Assembly: GCA_019739225.1 (NCBI GenBank)
Contig: JAHHDT010000001.1
Span: forward strand, 558,001 to 622,000
From: Aquamicrobium sp.
GTDB taxonomy: Bacteria; Pseudomonadota; Alphaproteobacteria; Rhizobiales; Rhizobiaceae
Direction of reading: 5' to 3'
Length of the DNA: 64,000 nucleotides
Shown here piece by piece: positions 1 to 64,000 of this stretch. Position numbers and translations under genes: made by a program. The stretch's first letter is position 1, and the number at the start of each line of letters is the position of its first letter. Below the pieces are notes generated by a model. It worked only from the letters and a program-made list of their open reading frames with translations. It did not search any database and was not told the origin of the DNA.

Positions 1-900
1 CTGCCGCCAACGCCGCGCGCCGGACAGGCCGTGAAAGAGACCCGTCATGTGGCGCGTGACATGCACCAGCCTGCCGCCGTTCTCGATATGGCGAGCGGCA
101 TGGGCGGCCATCGCGTCGACCACAGATGGCCAGTCCACCGCCGACACCGCGTCGTTGTAGAAACGCGCATCGACCTCGGCGAGAAGCCCGGGATTGTGAT
201 AGGCTGCACGGCCGAGCATCGCCCCGTCCACCCCCTCGCCCAGATGGGCCAAAACCTCGTCCAGCGTCTGAATACCGCCGTTTATGCCGATGAATCGATT
301 CGGCAAACGCTCTTTCAGGCGATAGACGCGCGGATAGTCGAGTGGCGGGATATCGCGATTTTCCTTCGGCGAAAGCCCCTGCAGCCACGCCTTTCGCGCA
401 TGCACCCACAGCGCATCCGCCCCCGCCGCGAAGACCCCGTCGGCCAACTCGTCCAGCGCTACTTCGACGTCCTGATCGTCCACCCCGATGCGACACTTGA
501 CCGTGACCGGAACCGCGACGGCACCTTTCATGGCTGCCACGCAGTCTGCCACCAGCACCGGGGTCCGCATCAGGCAGGCGCCGAATGTGCCCGATTGCAC
601 GCGGTCGGACGGGCAGCCGACATTGAGGTTGATCTCGTCATAGCCGTAACCGGCAGCGATCCGCGCCGCCTCCGCCAGCTTGGCCGGATCGGACCCGCCG
701 AGCTGCAGCGCAACGGGATGCTCCGCTGCGTCAAAGCCCAGCAGCCGCTCGCGATCGCCGTGGATCACCGCATCGGCAACCACCATCTCAGTATAAAGCA
801 AGGCCCGCCGCGTAAGCTGGCGATGGAAGAACCGGCAATGCCGATCCGTCCAATCCATCATGGGCGCAATTGCCAATCTATGTGTTTGAAAGTTCGTCAT
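1..900 (-). CDS. dusA: tRNA-dihydrouridine synthase A, 3' end beyond window
   Basis: Flavin-dependent enzyme that reduces uridines in the tRNA D-loop. The minus-strand frame is open from an ATG at 900 to the left edge (300 codons), so the C-terminus is missing. The N-terminus reads MTNFQTHRLAIAPMMDWTDR, the Dus family FMN-binding start (APMMDWTD). Later come NLNVGCPSDRVQ with the catalytic cysteine, LWVHARKAWLQGLSP and a GINGGI segment, all typical of DusA rather than DusB or DusC. It is a housekeeping gene, transcribed away from the catabolic island. The + strand reading of this stretch is a shadow. Family assignment is secure. Confidence 0.93.
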   Translation of the reverse strand, partial: MTNFQTHRLAIAPMMDWTDRHCRFFHRQLTRRALLYTEMVVADAVIHGDRERLLGFDAAEHPVALQLGGSDPAKLAEAARIAAGYGYDEINLNVGCPSDRVQSGTFGACLMRTPVLVADCVAAMKGAVAVPVTVKCRIGVDDQDVEVALDELADGVFAAGADALWVHARKAWLQGLSPKENRDIPPLDYPRVYRLKERLPNRFIGINGGIQTLDEVLAHLGEGVDGAMLGRAAYHNPGLLAEVDARFYNDAVSAVDWPSVVDAMAAHAARHIENGGRLVHVTRHMTGLFHGLSGARRWRQ

Positions 901-1238
901 TTTGCCGCATTTAATCAGGGCTGGGTGTGCAAATTCGTCTCTATTGAGCTTCTCCGCCCCCTATTCGCTCCGTTTAGATACCTGACCGCACATGTAGGGC
1001 ACACGAAAATGGTGACCTTGATCAAACTCCCGCCCGGCGCCTTGCCCCTTTGAGCCCGACGCCAAGCGAAGTATGCCAGTGAGACACGTTCCCCGCCGTT
1101 GCGATGCGCAGACATAGGCGCGCAACGTCGACCATGAGATCGACAGCGGCGAACCTATACTATGCGCGCCCGACACGACCAAGACATTTGCCTGTCTGAT
1201 CGTGCTTCACCGAGCGTTCGCTGCCAGGCAAGGTTTGG
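901..1238. other. intergenic stretch without recognisable gene
   Basis: These 338 bases separate dusA from the enoyl-CoA hydratase gene. The short open frames here show no family signature or good ribosome binding site. I see no tRNA, riboswitch, clear terminator hairpin or copy of the island's inverted repeat. It presumably holds the dusA promoter and the 3' end of the hydratase transcript. Confidence 0.5.
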
Positions 1239-2033
1239 TTATGTACCCGTCCAGTTCGGTTTTCGCTTCTCGATGAAAGCCAGTGCCCCTTCCCTGAGGT
1301 CGTGACTTTTTGCCAACAGCTCCCGCGCCTTCTGGGTTTGGTCGAGTATCTGGTCCAGCGGCATCTCGCCGACCTTGCTTACCAAGGCGCGGCTCTCGCG
1401 GACAGCAAGAGGCGCGTTGGCCGCGATTTTCTCAGCGAGCTCAAATGTCTGGCGTTCGAGCTGTTGCGGGCTGGCCAGAAGCGCAAGGAGGCCCCATGCA
1501 TCCGCAGTTGCTGCGTCGATATGCTCGCCTGTCAGGGTCAACCGCATGGCCTTTGCCACGGGTACGGCGCGCGCCAGGCGATGCAAACCGCCCGCCGCAG
1601 CGATCAGCCCACGCTTGACCTCAGGCAAGGCGAATGACGCCATCTCGCTGGCTGCAATCAGATCACAGGCCAGCGCCAGCTCAAGACCACCTGCCAGCGC
1701 TGGTCCCTGCACTTGCGCGATCCAGACTTTTGTCCTGGGCGCATAGACGAAACCCGCAAAGCCACCGGATTGCGTCACCAACAGATGGCGGTTCCCCGCC
1801 GCAATTTCCTTAAGGTCGGCGCCGGCACAAAAACTGCTGCCCTGCCCTTTCAGTACAACGACCCGGCACGAAGGGTCGGCTTCCGTTCGCGCGATGGCCG
1901 CGCTCAAGCCCCGCGTTATGTCGCCATTGACAGCATTCCTAGCATAAGGCCGATTCAGCTCCACGGCCACGACGTATTCAGCCATACGCGTCATTAAGAC
2001 GGCGTCATTGCCTTCCTCAGCAAAATCTTTCAT
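1239..2033 (-). CDS. enoyl-CoA hydratase/isomerase (crotonase family)
   Basis: 264-residue crotonase-fold enzyme, probably hydrating a 2-enoyl-CoA of the island pathway. The oxyanion-hole segments are visible at SSFCAGADLKE (about 67-76) and GPALAGGLELALACD (about 110-124). Both glutamates used by true hydratases are present: Glu118 in GGLE and Glu138 in FALPEVKRGL. Length is normal for the family. The ATG at 2033 follows a purine-rich AGAGGCTGGA. It is divergent from the acyl-CoA ligase at 2365, and a copy of the island operator lies just upstream (2066-2087), so it is probably a single-gene unit of the same regulon. Substrate unknown. Confidence 0.88.
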   Translation of the reverse strand: MKDFAEEGNDAVLMTRMAEYVVAVELNRPYARNAVNGDITRGLSAAIARTEADPSCRVVVLKGQGSSFCAGADLKEIAAGNRHLLVTQSGGFAGFVYAPRTKVWIAQVQGPALAGGLELALACDLIAASEMASFALPEVKRGLIAAAGGLHRLARAVPVAKAMRLTLTGEHIDAATADAWGLLALLASPQQLERQTFELAEKIAANAPLAVRESRALVSKVGEMPLDQILDQTQKARELLAKSHDLREGALAFIEKRKPNWTGT

Positions 2034-2065
2034 TTCCAGCCTCTTTCAACGGGTCGCGCCGATAA

Positions 2066-2087
2066 ACTTATTCGTCGAATAGCAAGT
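2066..2087. promoter_or_regulatory. predicted TetR operator, copy 1
   Basis: Imperfect inverted repeat ACTTATT-N8-AGCAAGT, 33 bp upstream of the hydratase start. It matches the layout of six further copies in the island; here the left half is the diverged one. It lies in the 331-bp divergent region 2034-2364, which also holds copy 2 and holds no gene. Confidence 0.6.
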
Positions 2088-2321
2088 TATATCGGAGCCG
2101 GCAATTTGAGGCTTGGCGGCGGGTCGGGTATCAGCCATGACAATATGCCACCCGCGCGAAGGAATCCCCTTTTTCCATACGGCCTAGCCTGTAGCGACAA
2201 ACGTCGGTCAGGCTTTGCTGGCAAGATGGCCGTGCCATGATCGTATTGCATTGATGCGGGCGCGCGGCTGTTGGTTCGCATCGCCGCGATGCCGCTTTCG
2301 TAGCAAGAAAGCTTGCATTAT

Positions 2322-2343
2322 TTTTGCTAGCTATATAGCAAGT
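2322..2343. promoter_or_regulatory. predicted TetR operator, copy 2
   Basis: Inverted repeat TTTTGCT-N8-AGCAAGT containing perfect arms TTGCT and AGCAA, 21 bp before the ligase start at 2365. An SD-like GGAGG lies at 2352-2356 just after it, so a bound protein would block the promoter or early transcription. A second, closer-spaced pair GCAAG/CTTGC lies at 2303-2316. Confidence 0.72.
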
Positions 2344-2364
2344 ATGTAACCGGGAGGACGTTGA

Positions 2365-3999
2365 ATGGAATCTGCCGAGGCCATGGCGCGCGATCTGCAA
2401 GATTTGCGGAAAGATTGCGTGCTGCGCGACATCATCGATCATCGCGCCGCCGAGTCCCCGGACAAGGTCTTTGCTATCTTTGAAAATGGTTCGCAATGGA
2501 CCTTTGCCACGCTGAGAACAAAGGTGCGACGAGTCGCAGCCGGGCTCCACGCATGTGGCGTAAAGCCAGGCGACGTGGTCGCCGGATGGCTGCCGAACGG
2601 TCCCGACGCGCTTTCGGTCTGGTTCGGGGTCAACTATCTTGGTGCGATCTACGCGCCGATCAATATAGCCATGCGCGGCAAGGTCCTGGCCAACATCATA
2701 AACAACTCAGGTGCGCGGCTTATGATTGCCGATGCAACGCTGATCGAGCGGTTGAACGATGTGGACACCGGTGACCTGCAGCGCATCATTGCCGTCGGAA
2801 CGCCAACAGGCCACACCCCTCCTGCTCTGGAGATCGTGGATTCCAGCATTCTCGATCAGGCTGACGACAGCGGACTGCCGGACGTGACCATCGAGCCATG
2901 GGACACGCAACTGATCATCTATACGTCGGGAACCACAGGCCCTTCGAAGGGTGTGATGACCTCCAGTCTGCATTTGAGAGCGACGGCCACGTCGTTCCTT
3001 TATCTCCGCTCCGACGACCGCGGTCTTTTGAGCTTGCCGCTCTTTCACGTGAGCGGCATCGGACTTGCCTATCGCCTGCTTCGCATTGGCGGATCGTGCG
3101 CCGTCACCGATTCCTTCCGTACGCAGACGTTCTGGGAATCCGTACGCCGCTACAACATTACGACGATGACGCTGCTGGGCGCGATGGCGGAGTTTCTGCT
3201 GAAGACGCCAGTTGCCTCCGAGGATGCGAACAATCCCCTGCGCGCAATAAACATCGTCCCTTTCGGACGGATCGCAAAGGAGTTCGGACGCCGCTTCGGC
3301 GTCGACGTCTACACGAGTTTCAACATGACTGAGGTCAGCAATCCGATCGTATCGGGCCTCAATCCCGATGCGGAAGGCACCTGCGGTCGCGCACGCGACG
3401 GTGTGGAGGCCCGCATCGTCGACGAGAACGATTTCGAGGTACCTACCGGAGCCGTCGGTGAACTGGTGGTCCGGAGCGATGCGCCATGGACCATGACATC
3501 GGGCTACTACCGGGATCCGGAAGCAACCGCGCGCGCCTGGCGCAATGGCTGGTTTCATACCGGCGACGCCTTTCGTTGCGACGAGGCCGGCAATTTCTAC
3601 TTTGTCGACCGGCTTAAGGATGCGATCCGGCGTCGCGGCGAGAACATTTCGACGTTCGAAGCCGAAGGCGCGATCTGCGAGCATCCGGACGTGCGCGAGG
3701 CTGCCGTGGTCGGCGTCCCCGGCGCGGGCGGAGAGAGTGACGTGCTGGCGGTTCTGGCGCCCGTGGAAGGCATGGAGATCGATCCTGTAGAGATGATCGA
3801 ATTCCTTCGACCAAGGATGCCGCACTTCATGATCCCCCGCTATATCCGCATCCTCCCGGAACTTCCGAAGACCTCGTCCCAGAAAGTCCAGAAGCATTTG
3901 TTGCGCGATGCGGCAATCACACCCGACACGTGGGACAGGGAGGCTGCGGGGATTGAGGTAAAGCGCGAAAGACTCATGGCACGGGAAGAACAAGGATGA
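2365..3999 (+). CDS. AMP-forming acyl-CoA synthetase (ligase 1)
   Basis: 544-residue class I adenylate-forming enzyme, expected to activate a carboxylic acid to its CoA thioester with ATP. The P-loop IIYTSGTTGPSKGVM lies at about residues 186-200. The FNMTE motif (about 318), the GWFHTGDAF hinge region and a C-terminal lysine in KTSSQKVQKHLL (about 507-518) are present, so both lobes look complete. It resembles the CaiC/long-chain ligase branch; substrate cannot be read from sequence. GGAGG lies 8 bp before the ATG and an operator copy lies immediately upstream. It overlaps the carboxyltransferase gene by ATGA, implying coupled translation. Confidence 0.88.
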   Translation: MESAEAMARDLQDLRKDCVLRDIIDHRAAESPDKVFAIFENGSQWTFATLRTKVRRVAAGLHACGVKPGDVVAGWLPNGPDALSVWFGVNYLGAIYAPINIAMRGKVLANIINNSGARLMIADATLIERLNDVDTGDLQRIIAVGTPTGHTPPALEIVDSSILDQADDSGLPDVTIEPWDTQLIIYTSGTTGPSKGVMTSSLHLRATATSFLYLRSDDRGLLSLPLFHVSGIGLAYRLLRIGGSCAVTDSFRTQTFWESVRRYNITTMTLLGAMAEFLLKTPVASEDANNPLRAINIVPFGRIAKEFGRRFGVDVYTSFNMTEVSNPIVSGLNPDAEGTCGRARDGVEARIVDENDFEVPTGAVGELVVRSDAPWTMTSGYYRDPEATARAWRNGWFHTGDAFRCDEAGNFYFVDRLKDAIRRRGENISTFEAEGAICEHPDVREAAVVGVPGAGGESDVLAVLAPVEGMEIDPVEMIEFLRPRMPHFMIPRYIRILPELPKTSSQKVQKHLLRDAAITPDTWDREAAGIEVKRERLMAREEQG

Positions 4000-5522
4000 C
4001 TGTTTCCGACGACGGACAGGAACGAGCCACGCGCCTGGGACAATTGCGAAAAGCAAAGGCAGCGCTACTGGATGAAGCACGCCCCAAAACGGTGAAGCGA
4101 CAGGCGGACCGAAACGTCGCGACCGTCCGGTCCGTGATATCGGAGCTTTTCGACACGGATAGCTTCGTCGAACTGGGAGGGCTGGCATTGCCGGCTGTCG
4201 CCGGCATGGAGGGCGCGGGAGACGGGGTGGTGATGGGTTTCGGTCGCGTCGGCGGTGCGCCTGCGGACTTCTTCGCCTACGACTATTCCGTCTATGCCGG
4301 CACCCAAAGCACGATCAACCACCGGAAGGTCACGAGGATCATCCAGCATGCCGCGGCCAACGGCCGTCCGCTCCTTTGCTGGCTCGACGGCGGGGGCGCA
4401 CGGCCGCATGACATGCTCGTGGAGGGACGCGGACCAACATCGACTTTTGTCGACTTCGCGAGATTGTCCGGGGTCGTTCCCCGCATAGGGGTCGTTCCAG
4501 GTGTTGCGTTCGCGGGCCAGGCGAACCTGGCCGGAATGTGCGACATACTGATTGCGACGCGAAACAGCGTCCTCGGTCTCGCTGGCCCTCCGCTCGTTGA
4601 AGCCGCGATGGGGCAGAAGATGACGCCCCAGGAAATCGGTGGTGTCGAAAAACACGTCAAGAGCGGTGTGGTTGACCTTCTGGTGGAAGACAGTCAGGAG
4701 GCAATTCGACTTGCGCGCCGGGTGCTTGGCTATTTCGCCTCGCCCGAACAACCGGTCGAAAGCCCCGACGCGAAAGAACTCCGAGGGATCGTTCCCGACA
4801 GTCCCAGACGGGCATATGACGTTCGGCGAGTTGTGCAGGGCATAGTCGACAAGGAAAGCATGCTCGAACTGAAGCCGTCCTGGGGCCGATCGATCGTGAC
4901 TTGCCTAGCCAGGTTGAACGGACGGACAGTGGGCGTCCTTGCAAATCAGCCGATGATGATGGCCGGCGGCATAGACGCCGCAAGCGCCGCGAAGGCAGCC
5001 CGCTTCATCCAGATATGCGACGCGTTCGACTTCCCCGTGGTTCTGCTTTGCGACACGCCCGGCCTCCTCGTCGGCCCGGATGTCGAAGAGACCGGTCTGG
5101 TACGTCACAGCGCTCGCATGCTGACCGCATTGGCTACATCCACGGTACCCATACTCACGGTCGTCCTTCGCAAAGCCTATGGCTTGGGATACTACATCAT
5201 GGGCTCGGCGGCGTTTCAGCCCGACCTCCTGGTTGCATGGCCAACCGCAGAGTTTGGCGGAATGGGGCTCGAAGGAGCCGTCAACATCATCCACCGCCGT
5301 GAACTTGATGCCACGCCTTCCGCTGATGAACGCAAAGCTCTGCATGGCGCGCGTACTGAAGAGCTGCGCCGCGCCAACACGGCCTTTGCGGCCGCGGAAC
5401 GTTTCCAGATCGATGATGTGATCGACCCGGCCGACACCCGCGCCCTGCTGATCGCTGCCCTTGCACATCGGGGAAGCCAACGAAGCGACAAGCGCATGCG
5501 GCGCATTATCGACGCTTTCTAA
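3996..5522 (+). CDS. acyl-CoA carboxylase carboxyltransferase subunit (CT 1)
   Basis: 508-residue member of the PccB/MccB/AccD carboxyltransferase family, which moves CO2 from carboxybiotin to an acyl-CoA. Both crotonase-like halves are present: the N-terminal half with LLCWLDGGGARPHD and GVVPGVAFAGQANLAGMCD, the C-terminal half with GGIDAASAAKAARFIQICD, LLCDTPGLLVG and LRKAYGLGYYIMG. The family usually has 510-540 residues, so this one is complete. It overlaps ligase 1 by four bases, pairing activation with carboxylation. No BC or BCCP gene is adjacent; those lie at 17.5-19.1 kb. A second, diverged CT lies at 10.8-12.3 kb, so the acceptor substrates probably differ. Confidence 0.86.
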   Translation: MTVSDDGQERATRLGQLRKAKAALLDEARPKTVKRQADRNVATVRSVISELFDTDSFVELGGLALPAVAGMEGAGDGVVMGFGRVGGAPADFFAYDYSVYAGTQSTINHRKVTRIIQHAAANGRPLLCWLDGGGARPHDMLVEGRGPTSTFVDFARLSGVVPRIGVVPGVAFAGQANLAGMCDILIATRNSVLGLAGPPLVEAAMGQKMTPQEIGGVEKHVKSGVVDLLVEDSQEAIRLARRVLGYFASPEQPVESPDAKELRGIVPDSPRRAYDVRRVVQGIVDKESMLELKPSWGRSIVTCLARLNGRTVGVLANQPMMMAGGIDAASAAKAARFIQICDAFDFPVVLLCDTPGLLVGPDVEETGLVRHSARMLTALATSTVPILTVVLRKAYGLGYYIMGSAAFQPDLLVAWPTAEFGGMGLEGAVNIIHRRELDATPSADERKALHGARTEELRRANTAFAAAERFQIDDVIDPADTRALLIAALAHRGSQRSDKRMRRIIDAF

Positions 5523-5523
5523 T

Positions 5524-5545
5524 TCTTGCTGTTTACTTAGCAAGT
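5524..5545. promoter_or_regulatory. predicted TetR operator, copy 3
   Basis: Inverted repeat TCTTGCT-N8-AGCAAGT starting one base after the CT 1 stop and 75 bp before the DctP start. Its position suggests that dctP has its own promoter rather than relying on read-through from the ligase-CT operon. Confidence 0.7.
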
Positions 5546-5620
5546 ATTTAGCCATAGAATCGCGGAAGTCAGCTTTGGACGGGTGGGTGTCCGGCTGACG
5601 CAACCCCATGGGAGGAAGAG

Positions 5621-6748
5621 ATGAATTTGAGGATGATTGCGGCCACGATGGCCGTCACCGCCCTTACGGCAACGCCGCTTTGGGCAGAAACCTACAACGC
5701 CGCATCCTATTTGCCGCCGAACAACGACACGATGAAGCACGGCTGGCTGCCGTTCATCGATCGCGTCCGCGACAGAACCGCAGGCGAGGTCGATATCAAG
5801 ATGTTCGCGGGCGGTGCATTGCTGGGTCCCCGCGCGATCGCGCAGGGCGTTCGGGACGGCGTTGCCGATGTCGGCTACCTGGTTGCACACTATCACCCGT
5901 CTGAATTTCCTTACACAGGCGGCCTTCTTATGGCCCTTGCCGGACTTAGAACCGATCCCGTACCCGTAACCGCGGCAGCCAACGAGCTTCTGTTCAACTG
6001 CGCCCCGTGCCAGGAAGAAATGTCGCGCAACGGGCTCGTGTTCACGGGCGTGTCGGCAGTGACGCCGATGGCGATCATCGCAAATCAGACGATCGAGACG
6101 AAGGATGACTTTGCCGGCTTGAAGCTCCGCACCGGCGGCCGCTTCTGGGACGATTTCGTGAATACTCTCGGCGGTACCCCGGTCAGCCTGCCAGGGGCCG
6201 AGTTCTACGAGGCTCTGAACCGTGGCGTTGTCGACGGTGTGATGACGGTTCCGAGTTCGATGTCCACCTATTCGCTCGACGACATAGCGACGTTCGTCCT
6301 CGACGCCCGCATCGGCGTCACGAGATCGCAGCTGACGTTCGCCTTCAACGACGACGCCTGGAACCGGATGAACGAGGACAGTCGCAAGATCATTCTGGAA
6401 GAAGCAACCAAATCCAACCTCGACATCGCATGGGGATACCTGCAGAGCGGAGAGGAAGCGTTCAAGACGGCTCGCGACAAGGGCGTTGTGATCGAACGCC
6501 CCAAGGGCGATCTCGCTGACGCGATCGAGGCCTACAATCAGCAGTCCATCGATCACGCGATCACGCAGGCAACCGACGAGTTCGGCATCGCCGACGCAGA
6601 GGCCTTTGTCGAAGAAGCACAGCGTCTTCAAGACAAGTGGAACGCCATCTGGGAAGAGACCGGCAATGATATCGAAGCCTTCAAGGCACGCGCCCTCGAG
6701 GAGATGACTTCAACCGTTGATGCTGCCACTTACGGGATAAAGGACTGA
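5621..6748 (+). CDS. dctP: TRAP transporter substrate-binding protein DctP (SBP 1)
   Basis: 375-residue periplasmic binding protein of the DctP family, with a signal peptide ending near residue 23 (cleavage after LWA). The typical RIAQGVRDG-type and DDFAGLKLRTGG segments are present; the latter carries the arginine that usually contacts the ligand carboxylate. It is a close relative of the binding protein at 9514-10647; the two share an unusual CAPCQEE motif. No DctQ or DctM lies next to it, and a terminator follows, so it probably works with the DctQM at 7.6-9.4 kb. The ATG at 5621 follows GGGAGGAAGAG. Ligand unknown. Confidence 0.88.
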   Translation: MNLRMIAATMAVTALTATPLWAETYNAASYLPPNNDTMKHGWLPFIDRVRDRTAGEVDIKMFAGGALLGPRAIAQGVRDGVADVGYLVAHYHPSEFPYTGGLLMALAGLRTDPVPVTAAANELLFNCAPCQEEMSRNGLVFTGVSAVTPMAIIANQTIETKDDFAGLKLRTGGRFWDDFVNTLGGTPVSLPGAEFYEALNRGVVDGVMTVPSSMSTYSLDDIATFVLDARIGVTRSQLTFAFNDDAWNRMNEDSRKIILEEATKSNLDIAWGYLQSGEEAFKTARDKGVVIERPKGDLADAIEAYNQQSIDHAITQATDEFGIADAEAFVEEAQRLQDKWNAIWEETGNDIEAFKARALEEMTSTVDAATYGIKD

Positions 6749-6825
6749 GCTCTCAAAAACATCCCCGTGGGGGCGGTCTCTGATTTCAAGAAGGCCGCCT
6801 CCGTCGCAGCTGCAAGATCCCTTCC

Positions 6826-6858
6826 AACGGCGCGCGGTCATCCGGCGCCGTTTTTTTT
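6826..6858 (+). terminator. rho-independent terminator after dctP (SBP 1)
   Basis: A perfect 8-bp stem AACGGCGC/GCGCCGTT with an 11-base loop runs directly into eight T residues (6851-6858). The T-tract reaches into the stop codon of the convergent tetR gene. It should end the dctP transcript. Confidence 0.9.
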
Positions 6859-7537
6859 AAACAGCGGGCCACACCGACGGTGCCTGGCCCTTGGCCTTGA
6901 GGATCATGTCGATCCAGCCGGTCAAGGGCTCTTTGGCCCAGTCGAGATCCATACGACCACCGGATTGCATCGCCTGGTGAATCAGCCCCCGGATCATGCC
7001 TACTATGATGATCGCCTGCTGCCGGCAGTCGATGTCGATGGGTATTTCTCCCGCTTCCTTGGCTTCGTTAAGATGCGCGATGAACCCTTGGCGAAAGCCT
7101 TCCTCGAGCTTGTTGATCCTGGGAAGGATTTCAGGCTCGACCGTCAATGATTCCGTCATCAGGAAGTACAGCGAACGCAAGGCGGCAGGATGCTCCTGGG
7201 CGCCATCCAGATGTGCAATGATACGGGCGCGGACGGCATCCAAGCCTTGCCGTCCTTCCAATCGGTCCCGCAGCTTCTCCTGGAACCAGCGGTCGATCTG
7301 ATCGACCATGGCAATCAGGAAATTCTGCTTGGTTCCGAATCGTTCGTTGAGCAATCCGCGACTGAAGCCGGCAGTCAGACCGATCTCCGCCATGCTCGTG
7401 GCAGCGGACCCCCGAGCACCGATGAGTTTCATGCCGGTTGCAATCAGGCGCTTGTCCGAGCGGCTGCGCCGCTCGGCCTGTGTCAGTCGCTTTTTCGTGT
7501 TGCCGGCCCCCTTGGCGCTTTCCGTCTTTTCCGGCAT
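6857..7537 (-). CDS. TetR-family regulator 1, candidate regulon repressor
   Basis: 226-residue TetR/AcrR regulator. The N-terminal HTH spans about residues 20-70, with recognition segment AEIGLTAGFSRGLLNERFG; the C-terminal half is the usual helical ligand domain. I chose ATG 7537 over the GTG/ATG pair at 7558-7561 because AGGAG precedes it. It is the last gene of the dctP-dctQ-dctM-tetR operon, whose promoter carries operator copy 4, which suggests autoregulation. It is clearly related to the regulator at 33108-33776 (GLTAGFSRGLLNERFG against GLTAGYSRGLPGERYG), so the two may bind similar sites. The inducer may be the transported acid or its CoA ester. Confidence 0.87.
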   Translation of the reverse strand: MPEKTESAKGAGNTKKRLTQAERRSRSDKRLIATGMKLIGARGSAATSMAEIGLTAGFSRGLLNERFGTKQNFLIAMVDQIDRWFQEKLRDRLEGRQGLDAVRARIIAHLDGAQEHPAALRSLYFLMTESLTVEPEILPRINKLEEGFRQGFIAHLNEAKEAGEIPIDIDCRQQAIIIVGMIRGLIHQAMQSGGRMDLDWAKEPLTGWIDMILKAKGQAPSVWPAV

Positions 7538-7581
7538 TTCTGCTCCTGTCTCTTGCATCACCGCTCGATTGTTGCGGAAAT

Positions 7582-8889
7582 CTATCGAAGGAGGCTGGGC
7601 AGGAATAGAGCAATCTGGGGAAACAACATCAGCAGGGTCAGGGTAACCAGATCCGCCAAAATGAACCAGGTCACACCCAGAAATATAGCCTGTGTCGAAA
7701 CGACGTCCTTCAGCACCCCCTTGACCACGAAGACGTTAAGTCCGACGGGCGGCGTGAGCAGCCCAATCTCAAGCAACTTGACCATGACGATGCCGAACCA
7801 GATAAGGTCGATGCTGGCGCCTTCCAGCATTGGCAGAAAGATCGGCAGGGTAAGCAGCATTATTCCGAGGCTGTCGAGGAACATTCCCAAAAGGATGCAG
7901 ACCACCGCGATAATGAGCAGGATCTGAAACTGCCCGAGGCCCTCGCCTACCACGGCTGAGGAGAGCCAGTCCGTAAAGCCGCCGAGAGCCAGCAGACGCG
8001 TCAGCAGATTGGCAGAAATCGCGATGACAAATATCGACGCAGTCGTGAGCAGCGTTTCACGAAACGCCGCCAGCAGGGTGCGCATGTTGAGCGTGCGCAT
8101 GCCGGCCGCGATCACGAGAGAAAGAAAGGCGCCGACGGCCCCGGCCTCCGTCGCCGTAAAGAACCCGGAAAACAGCCCACCAAACACGCCGATGATCAGC
8201 AATAGCGTCGGCCATATTCTTCCCAATGCCGAGAAGCGCTCGGACCAAGTGACCTGATTGAGAACCCTTGGTGCGAGCTGCGGCTTTATGAGTGCCGCGA
8301 AGATGATCACGGCGCTGAACATGGCCGCCGTGAGGAGGCCCGGCAGAAAACCTGCCAGAAAGAGCGGACCGATCGGCACTTCGACGTAAATGCCATAAAG
8401 CAGCAACAGTATGCTGGGCGGTATCATCGAACCGATAGTGCCTGCCGCGGCCGATGTCCCTGCCGCGATCTTGGGATCGTATCCCTGTTTCAGCATGGCC
8501 GGCGTCGCGATGCGGCCGAGGGTCGCCGCGCACGCAACTGACGAAGCGGTTACAGCCGAGAAGCCGGCCCCTGCCCCGATCGTCGCGACGGCGAGACCGC
8601 CGGGAAGCTTCGACAGCCAGACACGTGCCGCGTCGAACAGGCCATCGGTCAGGTTGGCGTGGTGGCAGATGAACCCCATGAAGAGGAACATCGGAACCGA
8701 TGTCAGCGTCCAGCTTGCAATCACCTCATGCGGGATCGCCGTAAGGACACCCAGGGCGATCTTCCAGCCGAAGATGGCCGCGATGCCGCCGATCGAAACC
8801 AGCCCGAGCGCCACCGCGACCGGAAAACGAAGTAGCAGCAGCACCGGAAGGAAGACGAGTGCTGCGATACAGATTTGTACGTCTGTCAT
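7582..8889 (-). CDS. dctM: TRAP transporter large permease DctM
   Basis: 435-residue integral membrane protein with about twelve hydrophobic segments, the TRAP subunit carrying Na+-coupled transport. Typical segments are SVPMFLFMGFICHHA, PGGLAVATIGAGAGFSAVTASSVACAATLG and GTIGSMIPPSILLLLYG. Length is normal for DctM. It follows dctQ by 12 bp and precedes tetR, in the order P-Q-M-regulator. The C-terminus (TPPVGLNVFVVKGV) is intact. Confidence 0.92.
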   Translation of the reverse strand: MTDVQICIAALVFLPVLLLLRFPVAVALGLVSIGGIAAIFGWKIALGVLTAIPHEVIASWTLTSVPMFLFMGFICHHANLTDGLFDAARVWLSKLPGGLAVATIGAGAGFSAVTASSVACAATLGRIATPAMLKQGYDPKIAAGTSAAAGTIGSMIPPSILLLLYGIYVEVPIGPLFLAGFLPGLLTAAMFSAVIIFAALIKPQLAPRVLNQVTWSERFSALGRIWPTLLLIIGVFGGLFSGFFTATEAGAVGAFLSLVIAAGMRTLNMRTLLAAFRETLLTTASIFVIAISANLLTRLLALGGFTDWLSSAVVGEGLGQFQILLIIAVVCILLGMFLDSLGIMLLTLPIFLPMLEGASIDLIWFGIVMVKLLEIGLLTPPVGLNVFVVKGVLKDVVSTQAIFLGVTWFILADLVTLTLLMLFPQIALFLPSLLR

Positions 8890-8901
8890 TTGGGATCACT
8901 T

Positions 8902-9423
8902 TCAGTGAGATTCGTCCTCAACGTCGTCCAGCGGCCTGCTGTCTCCGAAGACAAGCCGCAATCCCTTGATGACGAGAAGCAGAGCGATGAAGCCGCAGCC
9001 GATCGGCAGAAAGAAGCGTGACGGCCAGATCGGCAGGATAAGCGAACCGGTGACCTTCTCCCGCACATGCGCCTTCTCAAGCGCCTCGACCAACGAAACC
9101 CAGGTGAGCAGCCCGTAGAAAGTCACGCTCGCCAGACTAACGACGCCGATCAGCTTTCGTTGTACGGAAGGTGACAGATGTTCGGCCAGAAGGTCGACTG
9201 AGATATGACGATTGCCTCGCTCGACGAGCGCCAGTGGCAGAAAGACGATCGCAACCATGTAGTAGTAGGTGACGATCTCGGTCGTGCCAGGGATCGGGGC
9301 GCGAAATAGTATCTTGCCGACCACATCGGCAACGACATGCAGCATGGCGGCCATAATCGCGATTCCGCCAAGATACCCGACACCGACGCAGAGCCGGTCT
9401 ACAACCTTATAGATCGTTTCCAT
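8902..9423 (-). CDS. dctQ: TRAP transporter small permease DctQ
   Basis: 173-residue membrane protein with four predicted hydrophobic helices (about 14-36, 48-65, 88-110 and 130-152), the DctQ layout. The signature LPLALVERGNRHISVDLLAEHL follows the second helix. It lies between dctP (90 bp upstream, separated by a strong hairpin) and dctM (12 bp downstream). The hydrophilic C-terminus is short and complete. Confidence 0.9.
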   Translation of the reverse strand: METIYKVVDRLCVGVGYLGGIAIMAAMLHVVADVVGKILFRAPIPGTTEIVTYYYMVAIVFLPLALVERGNRHISVDLLAEHLSPSVQRKLIGVVSLASVTFYGLLTWVSLVEALEKAHVREKVTGSLILPIWPSRFFLPIGCGFIALLLVIKGLRLVFGDSRPLDDVEDESH

Positions 9424-9448
9424 CAGCAGATCTTTCCGGAGTGGTTTT

Positions 9449-9472
9449 CTCCGCGCCAGCGCGAGCGCGGAG
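9449..9472 (-). terminator. intercistronic hairpin between dctP and dctQ
   Basis: A perfect 7-bp GC-rich stem CTCCGCG/CGCGGAG with a 10-base loop lies between the dctP stop and the dctQ start. No T-tract follows in the direction of transcription, so partial attenuation or protection of the dctP mRNA 3' end is more likely than full termination. Such a device would give more binding protein than permease. Confidence 0.55.
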
Positions 9473-9513
9473 TTTGTTCAACAGCCAGCGGCGTCAAGCG
9501 CCGGCGCGACAGA

Positions 9514-10647
9514 TCACAGACCGTAGCTTTCCAGATCAACCTTGGCCCGAATTTCTTCGACGAACCGCTCTTTGTAGGCATCGAGATCGCCGTCGGTTTC
9601 TTCCCAGACAGCGGTCCACTTCTGGTTGAGCGCTTCCAGCTTCTCCGCCCAGGCCGCCGCATCCTCGATGCCGTGCTCCGCAACGCTCACCTTGATGCCC
9701 GAGTCGACGCTTTCCGCAACGAAGTTGTCGATGTGCTGCTGCAGTTCAGGCCACGGCTCTACGACGTCGATCCCCTGCTCCTGCGCCATCGCCAGCGCCT
9801 TGCGACCGGAATCGTCATACTTCGCTGCGATGTCGATATTGGCCTTCAATGCCTCCTCGAGGAATATCTCGCGATCCTCGACCGACAACTTCGCCCACGT
9901 GTCAGGATTGGTCGCGAACGTGTTTTGCGAACGCGCCAAGCCGAGGTTCGTCAACACCACCGCTTCGGTCAGTTCGATGAGCGATACCGAGATCAGCGAG
10001 CTCGGCACATGCATTACCGCGCCGACAACGCCCCTGCTCATCGCCTCATACTGCTCGTTTCCAGGCACGTTTACAGGAGTAGCACCAAGGCCTGAAATGA
10101 ACCGATCCCAGAGCAAGCCGCCAGAGCGGATCGACATGCCCTGGAAGTCGTCAAGTTCATCGATCTTGGAACCGGACATAATGACCATGCCAGGCGCCGC
10201 GGAAACGCCGAGATAGACGTTGCCCGCCCGCTTGAGCTCTTCCTGGCAGGGAGCGCAATCGGTCATGACAAGTTCGGTCGTGGCGGCTGTGACGACGTAG
10301 GTGTTGTTACCGACAGCCGCGAATTCGTTGATCATGCCGCCGATATAGGGGAACTCGGCTGGCTGATAGTTCATGGGTATATAGGCCATGTCGACCACGC
10401 CGTCCCGGACACCCTGGGACGAGGCTCGCGCGCCCAGAAGGGCGCCGCCAGCAAATATCCGTATGGAGATCCGGCCCTCGGTGCGCTCCTCAACCTTCTT
10501 CGTGAAAGGCTCCCATCCCCCTACGACGGTATCGTTCGTGGGCGGCAGGTAGAGACTGGCCTGCATGTCCACGTCCTGAGCGATCGCAGGCTGCAAAACA
10601 GCCAATGCAAGCGCGGCGGCAGGCAACAGTAGATGTTGCGTCTTCAT
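9514..10647 (-). CDS. dctP: TRAP transporter substrate-binding protein DctP (SBP 2)
   Basis: 377-residue periplasmic DctP-family protein with a signal peptide ending near residue 23 (AIA). It resembles SBP 1 throughout: YLPPTNDT, FAGGALLGARASSQGVRDG, QPAEFPYIGG and the shared CAPCQEE motif (about residues 130-136). A CxxC in a periplasmic binding protein is unusual and may form a disulphide. It is the first gene of a TRAP operon (P-Q-M) ending in tetR, under operator copy 4. A GAGGAGGAG ribosome site precedes the ATG. The pair of related binding proteins suggests related ligands feeding one permease. Confidence 0.9.
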   Translation of the reverse strand: MKTQHLLLPAAALALAVLQPAIAQDVDMQASLYLPPTNDTVVGGWEPFTKKVEERTEGRISIRIFAGGALLGARASSQGVRDGVVDMAYIPMNYQPAEFPYIGGMINEFAAVGNNTYVVTAATTELVMTDCAPCQEELKRAGNVYLGVSAAPGMVIMSGSKIDELDDFQGMSIRSGGLLWDRFISGLGATPVNVPGNEQYEAMSRGVVGAVMHVPSSLISVSLIELTEAVVLTNLGLARSQNTFATNPDTWAKLSVEDREIFLEEALKANIDIAAKYDDSGRKALAMAQEQGIDVVEPWPELQQHIDNFVAESVDSGIKVSVAEHGIEDAAAWAEKLEALNQKWTAVWEETDGDLDAYKERFVEEIRAKVDLESYGL

Positions 10648-10710
10648 TCGTGCTCCTCCTCTTGAAAGGTCGGCATCCGAGAAGATCGCCGACCACGGCA
10701 GATGCTATAT

Positions 10711-10732
10711 ACTTGCTATATAGATAGCAAGA
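10711..10732. promoter_or_regulatory. predicted TetR operator, copy 4
   Basis: The best-preserved copy: ACTTGCT-N8-AGCAAGA, with an AT-rich centre (ATATAGAT). It lies 63 bp upstream of dctP (SBP 2) and 30 bp beyond the stop of CT 2, so it probably controls the dctP-dctQ-dctM-tetR operon, including the regulator itself. Confidence 0.75.
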
Positions 10733-10762
10733 AATGATTCACCGTGACGTGATTGGATTTCG

Positions 10763-12325
10763 TCAGATCGGCGCAATGGATCGAAATTTCGGGGGGCGGG
10801 TCCGGTTACGTCTGGCCGGAGCGAACTCCATTCGCCGGATAAGGCGCGTCCTCGTGTCGGCCGGATCGATGACGTCGTCGACGCCGAAGTGCTCGGCTGC
10901 CCGCAACGGCCCCAACCTCATCGTCGTCTGCTCTATCAATTCCTGTCGCTTTGCCGCCGGATCGGGCGCGGCCTCATATATTTTGCGGTAGGCCACATCG
11001 ACGGCACCCTCGACGGACATGGCGCAGATCTGGGCGGTTGGCCACGCGAGCGCCGCATCCGGCTCGAACAACCGCCCGCCACACATCGCATAGTAACCGA
11101 GCCCGTACCCTTTGCGCAGCACGACGGAGAAACGCGGGACCGTGGCATTGCCCAACTCGTGGAGCAGCTTCGCGGATCGACGCGCCAGTGCGGTTTTTTC
11201 GGCTCCGCTGCCGATAGCGAAGCCCGGAACGTCGATCAGATAAACGAGCGGCAGGCCGAACGCGTCGCAGACCGCAATGTGATGAGCAGCCTTGTCGCAT
11301 GCGGCTGCGTTGATCATCCCCCCCAGATGCATCGGATTATTTGCGATGATACCCACCGGCCTTCCGCCGAGCCGCGCAAACGCGGCAATCATGTTCTTCG
11401 CAAAGCCTGGCTTCATCTCGAAGACGCTGCCGCGGTCGGCGATAATGTCGATCACCTTGCGCATGTCGTAGCCACGACGGAGATTTGCCGGCACGATGTC
11501 GTAGAGTTCCTCGCACCTGCGGTCCGCCGGATCCCCGCTTTCGACGATCGGCAGAGGAGCTTGCGCATTTGAAGGGAGATAGGACAGGAACTTGCGGATC
11601 GCGTCCAAGGCTTGCTCCGGGCCGTCCACGGCAAGATCGGCTATGCCGTGCAGCTCCGTTTGGACGCGGTAGCCGCCGAGTTCTTCCTTGTCGATGTCTT
11701 CGCCCGTGCCGGCTTTGACAAGGGCCGGCCCCGCCATGCCCATGGTGGCCCCTTTCAACATGACGACGAAGTCGCTCATCGCAGCGTGATTGGTCGGCCC
11801 GGCAAAGCCCGGTCCCATAACCGCTGCGGCGATAGGCACCCATCCGGATGCGTCGGCGAGTTGCTGGAAGGCACCCTCTGCTTGCGCGAAATGGCGCGCG
11901 TCCTGACCTTCCTGAATGCGGTGTCCCCCTCCGTCAAGAAGACGAACAAGCGGCGTTCCGCACTCGATGGCCTGCGCGACAGTTCGCTTGAGCTTGGCCA
12001 TGCCGACCTTGCCACTGCTTCCACCGAGCGTCATGGCATCGTTAGCGGTTACGGCCACAGGCCTGCCTTCAAGCCGAGCCATGCCGACGATCATACCGTC
12101 AGCGGGAGCAACCAGCGCCGCGTCGTCCTCGGCGTCCCTAGCCGGTTGGACGAGCACGCCGTTTTCATCGAATGTGCCGGGATCGCAAAGCATATCGATA
12201 TACTCGCGCGCGGTGGGCTGCCCGCGACTATGTCGCTTTTTCACCGACTCATGTCGGGCGTCATCCATAACCGCAGCTCGGGCGTTCTCAATTTCCTCGC
12301 GGAGTGCGCGCGAATCTTTCGTCAC
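10763..12325 (-). CDS. acyl-CoA carboxylase carboxyltransferase subunit (CT 2)
   Basis: 520-residue carboxyltransferase of the PccB/MccB family with both domains: RLLDGGGHRIQEG and GPGFAGPTNHAAMSD in the N half; HLGGMINAAACDKAAHHIAVCDAFG, LIDVPGFAIGSGAEK and LRKGYGLGYYAMCGG in the C half. It shares the fold and many motifs with CT 1 but is clearly diverged, which argues for a second acyl-CoA substrate. It is the last gene of a minus-strand operon (MaoC pair, thiolase-like, CoA-transferase, CT 2) and overlaps the CoA-transferase gene by four bases (ATGA). It must borrow the BC and BCCP encoded divergently at 17.5-19.1 kb, since no other copy is in the window. Confidence 0.86.
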   Translation of the reverse strand: MTKDSRALREEIENARAAVMDDARHESVKKRHSRGQPTAREYIDMLCDPGTFDENGVLVQPARDAEDDAALVAPADGMIVGMARLEGRPVAVTANDAMTLGGSSGKVGMAKLKRTVAQAIECGTPLVRLLDGGGHRIQEGQDARHFAQAEGAFQQLADASGWVPIAAAVMGPGFAGPTNHAAMSDFVVMLKGATMGMAGPALVKAGTGEDIDKEELGGYRVQTELHGIADLAVDGPEQALDAIRKFLSYLPSNAQAPLPIVESGDPADRRCEELYDIVPANLRRGYDMRKVIDIIADRGSVFEMKPGFAKNMIAAFARLGGRPVGIIANNPMHLGGMINAAACDKAAHHIAVCDAFGLPLVYLIDVPGFAIGSGAEKTALARRSAKLLHELGNATVPRFSVVLRKGYGLGYYAMCGGRLFEPDAALAWPTAQICAMSVEGAVDVAYRKIYEAAPDPAAKRQELIEQTTMRLGPLRAAEHFGVDDVIDPADTRTRLIRRMEFAPARRNRTRPPKFRSIAPI

Positions 12326-14739
12326 TTTGCTTTCCTTGTTTCGGTCTGATCTGCGGCAGCCTGACGGCTCGATTTGCGTCGCTGGTGTGGAGGGATGACG
12401 GCGGTCCCGATAACGCCCTCAGACTCCAGCCGCTCCATCTCCTGGCCATCAAGCCCGGCCAAGGTCGACAGGACCCATTCATTGTCCTGTCCAAGCGTGG
12501 GAGCGGAGGTTCGTACGGAAATCGGCTCACTTTGAAAGCGGAACGGTGCCGAGGCCTGAAGATGCATGCCTGAGAACGCACGCTCGGCCGGCTGCCAGAA
12601 ACCGCGTTCGATCAGATGGACGTCTTCCGCGAGTTCGAGCGGCGCAACCGACCGCCCTGCCGGAACGCCGGCGGCCTGGAGCATTTCAGCAGCGGTTTCA
12701 GCATCGTGCCGCTTCGTCCAGCCACCAATCGCGATGGCCAGTTCCTTACGATGCGCGCAGCGACCGCGCGCGAGCTCGAACCGCGGATCATCGGCAATCC
12801 CCATAACCCGCCGCAGGCACTGCCATTGCGCGTCTGTTTCCACACAGATGGCTACCCACCCATCGTCGCCGGCGCATTCGAACATGCCCCAAGGGGCATG
12901 CCACGGATGACCATTGGCAATACGTTCCGGCTCTTCGCCGGTCAGCGAGGCTGTGATGATGCCATGGGCGGCGAGCGGCAGCATCGCCTCGACCTGCGAC
13001 AGATCGATATGGCGCCCCTCTCCCGTACGGCGCTTTTCCAGCAAGGCAAGAAGCAACGCCGCAGCGCCATTCAGCCCACCATTGGCATCGCCATAGGCCA
13101 GATGATTCATTATCGGCGGCTGATCCGCTCCCCCAGCCAGCCAGGGCAGACCTGCGGCCTGTTCCAACGTCGAGCCATAGGCCCTGACGTCGGCCCAATC
13201 GCTGTCGCTGGAAAAAGCCGGCATCGAAAGCATCACCAGTCCCGGTGAAACCTCACGCAATGTCTCGTAGCCGAGCCCAAGCTTCGGCAGAACATCCGGT
13301 GCATAGTTCTCGACCACTGCGTCGGCATCGCGTACGAGCCTCTTGAGAAGCTCGGCTCCGGACGACGATGAGAGGTCAAGGGTTACGCCCCGCTTGTTCC
13401 GGTTCATCGCGTTGAACCAAGGGCTCTTTTCGTACCGCTTGTCGCTGTAGAATTCCGGTCGCGGGTCGTGCCCACGCCACCAATCGGGATACTGGCAAGC
13501 CTCGATCTTGATGATCTCGGCGCCGAGATCGGCCAGTTGGCGCGTTGCCAGCGGGCCTGCCCATCCCATGGACAGGTCTACGATCCGCAGTCCTTCTAGC
13601 GGGCTCTTCGGCCGCGTAGCTGCGACAAGGCCGCTTGCAGAAGCGGTGGACCGGGGACGAAAGCCGGAGACGCAGGATTTGCGAGACGCGGTCTGCGCGA
13701 CGGCTGCAGGATCCGCTACGCCAAGTCCGAAGGGCGCAGCAGGCGCCTTGAAGGTTCCATGCTCTCCCGAGATCGTCTCCAGAGCCGCCCGGCGTTCAAA
13801 CACCCGACTTTCCAGTATGTCCCTCATGCGGGGCACGAGAACCCACGGCAGTCGGTGGCGACGTGCGAGGTCGAACCATTCGCCTGCGTCACGCGCCTGA
13901 AGGCGCTCGATGAGCGCTTGCTCGATCTCATCGGCTTCGTCCATGCGCTCGGTGTTGATCAGATAACGTGGATCGCGCCAGCGCTCCGGCATGTCCAGCA
14001 GTTCACAGCAGGCGATCCACTGGGCGGGTGTTATCACCGTAACCCCGATCCATCCGTTCCGGCATGGGTATACCCCGACGGGGAAAGTCGGCCGGTACCT
14101 GTTGATGCCCAAACGCACTGCCGGTCCCATGGCGAGCGCCTGCGCGTACTGGTACTCCGAGAAGGTGATCGCCACCTCGTGAACACTGACGTCCACACGT
14201 GCGCGTTCTCCGGCGCGACAGGCCGCTAGTGACGCGGTGAAAGCCGTCACACCCGCCATTACCTCGACCTGGAAATCGGCGATCGAAGTTGGAGGCCCCT
14301 CTTTCGGCCCGGAAAGATGTATCAGCCCCGCCATTGACCGCACGACAAGATCGGCGCCGGCCCAGTTGCGTCGTGGCCCGTCCTGCCCAAACCAGGACAA
14401 CGTGCAGACGGCAGCGGAGAGATCCGCACCGATTAGGTTTTCCGAACTCGCTCCCGGTTGAGTGGCGCGCGTATCGACAATCAGGTCGGCATCACCGAGA
14501 AGAGCCTCGACGGCGGTTGGCCACGCCTCGCTGCCATAGGAATGCTCCAGGTGGCGTTTGTTCGTATCAAGCCACTCCTGGTAGGCAACGCGCGTTGCAG
14601 GCATGTCAGCCAATGGCGAGCATGCCGCATCGACAATCACCACCTCGGCGCCGAACTGGGCAAAAAGCTTGGCACAGTAACCGCCGCCGGTTCCCCGACC
14701 TAACTGAACCACGCGTAGCCCCTCAAGCGGGCGGATCAT
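12322..14739 (-). CDS. two-domain family III CoA-transferase (CaiB/BaiF fusion)
   Basis: 805-residue protein made of two successive CaiB/BaiF domains, about residues 1-380 (opening PLEGLRVVQLGRGTGGGYCAKLFAQ) and 395-805 (opening PLEGLRIVDLSMGWAGPLATRQLAD). Single-domain members have about 400 residues and act as interlocked dimers, so the fusion may be a one-chain dimer. The position I align with the catalytic aspartate of formyl-CoA transferase seems to be glutamate in both halves (DVSVHE, about 188; DLSQVE in domain 2). The ATG at 14739 overlaps the upstream stop (ATGA); an earlier in-frame ATG would intrude into that gene. Likely role: CoA transfer to the substrate or a product; the acceptor acid is unknown. 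Confidence 0.85.
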   Translation of the reverse strand: MIRPLEGLRVVQLGRGTGGGYCAKLFAQFGAEVVIVDAACSPLADMPATRVAYQEWLDTNKRHLEHSYGSEAWPTAVEALLGDADLIVDTRATQPGASSENLIGADLSAAVCTLSWFGQDGPRRNWAGADLVVRSMAGLIHLSGPKEGPPTSIADFQVEVMAGVTAFTASLAACRAGERARVDVSVHEVAITFSEYQYAQALAMGPAVRLGINRYRPTFPVGVYPCRNGWIGVTVITPAQWIACCELLDMPERWRDPRYLINTERMDEADEIEQALIERLQARDAGEWFDLARRHRLPWVLVPRMRDILESRVFERRAALETISGEHGTFKAPAAPFGLGVADPAAVAQTASRKSCVSGFRPRSTASASGLVAATRPKSPLEGLRIVDLSMGWAGPLATRQLADLGAEIIKIEACQYPDWWRGHDPRPEFYSDKRYEKSPWFNAMNRNKRGVTLDLSSSSGAELLKRLVRDADAVVENYAPDVLPKLGLGYETLREVSPGLVMLSMPAFSSDSDWADVRAYGSTLEQAAGLPWLAGGADQPPIMNHLAYGDANGGLNGAAALLLALLEKRRTGEGRHIDLSQVEAMLPLAAHGIITASLTGEEPERIANGHPWHAPWGMFECAGDDGWVAICVETDAQWQCLRRVMGIADDPRFELARGRCAHRKELAIAIGGWTKRHDAETAAEMLQAAGVPAGRSVAPLELAEDVHLIERGFWQPAERAFSGMHLQASAPFRFQSEPISVRTSAPTLGQDNEWVLSTLAGLDGQEMERLESEGVIGTAVIPPHQRRKSSRQAAADQTETRKAK

Positions 14740-16277
14740 CGAAACGCCTCCATCGTGCAGGTGCTCAGCCCATCGGAGGTGGAAACCGTCACCGCCCGTC
14801 CGACCATCTCTTGGTTCAGAACCGCATTCGGAACCGGGCATCCGTCCGCAAGTCGCGCGATGAAGCGCGCGCCATCATCAAGGCGACCGATGATGATGAC
14901 ACCAGCCGGGCCGTCCTTTCCGTAGCTGACGGTGTAGGTTTCGATGTGCCCTCGCCCGTTCGGCTCGGGATGCAGAGTGGTACGGGGCCGGCCATCAAGC
15001 TCCGCTTGCAGAACGGAAGGATGCTCGCTTTCCCATGGTCCATTCAGCGGCTTGGTCGAGAAGACACCGGCGGCGTGCTTCGTGAGATAATTGCCATTGC
15101 CGGTAACCAGCCCGTAGCATCCGGGATTTAGACGCAGTCGCTGCACTATCTCGGCAATTGCATGGGTGACGTAGTTGTTTCCCGGCCCTCCGAAATACGG
15201 CAGTCCACCGGTCACCGTCAGGCCGCGACGGTCGTCTTCGGCCACGCCGATCTCGGCGCAGGCAACCTCGACCGCCGATGGGAAGCAACTATAGATGTCG
15301 AGCAGGGACATCCTGTCGATCTTCGATCCAGCCATGTCCAGCGCTTTGGCAACCACCCTGTGGATGGGTTCGGACCGGCTCAAGTCGGGGCGTTCCGTAA
15401 CGTACCAGTGGTCGTTGCCAGATGCGGCGCCGTGCAGGCGTACCCTTCTGCTCTCTGCAATGCCGAGCCTGTCAGCAAATGCCTCCGAGCAGACAATGAG
15501 TGCCGCCGCCTGATCGACATGTACATTGGCGTTCATCAGGCGAGTGTAAGGATAGCTGATCATACGGTTTGCAGCCGTTTCCGTGGCGATTTCCTCGGCG
15601 CTAAGCATCTGCCGGCGAGCCGCAAACGGATTTCCCGCGGCCACCGCCGCAAACGGCTCGAAAAGCCGTCCCATGTCGAGCATATGCTGCGATGGCGTCG
15701 TCCCGCGCTTCGCGCGCAGGGCTATCTCGAACAGCGGATAGCCGTGAATGGGCGCATTGAGCCCATGGAGCGCCTCCCGTTCGGACACCGCAGGACGCAT
15801 TTCCCCCAGAAGCTGCGGCTTGTCCGGTGCCGGGTCGTCCCAATTCAGCGACAGCCCGGCGCGAAGTGCGAGGCGCTGGGTCCGCAGAACCTCGGCACCC
15901 GCAATCAGGGCCGCTTCGCTGCGACCTTCAGCTATCTGGTCACAGGCGCGCGCGAGCGCGACAAGGGGCATGTTGCCGCCGGCACTTGTATGCAGCAGCT
16001 CCCGAGGGGCTGCGCCGATCTCGCGCGCCAGCGACCTTGGAGGGTTATCCGGGCCGCCGAACGGCCGCCCGACGCGCGGCGTGGAGTCCGGGAACGACCG
16101 TACCACGACCACTGAATCGAGATTGGCCAGCAGGCTCCGCGCGCCAGCGTCGACGGCCGCGCCACGCGCGACCTTTACAAGAGACTCGAGCGGCCCAAGC
16201 GCCTGATCAGGCGTGGAGTCCCGATCGGTATGTTGTGCCACACCGACAATCACCGGCAGTCTATGTCGTTCACTCAT
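14736..16277 (-). CDS. thiolase-like protein (TLP1/SCP-x-like), no catalytic Cys seen
   Basis: 513-residue thiolase-fold protein with an extra C-terminal domain of about 110 residues, as in mycobacterial thiolase-like protein 1. Where thiolases carry the nucleophilic cysteine it reads HTSAGGNMPL (about 96-104), with no Cys. Later motifs GGPGNNYVTHA and GNGNYLTKHA replace the usual GHP and CxG motifs. It may therefore be a C-C lyase or aldolase-like partner rather than a true thiolase. Context supports that: it lies directly after a two-subunit MaoC hydratase, as the Ltp2 aldolase does in steroid side-chain loci. I chose ATG 16277, which overlaps the MaoC stop by eight bases; the longer start has no support. 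Confidence 0.78.
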   Translation of the reverse strand: MSERHRLPVIVGVAQHTDRDSTPDQALGPLESLVKVARGAAVDAGARSLLANLDSVVVVRSFPDSTPRVGRPFGGPDNPPRSLAREIGAAPRELLHTSAGGNMPLVALARACDQIAEGRSEAALIAGAEVLRTQRLALRAGLSLNWDDPAPDKPQLLGEMRPAVSEREALHGLNAPIHGYPLFEIALRAKRGTTPSQHMLDMGRLFEPFAAVAAGNPFAARRQMLSAEEIATETAANRMISYPYTRLMNANVHVDQAAALIVCSEAFADRLGIAESRRVRLHGAASGNDHWYVTERPDLSRSEPIHRVVAKALDMAGSKIDRMSLLDIYSCFPSAVEVACAEIGVAEDDRRGLTVTGGLPYFGGPGNNYVTHAIAEIVQRLRLNPGCYGLVTGNGNYLTKHAAGVFSTKPLNGPWESEHPSVLQAELDGRPRTTLHPEPNGRGHIETYTVSYGKDGPAGVIIIGRLDDGARFIARLADGCPVPNAVLNQEMVGRAVTVSTSDGLSTCTMEAFR

Positions 16278-16776
16278 AATCCACAGCCGTTTCAAATTCA
16301 TCCGGCTTGCGCGACGCCAGCCGATAGAGCCCCGTACCGCCGTGCCCGCCACGACGCGGGAGCGCAGCCAGAACCCTGCCCGGTCCGACGGTCACTTGAC
16401 CGTTCATGCTGCACTCAACCCGCAATTCGACGAATCCGCCGTCGGGGTCCGGCCACAGGCGGCCCACCCGTGAAGACACCACCAGCGTGGACCCGACAAC
16501 GTTCAGCCGCACCATGCGAAAGCTTCTGAGGGCCAGAATCACAGCGCTGGAACCGACAGCGGAACGCACTGCCCGCTCCCAGAAACCCTGGAGCAGATGA
16601 TTGTTCGCGAAGACGTCCGGCGCACCGGCGGCTTCAGCCATCTCGCGATTGACGTGGATACCGTTGAAGTCGCGGTTCGATCCGGCCGCAATGACCAAGC
16701 GCGAGGCCGTCATCGGGACCACGATATCCGGCAGACAGGAGCCGCTGCGCAAATCTTCCCAGAATATGCTCGTCAT
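16270..16776 (-). CDS. MaoC-like hydratase subunit
   Basis: 168-residue hot-dog-fold protein. The segment NRDFNGIHVNREMAEAAGAPDVFANNHLLQGF (about 35-66) carries the D...N..H pattern of R-specific enoyl-CoA hydratases, so this is probably the catalytic subunit. It overlaps the gene before it by four bases and the thiolase-like gene after it by eight, showing tight translational coupling. With the upstream FAS1-type subunit it probably forms a heteromeric hydratase like ChsH1-ChsH2. Confidence 0.8.
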   Translation of the reverse strand: MTSIFWEDLRSGSCLPDIVVPMTASRLVIAAGSNRDFNGIHVNREMAEAAGAPDVFANNHLLQGFWERAVRSAVGSSAVILALRSFRMVRLNVVGSTLVVSSRVGRLWPDPDGGFVELRVECSMNGQVTVGPGRVLAALPRRGGHGGTGLYRLASRKPDEFETAVDYE

Positions 16777-17363
16777 GAAGCCGCTTCCGTTGCGGGCTCA
16801 TAGCGAAACTGCGTCATGCGATAGACGGCCACCAGCCCGCCATCCCCCCGCACGATATCTGTCTCGAACGTAATGAATGCGCCACGCCCCAGGCGAGTCT
16901 GTCTTGGCTTGCAACCCATCAGCCGCAATCCAACGCGCTTCAGCCTGTCGCCAACGCAAGCCGGCGAATAGTAGTCCGCCTCGATGTTGACCATCACGAA
17001 ACCGCTGGTGTGCGGCTCACCGGGGATCGGCTGCTTGGCCGCCGGGTTGCTCACGGGCATCGCGTTTCGATCGTCGGAGTCGAATAGAATCTCACCAGGC
17101 TGCCAGAGAGGCGCCAGCGAGAACGACATGTATGATGAGACCGGGGCCGGCAGCGCGTCGTATCCGAGCTCTGACGCGAGCACCGGATCGTAGTGCAGCG
17201 CCGCGCCAAGCTCGACCGGCTCGAGAAAGCGCCGGATCATTCCCGCCTCGACCGGGTCAGCGCCGACCTGCTCCCGCAGCGCGAGGTCGGCGCCAACCTG
17301 ATCGATCACAGGTCCCCAGGCAGATGCCCACCCGTCAACCTTCGCACTTTCACCTCGTCCCAA
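16773..17363 (-). CDS. MaoC N-terminal (FAS1-like) dehydratase subunit
   Basis: 196-residue hot-dog protein of the MaoC_dehydrat_N / FAS1-like dehydratase group. Features are VEAGMIRRFLEPVELGAALHYDP near residue 40, PAPVSSYMSFSLAPLW (about 72-87) and a C-terminal VNIEADYYSPACVGDRLKRVG strand pair. Such proteins usually lack the catalytic Asp/His and pair with a MaoC partner, here the next gene. The start codon appears to be TTG at 17363: a strong AGGGAGG lies seven bases before it and no other in-frame start fits. First gene of the five-gene minus-strand operon controlled by operator copy 5. Confidence 0.78.
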   Translation of the reverse strand: MGRGESAKVDGWASAWGPVIDQVGADLALREQVGADPVEAGMIRRFLEPVELGAALHYDPVLASELGYDALPAPVSSYMSFSLAPLWQPGEILFDSDDRNAMPVSNPAAKQPIPGEPHTSGFVMVNIEADYYSPACVGDRLKRVGLRLMGCKPRQTRLGRGAFITFETDIVRGDGGLVAVYRMTQFRYEPATEAAS

Positions 17364-17424
17364 CGCGAGCCTCCCTTTGCGACACGTCGCATATCTCTAC
17401 GTTCGGAGGGCAACCTAGTAATTT

Positions 17425-17446
17425 ACTTGCTGTGTGTCTAGCAAAT
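17425..17446. promoter_or_regulatory. predicted TetR operator, copy 5
   Basis: Inverted repeat ACTTGCT-N8-AGCAAAT between the divergent MaoC operon (start 17363) and the BCCP operon (start 17509). One bound dimer could control both directions: hydration/cleavage/CT 2 leftwards, biotin carboxylase and biotin uptake rightwards. Confidence 0.72.
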
Positions 17447-17508
17447 AGTGTAGGACGTTTTCAATGGCCGGTTGCGGCCTGGTAAAGGCATACGGAGGCG
17501 TGCGGTTT

Positions 17509-17724
17509 ATGGTGAATGTAGTGGCGGAAATGGCCGGCAGTGTCTGGCAGGTGGTGTCCGCTGAAGGACAGGCCGTGACGGAGGGAGACGAACTCCTGAT
17601 CCTTGAATCGATGAAGATGGAAATTCCGGTGCTGGCTACTTGCAGCGGCGTCGTCAGATCCCTGCCGGTCGCAGAAGGTGAGGCGGTAGCCGAAGGGCAC
17701 GTGCTGGCGATCATCGAGCCATAA
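17509..17724 (+). CDS. biotin carboxyl carrier protein, stand-alone
   Basis: 71-residue biotinyl domain. ILESMKMEIPV carries the biotin attachment Lys36 in the standard ESMKM context, and the domain ends with ...GHVLAIIEP. I chose ATG 17509 because GGAGG lies ten bases upstream and the protein then starts at the first strand; ATG 17464 would add 15 residues and also has a weak ribosome site. It is far shorter than AccB (about 155) and is not fused to the carboxylase as in MccA or PccA. It lies 10 bp before the biotin carboxylase gene and probably serves both carboxyltransferases. Confidence 0.88.
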   Translation: MVNVVAEMAGSVWQVVSAEGQAVTEGDELLILESMKMEIPVLATCSGVVRSLPVAEGEAVAEGHVLAIIEP

Positions 17725-17734
17725 CGGAGATGGG

Positions 17735-19108
17735 ATGATGCGCAAACTGCTTGTCGCAAACCGGGGAGTAGCGGCCGCCAGAATTCTGAAGGCAGCCCGA
17801 TCCATCGAGATTGATACGGTTGCCATCCACTCTGAAGCGGATAGCGATCTTCCTTATGTTTCGATGGCGACCGAAGCTTATTGCGTGGGCGGTCCTTCGC
17901 CCCGAGAGAGTTACCTCGCCCAGGATCGCATAATCGAGGTGGCAATGCAGGCCGGCTGCGATTCCGTTCACCCGGGATACGGATTTCTTTCCGAAAACGC
18001 CGAGTTCGCTGCCAAGGTCCGCGCTGCGGGCCTGCTATTCGTGGGTCCTCCCACTGACCTGATCGAAACGCTGGGGAACAAGGCCAAGGCGCGGGATGCA
18101 ATGGTCGGCTTCGGCGTTCCGGTTGTGGCGAGCAGCCCAATATTGCCGAATGATCCGGAGGCCGCGTTCGATATGGCTGCCGCCATCGGCTATCCTCTCA
18201 TAGTAAAGCCGATCGCCGGCGGCGGCGGCATTGGCATGCTATCGGTTGCCGACAGGACGGAACTGCGTCCGGCCCTGGACCGGGCGCGGACACTTGCAGA
18301 ACGCAGCTTCGGCGATGGAAGGTTGTTCGTTGAGCGCCTTCTCAAACGCCCGCGACATATTGAATTTCAGGTGATCGCCGATCAGCACGGGGCGGTCGCA
18401 CACCTTTACGAACGCGACTGCTCGATACAGAGGCGGAACCAGAAGGTGCTGGAAGAGACCCCCGCCCCGAACCTGCTGCGGGCCCTTCTCGACGGGATGG
18501 CGAGCCGTGTCGCCAATGCCCTTGGCCAGATGGGGTACCAGTCGCTGGGCACGGTGGAGATGCTCTACGAAAACGGCGAGTTCAGCTTTCTCGAAGTGAA
18601 TACCCGACTTCAGGTCGAGCACGCGGTGACGGAAGAAGTCACGGGCATCGATCTCGTGATGGCTCAACTGCGGATCGCCGCGGGCTCCTCCTTGGAGGAA
18701 GCGCTGGGCCGTCCTGTGCCACCCCGTCCGGAAGGACATTCTGTCCAGGCTCGCATATACTCGGAGGATCCCGTCCGTTTCCTCCCGTCGGCAGGCCATC
18801 TGGACCTGTTCGACTTTTCGGCCTGCGACGGCCTGCGGGTGGAAGCTGGCTACAAAACCGGAAACACCGTCACAACTCATTACGACCCTATGCTTGCAAA
18901 AGTCATCGCGCATGGCCGTGATCGTCGTGAAGCCATTTCGAAGCTCGTTAGCGGCCTAAGGGCGGTACGCGTCGAAGGTGTAAGGACGAACATTCCGTTC
19001 ATTCTCGAGACGCTGGAAAATCCGGTGTTCCTTGCCGGGGACGTATACACACGCTTCGTCGACGAGATGCCGCGCGCGGCCGTTCCACCTGCCGCCAAAT
19101 CAGCGTAA
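17735..19108 (+). CDS. biotin carboxylase subunit of acyl-CoA carboxylase
   Basis: 457-residue ATP-grasp enzyme that carboxylates biotin on the BCCP. It starts MMRKLLVANRGVAAARILKAA, has SVHPGYGFLSENAEFA (about 75-90), the glycine-rich PIAGGGGIGML (about 160-170), the ERDCSIQRRNQKVLEETPAP segment and the catalytic EVNTRLQVEHAVTEE (about 288-302). Its length matches a free-standing AccC-type subunit (about 450) with no biotinyl tail. The gene for the quinone-oxidoreductase-like protein starts on the base after its stop. It is the only BC gene in the window although two CT genes are present. Confidence 0.92.
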   Translation: MMRKLLVANRGVAAARILKAARSIEIDTVAIHSEADSDLPYVSMATEAYCVGGPSPRESYLAQDRIIEVAMQAGCDSVHPGYGFLSENAEFAAKVRAAGLLFVGPPTDLIETLGNKAKARDAMVGFGVPVVASSPILPNDPEAAFDMAAAIGYPLIVKPIAGGGGIGMLSVADRTELRPALDRARTLAERSFGDGRLFVERLLKRPRHIEFQVIADQHGAVAHLYERDCSIQRRNQKVLEETPAPNLLRALLDGMASRVANALGQMGYQSLGTVEMLYENGEFSFLEVNTRLQVEHAVTEEVTGIDLVMAQLRIAAGSSLEEALGRPVPPRPEGHSVQARIYSEDPVRFLPSAGHLDLFDFSACDGLRVEAGYKTGNTVTTHYDPMLAKVIAHGRDRREAISKLVSGLRAVRVEGVRTNIPFILETLENPVFLAGDVYTRFVDEMPRAAVPPAAKSA

Positions 19109-20101
19109 GTGCCAGATATGTATCAAGCCACTGAACTTGTATGCGAAGGCTTCGGCGGACCGGACACGCTCAGACCCCGGCTGCGCCCGCTTGAAAAACC
19201 ACGCTCGGGCGAGGTGCTCGTTCGTCAGACGGCAATAGGTGTCAATTTTATCGACACCATGCAGAGGCGCGGACTGGTGCCGGGTCTCGAGACGCCATTT
19301 GTTCCGGGTTTCGAGTCGGCCGGGATAATCGAAGCGATCGGTCCCGATGCGCAGGGGCTTGAGGTCGGCCAGCGCGTAGCCGTCTTCCGGATGCGTCCGG
19401 GCGCGTATGCAGATCGGGTGCTTGTCCCATGCGATCGCGTGGTTGCCCTTCCTCCGCAGGTGGACGACAGGCAAGCCGCCTCGCTACTATTCAAGGGCCT
19501 CACAGCCCAATACCTGCTCCGGCGGACGACACAGATCGGGCCGGGAAGCCGCATCGTCATTCACGCGGCCGCCGGCGGCGTTGGACAGATCCTGGCGAGG
19601 TGGGCGCGCAGCCTTGGCGCTGAGGTGTTCGGCACCGCGGGTTCCACCGCCAAAGTCGACAGCGCACTCAAGGCGGGCTGCATGGCCTGCGTGGACTACA
19701 GCCAGTCGGGGTGGGAAGACGAACTCGCAGCGCTGCTCGGGCCGGAAAAGGCGGACGTGGTCTACGACTCGGTAGGGGCCGCGACATTCATGAAATCGCT
19801 TAACCTCGTGCGCCGCTTCGGGCTGGTTGTCGTATTTGGCGGCGCATCCGGTCCCGCACCGGCCGTCACACCGGAAGAACTGAACAGGCACGGCTGTCTG
19901 TTTCTCACGCGCCCTTCAGTCTTTCCGCACAACGATACAGCGCAGACGCTTCGTCGCAACGCCGCGGATCTTTTAGAAGCCGTCGCCGCAGGCACGATTT
20001 TCGCCGACGTCGGGCTGGAGCTACCGCTGAGCGATGCTGCAACCGCACATGCGGAACTGGAAGCTCGCAGAACGGCGGGTTCGATCGTTCTCAAGGCCTG
20101 A
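19109..20101 (+). CDS. quinone oxidoreductase-like MDR reductase
   Basis: 330-residue NADPH-dependent medium-chain reductase of the quinone oxidoreductase / enoyl reductase branch. It shows GVNFIDTMQRRGL (about 46-58), the nucleotide-binding IHAAAGGVGQILARWARSLGAEVFGTAGS (about 149-177), and no zinc-ligand cysteines. The GTG start at 19109 directly follows the biotin carboxylase TAA; ATG at 19118 is the alternative. In the BCCP-BC-QOR-BioY operon it may reduce the double bond of an acyl-CoA intermediate. A second MDR enzyme lies at 25425. Confidence 0.85.
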   Translation: MPDMYQATELVCEGFGGPDTLRPRLRPLEKPRSGEVLVRQTAIGVNFIDTMQRRGLVPGLETPFVPGFESAGIIEAIGPDAQGLEVGQRVAVFRMRPGAYADRVLVPCDRVVALPPQVDDRQAASLLFKGLTAQYLLRRTTQIGPGSRIVIHAAAGGVGQILARWARSLGAEVFGTAGSTAKVDSALKAGCMACVDYSQSGWEDELAALLGPEKADVVYDSVGAATFMKSLNLVRRFGLVVVFGGASGPAPAVTPEELNRHGCLFLTRPSVFPHNDTAQTLRRNAADLLEAVAAGTIFADVGLELPLSDAATAHAELEARRTAGSIVLKA

Positions 20102-20128
20102 ACGAATCAACCAACGGAGCAGAAACAC

Positions 20129-20716
20129 ATGTCAGCAACATCCACATTTCTAACCGGCGGCACGTCGCGTGAAACTGCCATTCGCCACGCAGTCGCGGTG
20201 GCGCTCGGCGTCGGCTTTCTGATCGCGGCGTCCAAGATTCGCGTACCGATGTGGCCGGTACCGATGACGATGCAGACCTTCGCAGTATTGATCGTGGGCG
20301 GGGTGTGCAGCTTGCGGATGAGCGCAACCATTCTTGTGGCCTGGCTTTCACTGGGCCTGCTTGGCTTCAGCGTCTTCACCGGAGAGGCCGCCGGCGCAGC
20401 CTATCTCGCCGGCCCTACAGCGGGTTATCTGGCGGGCTTCGTTGCCGCCGCGCTGCTCGTCGGCGCAGTATCGCGGCGCAGCAATGCTGGCTCGCCACGC
20501 AGCATGGTGCTGTCGCTCGCTCTTGGATGCGTCGCCATCTACACGTGCGGATTGCTGTGGATGGCCTGGCTGTTCGGCGCATCGCAATCGGCCTCATGGA
20601 TACTCTGGAACGGGATGATCGTGTTTGTGCCGGGCGAAATTCTCAAGCTGGCCGCGGCGGCGGCGATCCTTGTCGCCATGCGGACACGCAGCGACCGGCA
20701 GACGAAGGCGAAATAG
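20129..20716 (+). CDS. bioY: biotin transporter BioY
   Basis: 195-residue membrane protein with about six hydrophobic helices, the substrate-binding S-component of ECF-type biotin transporters. Family motifs seen are PVPMTMQTFAVLIVGG (about 46-61), AGPTAGYLAGFVAAALLVG (about 93-111) and VFVPGEILKLAAA near the C-terminus. No bioM or bioN follows, and solitary BioY is known to import biotin in some bacteria. It ends the BCCP-BC-QOR operon, so biotin uptake would be induced together with the biotin enzyme that needs it. Confidence 0.93.
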   Translation: MSATSTFLTGGTSRETAIRHAVAVALGVGFLIAASKIRVPMWPVPMTMQTFAVLIVGGVCSLRMSATILVAWLSLGLLGFSVFTGEAAGAAYLAGPTAGYLAGFVAAALLVGAVSRRSNAGSPRSMVLSLALGCVAIYTCGLLWMAWLFGASQSASWILWNGMIVFVPGEILKLAAAAAILVAMRTRSDRQTKAK

Positions 20717-20748
20717 AGACCGCCTGCCGGCATCGGCGGAAGATGCTT

Positions 20749-20775
20749 GCGGCTGCCGGACCCCCTGGCAGCCGC
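20749..20775. terminator. hairpin between convergent bioY and decarboxylase genes
   Basis: A perfect 9-bp stem GCGGCTGCC/GGCAGCCGC with a 9-base loop lies in the 89-bp space between convergent genes; a weaker CCGCC/GGCGG stem precedes it (about 20721-20740). There is no T-tract, so this is a possible bidirectional terminator or 3'-end stabiliser. Confidence 0.6.
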
Positions 20776-20805
20776 CTCGCCCCGGTTATAGACCGGGCAA
20801 AAACA

Positions 20806-21597
20806 CTACCGGAATTGCGCCTCAGTATCGAGAAGCGTGAAGTCGTCCATGCGGCCGAGCAGATAGGGGAAGAAAGCATCCTTGTCGATCGTGCCGACCG
20901 ACCTTCCGCTGCCCTCGAGATCGCCTTCGAGATAGGTCGCCGCCCTCGTTTCGTAGACGGGTATGTCACCGCAGGGATCATGCAAATTCGATTGCAGGAT
21001 CACGTGCCCTTCGCCCGAAAGACGCTTGCTGAAATTGTTCTCGAACGCGACATGCGTGACAACCGCATCCGCCTCGCAACTCGACCCATCCGCAGCAGGC
21101 GCAGCCTTTACATTGAAGGCTGCGGAAGATGTTCGCAGCGGACCCAGATCGTCTTTCAGGTCGGCCTGCAAATCAATGATGCGTACACCCCTTCGCTCGA
21201 CGAAACCGTGCATCGCGCTGCCGCGCCTATAGAGCGAAGACGAGGCGGCTTTCTTCGGCTCGCCCAGCACCTCACGCCCATACATGATTGCCGGTTCCGC
21301 ATCCATGTACATCGCAACCGTATAGGGGGCGTCCATGCCCTTGTAGCGGGCGTGGACGTAGAGCGCGCCGCCGCTATAGTCCCCGACGCAATTTGATCGC
21401 CACCGCCCGACCTTGGCGCTGGCGAGCGCTTCGGCCGCCGGTTCGAACCCGGGGGGCAGCAACGCGGCGATGACATCTCGGTCGGTAAGGAATTCGACCT
21501 GCAGCACCTCCGCAGCCACGAACCTCACCCGCTTCAGAATTGCCCTTGCGCGGGCGACCTCCTCCGCAGTCTTCACGAACCCCACGCGCTCCTCCAT
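20806..21597 (-). CDS. acetoacetate decarboxylase family protein
   Basis: 263-residue ADC-fold protein. GREVLGEPKKAASSSLYRRG places two adjacent lysines at 115-116, the position of the Schiff-base lysine and its neighbour in clostridial acetoacetate decarboxylase (Lys115/Lys116). Members decarboxylate 3-oxo acids or act as aldolases and dehydratases on related compounds. It is the last gene of the six-gene minus-strand operon starting at dctP (SBP 3). Its role might be decarboxylation of a 3-oxo product; the true substrate is open. Confidence 0.85.
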   Translation of the reverse strand: MEERVGFVKTAEEVARARAILKRVRFVAAEVLQVEFLTDRDVIAALLPPGFEPAAEALASAKVGRWRSNCVGDYSGGALYVHARYKGMDAPYTVAMYMDAEPAIMYGREVLGEPKKAASSSLYRRGSAMHGFVERRGVRIIDLQADLKDDLGPLRTSSAAFNVKAAPAADGSSCEADAVVTHVAFENNFSKRLSGEGHVILQSNLHDPCGDIPVYETRAATYLEGDLEGSGRSVGTIDKDAFFPYLLGRMDDFTLLDTEAQFR

Positions 21598-21627
21598 TAG
21601 CCATGATGGTCTGCACGGAATCCGCCG

Positions 21628-23169
21628 TCAGATGCTGCGCCCGGTGTCCTGCCAGTATCGGGCGCGGATCTCCTTCTTGGCGATCTTTCCTACCGGGGTG
21701 CGGGGCAGCTCGTCGACGATCTCGACGGACTTCGGCGTTTTCACGCTGCCCAGCCTGTCCTTGCAAAAAGCGATGATTTCCTCGGGCTTCGCGGCAGCGT
21801 TGCCGCGTGTTTCCACGAACGCCGCTACCGCCTCGCCCCATTTTTCATCTGGCAGGCCGACAACGGCACAATCCTGGACCGATGGGTGTTGCATGAGAAC
21901 GGCTTCCACCTCTGCCGGATAGACATTGAAGCCGCCGGTAATGATCATCTCTTTGAGGCGATCCACGATGTAGACAAATCCGTCCTGGTCCATGAACCCC
22001 ACATCGCCCGTATGATGCCAGCCATGGAGGCTTGCCTCGGCAGTCGCTTCGGGGTTCTTGTAGTAGCCGCTCATGACGAGATCGCCACGCACCACCAGTT
22101 CGCCACGCTCACCGGCGGGCAGAAGCTGCCCGGCGGCATCCATCACGGCGACCTCCGTCAACAGGGTTCGTTGGCCGCAACTGGCAAGCCGCGCCGCTTC
22201 GGCCCCGTCGCGGCTGTGCAATTCGGGTGGAAGGCAGGTGCAAAAGATTGGTGCTTCCGTTTGTCCCCAGAACTGGAGCATGACCGGCCCGAACACATCC
22301 AGACACTCTTTCAGGCGGTCGACGGACATTGGCGCCGACGTGTAGATAAAGCACTGCAGCGACGAGAAATCTCGCTCGCGCAGGCCGGGCTCGCCCAGCA
22401 GCATGTAGATCGCGGTAGGCGGCAGATAGAGGTGCGTCACCTTCGAGCGCTCGATCTCGTCGAGTACTCTCGTGGCGTTAAAGCCGTCATGGATGACAAG
22501 TGTCGCCCCTTCAGCCAGCATTAGCAAGCCGATGGTTCCGGCAGCATGCGTGATCGGCGACATGATCAGATAGGTGGATGGCCCCTTTCTGGGAAGATGC
22601 GGAAAATAGTTCGCCGCCATCGCATCCCATGTCCGTGACGTGAATGTAACGCCCTTGGGGAGCCCAGTGGTGCCGCCCGTGCCGTAGATGCTGACGATGC
22701 GTCCATCGCCTTCATCGACTGCGGATGGACGTCCGTTCGCATCCTCGATCCATTCATTCAGCGCCTGCCCGAGCGGGCCATTGCCGTTCATGCAAATGAA
22801 CGTGCCAATCCGCGGACACTTCTCCCGCACGATCTCCACCTCGGCAGAGAAGCGCTGGTCGTAGAACAACACGTCCACATCGAAATTCGCAATAAGGCCG
22901 GCGTTGTCAGCGATGTGGTTCTTGGAATTCACAGGCACGAAGACAGCCCCGGCCCGGAATATCCCAAGAATGCATTCAAATGCGAGCGCCGAGTTTCCGG
23001 AGTAGACGGCACAATGCGCTCGACCGAAACCCGCTCGTTGGAGTTGTGCCGCGATCGCGTTCGAGGAGGCATCCACCTCGCGATAGGTCCTGCGCACCGG
23101 CCCGTCGATCAGGCAATCTCGTTCTGGGTACAGCGTTGCTCCACGCTGAAAAAGGCTGGATACACCCAC
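21628..23169 (-). CDS. AMP-forming acyl-CoA synthetase (ligase 2)
   Basis: 513-residue class I adenylate-forming ligase. P-loop VSIYGTGGTTGLPKGVTF near residue 155; YTSAPMSVDRL, LQFWGQTEAP, GWHHTGDVGFMDQDGFVYIVDRLKEMIITGGFNVYP and the C-terminal PRTPVGKIAKKEIR with the catalytic lysine are all present. It is a close relative of ligase 3 at 28665-30179. I chose GTG 23169 because the resulting N-terminus (GVSSLFQRGATLY) aligns with ligase 3 (GVTSLFERGASLY) and GAGGAG precedes it. Its place in an operon with a binding protein, reductase, thiolase and SDR suggests activation of the imported acid. Confidence 0.87.
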   Translation of the reverse strand: MGVSSLFQRGATLYPERDCLIDGPVRRTYREVDASSNAIAAQLQRAGFGRAHCAVYSGNSALAFECILGIFRAGAVFVPVNSKNHIADNAGLIANFDVDVLFYDQRFSAEVEIVREKCPRIGTFICMNGNGPLGQALNEWIEDANGRPSAVDEGDGRIVSIYGTGGTTGLPKGVTFTSRTWDAMAANYFPHLPRKGPSTYLIMSPITHAAGTIGLLMLAEGATLVIHDGFNATRVLDEIERSKVTHLYLPPTAIYMLLGEPGLRERDFSSLQCFIYTSAPMSVDRLKECLDVFGPVMLQFWGQTEAPIFCTCLPPELHSRDGAEAARLASCGQRTLLTEVAVMDAAGQLLPAGERGELVVRGDLVMSGYYKNPEATAEASLHGWHHTGDVGFMDQDGFVYIVDRLKEMIITGGFNVYPAEVEAVLMQHPSVQDCAVVGLPDEKWGEAVAAFVETRGNAAAKPEEIIAFCKDRLGSVKTPKSVEIVDELPRTPVGKIAKKEIRARYWQDTGRSI

Positions 23170-23258
23170 TCTCGGGGACTCCTCGTTTTCGGTATCGGCT
23201 TGTGGCGGCTGCAGCGGCAATCCGCTGCAGCCGCGCGATTCAGCTTCAGCTCTGGCTG

Positions 23259-24128
23259 TCAGCCTGGTGTGCTATCCATCAGGCCGGCGGCAGAGAACCC
23301 GCCATCGGCCGCGATCGTCTGGCCCGTCACAAATCCCGCATCATTGCTGGCCAGATATGCCACCACGCCCGCGATCTCTTCCGGAGCGCCATAGCGGCTC
23401 AACGCCATGCGCGAGGTGAAGGCGCGGCGCGTTGTTTCCTGATGATGCTTTCGCGTCATCGGAGTGTCCACCGGGCCGGGCGCTATGCAGTTGACACGGA
23501 TACCGTATCGACCGAGGTCCATAGCCATCTGCTTGGTGAGATGGATCACGGCGGCCTTGGACGTGCCATAAGCCGTGCGACCCGTTCCTGCCGCGAGGCC
23601 GGCCAGAGAAGCGATGTTGACGATGGCGCCACCGTCTCCCTGCTCGCGCATCTGCCGGGCCGCGGCCTGACCGCAGACGAGCACACCTGTAAGGTTGACA
23701 TCCAGCGTCTTGCGCCAGACCGAGAGCGGCAAATCCAGAAAGTCGTGAAGGGCCGCTACACCGGCGTTGCTGACCATCAGATCGAGGCGGCCGAACCGTT
23801 CGACTGCAACCCGCACCATTGCGTCGACGTCGTCGGCATTGCTGACGTCCCCTACGTGACAGAAGAACCGGTCTTCGCCCCGATCAGTGTCTTTAGCCAC
23901 GCCCGGCACATAATTTGCGGCGCTTTCATGCAATGCCGGCCCATCAAGATCGACAAGCAGCACATTCCAGCCATCGTCGAGTAGCCGGTTGGCGATCGCG
24001 GCACCCAGTCCGCGAGCAGCACCAGTTACGATCGCTACCTTGCGCTTCTCGTCCGGTGTCGCCGCCTCCGTCGATGATTTCGGCCCTGCGCCGGGCGCAG
24101 GGGTCTGTCTGATCTCCTGCGAGGTCAT
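23259..24128 (-). CDS. short-chain dehydrogenase/reductase (SDR 1)
   Basis: 289-residue classical SDR. The cofactor motif is TGAARGLG (about 35-42) after a 28-residue N-terminal extension rich in Pro, Ala and Ser. It also shows VSNAGVA, the catalytic Ser in NIASLAG and YGTSK with Tyr and Lys, and ends with the usual VTGQTIAADGGF. It overlaps the thiolase stop by four bases (ATGA). Beside a thiolase and an enoyl reductase, it most simply oxidises a 3-hydroxyacyl-CoA, but this is inference. Confidence 0.86.
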   Translation of the reverse strand: MTSQEIRQTPAPGAGPKSSTEAATPDEKRKVAIVTGAARGLGAAIANRLLDDGWNVLLVDLDGPALHESAANYVPGVAKDTDRGEDRFFCHVGDVSNADDVDAMVRVAVERFGRLDLMVSNAGVAALHDFLDLPLSVWRKTLDVNLTGVLVCGQAAARQMREQGDGGAIVNIASLAGLAAGTGRTAYGTSKAAVIHLTKQMAMDLGRYGIRVNCIAPGPVDTPMTRKHHQETTRRAFTSRMALSRYGAPEEIAGVVAYLASNDAGFVTGQTIAADGGFSAAGLMDSTPG

Positions 24129-25384
24129 GCGCGATCCGGCCCCTCAAGGATGGTGACCGTGCAAGCCGCCTCGTCAAAGCCGATCGTGCCTCCCCCGTTT
24201 TCCGCGAGGCCAAAACGGGCATTGGCCACCTGACGGGGGCCAGCCTCGCCGCGAAGCTGGACGCAAAGCTCATGAATCATCGACAGGCCGGTGGCACCGA
24301 CCGGATGACCCTTCGACTGAAGCCCGCCAGAGGTGTTGATGGGAAGCCGGCCGCCCATCGACGACGCCCCGGATTCCACGAACGCGCCGCCCTTCCCTTC
24401 CTCACAGAAACGAAGCATTTCGGGCTGGTAGACCTCCGAGAATGCTGTCGCATCGTGAAGTTCGGCAACGTGGATGTCTTCCGGTCCGAGGCCGGCAAGC
24501 TTGTAGGCCTTGTCGGCGGCAATCCGGCTCAGGCCCGGCTCGTCCAGGCTGCGATACTTGCCGCCGGAAAGCGAGCTGGCCCGGATCTTCACCGCGCGGT
24601 CCTGGACCTCACGCGGCATTCGCCGCAGGAAGCTCTCCGAAACCACGATCGCGGCGGCAGCACCGTCACCGATCGGCGCGCACATCGAACGCGTGATGGG
24701 AAAGCTGATTTCACGATCGGCCAGCGCATCCTCGACGGAGACTTCGAACTGGTACTGGGCGAGCGGATTCAGGCTGCCGAAATAGTGGTTCTTGGAGGAA
24801 GCAATCGCGTACTGGCGTTGCGTCGTTCCATATTTCTTCATGTGGTAGGCCGCCTGCATGGCATAGGTATCCATGAACAACGTGCCGCCGCCGGAATTGT
24901 GTATGAACGGCTTTCCCGAAAGCTCGCCAGCCTGCGTATAATACTCTTCCCACTCGCTCTCATCGAAGTGGTCGATACCGCCTTCGAAAAGTGCGCGTGT
25001 ACTGGCCGGGTCGTCCTTGACGAAGGTCTTCTCGACGCCGATCGCCAGAGAGATGTCGTGCAGCCCTGAAATGACGTCCTTCCACGCGCCTTGAAAAGCC
25101 ATGGAAGCGCTGGCGCAACCGCCCTCGACATTGGTGATGCCTACGCGCTCCGGGAAAAGTCCTTCACGCACCAGCGGCGTGAAGCAGACCTGGCCGCGAA
25201 TGTTAGCCTGGCCGAACGTACCCATGCCGCAATTGCTGAACCAGGCGCTCTCGATCTCATGGCCGTTTTCGAGACCGGCCTCGCCGAGCACTCCCAAATA
25301 GGCCTCGCGCGTCAAATCCTTGAAACTGCGATCCGGAAACTTTCCGAAACGTGTGCAGTAGCTACCCAGTATGTATGCGCTCAT
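24125..25384 (-). CDS. SCP-x-type thiolase (acetyl-CoA acyltransferase)
   Basis: 419-residue thiolase of the SCP2/SCP-x branch, cleaving 3-oxoacyl-CoA with CoA. The nucleophile Cys90 lies in NVEGGCASASMAF, the histidine in GLQSKGHPVGATG (about 360) and the last glycine motif in AENGGGTIGF, so it looks active, unlike the thiolase-like protein at 14736. I chose ATG 25384 (MSAYILGS) as the family start. It lies 41 bp after the MECR-like reductase stop and overlaps SDR 1. Confidence 0.88.
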   Translation of the reverse strand: MSAYILGSYCTRFGKFPDRSFKDLTREAYLGVLGEAGLENGHEIESAWFSNCGMGTFGQANIRGQVCFTPLVREGLFPERVGITNVEGGCASASMAFQGAWKDVISGLHDISLAIGVEKTFVKDDPASTRALFEGGIDHFDESEWEEYYTQAGELSGKPFIHNSGGGTLFMDTYAMQAAYHMKKYGTTQRQYAIASSKNHYFGSLNPLAQYQFEVSVEDALADREISFPITRSMCAPIGDGAAAAIVVSESFLRRMPREVQDRAVKIRASSLSGGKYRSLDEPGLSRIAADKAYKLAGLGPEDIHVAELHDATAFSEVYQPEMLRFCEEGKGGAFVESGASSMGGRLPINTSGGLQSKGHPVGATGLSMIHELCVQLRGEAGPRQVANARFGLAENGGGTIGFDEAACTVTILEGPDRA

Positions 25385-25424
25385 ATGTCTTTCCACTTCG
25401 ATCCATTGTCCGGCAGCGCCGGCC

Positions 25425-26426
25425 CTAGTTGGCGTTTTCCGCGGCGGTCACCGGGTCGTTCCCGCGAAATAAAATCTTGCCTCCACGCCCGCTTCTGGCG
25501 GCGTGGCTTAATGCTGTTCGATGATCAGCAAGGCCGTAGACCTGCTCGACTTTCATGTGCAGCTTTCCATCGGCGACAAGTCCGGCCAGCGGACCGTAGA
25601 CGCTCTCAAGCTCCTTTCGTGGGGCGGTATCGGCCCAGGGCGCCAACCAGAAGCCTTCCAGTGTCACCCTCCGAAAGATCAGGTCGGATGGAGCGAGTTC
25701 GGCGTTGCGGCCCGAAAGCAACCCGTAAGTCAGTACCCGGCCGCCCTCTGCGAGATGACCGCCCAATCGCGCTGTGGCCTCGCCGCCTATGGCATCAAGG
25801 GCAAGGCGAGGCCGTTCGGCGCAATGTTCGGGAAGGTCTTCATCTTCCAGCAGCACGATATCGCCGCCGAGATCACGGACCAGCGCCGCTGCCTGCTTGC
25901 TGCGAACGAGATTGATCGTTCTGAACCCAAGATTGCGGGCGAGCTGGATGACGCATTGGCCGACGCCGGAATTCGCGGCGTTCTGAATGATCCAGTCTCC
26001 CGGCTCGAGATCGACGGCACTGTGAAGCATCCTCCAGGCCGTGCCCGGATTGGCCGCCAGCATCGAAAGCTGGGCTGGGTCCGCCTGCGGCAGCGCGAAC
26101 AGGCGCGTCGCATCGAGCGTTAACTGCTCGGCCCAAACCGGTTTGCCGCCGAACCGGAGCAGCACGAGATCGCCGTCGTGGAGGTGGTCCACGCCCGCAC
26201 CCACCTCGATGACCTTCCCGACGCCTTCCACGCCGCATCCCATGGGAAGATGCGGCCGCGAGGCACCGTATCGACCCTGGGTCTTCAGAAGGTCCGAAGG
26301 ATTGATGGGACTTGCAAGCATCAAGACGCGAACCTCACCCCGTCCCGGAGGCGGGGCGAGTTCGGCATCAGCAAGTTCGACGACCTCTGAGGCCTCGCCG
26401 AAACTGTTGAATTGCAGGTGCTTCAT
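25425..26426 (-). CDS. MDR enoyl-thioester reductase (MECR-like)
   Basis: 333-residue medium-chain reductase with no zinc ligands. NPSDLLKTQGRYG (about 41-53), GCGVEGVGKVIEVG and the cofactor region IIQNAANSGVGQCVIQLARNLGFRTINLVR are characteristic of 2-enoyl-thioester reductases (MECR/Etr1). It probably reduces a 2-enoyl-CoA with NADPH. ATG 26426 is used; a GTG two codons earlier is equally possible. Second gene of the operon behind dctP (SBP 3). Confidence 0.85.
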   Translation of the reverse strand: MKHLQFNSFGEASEVVELADAELAPPPGRGEVRVLMLASPINPSDLLKTQGRYGASRPHLPMGCGVEGVGKVIEVGAGVDHLHDGDLVLLRFGGKPVWAEQLTLDATRLFALPQADPAQLSMLAANPGTAWRMLHSAVDLEPGDWIIQNAANSGVGQCVIQLARNLGFRTINLVRSKQAAALVRDLGGDIVLLEDEDLPEHCAERPRLALDAIGGEATARLGGHLAEGGRVLTYGLLSGRNAELAPSDLIFRRVTLEGFWLAPWADTAPRKELESVYGPLAGLVADGKLHMKVEQVYGLADHRTALSHAARSGRGGKILFRGNDPVTAAENAN

Positions 26427-26450
26427 GCTCACGGGGCTCTTTGCGGAGGA

Positions 26451-27458
26451 TCAGGTCAACTGACCCGAGTATTTCTCGAGCGCGGCCCAACCCTCCTCGC
26501 CCAGCTTCTCCTTCCACTCGGCGTAGTAGCCTGCCTCGCGCAGCGCCGCCTGGAACTTGGTCGGGTCGGGGTGGGTAAAGGTGACCCCCCTACCTTTCAG
26601 TTCCTCCTCCAATGAGGCATCGAGCTCGATCACATCCTGTCGCTGTGCGTTCTGTGCGGTCTGGAGATGCTCTAGAAGCAGCGCACGATTCTGGTCCGAC
26701 ATCCCCTCATAGAAGCGCCGGCTGGCCAGTGTCAGGAACCCGTCCCACATGTGATTTGTCATCGCGCAGTAAGGTTGCACCTCGTAGAACTTCAGGGCGC
26801 TGAAGAGCGCCAGACCGTTCTCCTGACCATCCACGACCTTGGTCTGCAGTGCGGTGTAGGTGTCGGCGATATTGACAACGGTCGGCGAGGTGCCGAACGC
26901 AGTGAACACCGACATCAGCATCGGGGCAGGCGCGACCCGGAACTTCATGCCCGCAAGGTCCGCAGGTTCGTCGATCGGGACCGAGCTGGTCGATATCTGA
27001 CGGTATCCGTTATTCCAGATACCCGGCAGCATCTCGATATTGGCCTTGGCGGTTTCCTTGCGGATAAAGGCGCCGAGGTCGCCGTCGAGTGCTGCGAAGG
27101 CATCCTCGGCCTTGGGAAAGGCGAAAGCGGTATTGTAGATGAGCGACGCCGGCACCAGATTAGCCAGCACGCCGCCGGAAATGAGCTGTATCTCGACCGC
27201 ACCGGACCGGATCTGCGACAGGACGTCGGTGTCCGAGCCTAGCTGGCTGCTTGGAAAGATATTCAGCTGTACCTCGCCCGAAGACGCTTCGGCGATACTT
27301 TTGGCTGCCTCGTTCAAGCGCACGGCAACCGGGTGCGACGGCGGCATGTTGGTCGATATCTTGATCCGCGTCGCCTGAGCGCGCCCGATTACAGGAATCG
27401 CCGTAGCGACAAACAGGCCTCCCGCGCCAGCGAGAACACTGCGCCGTGTTGGTTTCAT
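26451..27458 (-). CDS. dctP: TRAP transporter substrate-binding protein DctP (SBP 3)
   Basis: 335-residue binding protein with a Tat-like signal (TRRSVLAGAGG...GRAQA, cleavage near residue 26). Typical DctP segments are IFPSSQLGSDTDVLSQIRSG, ADLAGMKFRVAPAP with the ligand arginine, and YTALQTKVVDGQENGLALF. Its closest relative in the window is the divergent SBP 4 at 27579, not SBP 1 or 2. The frame stays open far upstream, but that part is only the mirror of SBP 4; ATG 27458 with GGAGTGG upstream is the real start. First gene of the operon down to the decarboxylase, under operator copy 6. Confidence 0.9.
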   Translation of the reverse strand: MKPTRRSVLAGAGGLFVATAIPVIGRAQATRIKISTNMPPSHPVAVRLNEAAKSIAEASSGEVQLNIFPSSQLGSDTDVLSQIRSGAVEIQLISGGVLANLVPASLIYNTAFAFPKAEDAFAALDGDLGAFIRKETAKANIEMLPGIWNNGYRQISTSSVPIDEPADLAGMKFRVAPAPMLMSVFTAFGTSPTVVNIADTYTALQTKVVDGQENGLALFSALKFYEVQPYCAMTNHMWDGFLTLASRRFYEGMSDQNRALLLEHLQTAQNAQRQDVIELDASLEEELKGRGVTFTHPDPTKFQAALREAGYYAEWKEKLGEEGWAALEKYSGQLT

Positions 27459-27514
27459 AATCCACTCCTCCATGAATGAGGCCGCATGTTTCCATGCATA
27501 AAGCCTCCCCGTCA

Positions 27515-27536
27515 AGTTATTTGTTGACAAGCAAGT
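27515..27536. promoter_or_regulatory. predicted TetR operator, copy 6
   Basis: Inverted repeat AGTTATT-N8-AGCAAGT with centre TGTTGACA, in the 120-bp gap between the divergent SBP 3 and SBP 4 genes. The centre and the weaker left arm resemble copy 7 more than copies 2-5, hinting at a second operator class. Confidence 0.62.
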
Positions 27537-27578
27537 AAACAGGCGGAACTGTCCGCTTTGTTCGATAGGGAGGATTAC

Positions 27579-28589
27579 ATGAAGAGCATCACACGACGCA
27601 CTTTCGCCTTCGGCGCAGGTGCTGCCGTCTCCGTTTTCGCCATAACCGGCCGCGCAAGGGCAGCACAGTTCCGGTGGCGTTTCGCCAACAATGCGCCGCT
27701 CGATTATCCGCTGAATGTGCGCTCGCGCGAAGCTGCACAAACCATCCTGGAGCGTACGGACGGAGGTCTGGACATCCAGATATTTCCAAACGGGCAGCTG
27801 GGTTCCGATACCGACATGCTCTCCCAGGTGCGTTCGGGCGCAGTGAACATGTTCACGCTGTCGCCGCTGGTGATCTCGACGCTTGCACCTGCGGCCGCCA
27901 TGAGCGCAATGGGATTCGCCCTGCCGGACTACGAAACCGTCTGGAAGGCCATGGACGGTGAAGTCGGCGCGTTCGTACGCGAGGGCATAGCCAAGGCGGG
28001 ACTGCATACGCTTGCCCAGCCGATGGACAACGGTTTCCGGGTCATCTCCTCGAGTACGCGCCCCATAACCTCTGCCGACGACTTGGACGGCTTCAAGATT
28101 CGCGTGCCGGTCAGCCCGATCCAGATTTCCATCTTCACAGCGCTCGGTGCCTCCCCGGTAAGTATCAACTACAGCGAACTCTATACGGCGCTTCAGACTG
28201 GCGTGGTGGACGGCCAGGAGAACCCGCTGGCGCTGTTCCCGTTTGCGCGGTTCGACGAGGTCCAGAAATATGGCTCCCTTTCCAACCACATGTGGGATGG
28301 GTTCTGGGTGCTCGTAAACCAGAGATCGTGGAACGAACTGCCTGACGACTACAAGCAGATTGTCTCTGATACCTTCGCAGACCGGATCCGGGTACAGCGC
28401 GAAGACATGCGCAAGCTCAACGACGCCGCCGTTGCCGAAATGGAAGGCAAGGGCATGGTCTTCAACACGCCCGATCCTGAAAGCTTCCGGGCGAAGCTTC
28501 GCCAATCGAAATTCTACGAGGAGTGGAGCGCCAAGTTCGGCGAAGCCGGATGGGCCTCGCTCGAGAAATATTCCGGCCCGTTGATCTGA
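27579..28589 (+). CDS. dctP: TRAP transporter substrate-binding protein DctP (SBP 4)
   Basis: 336-residue binding protein with a Tat-like signal (TRRTFAFGAGAAVSVF...ARAA). It shares long stretches with SBP 3: IFPNGQLGSDTDMLSQVRSGAV, YTALQTGVVDGQENPLALF and NHMWDGF. The ATG at 27579 follows GGGAGG; the frame begins seven codons earlier but without a better site. It is a one-gene unit ended by a strong hairpin, with no permease of its own. The fused DctQM at 30344 is the nearest partner. Confidence 0.9.
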   Translation: MKSITRRTFAFGAGAAVSVFAITGRARAAQFRWRFANNAPLDYPLNVRSREAAQTILERTDGGLDIQIFPNGQLGSDTDMLSQVRSGAVNMFTLSPLVISTLAPAAAMSAMGFALPDYETVWKAMDGEVGAFVREGIAKAGLHTLAQPMDNGFRVISSSTRPITSADDLDGFKIRVPVSPIQISIFTALGASPVSINYSELYTALQTGVVDGQENPLALFPFARFDEVQKYGSLSNHMWDGFWVLVNQRSWNELPDDYKQIVSDTFADRIRVQREDMRKLNDAAVAEMEGKGMVFNTPDPESFRAKLRQSKFYEEWSAKFGEAGWASLEKYSGPLI

Positions 28590-28599
28590 ACAGGAGGTG

Positions 28600-28630
28600 G
28601 CGGCTCTTGCGTTGTTTCTCCAAGAGCCGC
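28600..28630. terminator. hairpin terminator between convergent dctP (SBP 4) and ligase 3
   Basis: Perfect 10-bp stem GCGGCTCTTG/CAAGAGCCGC with an 11-base loop, in the 75-bp convergent gap. It could serve both directions. No long T-tract follows on either side, so rho dependence or 3'-end protection is possible. Confidence 0.7.
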
Positions 28631-28664
28631 TGTCCTCATGTGAATACGGTTGCCGCAGAGCGCC

Positions 28665-30179
28665 TCATATCCTGCGCGATATTCCCTCCCAAAAGGGCGC
28701 GCGGATAGCCTTTCGATCCACCTTCCCGACAGGCGTGCGGGGAAGCGTCGAGCGGAACTCCACCGCTTTCGGTGCCTTGACCGCACCAAGCTCCTTGCGG
28801 CACAGCGCTATGATCTCCTGCGCGTCTGCGGCCGCGTCGGGGCGCAGTTCAACGATCGCTGTGACCGCCTCGCCCCACTTGTCATCCGGGATGCCTATAA
28901 CCGCGCAATCCTGCACCATAGGATGGGAAAGGATGACCCTCTCAACCTCGGCCGGGTAGACGTTGTAGCCACCGGAGATCAGCATCTCCTTCTTGCGGTC
29001 AACGATGTAGATGTAACCGTCCTCGTCCTGATAGCCGACGTCGCCGGACAGCAGCCAGCCGTTCACGATGGTCTCGGCCGTGGCCTTGGGATTCCTGTGG
29101 TATCCGCGCATGACCACGTTACCCGTGACAGCCAGCTCTCCCATCGTGCCACGCGGCACCTCGACGCCGTCGTCGTCCAGGATCGCCATGGGCGAAAATG
29201 GCATCGGGCGCCCGCAGCTCGCCAGCCGGTGAGCGCGTTCCGGCGAGTTCGGCTCGTGCTCGGCCTGGGGCAGACAGGTGCAGAAACAGGGCGCTTCGGT
29301 CTGCCCCCATATCTGAACCATCACCGGGCCGAAGACTTCAAGGCATGTACGCAGTTTCGCCACGGCCATCGGAGCGGCGGAATACATGAAGCACTCCATG
29401 GAACTCAGATCGCGCCGGCGCAAACCAGGTTCCTCCAGCAGCATGTATATGGCCGTCGGCGGCAGCCAGAGATGACTGACCCGGTGTTGCTCGATCGCGT
29501 CCAGTACTGCGCCTGGCGCGAACGCCGGCAAGATGACCACAGTCGCGCCGAGCGCGAAGAGCGGCACCGAGATCGTGCCCGACGCGTGCGTCATCGGCGT
29601 AGATACCAGGTAGGTTGGCGGCTCTGAGACGGGGAGGCTGGCCAGGAAGTTCGCAGACATGGCTTCCCATGTAAGCGAGCTGAATTCGACCCCCTTGGGC
29701 AGGCCGGTCGTTCCACCGGTACTGTAGATGCTGACTACCGTGTCCGTGTCCTCGTGCAGCGTTTCGAGCGCGCCTCCTTCGCCGGCGACCTTCCCTAGTT
29801 CGAAGACATGCCGCAGCATCGGGCACTCGTCCTGCAGCGCTCCGGCGTGCTCGGCCAGATCAGGATGCACGCCGATGGCGGCGACCTCGCAATGGCCCAG
29901 TATGTGCGTGTGTTCGGACGCAAGAGCCGTGGCGCTAAGGGGCACGAACACCAGCCCGGCCCGGTATACGGCGAACATGAACTCGAAAGCCTCAATGCAG
30001 TTGGGACTGAGCAAGGCGACCTTGTCGCCCGCCACCAGCCCCGCCGCCCGAAGCTGATAGGCGATCCTGTCGCGCTCCGCTCGCACCTCGGCGTAGCTTC
30101 TTCTTCGCTCACCCTCGATGAAGCAGGTTCTGTCTCCGTAGAGCGAAGCACCCCGCTCGAACAGGCTGGTCACTCCCAT
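28665..30179 (-). CDS. AMP-forming acyl-CoA synthetase (ligase 3)
   Basis: 504-residue class I ligase closely related to ligase 2 along its whole length. P-loop VSIYSTGGTTGLPKGVEF (about 149-166), VQIWGQTEAP, GWLLSGDVGYQDEDGYIYIVDRKKEMLISGGYNVYP and the C-terminal RTPVGKVDRKAIR are present. It is transcribed alone from the promoter region with operator copy 7, divergently from the DctQM fusion. Two near-paralogous ligases, each beside its own TRAP parts, suggest handling of two related acids. Confidence 0.88.
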   Translation of the reverse strand: MGVTSLFERGASLYGDRTCFIEGERRRSYAEVRAERDRIAYQLRAAGLVAGDKVALLSPNCIEAFEFMFAVYRAGLVFVPLSATALASEHTHILGHCEVAAIGVHPDLAEHAGALQDECPMLRHVFELGKVAGEGGALETLHEDTDTVVSIYSTGGTTGLPKGVEFSSLTWEAMSANFLASLPVSEPPTYLVSTPMTHASGTISVPLFALGATVVILPAFAPGAVLDAIEQHRVSHLWLPPTAIYMLLEEPGLRRRDLSSMECFMYSAAPMAVAKLRTCLEVFGPVMVQIWGQTEAPCFCTCLPQAEHEPNSPERAHRLASCGRPMPFSPMAILDDDGVEVPRGTMGELAVTGNVVMRGYHRNPKATAETIVNGWLLSGDVGYQDEDGYIYIVDRKKEMLISGGYNVYPAEVERVILSHPMVQDCAVIGIPDDKWGEAVTAIVELRPDAAADAQEIIALCRKELGAVKAPKAVEFRSTLPRTPVGKVDRKAIRAPFWEGISRRI

Positions 30180-30235
30180 ACCGTCCCTCCCCTTGCTCGC
30201 CAGCGACCGTGGCCATCGCGATCACCGAGTCATTT

Positions 30236-30257
30236 ACTTGTTTGTTGAAAAGCATAT
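30236..30257. promoter_or_regulatory. predicted TetR operator, copy 7
   Basis: Inverted repeat ACTTGTT-N8-AGCATAT with centre TGTTGAAA, 57 bp before ligase 3 and 87 bp before the DctQM fusion. It is the most diverged copy, but the half-site spacing is the same and the centre nearly equals that of copy 6. Confidence 0.55.
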
Positions 30258-30343
30258 TGCAATTCGACCGGAAGGGAAGTTACAATTTTTCCACGTCGCT
30301 GGGCCGAAGAGGTGGCTTTGCGCGTCCTGCGGAGGAATCATTC

Positions 30344-32239
30344 ATGACAGACGAAGCCACCGAGCGGGCAGCACTGCCGGCTGACGAGCCGCATGACGGC
30401 TCTGCCGATGTCACGCGCAAGATTCTCGGCATACGTCGCGCGGTGGTGCACCTGCTGGAATTCGTCGCCTCGGTACAGATATTCGCTATCGTCGCCTTGC
30501 TGCTCGTGGGCGTCGTGTCCCGTTATGTTTTCCACCATCCCATCGTCTGGGTCGACGAACTCAGTTCTCTGCTTTTCATCTGGGCCGTGATGATCGGTGC
30601 AGTGCTCGCGCTGGATCGGCATGAACATATGCGGCTGACAGTTTTCCTCGACATGATGCCGCAAGCCTGGCGCGGCCAGCTCGCCACCTTGTCGCTTCTT
30701 GCCGTCATTGCCTTCCTGGCGATACTCGTCGTGCCGGCATACGAGTATGTCGGAAGCGAATGGTTCATCACCTCGCCGACACTCGGCATTCCCAACAGCT
30801 TCCGCGTCGCCGCCATCTTCTTCGGGATCGTGGCAATGCTGCTGATCGTCCTGATGCAGATTGCCAGCACCTCCACGATGCGGCAGTGCGTGCAGGGTGT
30901 CATATTCTTCGCGGCCGTTGCGGCGCTGTTCTGGTTCGCCCGTCCCGTCTTCGACAGTCTGGGCAACTACAATATCCTGATTTTCATGGTCGGACTCGTC
31001 GTGGTCTGCATGGCGATCGGCACGCCGATCGCTTTCTGCTTTGGCCTTGCGACCGCAAGCTTCCTGCTCTTCACCACGTCCATTCCGACCTCGGTGGTCA
31101 TCGGCCGCATGGACGAAGGCATGTCCGCTCTGGTGCTGATTTCCGTGCCTATCTTCGTGCTCCTTGGCTACATCCTCGATTCCACCGGCATGGGCAAAGC
31201 GATCGTCGACTGCCTCGCCTCCCTTATCGGCCACATTCGCGGCGGCATGTCCTATGTGCTGTTGGGATCGCTCTTCCTCGTGTCGGGCATCTCCGGCTCG
31301 AAGGTTGCGGACATGGCGACGGTTGCACCTGCCCTGTTCCCCGAGATGCGCAAACGCGGCAACAAGGATTCGGAGATGATCGCGCTGCTTTCGACAGGCG
31401 CGGCGATGGCCGACACCGTGCCGCCTTCGATCGTGCTCATCGTGGTTGGCTCGGTCACCGGCGTCTCCATTGCCGCCTTGTTCTCCAGCGGTCTCATGGT
31501 CGCACTATTCCTGCTGCTGGTTCTGTGCGTCCTCGCACGCCTGCGCACTCCCCGAGAAACTCTGGAGCACGTCAAACGTCCTACGCTGCGCTTCATCGGC
31601 AAGGTATTTCTCATCGCTGCGCCGGCGCTGCTGCTGCCATTCCTCATTCGCGGCGCGGTGTCGGAAGGTATCGCCACGACTACCGAGGTTTCGACCATCG
31701 CGGTTCTTTACGCATACATCGCGGGAATGCTGCTTTATGGCGGCATCTCTGCGAAACGAAGCTACGGACTGCTCGTTGAAACAGCGGTGATGAGCGGCGC
31801 GATCATGCTCATCATGGGTACAGCGCAAGCGATGGCCTGGGCGCTGACCCAGACCGGCTTCGCGATGCAGATGTCGATGGCAATGACATCCCTGCCGGGC
31901 GGCTGGATCACCTTCATGCTCATCAGCATCGCCACCTTCATCATCCTTGGCTGCCTTCTCGAGGGAATTCCGGCAATCGTGCTTCTCGGGCCGTTGATGT
32001 TCCCCATCGCGGCGCAGATCGGCATCAGCGACGTCCAGTATGCCATGGTCGCGGTGGTCGCCATGAATGTCGGCCTGATGGCCCCTCCGATAGGCGTCGG
32101 CTTCTACGTCGCCTGCTCGATAGGCAAGGTAAATCCCAACCACGCCATGCGGGCCATATGGCCCTATCTGGCAGCGATGGTGATCGGGCTGCTGGCAGTA
32201 GCCTTCATCCCCGCAATCTCACTTTGGATACTCGACTGA
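30344..32239 (+). CDS. fused TRAP permease DctQM
   Basis: 631-residue membrane protein joining a DctQ domain (about 30-200, with VSRYVFHHPIVWVDELSSLLFIWAVMIGAV and DRHEHMRLTVFLD) to a DctM domain (about 230-631, with LISVPIFVLLGYILDSTGM and SGSKVADMATVAPALFPEM). Fused QM proteins are a known TRAP variant. I chose ATG 30344, nine bases after GGAGG; the frame is open further upstream without support and would run through the operator. SDR 2 follows 33 bp later. It probably serves the lone binding proteins SBP 3 and SBP 4. Confidence 0.9.
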   Translation: MTDEATERAALPADEPHDGSADVTRKILGIRRAVVHLLEFVASVQIFAIVALLLVGVVSRYVFHHPIVWVDELSSLLFIWAVMIGAVLALDRHEHMRLTVFLDMMPQAWRGQLATLSLLAVIAFLAILVVPAYEYVGSEWFITSPTLGIPNSFRVAAIFFGIVAMLLIVLMQIASTSTMRQCVQGVIFFAAVAALFWFARPVFDSLGNYNILIFMVGLVVVCMAIGTPIAFCFGLATASFLLFTTSIPTSVVIGRMDEGMSALVLISVPIFVLLGYILDSTGMGKAIVDCLASLIGHIRGGMSYVLLGSLFLVSGISGSKVADMATVAPALFPEMRKRGNKDSEMIALLSTGAAMADTVPPSIVLIVVGSVTGVSIAALFSSGLMVALFLLLVLCVLARLRTPRETLEHVKRPTLRFIGKVFLIAAPALLLPFLIRGAVSEGIATTTEVSTIAVLYAYIAGMLLYGGISAKRSYGLLVETAVMSGAIMLIMGTAQAMAWALTQTGFAMQMSMAMTSLPGGWITFMLISIATFIILGCLLEGIPAIVLLGPLMFPIAAQIGISDVQYAMVAVVAMNVGLMAPPIGVGFYVACSIGKVNPNHAMRAIWPYLAAMVIGLLAVAFIPAISLWILD

Positions 32240-32272
32240 CAACGCCGGCGTCATTCGGCAGGGAGAAGCTAC

Positions 32273-33076
32273 ATGCAAGGAAACAAACGCCTCGAAGGGC
32301 GGGTTGCAATCGTCATCGGAGCCGGATCCATTGGTCCCGGCTGGGGAAACGGCAAGGCGACCGCAGTCCGATTTGCACAGGAAGGGGCGCGCGTCGTGGC
32401 GGTCGACGTCAACCTGGACGCCGCGCAGGAAACCTGTGCGCTGATCGAAGCGGCAGGCGGCGAATCCATCGCCTGCAAGGCCGACGTGACACAGGCTGAT
32501 CAGATACAGGCCGTCGTGGACCGTTGTCTCGAAACCTATGGCGCGGTCGATATTCTCCAGAACAATGTCGGGACCAACATTGCTGGCCCCACCGTCGAGT
32601 TGAGCGAAGAGGGATGGCACCGGGTCATGGACGTCAATCTGACGAGCATGTTCCTGACCAGCAAGGCAGTGCTTCCGCATATGGAGCGGCAGGGCAGAGG
32701 TGCGATTGTCAACATTTCATCGGTTGCCGCGATACGTTATGCGCGCATTCCCTACGTCGCTTACGCGTCATCGAAGGCGGCGGTCATCGCTCTTTCGCGC
32801 ACGATCGCGCTCGAATACGCGAAACGCGGGGTACGTGTGAACACGATCCTGCCGGGTCTGCTCAAGACACCTATGGTCTATGCGACGCTTTCGGACGCTT
32901 ATTCAAAGAGTGTGGAGGAGATCGACGCCGAGCGGGCGGCGCAGGTACCCATGGGCCGCATGGGCGATGCCTGGGACGTTGCGAACGCAGCACTTTTTCT
33001 GGCCTCGGACGAGGCAAAGTTCATTACCGGAACCGAGCTTATAATCGATGGCGGCATGCAGGGGTCTACCGGCTAA
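32273..33076 (+). CDS. short-chain dehydrogenase/reductase (SDR 2)
   Basis: 267-residue classical SDR. The cofactor site, IGAGSIGPGWGNGKA, is longer than the usual TGxxxGxG loop, as in some 3-hydroxyacyl or cyclitol dehydrogenases. NNVGTN replaces the usual NNAG. The catalytic Ser (NISSVAA) and YVAYASSK are present, and the C-terminus ITGTELIIDGGMQG is complete. It follows DctQM by 33 bp and is probably co-transcribed, so it may act early on the imported compound. Confidence 0.86.
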   Translation: MQGNKRLEGRVAIVIGAGSIGPGWGNGKATAVRFAQEGARVVAVDVNLDAAQETCALIEAAGGESIACKADVTQADQIQAVVDRCLETYGAVDILQNNVGTNIAGPTVELSEEGWHRVMDVNLTSMFLTSKAVLPHMERQGRGAIVNISSVAAIRYARIPYVAYASSKAAVIALSRTIALEYAKRGVRVNTILPGLLKTPMVYATLSDAYSKSVEEIDAERAAQVPMGRMGDAWDVANAALFLASDEAKFITGTELIIDGGMQGSTG

Positions 33077-33107
33077 ACGCTTTCCCCAGGCATGACCGAC
33101 CCGATTA

Positions 33108-33776
33108 TCAGGCGTTGTCCAGCAAGATCCTGGTGGTACGCAGCAGATTATCGCGAACCCAGTGCATGTCGATATTCTGCTGCGAGACCATCATCTGCTG
33201 GATGACGCCACGGGTAGTGCCAAGTATCAGCACGCCGTAGCGTTCAGGATCCACGCGGCTGCCGATCTCGCCTGCCTCGATCGCCTCGCGGAGATGCTTC
33301 ACGATTCCGTCGCGGTAATAAGCCTCCAGCGCCATCACTTCATCGCGAAGGTCTGGCGAAACGGTCATGGACTCCATCATCAGGAAGTAAAGAGTCTTGA
33401 GGGCAACAGGGTTCTCCCGCGCCCAGGAAACATGAGCCTGGAGGCGAGCCTCTAGGGCCTCCAGCCCTTTTCGATCTGCGAGTTCCGATTCGACCTTGAG
33501 CTTGAAAAGATCGCGCAAGTGAACGATCACCGCGACGAGCATGTTCAGCTTGCTGCCGTATCGCTCTCCAGGCAACCCGCGGCTGTAGCCTGCGGTGAGC
33601 CCGACCTCGGCCATTGTGGTCCCTGAAGACCCCTTGCGGCTGATCACCTCGATCGCCGCCGCCATCAGACGGGAATTCGAATCCTCGCGCCGCTCCTTCT
33701 GGCGGCGCCGTCGACGCTTCACCGGCAAGTCCGAAGGCCTGGCACCTGAAACGGCGTCTTGATCGAGTTCTTCCAT
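33108..33776 (-). CDS. TetR-family regulator 2, paralogue of regulator 1
   Basis: 222-residue TetR/AcrR protein. The HTH is preceded by a very basic stretch (KRRRRRQKERR), and the recognition segment AEVGLTAGYSRGLPGERYG nearly matches that of the regulator at 6857. The ligand domain is also alike (LKTLYFLMMESMTVSPDL against LRSLYFLMTESLTVEPEI). I chose ATG 33776 because the longer frame starts at a TTG without support. It closes the island on the right as the other TetR lies within its left half. It may read the second operator class (copies 6 and 7). Confidence 0.86.
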   Translation of the reverse strand: MEELDQDAVSGARPSDLPVKRRRRRQKERREDSNSRLMAAAIEVISRKGSSGTTMAEVGLTAGYSRGLPGERYGSKLNMLVAVIVHLRDLFKLKVESELADRKGLEALEARLQAHVSWARENPVALKTLYFLMMESMTVSPDLRDEVMALEAYYRDGIVKHLREAIEAGEIGSRVDPERYGVLILGTTRGVIQQMMVSQQNIDMHWVRDNLLRTTRILLDNA

Positions 33777-33921
33777 GCGGCTTTGATGCAACCTAGTCGT
33801 CCACAATACGATCCTTTATGGACGAGCACACCGAGATTGCAAGGCGGCCTGCTTGACAGCAGAGCTCTACATCGATGTTCCGCGGTTTCGAAGGGCGACA
33901 AGGCTCGGCCGTGATGCCGGG

Positions 33922-34998
33922 TCAGTCGCAAGCCTCCATGGCTTCGAGTGCCAACCGGACTATACGCGGAAAGCTCTGTGCCCGCGCGGCCGCATGTTCG
34001 GACGAAGCCGAGCCGCGGATAAATCGGCCCTTGATGCCATGAAAGATCGCGGCCAGCCGGAACAGATTGAATGCTACGTAGAAGTCGTAATTGGGGATGC
34101 TGCTGCGTCCGGTGTTGGCACAATATTCCGCTATGTAATCTTCCTCCGTCGGCACCTTCAGCACACGGGGATCGACGTCCCCGATGCCGGCAACGATGTC
34201 GGGCGGGATGCGGTACATGAGGGCATGGTAGGCGAAATCGGCGAGCGGGTGACCAAGCGTCGACAGTTCCCAGTCGAGCACCGCAAGGACGCGAGGTTTC
34301 TCGAGATCGAATATGAGGTTGTCGCAGCGAAAATCGCCATGCACGATCGAGGTTTCGTCGCCCGGCGGGATCGCGCCGGGTAGCCAATCGATCAGCCGAT
34401 CCATGCCAGGGTCGCGGCCAGCGTCGGTGTCTGCGAGATAGGTCTTGCTCCATCGGGAAATCTGCCGCTGGAAATAGTCTCCCTGGCGACCGTAGTCCTC
34501 AAGGCCGATTGCACGCGGATCGAACCCATGCAGGTCGGCCAGCGTGCGGTTCATCGCGGAAAAATAGGCCCGTCGGTCCGACGCAGGTACTTCCGGGAAC
34601 GCCGCATCCCAGAAGATGCGGCCCTCGACCATTTCCATAACGTAGAACCAGCTGCCGATGACCGCATCGTCACGACATACGCCGTACACCCTGGCGACCG
34701 GGTAGCCATGAGTTCCCAACGCAGACATCACCCGCGCCTCACGGTCGATTGCGTGCGCGCCGGGCGCGAGCTTGCCTGTCGGTTTTCGTCGCAGAACATA
34801 GGACCGACCGGGCGTCACGAGCCTGTATGTAGGGTTGGACTGACCACCTTTGAATTGGAGAACCTCCATCGGGCCTTCAAAGCCCTCGATGTTCTCGGTC
34901 ATCCATCGAGTCAGGGCCGCCTCGTCGAACCGGAAGCCCTCGCGAACCACGCCGACGCCGCCGTTAGCAGCCGATCCCGCCGCTCTGCCGCTCGTCAT
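33922..34998 (-). CDS. APH-type kinase, LvaA/ACAD10-11-like
   Basis: 358-residue protein of the aminoglycoside-phosphotransferase/choline-kinase fold. The nucleotide-binding YVLRRKPTGKLAPGAHAIDRE (about 63-83), the catalytic IVHGDFRCDNLIFD (about 206-219) and VLAVLDWELSTLGHPLADFAY (about 226-246) are intact. Homologues paired with an ACAD are known to phosphorylate 4-hydroxyacyl-CoA (LvaA in levulinate use; the kinase part of ACAD10/11), so resistance to antibiotics is not implied. ATG 34998 overlaps the ACAD stop by four bases (ATGA). Confidence 0.84.
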   Translation of the reverse strand: MTSGRAAGSAANGGVGVVREGFRFDEAALTRWMTENIEGFEGPMEVLQFKGGQSNPTYRLVTPGRSYVLRRKPTGKLAPGAHAIDREARVMSALGTHGYPVARVYGVCRDDAVIGSWFYVMEMVEGRIFWDAAFPEVPASDRRAYFSAMNRTLADLHGFDPRAIGLEDYGRQGDYFQRQISRWSKTYLADTDAGRDPGMDRLIDWLPGAIPPGDETSIVHGDFRCDNLIFDLEKPRVLAVLDWELSTLGHPLADFAYHALMYRIPPDIVAGIGDVDPRVLKVPTEEDYIAEYCANTGRSSIPNYDFYVAFNLFRLAAIFHGIKGRFIRGSASSEHAAARAQSFPRIVRLALEAMEACD

Positions 34999-36185
34999 GC
35001 TTGCTGGGCCTTCTGCCAGTCGCGCTTTATCTTTCCGGCAAGGCTCCATTTGTGGACCTCGGTCGGTCCGTCATAAATGCGAAAGGCGCGTATCTCTCGG
35101 AAGACGCGCTCGACGATCGTGTCCGCCGTCACGCCCTGCCCGCCCATCATCTGTACGCAGCGGTCAGCCACGCGCATAAGCGCCTCCGATACCGCGACCT
35201 TCGCCATCGAGCTTTCGGTGGTGCCGCGCGCGTCGGTGTCGAGAACGTCGGCGCACCAGTAGGTCATCAACTCGGCCTGCTTCAGATCGATGCTATTCTC
35301 CGCCAGCATGAAGCCCACGCCCTCATGATCGATAAGGTGCTTGCCGAAGGCCATACGGCGGTTGGCGTAGTCCGTGGCGATCTCGTTGGCACGGATGCAT
35401 GCGCCGAGCCAACGCATGCAATGCGTCAGGCGCGCCGGCGCCAACCGCACCTGGGCATAGCGGAAGCCTTCGCCGCTCTGGCCCAGCATCTGGTCCGCAG
35501 GCACCCGCAGATTGTCTATCCGCACGATCGCATGGCCGCCGGGCATGGTGCTGTCGATGGTGTCGAGCACGCGCTCTATTCTGATGGCGGGGTCCGGCAG
35601 GTCGACCAGGAACATGCAAGCGCCGTCTTCCGACTTCGCCATGACGATGCCGATACCTGCTCCCTCGACCCCGGTTATGTAGGCCTTGCGTCCATTGACG
35701 ATCCAGTGGTTGCCGTCAGGGCGGCAGGTCGTCTGCATCATTGATGGATCCGACCCTGCGCCGCCCTCCTCCGCCGGCTCCGTCATAAAGAAGGCGGAAC
35801 GTGTTCTTCCTTGAACGAGCGGATCGAGAAACCGCTTGCGCAGCTCCGGGCCAGCCACCTTGCCAAGAAGATACATGTTGCCCTCGTCCGGAGCAGCGGT
35901 ATTGCAGGCGGTAGGCCCCAACGGAGACAGGCCACTGCGGATCAGGACCGCCGCTGTTTCCCTGTGGGAGAGATGGCTGCCGTCGGCCAGAATATGCGGT
36001 GTCATGACGCCGGCTTCCCGCGCAAGAGCGCGCATCTCCAGGACCATGTCATGCGAGGGGCCATGTGACCCGAGTCTCTGGTCGTGCTCGTAGGGCACCA
36101 CCGTCTTTCGTACAAAAGCCTCGACCCGGTCTGCGATCTCCAGCGCTCGGGCCGATATACCGCGCGTTTCAAACAAGCTCTTCAA
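34995..36185 (-). CDS. acyl-CoA dehydrogenase, ACAD10/11-LvaC type
   Basis: 396-residue flavoprotein of the ACAD superfamily. FAD-binding segments are seen in FFMTEPAEEGGAGSDPS and YITGVEGAGIGIVMAKS, with the C-terminal helix QMMGGQGVTADT. Where straight-chain ACADs have YEGT with the catalytic Glu it reads IYDGPTEVHKWSLAGKI, the DGPxEVH form seen in the ACAD10/11 group. Together with the coupled kinase this suggests dephosphorylation-type chemistry on 4-phosphoacyl-CoA rather than simple dehydrogenation. The start seems to be TTG at 36185, six bases after GGGAGG. Confidence 0.85.
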   Translation of the reverse strand: MKSLFETRGISARALEIADRVEAFVRKTVVPYEHDQRLGSHGPSHDMVLEMRALAREAGVMTPHILADGSHLSHRETAAVLIRSGLSPLGPTACNTAAPDEGNMYLLGKVAGPELRKRFLDPLVQGRTRSAFFMTEPAEEGGAGSDPSMMQTTCRPDGNHWIVNGRKAYITGVEGAGIGIVMAKSEDGACMFLVDLPDPAIRIERVLDTIDSTMPGGHAIVRIDNLRVPADQMLGQSGEGFRYAQVRLAPARLTHCMRWLGACIRANEIATDYANRRMAFGKHLIDHEGVGFMLAENSIDLKQAELMTYWCADVLDTDARGTTESSMAKVAVSEALMRVADRCVQMMGGQGVTADTIVERVFREIRAFRIYDGPTEVHKWSLAGKIKRDWQKAQQA

Positions 36186-36254
36186 ATGAACCTCCCGATT
36201 TCCTGGATTTGGATGCGGACATATTCCCCGGTCACCAGAGCCGGCAAACGCGCA

Positions 36255-37010
36255 TCAAAGGGACGAGACAAGATGACCGCCGTCGACGGTTATCGAAGAC
36301 CCGGTCATGTATCGACCTGCATCCGAGGCAAGCAGCAGCAACGCACCGTCCAGATCCGAGGGCGCTCCAAGACGCCGCTGCGGTATGCGCCTGATCAGTG
36401 CCTTGCCCGCATCCGACGCAAAGAACTCGCGGTTCAGATCGGTTTCGATATAGCCGGGGCAGAGCGAATTGACGCGAATGCCGAAACGAGCCCATTCCAG
36501 CGCCAAAGCTTCGGTAAGGCGCACCACTCCCGCTTTCGATGCCGCATAGGAGGCTAGATTGCCGGCCACCCTGTGGCCGAGGATCGACGCAACGTTGACG
36601 ATGGAGCCGCCTCGACCATCGCCCTGCATTCTCCTGGCCGCAGCCTGCGCAACGAGAAACACGCCCTTGAGATTGGTGTCGAGCACGCGGTCCCAATCCC
36701 CCGCCGTCACCGACAAGGCGGGAGCGGCTTCCGAGATACCGGCATTGTTCACGACGATGTCTATCCGAAGGTCTGCTGCATCGAACGAACCGAATGCGGC
36801 CTCGACGCTGCCCCCATCGGCCACGTCGAGTCGTACGATATCGGCCCGCCCCCCAGCCGCCTCGATCTCGGCCTTCTGCTCTTCGAGCGCATCTACGCGC
36901 CGGGCGGCCAGCAAAACGCGCGCTCCATGCGCAGCCAGTACACGTGCAAAGTGTGCGCCGAGCCCTGACGATGCTCCTGTTACCAAAGCCACGCGATCTT
37001 GAAGCGCCAT
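36255..37010 (-). CDS. short-chain dehydrogenase/reductase (SDR 3)
   Basis: 251-residue classical SDR with TGASSGLG (about 12-19), NNAGIS, NVASILG with the catalytic Ser, YAASK and a C-terminal YMTGSSITVDGGHL. The start is ATG 37010 (MALQDRVALVTG); the frame remains open upstream through the divergent regulator but that part is a mirror reading. It is the first gene of the SDR-ACAD-kinase operon, 69 bp before the ACAD. By analogy with LvaD and related loci it may oxidise the 3-hydroxyacyl-CoA formed by the pair downstream. Confidence 0.88.
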   Translation of the reverse strand: MALQDRVALVTGASSGLGAHFARVLAAHGARVLLAARRVDALEEQKAEIEAAGGRADIVRLDVADGGSVEAAFGSFDAADLRIDIVVNNAGISEAAPALSVTAGDWDRVLDTNLKGVFLVAQAAARRMQGDGRGGSIVNVASILGHRVAGNLASYAASKAGVVRLTEALALEWARFGIRVNSLCPGYIETDLNREFFASDAGKALIRRIPQRRLGAPSDLDGALLLLASDAGRYMTGSSITVDGGHLVSSL

Positions 37011-37037
37011 TCTTTCAACTTCCATCTCAATTTTCCG

Positions 37038-37051
37038 AGCGAGCGCTCGCT
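37038..37051. promoter_or_regulatory. predicted operator of TetR regulator 3
   Basis: Perfect 14-bp palindrome AGCGAGCGCTCGCT, 27 bp upstream of SDR 3 in the divergent region before the TetR gene. Short GC-rich palindromes of this kind are usual TetR operators. It differs completely from the island repeat, marking this operon as a separate regulon. Confidence 0.7.
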
Positions 37052-37139
37052 TTCTATCCGGATCGGCCGGCGGACGCAAGCGTATCGATTGCGATGGGCC
37101 ACGGCTTCTACTATTGGTCACGGAAACGCGGACCGAGCC

Positions 37140-37832
37140 TTGACTTCCACGCAGCGCCCCTTTGATCCGGAAAACTACAGGTTGGAAGCCCTGTGCGGAC
37201 GCATATTCGCCCGCCACAGCGACCGAATACGCGTGCGCAAGCCACAGACCGCGGTCGCAAATCTGGCACGGATCGTGAAGACCTTCCTGAAGCTGACAAA
37301 CCGAAAGGGCTTCCACGCGACATCGCTTCGCGAACTGAGCGAGGCGGCCGAACTCAGCATGGGCGGGCTTTATTCTTACTTCGACAGCAAGGACACGCTC
37401 TTGCTGATGATCCTCGACGAAGTGGACAGCACGATGCGCGAAGTGCTCGATGCGGTTCCGACCGATGTCGCAGCGGACCCGACCAAGCACCTTCGCTGGG
37501 TAGTCGATACCCATGTCAGGCTTACGGAGGTCATGCAGCCATGGTTCGTCTTTGCATATATGGAAGCAAAATCCTTTCCACCGAGCGCACGTCGGGCCGC
37601 CATCGACAGCGAAAGGCTCGTGGAAGGCGTCCTTGAGGATATCATCGAGAAGGGCCGCGCCTCGAGGCGCTTTTCGATCGAAGACCCGGCCCTGACCGCG
37701 GCCCTGATCAAGCCACTACTCCAAGACTGGTACGTGAAGCGAGCCAAGTATCGCCGACGAAACGTGAGCATCGATCGCTATATCCAGCATGTCACCGCGA
37801 TCGTCGAAGCGGCCGTGGATGCGAAGGCATAA
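37140..37832 (+). CDS. TetR-family regulator 3
   Basis: About 230-residue TetR protein. The HTH reads RKGFHATSLRELSEAAELSMGGLYSYFDSKDTLL, a standard TetR DNA-binding domain; the rest is helical with WFVFAYMEAKSF in the ligand domain. The start is uncertain: the frame is open back to an ATG at 36999, but that lies inside the divergent SDR gene and before the palindrome. TTG 37140 and GTG 37233 are the likely choices, both with weak ribosome sites. Its divergent position and the palindrome suggest that it represses the SDR-ACAD-kinase operon. Confidence 0.82.
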   Translation: MTSTQRPFDPENYRLEALCGRIFARHSDRIRVRKPQTAVANLARIVKTFLKLTNRKGFHATSLRELSEAAELSMGGLYSYFDSKDTLLLMILDEVDSTMREVLDAVPTDVAADPTKHLRWVVDTHVRLTEVMQPWFVFAYMEAKSFPPSARRAAIDSERLVEGVLEDIIEKGRASRRFSIEDPALTAALIKPLLQDWYVKRAKYRRRNVSIDRYIQHVTAIVEAAVDAKA

Positions 37833-37944
37833 TGCCAATTGATGCCTGCTGCGAAGCGGCAAAGGACCGGCTTAGGCGCATTCGATGACTTTGAGTCACG
37901 CGAGTGCCGATAGACGAGTTCCGTTCAACATTCGAATCGCGGAA

Positions 37945-37966
37945 GGCGGCAGTATTTGCTGCCGCC
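37945..37966. terminator. hairpin between tetR 3 and convergent oxidase
   Basis: Perfect 8-bp stem GGCGGCAG/CTGCCGCC with a 6-base AT-rich loop, in the 152-bp gap between convergent genes. No T-tract, so a possible bidirectional terminator or mRNA end. Nothing else is visible in this gap. Confidence 0.55.
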
Positions 37967-37984
37967 GCTTGCGTGACAACGCGC

Positions 37985-39085
37985 TCAGACCATTGCCCGG
38001 TTCGGCGACATCATTGTCGGGTCGATCGCCAGGCCCGGCTCGTCGCCAAGGATGAGCGCGGCGGCGACTGCCGACAGCGCGGGCGACGTCTGGATGCCGT
38101 AGCCGCCCTGCCCCGCCAGCCAGAAGAACCCCTCGGCTTCGGCGTCGAAGCCCACCACCGGTGTCCTGTCGGGGGCGAAGGTTCGCAGCCCGGCCCAATT
38201 TGCATCCACCCGCACGATATCCTCTCGAACCGCCTGCTGGTACCGGTCGAGGCCTTCGGCGAGTGTCATGTCATCCACGAAGGCATCGTGAGGCTCAACC
38301 GGGTCTTCATCGGCAGGCGAAATCAGCAACCGGCCCGCATCGGGCTTGAAGTACCAACGGTCGGCGGAATTGGAGACGAGCGGCCAGCGCTCGCAATCGT
38401 AGCCGGCGGGACAGGCAATGACCGCCATCGAACGCCGGTGGGGGACTAGTCTCTTGGGTGCAACGCCGCAGTTTCCAGCCACCACGTCGGCCCACGCGCC
38501 GGCGGCGTTGACGATCGTTTCGGCCTCGATTTCGCCCGCCGTGGTCTCCACTTTCCAGCGATTACCGACCCTGTGCGCTTTCAGCAGCGCCGCATCGGTC
38601 ATCACCCGCGCGCCGGCGCGGCGAGCCTTCTTCAGCCAGCCCTGGTGCAACGCGTTCACGTCGATGTCGCTCGCATCGTGCTCGTATCCAGCCGCGGCAA
38701 TGCGTTCGGGCCTGAGCAGCGGCACCATCGCCGCAGCGTCGGCCGGCAGCATCGGGACGAGGCCCTCGGAAAGCGCAAGCAGCTCGTCGTGGTGAGGCCG
38801 GTCCTCCTCGTCGGCAACGAACAGGATCCCCCTTTGCGACAGGAGTGGCGATGGAAAGAACTCGTCGTCCGGCGCATCGAACAGCGGTCGGCTGGCAGCG
38901 CTGAGCGCGCGTATGACCGCGTTGCCGTAGTTCTGGATGAAGATCGCAGCCGACCGTCCCGTGGAATGATGGCCGGGGCGCGACTCCTGCTCTATCAGCA
39001 CAACATCACGCCGTCCGCCGATGGCGGCCGCCACACCGGCGCCGGCAATGCCGGCACCAATAACCAGAACGTCTGTGGAAATCAT
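37985..39085 (-). CDS. FAD-dependent oxidoreductase (DAO family)
   Basis: 366-residue flavoprotein of the glycine/D-amino-acid oxidase family. It has the N-terminal dinucleotide motif VIGAGIAGAGVAAAIGG (about 7-23), IEQESRPGHHSTGRSA, an FAD-contacting TIVNAAGAWADVVAG (about 183-197) and the C-terminal GFFWLAGQGGYGIQTSPAL. It lies 18 bp downstream of an amidohydrolase gene in the same operon, so it may oxidise the amine or amino acid that enzyme releases. Substrate not identifiable. Confidence 0.86.
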   Translation of the reverse strand: MISTDVLVIGAGIAGAGVAAAIGGRRDVVLIEQESRPGHHSTGRSAAIFIQNYGNAVIRALSAASRPLFDAPDDEFFPSPLLSQRGILFVADEEDRPHHDELLALSEGLVPMLPADAAAMVPLLRPERIAAAGYEHDASDIDVNALHQGWLKKARRAGARVMTDAALLKAHRVGNRWKVETTAGEIEAETIVNAAGAWADVVAGNCGVAPKRLVPHRRSMAVIACPAGYDCERWPLVSNSADRWYFKPDAGRLLISPADEDPVEPHDAFVDDMTLAEGLDRYQQAVREDIVRVDANWAGLRTFAPDRTPVVGFDAEAEGFFWLAGQGGYGIQTSPALSAVAAALILGDEPGLAIDPTMMSPNRAMV

Positions 39086-39103
39086 CGCCGACGAATACCC
39101 TTC

Positions 39104-40135
39104 TCAGATGGCCGCGACGTCCCGGAAGCCCCGGAGGAACGCCGCAAGGTTGTCGCCGAGCGCATCGCACAGATAGCCCCCTTCCTGCACGATGGCAGTT
39201 GGCACCCCGATGCTGGCGCAGCGCTCGCCGATCAAGCGGAAACCGTCTGTCGAAACGGAAAGCCCGCCGAACGGATCGCCTTCGAACGCATCCAGCCCAA
39301 GCGCCACAACGACGGCGCCCGGCGCGAACGACGCGATGCGCGTCAACGCCACGTCGAGCTGATCGAGAAACACCTCGTCGCCGGAATGGCGCGGCAGCGG
39401 CAGGTTGAGGTTGTAGCCGAGCCCCGCCCCTTCCCCGCGTTCCGACGCATGCCCCCAGAAGAAGGGATAGAATCGTGCCGGATCGGCATGCAGCGAGACC
39501 GTCAAAACGTCAGCGCGTGCATAGAAAATGCCCTGCGTGCCGTTGCCGTGATGCAGGTCCACATCGAGGATGGCGACGCGCTCGTGCCGGCTGCGCAGCA
39601 CCTGAGCGGCGATCGCGGAATTGTTGAGAAAGCAAAAGCCGCCGGCCATGTCCGCAAAAGCGTGATGGCCGGGCGGGCGGCACAGCGCATAGGCGGCCTT
39701 TTCACCGTCGAGCACCATCGCGGCGGCCTCGGCTGCCGTCTGCGCGCTCCAGTAGGCCGATTCCCAGGTATCAGCCGAGATCGGACAGGCGGTGTCGGCC
39801 ATGTGGTATCCGGCCTGGCCGACGGCCGAGGCAGGGTAGGAAAAGTCGCGGCGGTCGGGGTGGATGTTCGGCACAACCTCCTCCGAGGCATCGGGGATAC
39901 GCCGCCAGCGGTCGTAGATCGTCTCGAGGAAGCGGAGATATTCTGGCGAGTGAATCGCCGCCGCCGGCGCCAGCCCCCGGTCGCCAGGCGCAACGCGTTC
40001 AAGTCCTGCGTTTTCCGCGCCGGCAAGCAGCCGATTGATCCGCTCGGGCACCTCGGGATTGGGCTTCTGCGCACCTGAGGAAAGGAAGTGCCTTGGATCG
40101 TGACTGCGCTGGGTTTCGTGGAAAACACACTTCAT
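39104..40135 (-). CDS. histone-deacetylase-like amidohydrolase
   Basis: 343-residue zinc amidohydrolase of the HDAC / acetylpolyamine amidohydrolase superfamily. CRPPGHHAFADMAGGFCFLNN carries the His-His pair (about 145-165), AILDVDLHHGNGTQGIFY the Asp and His zinc ligands, LGLDAFEGDPFGG the second Asp and VQEGGY the catalytic Tyr. Bacterial members deacetylate polyamines or other N-acyl amines. I chose ATG 40135 (MKCVFHETQRSHDP); the longer frame has no support. It is divergent from an IclR-type gene and upstream of the flavin oxidase, suggesting an N-acyl amine pathway: deacylate, then oxidise. Confidence 0.88.
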   Translation of the reverse strand: MKCVFHETQRSHDPRHFLSSGAQKPNPEVPERINRLLAGAENAGLERVAPGDRGLAPAAAIHSPEYLRFLETIYDRWRRIPDASEEVVPNIHPDRRDFSYPASAVGQAGYHMADTACPISADTWESAYWSAQTAAEAAAMVLDGEKAAYALCRPPGHHAFADMAGGFCFLNNSAIAAQVLRSRHERVAILDVDLHHGNGTQGIFYARADVLTVSLHADPARFYPFFWGHASERGEGAGLGYNLNLPLPRHSGDEVFLDQLDVALTRIASFAPGAVVVALGLDAFEGDPFGGLSVSTDGFRLIGERCASIGVPTAIVQEGGYLCDALGDNLAAFLRGFRDVAAI

Positions 40136-40311
40136 GCTGTTCCTGGCTTTCGATGGAGATTTTTGGAATGGAGAGAAACGGGGGGTGTCAGCAAGCAACA
40201 CGATAGCCGCCCCCAACGTCAAGCATGACGGGCCGGCATAGGCGAGCGTCCCGGTGTCGTTGTGCTTCCCGATCTTCTGGTTTACCTCCATCCAAACGGA
40301 ACGAGAGGGCG

Positions 40312-41121
40312 ATGGCTTCGACGGAGAAGAAGAACGGCTCGCGCGGCGTCCAGTCGATCGACACGGGCGGCGTGGTGCTCAACGCCCTGGCGCGCGCCCG
40401 GGGGCCGCTGAAACTGCGCGATCTCGCGCAGGAAACGGGAATGGCCGCCGCACAACTGCATCCTTACCTTGTTTCCTTCCGCAAGATGGGCATGGTCGAG
40501 CAGACAGAGGCAGGCCACTATCAGCTCGGATCCTTCGCCCTGCATCTGGGCCTGACCCGGCTGCGCAACCAGAACGCCTACCGGGAAACCGTGCAGCGTG
40601 TCGCCGCTCTTGCCGACGACCTGCAACTCATGATCGCTATCACGGTCTGGGGCCTTCACGGCCCGACCATCGTCTATGTGCAGGAATCGTCCGCGCGCAT
40701 CCATGCCAACGTCCAGGTCGGCAACATCTTCCTCATGACGGCGACCGCGACAGGCAAGGTCTTTGCCGCCTTCCTGCCCCGATCCGTCACCCAGCCGATG
40801 ATCCGGCAGGAGCGCTCCGACCGCACGTTGCTTGAACGCGGTCCGTTCGAATTCGACGAGGCCCGCTACTGGGAGGAGGTCGCGGTCGTGGCGGCAAACG
40901 GCCACGCGGTGACCCGCGACCTGCCGATCCCGGGCGTCAGCGCGGTTGCGGCTCCGGTGTTCGATCACACCGGCCAGATGCAGCTCGCGCTCACCGCCAT
41001 CGGCCCGACGGCGATGATCGACCTGTCGGCGGATGGCCCTGCGGTCACCGGCCTGCTCGGGTTCACCCGGCAGCTTTCGAACGAGCTTGGCTATCGCGAG
41101 GGCGTCAGCGCCGACGCATGA
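40312..41121 (+). CDS. IclR-family transcriptional regulator
   Basis: 269-residue regulator with an N-terminal winged HTH (SIDTGGVVLNALARARGPLKLRDLAQETGMAAAQLHPYLVSFRKMGMVEQ, about 15-64) and the IclR effector domain (GNIFLMTATATGKVFAAFLP through VSAVAAPVFDHTGQMQLALT). ATG 40312 follows GAGAGGGCG. It is divergent from the amidohydrolase-oxidase operon, which it probably controls, and its 3' end overlaps the convergent DMT transporter gene by 17 bp. Confidence 0.87.
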   Translation: MASTEKKNGSRGVQSIDTGGVVLNALARARGPLKLRDLAQETGMAAAQLHPYLVSFRKMGMVEQTEAGHYQLGSFALHLGLTRLRNQNAYRETVQRVAALADDLQLMIAITVWGLHGPTIVYVQESSARIHANVQVGNIFLMTATATGKVFAAFLPRSVTQPMIRQERSDRTLLERGPFEFDEARYWEEVAVVAANGHAVTRDLPIPGVSAVAAPVFDHTGQMQLALTAIGPTAMIDLSADGPAVTGLLGFTRQLSNELGYREGVSADA

Positions 41122-41995
41122 ATTCCAGCGAGACAATCAGGCCGCCCGAAGCAAGGGCCATGCCCAGCCACTGAACGCCGCTCGGCGTCTGGCTGGCGAG
41201 CGGAATAGCCAGAAGAACGGCCATGGGCGGCAGCAGCGCCGGAAACAGCGCTGCGGTTCCAGCACCAAGCCGCGTCACGCAGCCCGCAAAGGCGACGATT
41301 GCCAGCGCACCGCCGAAAAGCCCCTGATAGATGATCTGCTCGGCCCACAGGCCTGCTGGCAGCAAAGTCACGCCGAATGCAAGCAGATAGACCGGGAGGA
41401 AGCAGAGCGCAGCGCAGACGGAAACGGCTGCAGTCGTCTCGATCGCCGGCAGCTTCCAGCGGCCGACCAGCCATGTGAAGACGCCCCACAGCGTGCCGGA
41501 AGCGACGAAGCAGAGGTCGCCCAGCCAGACGGGCATACCGGTTGGCGCCGCGGCGGGCTGATCTGCCGCTATGGCCACGAGCCCGAGAACGAGAAGAGCG
41601 ATCCCGATGCGGCGCTGCATGGGTACCGCGCGACGGTCGACGATGGCTGCCAGCACGTTGGCGGTCAGCATCGTAACGCCCGGCGAAATCACCACCGCGT
41701 GCGCCAGCGGCGCGATGCCGTAGCCGGTATTGATGAAGAAGGCGAATGGCGGGCCGATGAGCAGAGTCAGCGCTACCACGCGTCTGAACGGCAAGGCAGG
41801 CCGCCAGCCGGTTCTGAAAGCCAGCAAAGGCCCGAGAACCAGCGCCGCGACGCCGAAGCGCAGCATGGCAAGGTCGGCGCTCGAAAAGCCGTCGGCCCGG
41901 CCGATCGCCGTGCCGACATTGTAGAACGACCAGAAGACGGTGGCGGCAAAACCCAGCGCCACCCCTTCCGCCCATTGGCGCCGGGCTTGCGACAC
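41105..41995 (-). CDS. EamA/DMT-family transporter
   Basis: 296-residue membrane protein with ten hydrophobic helices in two EamA repeats (about 15-140 and 155-290), the drug/metabolite transporter fold. The first repeat has NVGTAIGRADGFSSADLAMLRFGVAALVLGPL and the second GDLCFVASGTLWGVFTWLVGRW. Start is GTG 41995, one base after the flavoprotein stop, so it is translated in the SDR-flavoprotein-transporter operon. It may export or import a metabolite of that pathway; direction and substrate are unknown. Confidence 0.86.
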   Translation of the reverse strand: MSQARRQWAEGVALGFAATVFWSFYNVGTAIGRADGFSSADLAMLRFGVAALVLGPLLAFRTGWRPALPFRRVVALTLLIGPPFAFFINTGYGIAPLAHAVVISPGVTMLTANVLAAIVDRRAVPMQRRIGIALLVLGLVAIAADQPAAAPTGMPVWLGDLCFVASGTLWGVFTWLVGRWKLPAIETTAAVSVCAALCFLPVYLLAFGVTLLPAGLWAEQIIYQGLFGGALAIVAFAGCVTRLGAGTAALFPALLPPMAVLLAIPLASQTPSGVQWLGMALASGGLIVSLEFMRRR

Positions 41996-41996
41996 G

Positions 41997-43697
41997 TCAG
42001 TCGTTCGCGCCGGAAATATGCCGCGCGGCTATGTAGCCGAACGTGACGGCGGGCCCGAGCGTGATGCCCCCACCGGGGTAGTTGCCGCCCATGATGCTCG
42101 CCGCGTCGTTGCCCACTGAATAGAGGCCCGGTATCGGCCGCCCGTCCTCGGCAAGCACCTGCGCATTCTCGTTGCACCGAAGCCCCGCGAAGGTGCCGAG
42201 ATCGCCAACGACCAGCTTGACCGCGTAGAACGGCCCTTTCCGGATCGGCGCAACGCACGGATTGGGCTTGTGGTCGGGATCGCCGAGCGATCGGTTGTAG
42301 GACGTCGAGCCTTTGGCGAATTCCGGATCTTCCCCGTGCTCGGCATGCCTGTTGAAATTCTCGACGGTACGCCGCAGCCCAGCCGGGTCGGCGCCGATAC
42401 GTTCGGCAAGCTCTTCCAGCGTGCGTCCCTCATAGAGATAACCCGATCGTATGTGCTGGTGGAACGGCACCGGCGCGGGCTTGACGTAGCCGAGCCCGTA
42501 TTTGCGCAGCACATGATGGTCGGCGATGAAGAAGGCGCAGACCTCGCCATTCTCCTCGTTGCAGCGGGCCACCATCGCCTGGCAGAAATCGTGATAGGAA
42601 TTCGCCTCGTTGACGAACCGCCGTCCCGAACGGGTGACCGCGATCACGCCGGGCTTCGAACGATCGACGAAATGCGGAAACGTGCCCAGCGTTCCGTCCG
42701 GCTTCACGGGGCGCGAAATCGGCACCCAGGCTGCCGCATGCGGCAGACTCGTGTCCACGCTTGCGCCAGCCGCTTCGCCCAGCCTCAGTCCATCGCCGGT
42801 GTTTCCGGGAGGCGCCGGCGAGGCATGTTCGTAGCCGTTCGGCGCGTGCGGGAAGAGTTCCTTCCGGCGCACCGGGTCCTGCGGGAAGCCGCCAGCCGCC
42901 AGCACCACGCCGCGCCGAGCAACGATCTCCACCGGCCCTTCCGCCGTGTCGACGATTGCGCCGGAGACCCTGTTCTTGCCGTCACGGACAAGTTCCCGCA
43001 CCGGCGAGCGCGTCCAGATCGGCACGCCCTTGTCGAAGCAGGATTTGGCCAGCCGCGCCACCAGCGCGTTTCCGTTCATCAACCGCATCGGGCGGCCGTG
43101 AAATGCCATGTCGCGCAGGAACTTCACGAACAGCTTGCCGACATAGAACGCCGAGACCGGCGAGCGCAGGACGTTGAAGAAATGCAGCAATTCCTTGCCC
43201 GAGCCGATCATCATGCCGAGGAAGGTGATCTCGGCCAGCGGCGGCCGCAGGCGCTTGATCTCGGGGCCGAGTTCGCGCCCGTCGAACGGACGGGCCACGA
43301 TGGAGCGCCCGCCATCCATGCCGCCCGGCGCGTCGGGGTGATAGTCGGCGAAGGTCGGGCCGAGATCGAACTGGAGGGCGGTGTTCTGCTCGTAGAAGTC
43401 GACCGCCTTGGGGCCGGCTTCGAGGAAAGCATCGACACGGCGCTCGTCGAAATGGCTGCCGGCCTCGTGCTTGAGATAGGTCCGTGCCTTTTCCGCGGAA
43501 TCCTCAACGCCGGCCCGGCGCGCGGGGGCGTTGCAGGGGATCCACATCCAGCCGCCGGAACGCGCCGTGGTGCCGCCATAGACCGGCTCCTTCTCCACCA
43601 CCAGCACATCCAGATCGCGGTGCGCCGCCGATACGGCCGTCGAAAGGCCACCTGCGCCGGAACCGATAACCAGCACGTCACATTCATGTCTTTTCAT
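41997..43697 (-). CDS. FAD-binding dehydrogenase (KstD / fumarate reductase-like)
   Basis: 566-residue flavoprotein of the FAD_binding_2 family. The N-terminus shows VLVIGSGAGGLSTAVSAAHRDLDVLVVEK and GGTTARSGGWMWIP; later come GVVLAAGGFPQDPVRR and the C-terminal IPGLYSVGNDAASIMGGNYPGGGITLGPAVTFGYIAARHI. This matches 3-ketosteroid-dehydrogenase-like and fumarate-reductase-like members about 560 residues long. ATG 43697 is chosen because GGAA lies seven bases before it; ATG 43703 is the near alternative. It follows an SDR gene and precedes a transporter, divergent from a TRAP operon. A steroid substrate is not shown by the sequence. Confidence 0.85.
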   Translation of the reverse strand: MKRHECDVLVIGSGAGGLSTAVSAAHRDLDVLVVEKEPVYGGTTARSGGWMWIPCNAPARRAGVEDSAEKARTYLKHEAGSHFDERRVDAFLEAGPKAVDFYEQNTALQFDLGPTFADYHPDAPGGMDGGRSIVARPFDGRELGPEIKRLRPPLAEITFLGMMIGSGKELLHFFNVLRSPVSAFYVGKLFVKFLRDMAFHGRPMRLMNGNALVARLAKSCFDKGVPIWTRSPVRELVRDGKNRVSGAIVDTAEGPVEIVARRGVVLAAGGFPQDPVRRKELFPHAPNGYEHASPAPPGNTGDGLRLGEAAGASVDTSLPHAAAWVPISRPVKPDGTLGTFPHFVDRSKPGVIAVTRSGRRFVNEANSYHDFCQAMVARCNEENGEVCAFFIADHHVLRKYGLGYVKPAPVPFHQHIRSGYLYEGRTLEELAERIGADPAGLRRTVENFNRHAEHGEDPEFAKGSTSYNRSLGDPDHKPNPCVAPIRKGPFYAVKLVVGDLGTFAGLRCNENAQVLAEDGRPIPGLYSVGNDAASIMGGNYPGGGITLGPAVTFGYIAARHISGAND

Positions 43698-43735
43698 GGT
43701 CATTTCCAAAGCGTCCGAGAAATCGTCCAGCCGGG

Positions 43736-44488
43736 TCACGAGGCGAGATAGCCGCCGTCGACCGGGAGCAAGGCACCGGTGACGTAGGTCGACATGGCCG
43801 AAGCGAGGAAGAGCACCGGCCCGACCAGTTCTTCCGGCTCGCCGACGCGCCCCAACGGCGTATGCGCCATGAAGCGCCCGATCGCGTCGGGCGTTTCGCG
43901 CGTCACCTTCGTCATCGGCGTCGCGATCACACCCGGCGCGATCGCATTCACCCGGATGCCGTCAGGCGCGAGGTCGTGTGCGAGCGCGCGGGTGAACTGC
44001 AACACCGCGCCCTTGCTGGCCGCGTAGGCGCCAAGCCCCGGCCCGGCCGAGACCGACATGATCGAGCCGAGGTTGACGATCCGCCCGCGCGTGTTGCGAA
44101 GCTGAGGCAGGAATGCCCGAACCATCGTGCGCACACCGTCGACATTGACCCGGAAGACATCCGCCCAATCGGCATCGAAGTTCGCGCCATCTATGGGCGT
44201 ACGGCGGATGATGCCCGCATTGTTGACGAGAATTGAAGCCGACCCCTGCCAGGCTTCCACCTGACCGGCGAATCGCGTCACCGCTTCGGGCTGGGTCACG
44301 TCGAGTTCCGTCGCCATGGCCACACCGCCATTCGCGCGGATGTCCGCTGCGGCGGCTTCGGCAGCCGCTCCCGCCATGTCGCAGAGCACCACCTTGGCAC
44401 CGGCCTCTGCCAGGCCGCGCGCAATGGCCAGGCCGTTACCCTGCGCCGCGCCGGTCACCACCGCGACCTCTCCCTCGATGCCCAGCAT
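43736..44488 (-). CDS. short-chain dehydrogenase/reductase (SDR 4)
   Basis: 250-residue classical SDR: VVTGAAQGNGLAIARGLAEAGAKVVLCD, NNAGII (about 84-89), NLGSIMS with the catalytic Ser, YAASKGAV and YVTGALLPVDGGYLAS. ATG 44488 has GGGAGG just upstream; the frame continues to a TTG only four codons earlier. First gene of the minus-strand operon divergent from the TRAP system at 44.7-47.7 kb, so it probably acts on the transported compound or the flavoprotein's product. Confidence 0.88.
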   Translation of the reverse strand: MLGIEGEVAVVTGAAQGNGLAIARGLAEAGAKVVLCDMAGAAAEAAAADIRANGGVAMATELDVTQPEAVTRFAGQVEAWQGSASILVNNAGIIRRTPIDGANFDADWADVFRVNVDGVRTMVRAFLPQLRNTRGRIVNLGSIMSVSAGPGLGAYAASKGAVLQFTRALAHDLAPDGIRVNAIAPGVIATPMTKVTRETPDAIGRFMAHTPLGRVGEPEELVGPVLFLASAMSTYVTGALLPVDGGYLAS

Positions 44489-44513
44489 GCATCCTCCCAA
44501 TCATTCGTTATCT

Positions 44514-44581
44514 GCAAATGAGTTTGCTATTCGCGAATTTTCTTATTGAGGCAAACGTCGGAATTTGCAAGACTGCAATTC
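44514..44581. promoter_or_regulatory. divergent promoter region with several palindromes
   Basis: The gap between SDR 4 and dctP holds GCAAA-TGAG-TTTGC (44514-44527), the perfect 10-mer ATTCGCGAAT (44529-44538) and an inverted repeat with arms GAATTTGCA and TGCAATTC (44561-44581). The shared TTTGC/GCAAA core suggests several binding sites for one regulator, perhaps the IclR protein, but no operator is proven. Confidence 0.5.
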
Positions 44582-44663
44582 TGCGAAGACACGCCAGGCA
44601 CGGATGCCGGGACATGTCGCAGGGAGATGAGCCGCGGCTGTGCGGTGCCTTGGGAGGATTTTT

Positions 44664-45695
44664 ATGAGACGTTACATCGCCGCGGCCACGCTGGCCGCTT
44701 CCGTTGCATTTGCCGGGTCGGCCATGGCCCAGAGCTTCGATCTGCAGAGTGTGTTTGGACTAAACGTTCCGTCGATCGGCCCCAGCCCCGTGAACTGGGC
44801 CGACAAGGTGCGGTTGATGACCAACGGCGAGGTCGACATCAAGGTGCACGGCGCCGGCGACTTCGTTCCACCTTTCGAGGTCTTCGGAGCGGTATCGAGC
44901 GGTGCGATTCCGATGGGCTTCGACTGGATCGGCTACTGGGCCGAGTCGATTCCCGTCGCCAACCTTGTCGGCTCGATGCCCTTCGGCCCCTCGCCCGATA
45001 TCGCGCTCGGCTGGATGTTCGAGGGTGGCGGTCTGGAAATCATCCAGAAGGCCTATGACCCGCATGGCGTGAAGGTCATTCCGTGCCACCTCGTCGTGCC
45101 TGAGGCCGGCGGATGGTTCAACAAGGAGATCAACACCGTCGAGGACCTGAAGGGCCTCAACATGCGCATCGCCGGCCTCGGCGGAAGCACGCTGGCGAAA
45201 CTCGGCGCGAACACGCAGCTCGTGCCCGCCGGTGAAATCTACGTGTCGCTCGAGACCGGCCGCATCGACGCGGCTGAGTTCTCCGCGCCGCAGCTCGACA
45301 AGGGCTTCGGCTTCCAGAAGATCGTCAAAAACTACTATTTCCCCGGCTGGCACCAGCCCTCGAGCTGGGACTCCATCATCATCAACATGGATGTCTGGAA
45401 CGGCTTCTCCGAGGATCAGCAGAAGATCATGGTCGAGGCCTGCAAGGCCAACATCGCTGAAAACATGGCCGACCAGCTCAATGCGCAGGTTGCAGCCGTC
45501 GAGGAGATCGAGGCAGCCGGCGTAAGCATCAAGCGCTTCCCCGACGAAGTGCTGGAAGCCATGCGCACCGCAGCCGGCGAAGTGCTTCAGGAAGAAGCGG
45601 CCAAAGACCCGATCTTCAAGGAAGCGCTTGATTCCCTGACCGCTTATGTCGAGCGCACGTCGCGCTGGTCGGAACTCCAGGCCCTGCCGCGATAG
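44664..45695 (+). CDS. dctP: TRAP transporter substrate-binding protein DctP (SBP 5)
   Basis: 343-residue binding protein with a clear Sec signal peptide (MRRYIAAATLAASVAFAGSAMA, cut near residue 22). It has the FcbT/TtDctP-type segments INTVEDLKGLNMRIAGLGGSTLAKLGA with the ligand arginine, VPAGEIYVSLETGRIDAAEFSAPQLDKGFGF and YYFPGWHQPSSWDSIIINMDVWNGF. This branch (TakP/mannitol-chloroaromatic type) differs from the four binding proteins of the island. GGAGG precedes ATG 44664. First gene of a complete P-Q-M set, followed by a strong hairpin. Confidence 0.92.
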   Translation: MRRYIAAATLAASVAFAGSAMAQSFDLQSVFGLNVPSIGPSPVNWADKVRLMTNGEVDIKVHGAGDFVPPFEVFGAVSSGAIPMGFDWIGYWAESIPVANLVGSMPFGPSPDIALGWMFEGGGLEIIQKAYDPHGVKVIPCHLVVPEAGGWFNKEINTVEDLKGLNMRIAGLGGSTLAKLGANTQLVPAGEIYVSLETGRIDAAEFSAPQLDKGFGFQKIVKNYYFPGWHQPSSWDSIIINMDVWNGFSEDQQKIMVEACKANIAENMADQLNAQVAAVEEIEAAGVSIKRFPDEVLEAMRTAAGEVLQEEAAKDPIFKEALDSLTAYVERTSRWSELQALPR

Positions 45696-45703
45696 GCAAA
45701 CGA

Positions 45704-45730
45704 GCGGGTCCGGCGCGAAGCCGGACCCGC
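45704..45730 (+). terminator. intercistronic hairpin between dctP and dctQ (second TRAP operon)
   Basis: Perfect 11-bp stem GCGGGTCCGGC/GCCGGACCCGC with a 5-base GCGAA loop, nine bases after the dctP stop. There is no T-tract and dctQ follows 73 bp later, so it probably stabilises the dctP part of the mRNA or causes partial termination, as in the other TRAP operon. Confidence 0.7.
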
Positions 45731-45803
45731 AACCGTCGCGCGCTGTCGCAACCGCTGAATTTCGCGTAACAGGCTTCATCGGTAAAACCGCTGGAGGAGA
45801 AGG

Positions 45804-46379
45804 TTGAAACGTCTTTCGGATGCCGTGCTCGACGCGGTTGTTCTGCCGGGCAAGGTGGTCGGATGGCTCGTGCTGCCGCTGATCGCATCGGTGCTACTGA
45901 CGGTCTTTGCCGCCAAGATGGGCTGGAACGCGATCTGGCGCTGGGAAGATGCACTTCCCGTGCTTGGCAACGGCATCACCGTCAACACCCTGGCAGACCT
46001 GCAATGGTACATATTCGCCATCATCGCCGTTCTCGGCGGCGTTTATGCCCTGCGTGACGGCCAGCATGTGAGCGTCGACGTCTTCGTGGCGAGCTTGCCT
46101 CCCCGTGTCCGTCTGTGCCTGACGCTTTTCGGCGACATCGTCTTTCTCCTCCCATTCTGCGTCATCATCGTCTGGTACGGCTGGAAGTTCGCCGCGACCT
46201 CGTTCGCATCCGGCGAGGGTTCGACCTATGGCGGCCTGATGGACCGTTGGCTCATCAAGGCGATGATCCCGGCCGGTTTCGCGCTGCTGGGCATCGCCGC
46301 GCTGGCGCGCGTGGCCCAAACCTTGCGCCTGCTGCTCTCTCCCGCATCCAACCAAGGCCCGGCCGAAAACCATGATTGA
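45804..46379 (+). CDS. dctQ: TRAP transporter small permease DctQ
   Basis: 191-residue protein with four hydrophobic helices and the DctQ-type segment YALRDGQHVSVDVFVASLPPRVR after the second. The start is TTG 45804, supported by a long GGAGGAGAAGG directly before it; the next in-frame ATG lies too far inside helix 1. It overlaps dctM by eight bases. The C-terminal tail is hydrophilic. Confidence 0.88.
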   Translation: MKRLSDAVLDAVVLPGKVVGWLVLPLIASVLLTVFAAKMGWNAIWRWEDALPVLGNGITVNTLADLQWYIFAIIAVLGGVYALRDGQHVSVDVFVASLPPRVRLCLTLFGDIVFLLPFCVIIVWYGWKFAATSFASGEGSTYGGLMDRWLIKAMIPAGFALLGIAALARVAQTLRLLLSPASNQGPAENHD

Positions 46380-47700
46380 ATTTGCCTGGCCGCTTGCCAT
46401 GCTCGTCGCGCTCGTGGCGGGCATCTTTTCGGGATACCCGGTCGCGTTCGTTCTCTCGGGCATCGGCATCGTCTTCGCCTTTTTGGCCGGCGTGCCGATA
46501 CTTTTCCTGTCGACGGGCGTGTCGCGCATCTACTCCGGCATCCTGACCAACTGGCTGCTGATCGCCATTCCGCTCTTCGTCTTCATGGGACTGATGCTCG
46601 AACGTTCCGGCGTCGCGGAGCGGCTGCTTCGGTCGCTGGCCGCACTCTTCGGCCGGCTGCCCGGCGGCTACGCCTTCGCGGTCGCCATCATCGGCGTGGT
46701 GATGGCGGCCTCCACGGGCATCATCGGCGCATCCGTGGTGCTCATGGGCATGATGGCTCTGCCCGCCATGACGCAGGCCCGTTACGACCCCAAGATCTCC
46801 ACTGGCCTCATAGCCGCGTCCGGCACGCTCGGCATCCTGATCCCACCGTCGATCATGCTGATCGTCCTCGGCGACCAGCTCCGCGTGTCCGTCGGCGACC
46901 TGTTCATGGGTGCGATCGGGCCGGGCCTGTTGCTTGCCGGGCTTTACTTTCTCTATCTGATCGCGATCGCCATCTTCCAGCCGCACCGCATGCCACCGCG
47001 CGACCACGTGCCGGCGGAAAGCCGCAAGACGGCGATGCTCGGCCTCGCCCGGGACCTGCTGGCGCCTATCCTTCTGGTCCTCTCGGTACTAGGCACCATC
47101 GTCGCCGGCATCGCCACACCGACGGAAGCAGCAGCCATCGGCGCGGCGGGCGCGATGATCCTCGCCCTGTTCTCGGGCAAACTTGATCTGGCAACGTTGC
47201 GAACGGCCGTCCGCGACACGACCAAGACCACCGCAATGATCATCTTCGTGATGATCGGCGCGACGATCTTTTCAGTCATCTTCCGGCGTCTCGGAGGCGA
47301 CGAAATGGTGATCCACGCATTCGATGCGCTCGGCACAGGCCCCTATTTCGTGCTTTTCACGATCATGGCGCTGGTTTTCATTCTGGGTTTCTTCCTCGAC
47401 TGGGTCGAGATTGCGCTGGTCGTCGTGCCGCTGGTCGCCCCGGTTGTCACCAGCCTCGACTTCGGCATGACGCAACCCGAGACCCTTACCTGGTTCGCCA
47501 TCGCGCTTGCCGTCAACATGCAGACGTCTTTCCTGACGCCGCCATTCGGTTATGCGCTGTTCTACCTGCGCGGGGTGGCCAAAGACATATCGATCGGCAC
47601 GATCTACCGCGGCATCATTCCTTTCGTGCTCCTGCAGATCACCGCACTGGTGCTCCTGATCCTGTTTCCGCAGATCAGCCTATGGATGGTTGCCCAGTAG
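46372..47700 (+). CDS. dctM: TRAP transporter large permease DctM
   Basis: 442-residue membrane protein with about twelve helices. LIAIPLFVFMGLMLERSGVAERLL, GGYAFAVAIIGVVMAASTGIIGASVVLMGMMALPAM and ASGTLGILIPPSIMLIVLGDQ are DctM hallmarks. It completes the dctPQM operon. A hydrophilic insert of about 25 residues around 205-230 (HRMPPRDHVPAESRK) separates two helix groups, a usual cytoplasmic loop. It runs convergently into ppk2 with only 27 bp between. Confidence 0.93.
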   Translation: MIEFAWPLAMLVALVAGIFSGYPVAFVLSGIGIVFAFLAGVPILFLSTGVSRIYSGILTNWLLIAIPLFVFMGLMLERSGVAERLLRSLAALFGRLPGGYAFAVAIIGVVMAASTGIIGASVVLMGMMALPAMTQARYDPKISTGLIAASGTLGILIPPSIMLIVLGDQLRVSVGDLFMGAIGPGLLLAGLYFLYLIAIAIFQPHRMPPRDHVPAESRKTAMLGLARDLLAPILLVLSVLGTIVAGIATPTEAAAIGAAGAMILALFSGKLDLATLRTAVRDTTKTTAMIIFVMIGATIFSVIFRRLGGDEMVIHAFDALGTGPYFVLFTIMALVFILGFFLDWVEIALVVVPLVAPVVTSLDFGMTQPETLTWFAIALAVNMQTSFLTPPFGYALFYLRGVAKDISIGTIYRGIIPFVLLQITALVLLILFPQISLWMVAQ

Positions 47701-47727
47701 GCCACCCAAGCCGCATTAGGCGCGCGA

Positions 47728-48648
47728 TCAATATTTCTGCGGCACGTAGAGGTCGTGCGGAAGGGTGGCGCGTTCGTATTCCGGGTTGAAGACGCGTTCC
47801 GGCAGGGCGATGTCCTCGTGCGGCACCGGCTCGTAGGGAATCTGCTGTAGCAGGTGGTCCATGCAGTTCAGCCGGGCGCGCTTCTTGTCGTTGCCCTCGA
47901 CGATGTACCATGGCGCCTCAGGAATGCTGGTGCGGGCGAACATCTCCTCTTTCGCCTTGGTGTACTGCTCCCAGCGCACCCGCGACTGGAGGTCCATCGG
48001 CGACAGCTTCCACTGTTTCATCGGGTCGTGGATACGCATGAGAAAGCGGAGCTGCTGCTCCTCGTCGGTAATCGAGAACCAGTATTTGATCAGCCTGATG
48101 CCAGAGCGGAGCAGCATACGCTCGAACTCCGGCACGTCGCGGAAGAAATCTTCCACCTGTTGGGGCGTGGCGAAATCCATCACCTGCTCGACACCGGCGC
48201 GGTTGTACCAGGACCGGTCGAAGAGCACGATCTCACCGCCGGCCGGCAGATGCGGAACGTAACGCTGGAAATACCACTGCGTCTTTTCCCGGTCGCTCGG
48301 CGCCGGCAGCGCCACCACGCGGACGATACGCGGATTGAGCCGCTGCGTGATGCGCTTGATGACCCCGCCCTTGCCGGCCGAGTCCCGACCCTCGAACAGC
48401 ACCACTACCTTTTCCTTTGTGTGCGCCACCCAATCCTGGAGCTTGATCAGCTCCGACTGCAGGCGGATCAGCTCGTGGAAATAAGTGTGACGGTCGAGCG
48501 CGTGGGGGTGGGCTTTCTTGTAGATTTTGGACAGTTCGAGCGACAGCGCCGGTTCCGACAGTTCGAGCTCGTAGTCCTCGTCGAGCGTATCCTCGAGCTC
48601 GGCCTTGAGCCATTCCTCGGCACCGTTGCCCGCCCTGTCGTGATCCAT
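47728..48648 (-). CDS. ppk2: polyphosphate kinase 2 family protein
   Basis: 306-residue PPK2 of the one-domain type, moving phosphate between polyphosphate and nucleoside di- or monophosphates. Walker A lies at about 86-95 (EGRDSAGKGG), the lid arginines in ITQRLNPRIVRVVALPAPSDREKTQWYFQRYV, and Walker B in EIVLFDRSWYNRAGVE. The start is ATG 48648 (MDHDRAGNGAEEW) with GGAGGAAC before it. It stands alone; neighbours give no metabolic link. Whether it prefers ADP or GDP cannot be read from sequence. Confidence 0.93.
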   Translation of the reverse strand: MDHDRAGNGAEEWLKAELEDTLDEDYELELSEPALSLELSKIYKKAHPHALDRHTYFHELIRLQSELIKLQDWVAHTKEKVVVLFEGRDSAGKGGVIKRITQRLNPRIVRVVALPAPSDREKTQWYFQRYVPHLPAGGEIVLFDRSWYNRAGVEQVMDFATPQQVEDFFRDVPEFERMLLRSGIRLIKYWFSITDEEQQLRFLMRIHDPMKQWKLSPMDLQSRVRWEQYTKAKEEMFARTSIPEAPWYIVEGNDKKRARLNCMDHLLQQIPYEPVPHEDIALPERVFNPEYERATLPHDLYVPQKY

Positions 48649-48798
48649 CGTTGTTCCTCCGGCCGCTTCGCGCAATAAACTTGTCGCTTCCGGTGACAAC
48701 AAGACCCGCGAACACGACATCGATCAAGCGTCGGCTAACACCGGCGGGTAACATATACATGACGGCGTTTGACTCAGCGTAGCACCTGACGGGGAAAT

Positions 48799-49044
48799 CT
48801 AATCCGGTGTTCCGGCCGCTTCCGCAAGCAAGGCGCGAAGTCGGCGCAGCGGCGGCGATACGGTGGTTGCCTCATCCAACCGTCTTATCTGCTTGCGCGC
48901 AGCAACGGCGACGTCTTCTCCCTCGGGCAATGCGATGAGCCAGGCCAGGAATACCTCCTCGGGGCTTGCCTGGGCCAGCGGCGGACGCGGCGAAATCGGC
49001 GACGTCGGCTTGTTGAGGTCGGCATGGATTGGAGAAGATCCCAT
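48799..49044 (-). CDS. hypothetical 81-residue protein coupled to gbcB
   Basis: Small acidic protein with a Pro/Ser-rich N-terminus (DLNKPTSPISPRPPLAQASPEE) and a helical remainder (EEVFLAWLIALPEGEDVAVAARKQIRRLD, PLRRLRALLAEAAG). I recognise no family. The ATG at 49044 starts one base after the gbcB stop (TGACATG), so translation is probably coupled and it should be the third gene of the riboswitch-led operon. The frame and helical pattern look like real coding sequence; an earlier start would overlap gbcB heavily. It could be an assembly or partner protein, but this is a guess. Confidence 0.6.
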   Translation of the reverse strand: MGSSPIHADLNKPTSPISPRPPLAQASPEEVFLAWLIALPEGEDVAVAARKQIRRLDEATTVSPPLRRLRALLAEAAGTPD

Positions 49045-49045
49045 G

Positions 49046-50146
49046 TCAGGCCTCGATTTCCAGAGCCGAGAGCGGCTTCGAACAGCAGACGAGGATAAAG
49101 CCTTCCTCGATCTCGTGGTCGAGGATGCCGCCATTGTGGCTCATCTCGACCGTGCCGGAGACCTTCTTGACCTTGCAGGTGCCGCACAGGCCGAACTCGC
49201 AGGCAGCCGGAATGCGAACGCCCGACGCGCGCGCGGTCTGCAGCAGGGTCTGTCCCGCAACGCATTCGCCGTCGACCTCCGACAATGCGAACCTGACCGG
49301 CAGGGCGATTTCTCCGACACCCACTTCGCCGTCTTCGGTGAAAGGCGCGGGCACGGGCTCGGCCGGCGGGGCGGCGAAGCTCTCCTGATGATAATGCACC
49401 ATGTCGAAGCCGGCTGTTTCCAGCATCTCGCGCACGGCGCGCATGAAGGGTTCCGGGCCGCAGCAGAATATCTCCCGCTCGCGAAAATCGGGCGCAAGCA
49501 GCGGCAGCCGCACCGCATCGATCCGGCCCATATGGCCGAACCAGCTCTCACGGCTGGAGCGTTCCTCGATCAGGAAGCCCAGCGATAGGCCGGGCATCCG
49601 GCTGCCCAGCAGTTCAAGCTCCTTGCGGAAGATGATCTCCTCCGGCCGGCGCGCGCAGTTGACGAAGGCGACGTCGGTCCATGGCGCACAGTCGTTCAGC
49701 CAGCGCAGCATCGACATCATCGGTGTGACGCCCGAGCCCGCGGAGATGAACAGATATTTCGCCGCTGGATATTCGTGGTGGGAGAAATCGCCGGCCGGAC
49801 CGTAGGCCCTGATGTGATCGCCGCGCCGCAGATGATCCAGCATCCAGCGCGTTGCGACACTGCCGGCCTGCGCCTTGACCGTGACGGCGATGGAGAACGG
49901 CCGCGACGGCGACGACGACAGCGTGTAGGTGCGCAGCAGCGGCTCGTCGCCAACCGGCAGTTCCAGCGTGATGAACTGCCCCGGCTTGTACCGGAACCAG
50001 GTCTGGTTGTCCGACCGGAAGGTGAAGGTCTTCACGTCGGGTGCCTCGTCGGCGATGCCGATGACCTCCAGCACCTGAAGCCGGTCGTTCCACGGCGTCA
50101 TCTCGTCGAGGTGGCGGTAGAGTGCGGCGTCCGTCATCGCGTTCAT
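49046..50146 (-). CDS. gbcB: betaine demethylase reductase subunit (GbcB-like)
   Basis: 366-residue reductase that feeds electrons from NAD(P)H to the Rieske oxygenase. It has a ferredoxin-reductase FAD domain (RYKPGQFITLELPVG, LLRTYTLSSSPS, about 52-82), an NAD domain (FISAGSGVTPMMSMLRWL, FCCGPEPFMRAVREML) and a C-terminal plant-type 2Fe-2S domain with CEFGLCGTC plus the last Cys in LVCC. Length and domain order match GbcB and the stachydrine-type reductases. It starts 10 bp after the gbcA stop. Glycine betaine is the best-known substrate of the system; proline betaine or carnitine-type compounds remain possible. Confidence 0.85.
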   Translation of the reverse strand: MNAMTDAALYRHLDEMTPWNDRLQVLEVIGIADEAPDVKTFTFRSDNQTWFRYKPGQFITLELPVGDEPLLRTYTLSSSPSRPFSIAVTVKAQAGSVATRWMLDHLRRGDHIRAYGPAGDFSHHEYPAAKYLFISAGSGVTPMMSMLRWLNDCAPWTDVAFVNCARRPEEIIFRKELELLGSRMPGLSLGFLIEERSSRESWFGHMGRIDAVRLPLLAPDFREREIFCCGPEPFMRAVREMLETAGFDMVHYHQESFAAPPAEPVPAPFTEDGEVGVGEIALPVRFALSEVDGECVAGQTLLQTARASGVRIPAACEFGLCGTCKVKKVSGTVEMSHNGGILDHEIEEGFILVCCSKPLSALEIEA

Positions 50147-50156
50147 CGCTGTCGCC

Positions 50157-51405
<1,249 letters not shown>

Positions 51406-51536
51406 GTCCTGTCCTCGCATCGTCATCACAAGGGCTGAACTGGTGGTGATGGAGGGAAGGAGGAGCCGCGACATGGCCATGCAGGCCCGTCCGCGCCGCT
51501 TCGCCTCTTGACCGCCCACCGCGATCAGTCGGTTTC

Positions 51537-51720
51537 GTATGCCGAAGGCTGGTTTCCGGGCTCCGGAGCCGTCCCTTGCAGGACCTTCCCGACACCTTCC
51601 CGGACGTTGTCGTCCAGTGGTCTCCCGTCGGGACATTCAGCTCCGCTACCGTTGCGGGGGCAGCGCCGGATTTCGACCGGCTTCCCAATTCTCCGCTTCG
51701 ATCGTCACGAAGCAGCACCT
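51537..51720 (-). promoter_or_regulatory. cobalamin (B12) riboswitch upstream of gbcA
   Basis: Read on the minus strand the 184-nt element shows the cobalamin riboswitch core in order: GGGAAGCCGGT and AAATCCGGC forming a stem, GCTGCCCCCGCAAC (51651-51664), CCACTGG (51614-51620), CGGGAAGG (51595-51602) and the B12 box AGCCCGGAAACCAGCC (51547-51562). It ends about 130 nt before the gbcA ATG and no other gene lies between. B12 riboswitches normally switch genes off when cobalamin binds, so this operon should be expressed when B12 is scarce. The remaining 51721-51900 stretch shows no gene. Confidence 0.9.
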
Positions 51721-51900
51721 CAGGCCCATGCACATCTAACCACGGCTGCATCGCCGGCAAACACGCGAAAGCGACACCGTGCAGACGCAAAGACGACACA
51801 GGGTTCACAACGCTGCGGCATGCTGCGTCGCACCGTTTCGTTTCGCTCGAATTCGTGCGATAGCTGCGTAAACTTTGACCAACGGGACAAAGAAAGTGCC

Positions 51901-52934
51901 ATGACGAGCACCTCGACACGACAGGCTGCCGGCGCCAGCCTGCATACGCTGCCGACAGCGGCTGCGGCCTCCGCATACCGACCTGCCGCGCAATCCCGGC
52001 ATGAAGCTGGATCTCGGCTGGCTGGAAGAGATGCGCCACGTGAACCGTTCGGCACTTGGAGCGGCGCGCGACGACGCTGACCAAGCGCCGCTCGATCAAG
52101 GCCGACAATCAGGCGGCATGGCTGCTCCGCGCAATCAGCCTGATGGACCTGACGACGCTGAACAGCAACGACACCGACGAGCGCGTGCGCCGCCTCTGCG
52201 CCAAGGCGCGCAATCCGCTGCGCGCCGATCTGATCGCCGGTCTCGGGCTGGGCGACACGGTGATCCGGCCAGCGGCTGTCTGCGTCTACCATCCCTTTGT
52301 CGCGACCGCGGTGACGGCATTGGAAGGCACCGGCATCCACGTCGCCGCCGTCTCCACCGCCTTTCCGCACGGGCTGTCGCCGCTGGAAACACGGATCGCC
52401 GAAATCAGGGCGTCGGTCGCCGACGGGGCCGACGAGATCGACGTGGTCATCCCGCGCGGCCTGGTTCTGGGCGCAAAGTGGCAGGAGCTTTACGACGAAG
52501 TCGCGCAGTTCCGCGAAGCCTGCGGGGAAGCGCACCTGAAGGTCATCCTCGGCACCGGCGAATTGTCGACGCTGCGCAATGTGATGCTTGCGTCGATGGT
52601 GTCGATGATGGCGGGCGCCGACTTCATCAAGACCTCGACCGGCAAGGAAAGCGTCAATGCCGTCCTGCCGGTCGGCCTCATCATGACGCGCGCGATCCGC
52701 GCCTATGAGGAGCGCACCGGCTTCAAGATCGGCTTCAAGCCTGCCGGCGGCATATCCACCGCCAAGGCGTCGCTCGACTGGTTGGTGCTGATGAAGGAGG
52801 AACTCGGCCGCCGTTGGCTGGAGCCGGACCTTTTCCGCTTCGGCGCGTCGAGCCTGCTCACCGACATCGAGCGCCAGCTCGAACACCACCTGACCGGCCA
52901 CTACTCGGCCGCCCATCGCCATGCCATGGCCTGA
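51901..52934 (+). pseudogene. deoC: deoxyribose-phosphate aldolase, two frameshifts
   Basis: Class I aldolase splitting 2-deoxyribose 5-phosphate into acetaldehyde and glyceraldehyde 3-phosphate. The main part (from about 52058) is intact, with DEIDVVIPRGLVLG, HLKVILGTGELST and the Schiff-base lysine in ADFIKTSTGK. The N-terminus lies in two other frames: MTSTSTRQAAGASLHTLP from ATG 51901, then RNPGMKLDLGWLEEM, then ERRATTLTKRRSIKAD. Removing one base near 51982 (CC) and one near 52056 (TT) restores a single frame giving AYRLPRNPGM and RSALERR. A TTG start at 52056 could give a shortened protein. The aldehyde dehydrogenase gene follows at once. Confidence 0.83.
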
Positions 52935-52946
52935 CGGGGAACGACC

Positions 52947-55329
52947 GTGAACATTCTCGAACGCTATCACGCCATGGAATACGGTCCCTGCTCCCGGAGG
53001 CGCGCAACGAAGCCGATGCGTGGCTTGCCTCGCGCGACTTCTCCGCCTCCCTGTTCATCGGCGGCCAATGGAAGAAGGCTGCGAGCGGCAGGACGTTCGA
53101 CACTGCCGATCCCGCCACCGGCAAGCATCTGGCGAGCCTGGCCGAGGCTGGCCACGCCGACATTGACGCCGCCGTCACGGCCGCCCGCAAGGCGCTGCCG
53201 AAGTGGCAGGCCGCTTCCGGCTATGAGCGTGCGCGCGTGCTCTACGCCATCGGCCGCGCCATGCAGCGCCATGCGCGGCTATTCGCCGTGCTGGAATCGC
53301 TCGACAACGGCAAGCCGATCCGCGAAAGCCGCGACATCGACGTGCCGCTGGCCGTCCGCCACTTCATCCACCATGCCGGCTGGGCCCAGTCGCTGGGCAA
53401 GGAGTTCCCGGGCTATGCGGCGGTCGGCGTGGCCGGCCAGATCATCCCGTGGAATTTCCCGTTGCTGATGCTCGCCTGGAAGATCGCGCCGGCGCTCGCG
53501 GCAGGCTGCACGGTGGTGCTGAAGCCTGCCGAATTCACGCCGCTGACGGCCGTTCTGTTCGCCGAAATATGCGAGAAAGGCCGGCGTGCCCAAGGGCGTC
53601 GTCAACATCGTTCATGGCGGCCCGGAAGCGGGCGCGGCAATCGTCAATCACCCCGACATCGACAAGATCGCCTTCACCGGCTCGTCCGAGGTCGGCAAGA
53701 TCATCCGCAAGGCGACCGCCGGCTCGGGCAAGAAGCTGTCGCTGGAACTGGGCGGCAAGTCGGCCTTCATCGTCTTCGAGGACGCCGACCTGGATTCGGC
53801 AGTCGAAGGCCTCGTCGACGGCATCTGGTTCAACCAGGGCCAGGTCTGTTGTGCCGGCTCGCGGCTGCTGGTGCAGGAAGGTGTCGCCGACGCCTTCCTC
53901 GCCAAGGTGCGCGCCCGGATGGAGAAGCTGCGACTCGGTGATCCGCTCGACAAGAACACCGACATCGGCCCTCTGGTCGACCGGAGCCAGCTCGACCGTG
54001 TGCGCGGCCTCGTCGCCGAGGGCGAAAAGCAGGGCGCGCAATGCTGGCAGCCGGCCGGCGAGGTGCCAGCGACCGGCTGGTATCACCTGCCGGTGCTTGC
54101 CACCAACGTAGCCCCCGCCAACATTCTCGCTCAGGAAGAAGTGTTCGGCCCGGTGCTGGCGACGATGACCTTCCGCAACACGGAAGAAGCGATCGAACTC
54201 GCCAACAACACCCGCTACGGGCTGGCCGCTTCCGTGTGGAGCGAAAACGTCAATCTCGCCCTGCATGTCGCGCCGCAGCTCAAGGCCGGCGTGGTGTGGA
54301 TCAACGGGACCAACATGTTCGATGCCGCCTGCGGCTTCGGCGGCTATCGCGAAAGCGGCTTCGGGCGCGAGGGCGGCCGTGAGGGCATGGTCGAATATCT
54401 CGCACCGCCAAAGGCCAAGAGCCAACCGATCAAGGCCCATGAGGCGCCTGGCGGCGTCTCTGCAACGCTCAGACGGCGACGGCTCCTTCATTGACCGCAC
54501 GCCGAAGCTCTTCATCGGCGGCAAGCAGACGCGACCGGACGGCAACTACTCCATGGCCGTTCACGACGCCAAGGGCCGCCATGCCGGCGAAGTCGGGCTG
54601 GGCAGTCGCAAGGACATCCGCGACGCCGTCAGCGCCGCGCGCGCCGCAAAGGGATGGGCGGGCGCTACGGCCTACAATCGCGCGCAGGTGCTCTACTTCC
54701 TGGCCGAGAACCTCACGATCCGCGCCGACGAGTTCGCCGCGCGCATCGCTAACCTTACCGGCGCATCAACAAAGTCCGCACGCGGCGAGGTGGAATCCTC
54801 CATCGAACGGCTGTTCGAAGCCGCAGGCATGGCCGACAAGTTCGAAGGCACCGTGCACAATCCCCCTGCCCGCGCCGTGACGCTGGCGCTCAACGAGCCG
54901 GTCGGCGTGGTCGGCATCGTCGCGCCCGACGAGCAGCCGCTGCTCGGGCTCGTCGCGATGCTTGCCCCGGCGCTGGCGATGGGCAACAGCGTCGTCGCCG
55001 TGCCCTCCGCACGCTGGCCGCTGGTCGCGACCGACCTCTACCAGGTGCTGGAAACGTCGGATATTCCCGCAGGCGCGGTCAACATCGTCACCGGGCGCAC
55101 AGGCGAACTCGCTGGCGTGCTGGCCAAGCACGATGATGTCGACGGTCTCTGGCTCGTCGCCGACTCTGCTACCTGCAAGGCCGCCGAGCTGGAATCCACC
55201 GGCAACCTGAAGCGCGTCTGGACCTCGAATGGACAGGCCGTCGACTGGAACGGTGAAGCCGGATCGCTCAAGCCGTTCCTGCGCCGGGCCGTCGAGGTCA
55301 AGAACGTGTGGGTCCCGTATGGCGATTGA
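52947..55329 (+). pseudogene. tandem two-domain aldehyde dehydrogenase, several frameshifts
   Basis: Reconstructed, this is one protein of about 790 residues with two aldehyde dehydrogenase domains. Domain 1 runs from GTG 52947 (MNILERYHAMEYGP) through GQIIPWNFPLLMLAWKIAPAL, FTGSSEVGK, LELGGKS, the catalytic cysteine in NQGQVCCAGSR and CGFGGYRESGFGREGG. Domain 2 (from about 54475) has GATAYNRAQVLYFLAENL and GVVGIVAPDEQPLLG but I see no catalytic Cys, so it may be structural. Frames change near 52986-52995 (two CCC runs), 53576-53578 (AAA) and 54447-54472; each is cured by removing one base. It follows deoC by 12 bp and would oxidise acetaldehyde in deoxyribose use. Confidence 0.82.
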
Positions 55330-55384
55330 GCCTCGGGGGGCTCAATCCTCAAGGACCGTCGCTGACTTCGCAACAAGCGACGGT
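55324..55384. terminator. two tandem hairpins at convergent gene ends
   Basis: Hairpin 1 is a perfect 9-bp stem GATTGAGCC/GGCTCAATC with a 6-base loop, spanning the dehydrogenase stop codon. Hairpin 2 is a perfect 9-bp stem ACCGTCGCT/AGCGACGGT at 55355-55384 with a 12-base loop. No T-tract follows. They separate the dehydrogenase from the convergent hypothetical gene. Confidence 0.7.
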
Positions 55385-55401
55385 ATCAGGCGGCGCCTAC
55401 C

Positions 55402-56190
55402 CTACTGATCGGCTGCCTTGACGGTGACCTTCAGGTGGTCGCCCTGGATGCGGAATTCCTCGATACCGGGCCGTTCGGCATTGAAGACGATCGCCCGCGC
55501 GGGAGTCCTGCCCTTGCAGAATACGCTGTTGCGCTGCGCGAGGCCGCCGTCTGAGAAGGTGCCGAGCGCAGGACCGGGAAGATCGCCGGCGACGTCCTGC
55601 CAGTCGCGAGGAAGCCTCCCGCAGTCGCCGCGTTCGGCGTGGATGATCTTGCTCTGCCCAACCGTCATGAACACCTCGGGCTTATAGACCACCAGCGGCG
55701 CGTCATTCGCCGGTCCGCCCCATGGCCGCCAGCCGGAAGCCCAGACATTGCCGATCGCAATACCGAGGCCGAACACAAGGACGGCGCCCGCTATCGTGGG
55801 GAGATTGGGCAGTGCCGCGGCCCAGCGCGCGCCGCGCGCGGGTGCGGCTTCGTGAGGTGCAGCAGCCCGAGGAATGTCTGCGGGGCTGTCCTCTCCCGTC
55901 TCGTTCGCCTGCCTGTAGAGCGCCGTCCAATGCTCCAGGAGAGCCGGATCGTCGCGGACACCCAGCACCTGCTCCAGAATTCTGAGGCTGCGCAGGCGCG
56001 GGATATGACGGCCGGAGCGCCAGTTGTTCAGATTGCGCAGCGTGGTGTCATGCTCTTTCTGGGCGCCGTTTCCTGCAACCTCGCAGTAGCGCGCCGCCAA
56101 AGAAGCGGCATCGTGGAAGCCGGCCCGCACGCACAACTCATCGAACAAGATGTGCCACCGGTTGATCTGCTGCAGGTCGTCCAAGGCCAT
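55402..56190 (-). CDS. membrane-anchored protein of unknown function, paralogue A
   Basis: 262-residue protein I cannot assign. The N-terminal 95 residues look like a compact helical domain (RWHILFDELCVRAGF ... LRNLNNWRSGRHIPRLRSLRILEQVLGVRDDPALLEHWTALY), possibly HTH-like. A Pro/Ala linker follows, then one membrane helix (about 131-150) and a C-terminal domain that should lie outside the membrane, with LGTFSDGGLAQRNSVFCKG. The same layout and motifs occur in the next gene upstream, so they are tandem paralogues. ATG 56190 is chosen for its AGGGGG site. Its four C-terminal cysteines could form disulphides. Confidence 0.72.
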   Translation of the reverse strand: MALDDLQQINRWHILFDELCVRAGFHDAASLAARYCEVAGNGAQKEHDTTLRNLNNWRSGRHIPRLRSLRILEQVLGVRDDPALLEHWTALYRQANETGEDSPADIPRAAAPHEAAPARGARWAAALPNLPTIAGAVLVFGLGIAIGNVWASGWRPWGGPANDAPLVVYKPEVFMTVGQSKIIHAERGDCGRLPRDWQDVAGDLPGPALGTFSDGGLAQRNSVFCKGRTPARAIVFNAERPGIEEFRIQGDHLKVTVKAADQ

Positions 56191-56204
56191 GTCATACCCC
56201 CTGT

Positions 56205-56972
56205 TCAAAGTCCGGTGGTCGTATCGACCACCTCGATCTTCATGTAATCGTCAAGCAACCTGACCTCTTCGGTCCCGAGTGCCGTCCCCGTGAACATGAC
56301 GGCCCGCACGACCATTTCCCGCCCGCAATCGTTGACCATCTTGCGGGCAAGCCCTCCGTCGGAAAACGTGCCCAACGGCGTTATCGGCACCCGTTGCGCA
56401 ACGAGCGGCCAGTCCGGGACAGAGCCGTCGCATTCCAGGTAATCTCCGTGGATGAGCTGACTTCTGCCAAGCACGACACGCACGTGCGCATTGTAGTTGA
56501 CCGCCGGAAGTTCGGGCGATGGAGGTTGATAATCTCTGGTGATTGCGGCTATCGCGATGCCCACCCCCAACACCGACACTGCGGAAACGGCTGCCACGAC
56601 GCGCAATCTGCTTGCGGCGATCCCCACCTGGGCCGCGCGGGAATCCAGTGGCTCATCGCCGCCAGACGGAGCATCCCCCTTGCCGTTTGCCGCTTCGTAA
56701 AGCGCATGCCATCGCGCCTCGAGTTCCGGGTCGGACCTCACGTCGAGAATTGACGACAGGGCGAAGAAGCTCTTCCGGCGCGGAACTCGCTTCCCGCTGC
56801 GCCAGCTTCTCAGCTTCGTCTTGGCGCCTTCGAAATCGTTTTGCGTGGTTCGGCCGGTGCGCGTGCAGAGCAGGCTCGCCAAATCCGTATTGTCGTAATG
56901 GCCGGCATGGTTGCACACGGCATCGAACAACTCGTGCCATGTGCCGTATTCACGCCAGCGATCAGACCCCAT
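56205..56972 (-). CDS. membrane-anchored protein of unknown function, paralogue B
   Basis: 255-residue relative of the gene after it. Shared features are W-H-x-LFD near residue 12, LRSWRSGKRVPRRKSFFALSSILDVRSDPELEARWHALYEAAN (about 54-96), a membrane helix at about 123-144 and a C-terminal domain with LGRSQLIHGDYLECDG and LGTFSDGGLARKMVNDCG. The WRSG-basic-P block resembles a DNA-binding or docking surface but is not proof. The stop lies 14 bp before the ATG of paralogue A, so both are probably one operon. No known family recognised; perhaps a one-component membrane sensor pair. Confidence 0.72.
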   Translation of the reverse strand: MGSDRWREYGTWHELFDAVCNHAGHYDNTDLASLLCTRTGRTTQNDFEGAKTKLRSWRSGKRVPRRKSFFALSSILDVRSDPELEARWHALYEAANGKGDAPSGGDEPLDSRAAQVGIAASRLRVVAAVSAVSVLGVGIAIAAITRDYQPPSPELPAVNYNAHVRVVLGRSQLIHGDYLECDGSVPDWPLVAQRVPITPLGTFSDGGLARKMVNDCGREMVVRAVMFTGTALGTEEVRLLDDYMKIEVVDTTTGL

Positions 56973-57118
56973 CGCCCGTAGGCCCCCACCAGGATTTCAG
57001 AACTCATTTTTCCGAAACTGTCTGAAATCGCAACCAGAGGTATCAGCCGTTTTTCCGACTTTTCCGGCAATCGCCCGATTTTGCAGGCGATCGCGGCAAG
57101 TGGGAGCAGGAAAAGGTT

Positions 57119-57140
57119 GCAGGCGGCTTGAAGCGCCTGC
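57119..57140. other. hairpin in the 279-bp gap before maiA
   Basis: Perfect 7-bp stem GCAGGCG/CGCCTGC with an 8-base loop. The same gap has the 9-mer TTTTTCCGA twice (near 57006 and 57050). Function unknown; the gap presumably holds the divergent promoters of paralogue B and maiA. Confidence 0.4.
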
Positions 57141-57251
57141 CCGGTTTACGTCCGCAAGCGGCAGCGTTCGGCTTTGCTATTGCTCATGCGCAGCTTTTCG
57201 GTGAAACCTGCTGCACACATCACGTGCCGCAGCAGCCACCGGGGAGGAGAT

Positions 57252-57902
57252 GTGACCGACATCGTCCTGCACAACTATTTCCGTTCGTCGACCTCCTACA
57301 GGGTCCGCATCGCGCTCAACATGAAAGGGCTCGACTACACCTACGTCGCGCACCATCTGCGCCATGGTGGCAACCGCGCGCCCGAATATCTGGCGGTCAA
57401 CCCTCAGGGGCTTGTGCCTGCGCTGGTGTGGAGCGACGGCACGATGATCGCCCAGTCGCTGGCGATCATCGAGTTTCTGGACGAGATGCAGCCCGAACCG
57501 CCGCTTCTGCCGCCCGATCCCCACGGCCGGGCGCGTGTACGCATGCTGTCGCAGATGATCGCCTGCGACATCCACCCGGTGAACAATCTGCGCGTGCTGA
57601 ATGCGCTGCGGAGCCGCTACGGCGCGGACGACGCCGAAATCGCCTCGTGGTTCAGGCACTGGGTGAACGAAACCTTCGAACCGCTTGAGAAGATGCTCTC
57701 CGAAAGCCTGCAGACCAGAACCTTCTGCCACGGCGATACGCCGGGCATGGCTGACATCTGCCTTGTCGCGCAGGTCGCGAACAACGCACGCTTCAATGTC
57801 GACATGTCCGCATATCCGACGATCGCGCGCATCCGCGATGCGTGCATGGCCCTACCTGCATTCGAGCAAGCAGCACCCGCGCACCAGCCTGATGCGGAAT
57901 AG
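57252..57902 (+). CDS. maiA: maleylacetoacetate isomerase (zeta-class GST)
   Basis: 216-residue glutathione-dependent isomerase converting maleylacetoacetate to fumarylacetoacetate in tyrosine/homogentisate breakdown. The zeta-class start FRSSTSYRVRIALNMKG carries the active-site serine motif SSxS (about 11-15), followed by NPQGLVPALVWSDG and the C-terminal DICLVAQVANNARFNVDMSAYPTI. The start is GTG 57252 (VTDIVLHNYF) after GGGGAGGAG. The genes for the neighbouring steps (fahA, hmgA) are not in the window. It could also act on maleylpyruvate. Confidence 0.88.
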   Translation: MTDIVLHNYFRSSTSYRVRIALNMKGLDYTYVAHHLRHGGNRAPEYLAVNPQGLVPALVWSDGTMIAQSLAIIEFLDEMQPEPPLLPPDPHGRARVRMLSQMIACDIHPVNNLRVLNALRSRYGADDAEIASWFRHWVNETFEPLEKMLSESLQTRTFCHGDTPGMADICLVAQVANNARFNVDMSAYPTIARIRDACMALPAFEQAAPAHQPDAE

Positions 57903-57910
57903 GCTCGCTT

Positions 57911-58381
57911 TCAGCCTTCGGTGAGCAGAAGCAGCAGCGTTTCGGCGACGAAGGCCGGACGCTCCTCGCCCTCGATCTCCATCGTGCTGGCAGACTTCAT
58001 CAGATGCTGGCCAGGCGCCCTCTCCTCCAGCGAGATCAGCGTCGAGCGCAGCCTCACTCTGGCGCCGGCCTTCACCGGAGCCAGGAACCGCAGCCGGTCG
58101 AGCCCGTAATTGATCGCGACCGACACGCCCTTGGGCTGGGTTCCGATCTCGGCGGCAAGTGCCGGAATCAACGACAGGGTCAGGAAGCCATGGGCGATCG
58201 GCGCGTGATAGGGGCTTTCGGTGCGTGCGCGCTCGACATCGACATGAATCCACTGGTTGTCGCGCGTGGTCTTGGCGAAGCTGTCGATCATCGACTGATC
58301 GACCTCGATCCAGCTCGACACGCCGAGTTCCTTGCCGACCTTCGATTCGAGGTCGGCGAATGTCAGTTGATTGTCCGCCAA
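57911..58381 (-). CDS. MaoC-family (R)-enoyl-CoA hydratase
   Basis: 156-residue hot-dog hydratase. The catalytic pattern lies in SFAKTTRDNQWIHVDVERA (about 35-53: D, N, H), with APIAHGFLTLSLIPAL and a conserved INYGLDRLRFLAPVKAGARVRLRSTL. The frame is open upstream, but TTG 58381 with GAAGGACT before it gives the standard family length. It lies 17 bp after the hydroxy-acid oxidase stop and is probably co-transcribed. Not closely like the two-subunit hydratase of the island. Physiological substrate unknown. Confidence 0.83.
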   Translation of the reverse strand: MADNQLTFADLESKVGKELGVSSWIEVDQSMIDSFAKTTRDNQWIHVDVERARTESPYHAPIAHGFLTLSLIPALAAEIGTQPKGVSVAINYGLDRLRFLAPVKAGARVRLRSTLISLEERAPGQHLMKSASTMEIEGEERPAFVAETLLLLLTEG

Positions 58382-58398
58382 GTTCAGTCCTTCCGGCT

Positions 58399-59673
58399 TC
58401 AAGTCTCGATCAGGCACCGTCTGTCGAGATCCGCCGCGCGCGTCAGGCCGCACAGCGCCAGCGTCAGGTCGAACTCAGCAACGATGTTGCGGATGACCTC
58501 GCACACGCCGCCCTCACCCGCAAGCGCGAGGCCATAGACATAGGGGCGGCCAAGCAGCACCGCGCGCGCGCCAAGCGCCAGCGCCTTGGCAATGTCGGCG
58601 CCGGAACGCACGCCCGAATCGAGCAGCACCGGCATCGTGCCGGCGGCCGCCACCACCGCAGGCAGCATGTCGAGGGTAGCCGCCTCGCCGTCGACCTGCC
58701 GTCCCCCGTGATTCGACACGATGATGCCGTCGACGCCATGCTCGACGGCGAGCGCCGCATCGTCCGCCCTGCGCAACCCCTTGAGCAGGATCGGCAGCTT
58801 CGTCATATCGCGCAGGCGCGCGATGTCGGACCAGTTGAGGTCCGGCCGCGAATAGGTCGCGGTGAAATGCGCCACCGCCGCGCGCATCTGCTGCATGGTC
58901 AACCCGTGCTCGCGCCCCTTGCGCCGCAGGCTCAGCGCGGTGCTAAGGATACCGGCCCCCCTTGGCCGGAAGCCGGTTTCGGGTGGCGTCGGCGGCACCT
59001 TCGAGCGAAAGACAGGGTCGCTCAGGTATTGCGCGAGCCCAAGCCCGCGCATGAACGGCAGGTAGGCAAGATCGAGATCGCGCGGCCGCCAGCCGAGCAG
59101 CGTCGTATCGAGCGTCACGACGATCGCTTCGCAACCGCAGCTTTCCGCACGCGAGACAAGCGAACGCACGACCTCGTCGTCGCTCGACCAGTAGAGCTGG
59201 AACCAGCGTGGCGTGTCACCCATCTCGGCGGCACATTCTTCCATCGCAACCGATGCCTGGTTGGAAAAGACGTAGCCTATGCCTTCGCGCGCGGCGGCGC
59301 GGGCAACCGCCCGGTCGGCCAGCGGATGCGCCATTTCCAGAACGCCTATCGGGGCCAGCAGAACGGGTGCGCGATGCGTGCGGCCTAACAGGTCCACCGA
59401 GAGATCACGGGTCGAGACATCGTTGAGCACCCGCGGGGACAGGTGCCAGCGCTCGAAGGCGGCGCGATTGGCCGCCATCGTATGCTCGCTGCCGGCTCCG
59501 CCGATGATATAGGCGGCCGCCTCGCGCCGCATCCGCCTCGCCGCACGCCGCTCGAGCGCGTCCGGTGCGACCGGCACCAGCGGCCGCTTGCCTCCGGCGC
59601 CGGTGACGTAGATTTCGGTCTGCCGCAGGCGCCCCGGTTGTGGCGCCCCCGCACCGTCGGCACGATCAGGCAT
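58399..59673 (-). CDS. FMN-dependent alpha-hydroxy-acid oxidase/dehydrogenase
   Basis: 424-residue member of the L-lactate dehydrogenase / glycolate oxidase / mandelate dehydrogenase family. FMN-site segments: [39 protein letters not shown] with the lysine, the catalytic [17 protein letters not shown] and [35 protein letters not shown] chose ATG 59673 ([11 protein letters not shown]); the longer frame has no support. It is longer than LldD by about 40 residues at the N-terminus. Substrate (lactate, glycolate or another 2-hydroxy acid) cannot be decided. Confidence 0.87.
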
Positions 59674-59743
59674 GAATTCCTCCCCACTCTCGGCGGCATC
59701 GGGAATACCGCCTCCGCGAGTGTAGAGACACCCGCCACGCGCT

Positions 59744-61042
59744 TCAATTGTGGAAGATGATCCTCTCGCCGACATGCAGGGCAAGTCCTGCCAGCCCGCC
59801 GATCAGCATGCCGTTGAAGCGAATGTATTGCAGGTCGCGGCCGATATTGATCTCCACCAGCCTGGTGAGCTGCAGGATGTCCCAGCGCCGCACCTGATCG
59901 GCGATAAAGGTCGAAACGCCGCTCTTCTGGTTCTCGACGAAGGAGGCGAGCGCCATGACGAAGCCCTGGTTCATGTCGGCGCGGATTTCGGGCTCATCGG
60001 CGAGTTGCTTGCCGACCTGCACGAACATGTCCGCCAGATGCCGCCGCACGGCAGACTGATCGGAAGCCAGATCCTGCTCGACGAAGGAGCGCAGGCTGGA
60101 CAGGAAATCGCCGGCAAGGCCGCGCAGTTCGGGCCGGGCAAGCAGATCACGCTTCAGTTGCTCGGCCCGCGCCGCATAGTCGGGCGATGTGCGCAGATCG
60201 TCGATGAAGCCTTTGACGAAGCGGTCGAACTCATGCCGCATCGGGTGTTCGGCATCGGCTTCGACCTCGGCGATGAGCGTGCCGGCCGAGGCCACGATCT
60301 TTTTGAGCAGATAGGCGTCGGCCTTGAACAGGTTGGCGAGACTGGGCAGTTCCTGCCTGATCTTGTCGCGGATCGCGGCCAGCGCGTCTTCGTCCGACAG
60401 CAGCCGCCCGAAGACGCGAAGCAGCTCGTCGAAAAGCCGCTGGTGACGCCGGTCGGCGGTAAAGGCAGTCAGCAGGTCTGCCGCCAACGGCGCGACCTGT
60501 ACCTTCTCGACCTGTTCGGTGACGCGTTTGACGACGAAATCCCGCAGCCCCGAACCTTCGACGGCTGCAAGCGCCTGTGGCACGAGCCTGCCGACGAAGC
60601 GGGAAAGCCCGGCGGACCGCCTGCGATCGGAAAGCCACTCGGAGACGAGGAGCGCGAAATCCACCTCCTCCAGCTTTTCGCGCACCGGACCGGGCGCCAG
60701 GAAATTGACCTCGATGAACCGGCCGAGATTATCGGCGATGCGGTCCTTGTTGGCAGGAATGATGGCGGTGTGCGGGATGGGCAGGCCGAGCGGGCGACGA
60801 AACAGCGCAACGACGGCGTACCAGTCGGCAAGCCCGCCGATCGCGGCTGCTTCGGCAAAGGCCGCGACGTAGGCGAACGCCGGATAGCTGTCCTGCAAAG
60901 CCCTCGCGCCTAGGAAGACGCCAACGCAGGCGACAAGCGCGGCCGTGGCCACAGCCTTGGTGCGCCTGAGCGCTGCAATCTTGGCTGCATCGTCGGCTGA
61001 TTGCGCCGCTTCGTGCCCGGCCGTTTGCGATGGGGCCGCCAT
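59744..61042 (-). CDS. DUF445 membrane protein
   Basis: 432-residue DUF445 family protein. Two hydrophobic helices near the N-terminus (about 29-66, [19 protein letters not shown] and [24 protein letters not shown]) are followed by the family signature [30 protein letters not shown] and a long helical part; a last hydrophobic stretch ([19 protein letters not shown]) ends the protein. The [15 protein letters not shown] ending is typical. Function unknown in general. It lies 71 bp upstream of the hydroxy-acid oxidase gene on the same strand. Confidence 0.9.
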
Positions 61043-61139
61043 GGGCTGTCCTCTCGGTCATCTGATTCCGCTGCTGCGGCTCAATGTGGGGCGTCGGTGC
61101 GCGTTCGTCACCCGCCATGGTCCCGCGAGAGGTCTTCGA

Positions 61140-61697
61140 TCAGTAAGCGGCGGCCAGCAGCGTGCCGAACGCGCCGGCGCCAGGCCGTGCCGGCAATGGC
61201 GGTACCGGCTCCAGCCCGATGACACCAAGAGTCTCGCCATCCTCGAACCGCAAGGACGCGTTGAACCGGCGCGCAAGGCGCTTCATCGCCTCGTTCTGCG
61301 GATGGGTAGTGACCAGCAATCGTTCGTAGCCAAAGGCCCGCGCACTCTCGATCAGCCGCGCGAAGAGAAGGCTGCCAAGGCCCCGATGCTGCAAATGATG
61401 CTCGACGCTGAAGGCTATCTCGCCCGTCGGCTCCGGGTCCTGCGGCCGCTCGTGAAGCTCGGCAGCACCCAACACCTGGCCGTTCTCGACATAACCGATG
61501 ACCAGCGTGCCGGTGCCGAAACTGCGCTCGGCATAGGAGGAAACGAAACCGTCGTTTGTCGGACCGTTGAAACGATCGCGGCGACTGTCGGCGTCAAGCC
61601 GCAGCAGATGCGCCTTGAACTGGGGCAGTTCCGAATGTCTCAGTAGCCGTATAGTGCCCGTAAGCGGCGCGGCCGCATGGTTTGGCGGCTGTTGCAT
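61140..61697 (-). CDS. GNAT-family N-acetyltransferase
   Basis: 185-residue acetyltransferase. Acetyl-CoA site: EIAFSVEHHLQHRGLGSLLFARLIESARAFGYERLL (about 95-130) with the Q/RxxGxG/A motif HRGLGS, then NEAMKRLARRFNASLRFEDGE. The start is ATG 61697 (MQQPPNHAAAPL), with GAGG ten bases before. The acceptor is unknown. It lies 98 bp upstream of the DUF445 gene on the same strand and is divergent from rirA. Confidence 0.85.
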   Translation of the reverse strand: MQQPPNHAAAPLTGTIRLLRHSELPQFKAHLLRLDADSRRDRFNGPTNDGFVSSYAERSFGTGTLVIGYVENGQVLGAAELHERPQDPEPTGEIAFSVEHHLQHRGLGSLLFARLIESARAFGYERLLVTTHPQNEAMKRLARRFNASLRFEDGETLGVIGLEPVPPLPARPGAGAFGTLLAAAY

Positions 61698-61852
61698 GTC
61701 GCAATCCTCGTGGGTCCTCCCCGAGTCATCGCAACTCGACACGCGCTTATATTGTGCAATGCAGCATGATTTGCAAGCTCCGCGCGATGCGCAAGGAACA
61801 TGCCAGCCATGCGCTCGATCATCCCTGCTCGATTATAAGTTGAATTTCTGAC

Positions 61853-61913
61853 TCCAGATTTTTTCGTTGCACTCTGGAATGGTTCTAAGATATGTTCCAT
61901 ATTAACGAATATG
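61853..61913. promoter_or_regulatory. inverted repeats upstream of rirA
   Basis: Two candidates for operators lie in the rirA promoter region: TCCAGA-N14-TCTGGA (61853-61878) and CATATT-AACG-AATATG (61898-61913), the second 25 bp before the ATG. I could not find a clean IRO consensus (TGA-N9-TCA). Either may control rirA; neither is proven. Confidence 0.4.
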
Positions 61914-61938
61914 TTTCGCGCGCCTCGAAAGGCAGACC

Positions 61939-62400
61939 ATGCGGCTCACACGCCAGACCAACTACGCTATCCGTATCCTGATGTACTGCGCGGCCAATGA
62001 GGGACGGCTGAGCCGCATTCCCGAGATTGCGGCTGCCTACTCGGTGTCGGAACTGTTTCTTTTCAAGATCCTGCAGCCGCTTGTCGAGAACAAGCTGGTG
62101 GAGACCGTGCGTGGCCGCAATGGCGGCGTGCGGCTGGGTAAGCCTGCTTCGGAGATCACGCTTTTCGACGTCGTGCGGGTCACCGAAGATAATTTCGCGA
62201 TGGCCGAGTGCTTCGAAAACGATTCGGCCGACTGTCCCTTGATCGACTCCTGCGCTCTGAACGAGGCGCTGCGAAAGGCGCTGGGCGCTTTCTTCCAGGT
62301 GCTTGAGAGCTACACGATCGAAGACCTCGCCAGCGCGCGGTTCTCGCTACGCGACCGGCTTGGCATCGACGACCTGCCCCGCCTCGCCGCGAACGGCTGA
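61939..62400 (+). CDS. rirA: RirA, Rrf2-type iron-responsive repressor
   Basis: 153-residue Rrf2-family regulator that represses iron uptake genes in rhizobia when it carries an Fe-S cluster. The N-terminal winged HTH reads MRLTRQTNYAIRILMYCAAN ... SVSELFLFKILQPLVENKLVETVRGRNGGVRLGKP. Cysteines 91, 99 and 105 (CFENDSADCPLIDSC) are the RirA cluster ligands at the expected positions. ATG 61939 lies just after AAAGGCAGACC. The haem-uptake genes hmuV-hmuU lie next to it, convergent, and are the expected targets. Confidence 0.95.
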   Translation: MRLTRQTNYAIRILMYCAANEGRLSRIPEIAAAYSVSELFLFKILQPLVENKLVETVRGRNGGVRLGKPASEITLFDVVRVTEDNFAMAECFENDSADCPLIDSCALNEALRKALGAFFQVLESYTIEDLASARFSLRDRLGIDDLPRLAANG

Positions 62401-62403
62401 TCC

Positions 62404-63196
62404 TTAGAGGCTTGCCGACTGCGGCAGGATGAACGGCGCGTTGCCGGCAGGCAGCGCACCGACTTTCAGCCTGCACTCGAACACCCGGTGGATGAGATCG
62501 TCGGTGAACACCTCAGCCGGTGCACCGGACGAGGCCACCCTCCCCCTGCTCATCACCGTCACCTGATCGGCGAACATCGATGTCAGGTTGAGGTCGTGGA
62601 GGATGGCGACGACGCCGCCGCCGCGGGTGGCGAAATCGCGTGCGATCTTCATGATGACGAGCTGATGCTTGATGTCGAGGCTCGAGACCGGCTCATCGAG
62701 GAACAGCCAGCGCGGCTCGCCGTCGAGCACCGGCGCCCAGACCTGGCACAGCACGCGCGCAAGCTGCACGCGCTGCTGCTCGCCGCCCGAAAGCTCCTGG
62801 TAGAAACGTCCCGCAAAACCTTCGAGGTCGACACGCGCCAGAGCGCGTTCGGGCAGCCGCTCGTCTTCGCCGGCAAGCGCACCGGAACGGCCGTTGACGA
62901 TGCCCAGCCGAACGATCTCGCGCACGGTGAACGGAAACGACAACGTCGTCGCCTGCGGCAGCACCGCACGCAGGCCGGCGGTCTGCCAGGGCTTCATCTC
63001 CCGCAGGTCTCGCCCGTTCAGCCGGATCGCGCCTTCGGCCGTCAGGTCGCCCGAGAGCGCCTTGAGGAATGTCGTCTTGCCGGAGCCGTTCGGCCCGACG
63101 ATCGCCGTGACTTCGCCGGGACGGGCCTCGAAGCTCACATCCTGCAGGATGCGCTTGGGCCCGATTGAAACCGAAACGTCGCGTCGCTTCGATCAT
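62404..63196 (-). CDS. hmuV: haem ABC transporter ATPase HmuV, frameshifted N-terminus
   Basis: ABC ATPase of the FecE/HmuV type. The intact frame (GTG 63138, 244 residues) holds Walker A GPNGSGKTTF, the signature LSGGEQQRVQLARVL, Walker B RWLFLDEPVSSLD and the H-loop ILHDLN. The expected N-terminal strand lies in another frame: ATG 63196 reads MIEA, and dropping one base near 63183-63187 gives RDVSVSIGPKRILQDVSFEARPGEV. So about 20 residues are lost or the sequence has a one-base insertion. The hmuU stop is 11 bp before that ATG. It powers periplasmic haem import; RirA beside it is the expected regulator. Confidence 0.85.
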
Positions 63197-63207
63197 GGCT
63201 GGTCTCC

Positions 63208-64000
63208 TCACAGGTCGAGAATGCCGCGCCTGCGCAGCAGGATCCAAAGGAAGAAAGGCGCGCCGACAGCGGCGGTGACGATGCCGATCGGCAGTTCCGC
63301 CGGTACAACGATGGTGCGGCTGACCGCATCGGCGAGCAGCAGCAGGGAAGCGCCGAGAAGCGCTGATGCCGGCAGCAGGAAGCGGTGATCCGGGCCGATC
63401 AGCAGCCGCAACAGATGCGGCACGACGATGCCGACGAAGCCGATGCCGCCCGAGACAGCCACCGATGCGCCCGTTGCGGCAGCAACGGCGACGATGGCGA
63501 TATTCTTGAAGCGCTGTACGGGAACACCGAGGTGATGCGCCGTCGCCTCGCCGAGCGCCATCGCATTAAGCCCCCGTGCCATGAAGGGCGCGCCCACAAG
63601 CGCAAGCACGATGATCGGGCCGGCAGCGGCAATCTTGGTCCATGTCGCGCCGGCAAGCGAACCGAGGCCCCAGAACGTGAGGTCGCGGAGTTGGCGGTCG
63701 TCGGCCAGGTAGACGAGGACGCCGGAGAAGGCGCCGGCCATGGCGCCGAGTGCAATGCCCGCCAGAAGCATCGTTGCGATCGACGTCTGCCCCCTGCGGG
63801 TCGCGACCCGGTAGAGCACGAGTGTGGTGACGAGGCCGCCGCCGAAGGCCGCCAGCGGCAAGGCGTATATGCCAAGCAGCGCCGTTACCGGCGCCAGTAC
63901 GGTGGAGCCCAGCACGATCATCGTGATCGCGCCAAGTCCGGCGCCTGAGGAAACGCCGACAAGGCCAGGATCGGCCAGCGGATTGCGAAACAGGCCCTGC
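63208..64000 (-). CDS. hmuU: haem ABC transporter permease HmuU, 5' end beyond window
   Basis: FecCD-family permease, open to the right edge, so the N-terminus lies outside. At least 264 residues are visible with about seven helices. The family motifs RNPLADPGLVGVSSGAGLGA at the edge, WGLGSLAGATW, LGEATAHHLGVP and GGIGFVGIVVPHLLRLLIGPDHRFLLPASALLGA are present. The frame is intact to the stop at 63208. It forms the membrane channel with HmuV; hmuT and possibly hmuS should lie further right. Confidence 0.93.
   Translation of the reverse strand, partial: QGLFRNPLADPGLVGVSSGAGLGAITMIVLGSTVLAPVTALLGIYALPLAAFGGGLVTTLVLYRVATRRGQTSIATMLLAGIALGAMAGAFSGVLVYLADDRQLRDLTFWGLGSLAGATWTKIAAAGPIIVLALVGAPFMARGLNAMALGEATAHHLGVPVQRFKNIAIVAVAAATGASVAVSGGIGFVGIVVPHLLRLLIGPDHRFLLPASALLGASLLLLADAVSRTIVVPAELPIGIVTAAVGAPFFLWILLRRRGILDL

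Follow-up and report, generated by a model that had tools for sequence, protein, structure and literature searches.

Known TetR systems and the island motif

Acyclic terpene and DSF degradation in Pseudomonas is controlled, according to the available portion of the source, by AtuR/RdmA, a TetR repressor with two operators built from AGCAAG/CTTGCT blocks (PMC9973270). Mycobacterial cholesterol degradation is described in the excerpted account of KstR2 as controlled by a TetR repressor that uses a CAAG/CTTG palindrome in three promoter regions (PMC3068626). BkaR, as presented in the accessible text, is an autoregulated mycobacterial TetR repressor of a branched-chain keto-acid/acyl-CoA carboxylase cluster (PMC3920632), and the proteobacterial TetR regulators PsrA, FadP, LiuQ and FabR are outlined in the part available as governing multi-operon fatty-acid or branched-chain amino-acid pathways (PMC5343134).

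The 64,000-nucleotide stretch of Aquamicrobium sp. DNA analysed here (the window) carries a catabolic island in which a 22-bp dyad, ACTTGCT-N8-AGCAAGT with a fixed 8-bp middle, occurs in seven copies across approximately 28 kb. The island resembles the AtuR/RdmA system in its AGCAAG/CTTGCT blocks and in the TetR control of a catabolic cluster proposed here. However, the AtuR blocks are reversed and almost touching (AGCAAG-CG-CTTGG), and the two sites described lie 40-42 bp apart at one promoter (PMC9973270). With KstR2 the island shares a palindrome of CAAG/CTTG blocks at several promoters, whereas the KstR2 site given in the excerpt, AnCAAGnnCTTGnT, is 14 bp long, with the opposite block order and a 2-bp middle (PMC3068626). 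An operator of this AtuR/KstR2 type (AGCAAG-N2-CTTGCT order) was rejected because the window sites read CTTGCT-N8-AGCAAG. Similar to BkaR, a TetR gene lies in a cluster with acyl-CoA carboxylase subunits, and autoregulation is proposed, but the BkaR cluster as described contains no TRAP transporters; the BkaR-type operator GTTA(N)T(N4)A(N)TAAC was also set aside, as the window sites differ from it when compared by eye (PMC3920632). The likeness to PsrA, FadP, LiuQ and FabR, as described, lies in TetR family and multi-operon control (PMC5343134). A literature search of incomplete coverage found no earlier description of the ACTTGCT-N8-AGCAAGT motif, and we regard the control sequence as newly recognised, set apart by motif from AtuR/RdmA, KstR2 and BkaR only, as these are portrayed in the portions available.

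The seven dyads and the genes they precede

The seven dyads reported by the initial annotation were all recovered, with 1-3 mismatches to ACTTGCT-N8-AGCAAGT, and were scored with a 28-bp matrix built from these window sites alone. Candidate operator 1 (2066..2087; 2 mismatches; score 29.0) lies 32 bp from the start, at 2033, of an enoyl-CoA hydratase/isomerase gene (1239..2033, minus strand; NCBIfam, below equivalog cut-offs). Candidate operator 2 (2322..2343; 2 mismatches; 31.7) lies 21 bp from the ATG at 2365 of the acyl-CoA ligase gene ACS1 (2365..3999, plus; nearest NCBIfam model PRK06155, below cut-off), which is followed by biotin-dependent carboxyltransferase A, CTa (3996..5522, plus; NCBIfam, and PDB acyl-CoA carboxylase beta chains). 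Candidate operator 3 (5524..5545; 1 mismatch; 32.0) precedes the TRAP solute-binding protein gene DctP1 (5621..6748, plus; NCBIfam). The top site, candidate operator 4 (10711..10732; 1 mismatch; 35.2), stands ahead of a minus-strand TRAP operon (7582..10647; NCBIfam, Pfam) encoding DctP2 (9514-10647), DctQ (8902-9423) and DctM (7582-8889), with TetR1, the proposed repressor, as its last gene (6857..7537, minus; longer frame 6857-7561).

Candidate operator 5 (17425..17446; 1 mismatch; 30.5) separates two gene sets. On the minus strand (10763..17363) are a MaoC-like dehydratase, a thiolase-like protein, a CaiB-type CoA-transferase ORF, carboxyltransferase B (CTb) and a frame at 16270-16776 with a weak HadB-type match only; on the plus strand are an 86-aa biotin carboxyl carrier protein, BCCP (17464..17724; Pfam Biotin_lipoyl 53.3 bits), biotin carboxylase (17735..19108), the quinone-oxidoreductase-like enzyme QOR1 (19109..20101) and the biotin transporter BioY (20129..20716; Pfam 112.9 bits). 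Candidate operator 6 (27515..27536; 3 mismatches; 28.5) lies between DctP3-QOR2-thiolase2-SDR1-ACS2-ADC (20806..27458, minus; ADC being acetoacetate-decarboxylase-like) and the TRAP solute-binding protein gene DctP4 (27579..28589, plus; Pfam; longer frame 27558-28589). Candidate operator 7 (30236..30257; 3 mismatches; 26.9) lies between the acyl-CoA ligase gene ACS3 (28665..30179, minus) and the genes for a fused TRAP permease, DctQM (30344..32239, plus), and SDR2 (32273..33076, plus). Beyond these is the gene for TetR2, a TetR1 paralogue (33108..33776, minus), adjoined by APH, acyl-CoA dehydrogenase and SDR genes at 33922-37010, a gene set that differs from the island's.

Distances between the sites and the likely start codons run from 17 to 86 bp. 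In the one region scanned for sigma-70-type promoters, 1950-2400, none was found. Three sites had been placed between divergent operons in the initial annotation; our count was five of seven, in four regions, as 2066 and 2322 share one. For its figure of about 25 controlled genes our count was 27, these genes of the site-headed operons tiling 1239-33076 by the starts and stops read. The ligase and carboxyltransferases matched general models alone, all below cut-offs; the nearest solved carboxylases (PDB) span several substrates, and no PDB match for the ligase was found at 1e-60.

Specificity of the sites and their occurrence in related loci

The matrix scored the seven sites at 26.9-35.2 and the next independent match in the window at 11.7. 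Leave-one-out scores were 21.9-31.6, no non-site position ranking above any held-out site, and the maximum in approximately 5.1 Mb of Markov-shuffled window sequence was 18.4. By plain string, the window gave eight matches vs. a shuffle mean of 1.51 and maximum of 5 (100 shuffles); the eighth, at 34999, lies within a coding ORF and looks like a chance match. Across the 5.35-Mb genome, the string placed 3 of 3 matches within the island at up to one mismatch, 5 of 8 at up to two and 7 of 112 at up to three, where the reversed-pattern control gave 328. Because of this last result, the string failed to set apart the two weakest sites genome-wide, and the matrix was used in its place.

A degenerate pattern, WBWTRYT-N8-ARYAWVW, matched the genome at 14 places, half of which were the 7 island sites; its reversed-pattern control gave 9. 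All 4 matches to a 28-bp pattern derived from the sites of related loci, with up to three mismatches allowed, fell within the island (reversed-pattern control, 2). With a 22-bp matrix, the ten off-island matches that were scored (seven from the degenerate pattern, three with two string mismatches) scored at most 15.8, vs. 23.7-28.3 on the island. The initial annotation had found no copy outside the island; none of the off-island matches scored was convincing, although the reversed-pattern controls were nonzero. As far as the genome patterns and scored matches go, the sites are near-confined to the island. Of 43 TetR_N matches in this genome, 30 further TetR loci were examined and showed no site, the matrix maximum there being 14.9.

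The initial annotation had proposed scanning related genomes with a matrix from the seven sites, and the outcome favoured it: among 34 loci holding relatives of the island TetRs, a sample of non-independent loci (L084/L085/L087 are near-identical, as are L074/L081), 19 had the top match 0-200 bp upstream of tetR, where 0.37 were expected by position. Fourteen of these 19 scored at least 20; the five below were L067, L068, L069, L079 and L083, and in AT-rich L069 the score (15.9) was below the mean of the locus's own shuffles (17.8). A top match of at least 20 anywhere occurred in 20 of 34 loci vs. 2 of 340 shuffles. Orthologous ligase/carboxyltransferase/TRAP islands from seven genomes in two families carried the site in 10 of 10 stretches (25.9-33.0), whereas in the 11 loci that have a CTa relative (49-63% identity) but no TetR1/2 match the score never reached 20 (maximum 19.4), indicating that the site follows the regulator and not the enzymes. 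The gene-content comparison of related loci was effectively made without DctQM and DctP3 (the DctP3 query was a 111-residue frame), and for CaiB it used the complete 839-aa ORF as query.

In the other 15 loci the top match lay elsewhere. It headed a DctPQM-tetR operon in L058, lay 0.7-8 kb from tetR in L023, L063, L064, L065, L066 and L075, and in L077 and L078 stood next to other acyl-CoA genes, at a distance of 4-7 kb. L024-L026 carried a variant, GCTTGCT-N8-AGCGAA, with matrix scores of only 9.9-12.8; L076 had the arms with a 7-bp middle, the matrix found no site in L071, and in L086 the TetR match was not found in a stop-free frame. Plasmid records yielded no TetR1 match at 1e-20 and one weak TetR2 match, in Alteromonas sp. 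I4 (best site 18.0), and four plasmid loci with ligase relatives (4 of 22 matching records) had no site (maximum 9.9).

Proposed control by TetR1 and TetR2

TetR1, lying in a site-headed operon, is the best candidate regulator of the sites on the sequence evidence, with a Pfam TetR_N helix-turn-helix match of 36.3 bits for the longer frame 6857-7561, above the cut-off of 24; that of TetR2 was just under it, at 23.9. We consider it highly likely that the dyads are operators of this TetR-family repressor, probably shared with TetR2. Each 22-bp site would be occupied by a TetR dimer, blocking transcription from every site-headed operon together, and TetR1 would control its own operon through 10711, as this highest-scoring site heads it. 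The releasing ligand would be an intermediate of the pathway, an acyl-CoA from the island ligases being the likeliest; its presence would switch on TRAP uptake, activation, biotin-dependent carboxylation (for which the island encodes a BCCP and a BioY of its own), hydration and thiolysis. We infer the binding, the repression, the ligand, the substrate and how much each TetR contributes, with the island presumably importing and breaking down an acid. An island-wide regulon under its TetRs, as first annotated, drew support from the comparative counts (19/34, 10/10, 0/11 and 0/30), although the matrix scan of the window found no dyad at TetR2's own promoter.

The part of TetR2 admits other readings. 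It is possible, if rather doubtful, that TetR1 is the sole island regulator and TetR2 acts elsewhere, such as on the genes at 33922-37010: of the two, only TetR1 sits in a site-headed operon, and TetR2 has no upstream site and adjoins a different gene set. Yet no other protein of the genome is closer to TetR1 than TetR2 (41-43% identity), and TetR2 is the better match in several site-bearing relatives (e.g., L023, L058 and L075). A division into two overlapping sub-regulons appears slightly more doubtful still, with TetR1 acting at 2322, 5524, 10711 and 17425 (CTTGCT-N8-AGCAA arms, no TGTTGA middle) and TetR2 at 2066, 27515 and 30236 (TGTTGA- or CGTCGA-like middle). The two middle types are visible, two of the three sites of the second class lie on the TetR2 side, and the segments that we take to be recognition helices differ (SRGLLNERFGTK in TetR1, SRGLPGERYGSK in TetR2); however, the sample is seven sites, 2066 is distant from TetR2, and the outer arms are nearly alike in both classes. 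That both paralogues act on one operator set as a two-input switch, through mixed dimers or competition, is unlikely; if true, the island would open only with two different intermediates present. Tandem tetR pairs around one operator occur in genomes G347, G440 and G1192. One-to-one orthology of TetR1/TetR2 with the tandem pairs of family f84 was doubtful or rejected, the AU p being 0.004 where TetR2 was paired with one tandem type and 0.038 where TetR1 was paired with the other. Islands of this kind seem to have gained pairs of regulators on more than one occasion.

A minority of TetR-family proteins activate, AtrA being an example in the accessible text (PMC3511530), but activation here is very unlikely: sites close to the likely starts, on both sides of divergent regions and at the regulator's own operon, form the usual repressor layout. 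It is barely credible that the repeats serve as RNA hairpins or terminators, or that they are a dispersed mobile repeat. Every one is an intergenic inverted repeat, and three out-fold nearly all shuffles as RNA (z -3.2 to -4.6), but for three of the seven the folding hardly exceeds that of shuffles (z -0.32 to -0.93; 41-68 of 200 shuffles as good) and one is intermediate (z -1.35). Arm changes break pairing, leaving 4-6 of 7 arm pairs Watson-Crick, and there was no Rfam match in 1-40000. The sites stand ahead of starts, most between divergent genes; the pattern searches and scored matches gave no convincing further genome copies, and the same sequence adjoins tetR in other families.

As the same site adjoins related TetR regulators in other bacteria, the switch carried by the island is very probably of the ordinary, self-regulated TetR kind, and its control sequence is newly recognised. 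The analysis also fixes which genes make up one catabolic unit (ligase, paired carboxyltransferases, BCCP, biotin carboxylase, BioY and TRAP), which narrows the search for its substrate. For one TetR subfamily of Pseudomonadota the dyad offers a candidate operator sequence, by which the targets of unnamed regulators may become readable from sequence.

Candidate operator sites and the operons that they head

The seven dyads that the initial annotation had placed at 2066, 2322, 5524, 10711, 17425, 27515 and 30236 were all found, with one to three mismatches to ACTTGCT-N8-AGCAAGT. The window held eight matches at ≤3 mismatches, against an average of 1.51 and never more than 5 in 100 shuffles; the eighth (34999) lay within a coding ORF. 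In a 28-bp matrix of the window sites, read on both strands, T at positions 3, 4 and 7 and A at positions 16, 19 and 20 were nearly invariant, and the flanks were A/T-rich. The sites scored 26.9–35.2, against 11.7 for the next independent window position, and under leave-one-out matrices (21.9–31.6) held-out sites never fell below a non-site position. Markov shuffles of the window (n = 80, ~5.1 Mb) yielded a top score of 18.4 and no position at or above 20. A small dyad, AGCAAG-AAAG-CTTGC (2302–2317), adjoined the operator at 2322 and may be due to chance; its blocks stand in the opposite order to those of the operators, like the AtuR and KstR2 sites.

Gene starts and stops were read from the sequence, families were assigned from profile matches, and operon membership was taken from gene order alone. 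The sites were found to head a hydratase gene for enoyl-CoA (2066); the acyl-CoA ligase ACS1 and carboxyltransferase CTa (2322); DctP1 (5524); and DctP2-DctQ-DctM-TetR1 (10711). The site at 17425 served, on one side, MaoC-like, 168-aa and thiolase-like proteins, a CaiB-type ORF and carboxyltransferase CTb, and on the other the biotin carboxyl carrier protein (BCCP), biotin carboxylase, QOR1 and BioY. That at 27515 lay between DctP4 and a set comprising DctP3, QOR2, thiolase2, SDR1, ACS2 and an acetoacetate-decarboxylase-like gene, and that at 30236 between ACS3 and a fused DctQM with SDR2. Site edges lay 17–86 bp from the likely start codon. The proposal that the sites control these operons was retained, with 27 genes tiling 1239–33076 rather than some 25; intergenic, divergent placement was borne out, for five sites in four regions rather than three. 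TetR2 (33108–33776, minus strand) lay just beyond the site-headed operons, convergent with SDR2, and its own promoter was without a site.

BioY (20129–20716) was the final gene of the BCCP and biotin carboxylase operon, and biotin uptake therefore appears to be co-controlled with the carboxylase. The CaiB-type region (12322–14841, minus strand) was a single 839-aa open frame with two stretches matching CoA-transferase family III, perhaps a two-domain CaiB-type protein. Four TRAP solute-binding proteins, against two permease sets, were encoded within this one island (5621–28589).

Specificity across the genome

In the genome (5,348,265 bases, 7 contigs), the plain string matched three places at ≤1 mismatch, all within the island, and eight at ≤2, five of them within it. 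At ≤3 mismatches it matched 112 places, seven of which were the sites, against 328 for the reversed-pattern control, so the plain string failed to single out the weakest sites, 27515 and 30236. WBWTRYT-N8-ARYAWVW, which covers all seven, occurred at 14 places, the seven sites and seven elsewhere (control, 9). These seven and the three off-island plain-string matches at 2 mismatches scored at most 15.8 on a 22-bp matrix, against 23.7–28.3 for the sites. The 28-bp pattern TTNACTTGNT-N8-ANCAAGTNAA, written after viewing sites beside related TetRs, matched four genome places at ≤3 mismatches, all in the island (2066, 10711, 17425 and 27515; control, 2). As far as pattern searches and the ten scored matches could test it, the claim of no sites outside the island stands.

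Around 30 of the genome's 43 TetR_N matches (~3.1 kb each; two identical, two overlapping), the matrix maximum was 14.9. Two of these loci, G000:C2:7095 and G000:C5:8278 on different contigs, had the same scores and best matches, so that either the stretch is duplicated or the assembled contigs overlap. A third TetR-family gene lay beyond the island (36999–37832, plus strand; TetR_N, 41.5 bits), with no matching operator nearby (best 10.5 within 36900–37400).

The site beside related regulators

Relatives were found in 4 of 151 family genomes (TetR1 match at 1e-15), 13 of 385 class genomes (1e-22) and 12 of 398 phylum genomes, the last search overlapping the class search in part and each including the own genome; contigs of one genome per species added 4 loci to the 30 stretches fetched around relatives. 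The window-only matrix placed its best match 0–200 bp upstream of the TetR gene in 19 of these 34 partly dependent loci (L084/L085/L087 and L074/L081 are close relatives), with 0.37 expected by position. Fourteen of the 19 scored at least 20; the others were L067 (16.3), L068 (18.8), L079 (17.3), L083 (17.2) and the AT-rich L069, for which position alone counts because its 15.9 was under its own shuffles' mean of 17.8. A top match of at least 20 anywhere occurred in 20/34 loci, against 2/340 Markov shuffles of them.

In the remaining 15 loci the top match lay elsewhere. It headed a DctPQM-tetR operon in L058 (19.2), was 0.7–8 kb off in L023 (29.2), L063 (20.2), L064 (18.7), L065 (19.8), L066 (21.9) and L075 (34.2), and lay 4–7 kb off, next to other acyl-CoA genes, in L077 (22.4) and L078 (20.3). 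Three genera (L024, L025 and L026, near 6789–6860) shared a conserved, weaker variant, GCTTGCT-N8-AGCGAA (9.9–12.8), with an SDR gene on one side of it and the DctPQM-tetR operon on the other. L076 carried the arms with a 7-bp middle beyond the tetR end; the site was absent from L071, and L086 had neither a TetR match in a stop-free frame nor a site. In the window's own family, near-identical TetRs only ~30% identical to TetR1 accompanied the same dyad (L084, L085 and L087, near 10350–10400); in the inner parts of the first two (L018, L021), the opposite-side gene was an alpha/beta-hydrolase-like frame, named by eye.

Orthologous islands came from seven genomes: G697, of the window's order, and G347, G440, G1189, G1190, G1191 and G1192, of one genus of family f84 and hence dependent. 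Nine stretches (L059–L062, L133–L135, L137 and L138) combined a TetR of the TetR1/TetR2 clade with ACS1 (best copy 51–59% identical) and carboxyltransferases and/or TRAP genes, and a tenth, L139, the opposite end of L059's contig, held TRAP genes and a site. All ten carried the site (25.9–33.0). It lay immediately before tetR or in the gap of a tandem tetR pair, except in L138, where it came just past tetR, and in L139, where it preceded DctP; L060 and L134 had a second site (22.0) ahead of DctP. Continuations of such contigs (L136, L140 and L141), without clade TetR, ligase or TRAP genes, gave no match of 15 or more. ACS1 had CTa and CTb as neighbors in the f84 stretches, and the window's biotin carboxylase found no match there. 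At E 1e-38 the clade was present in only two of 347 order genomes (G000, G697), 6/9 of f84 and 1/3 of f36, and is therefore rare and patchy.

The enzymes themselves were not accompanied by the site. CTa matched in 40 of 385 class genomes; the 11 best-scoring loci, excluding the own genome and two TetR islands already examined, had no TetR1/2 match at 1e-6 and top scores of 6.0–19.4. One (L172) held ACS1 (54%) beside CTa (63%) and reached 7.0; another (L182) was an additional CTa copy in G347, which has its TetR island at a different place. On plasmids, four loci holding ACS1 relatives, from 22 matching records, scored at most 9.9, three of them near other TetR genes. Judged from sequence, the site tracks the TetR1/2 subfamily, neither the enzymes nor TetRs at large. 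The 19/34 relative loci, the 10/10 orthologous stretches and control loci below 20 thus support the earlier suggestion that the island's TetR proteins would control the sites.

Regulator pairs and the proposed control

TetR1 (6857–7537, minus strand) and TetR2 were paralogues of 41–43% identity with differing helix-turn-helix sequences. By eye, the sites had two middle types, 2322, 5524, 10711 and 17425 against 2066, 27515 and 30236 (TGTTGA or CGTCGA). Trees joined both proteins with TetRs of TRAP- or ligase-linked loci in one well-supported clade; L023 had an ABC transporter in place of TRAP. AU tests rejected TetR2 with one f84 tandem type (p 0.004), and for TetR1 they gave a weak rejection with each of the two types (0.038, 0.034) but did not reject its grouping with TetR2 (0.41). 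Paired regulators thus probably arose on more than one occasion. Tandem f84 pairs surrounded one operator in L059 (1709–3068), L060 (9175–10537) and L134 (9715–11122), apparently with an origin other than that of the window's pair.

No TetR operator of this form was found in the literature covered, most subscription journals lying outside it, and the nearest motifs there carry the same blocks in reverse order, which only weakly suggests that the motif is new. The local TetR regulon, with an operator common to a TetR subfamily, appears real and is well supported by sequence comparison.

We infer the direction of control, the ligand and the substrate. BkaR (PMC3920632), RdmA/AtuR (PMC9973270) and KstR2 (PMC3068626) are described as autoregulated TetR repressors of acyl-CoA clusters, and TetR proteins chiefly repress divergent neighbors <200 bp away (PMC3511530). 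By this analogy, the likeliest mechanism would be that a TetR dimer at each site represses its operons and that a pathway metabolite releases it. As the unit holds BCCP and BioY, biotin-dependent carboxylation would be central to the pathway.
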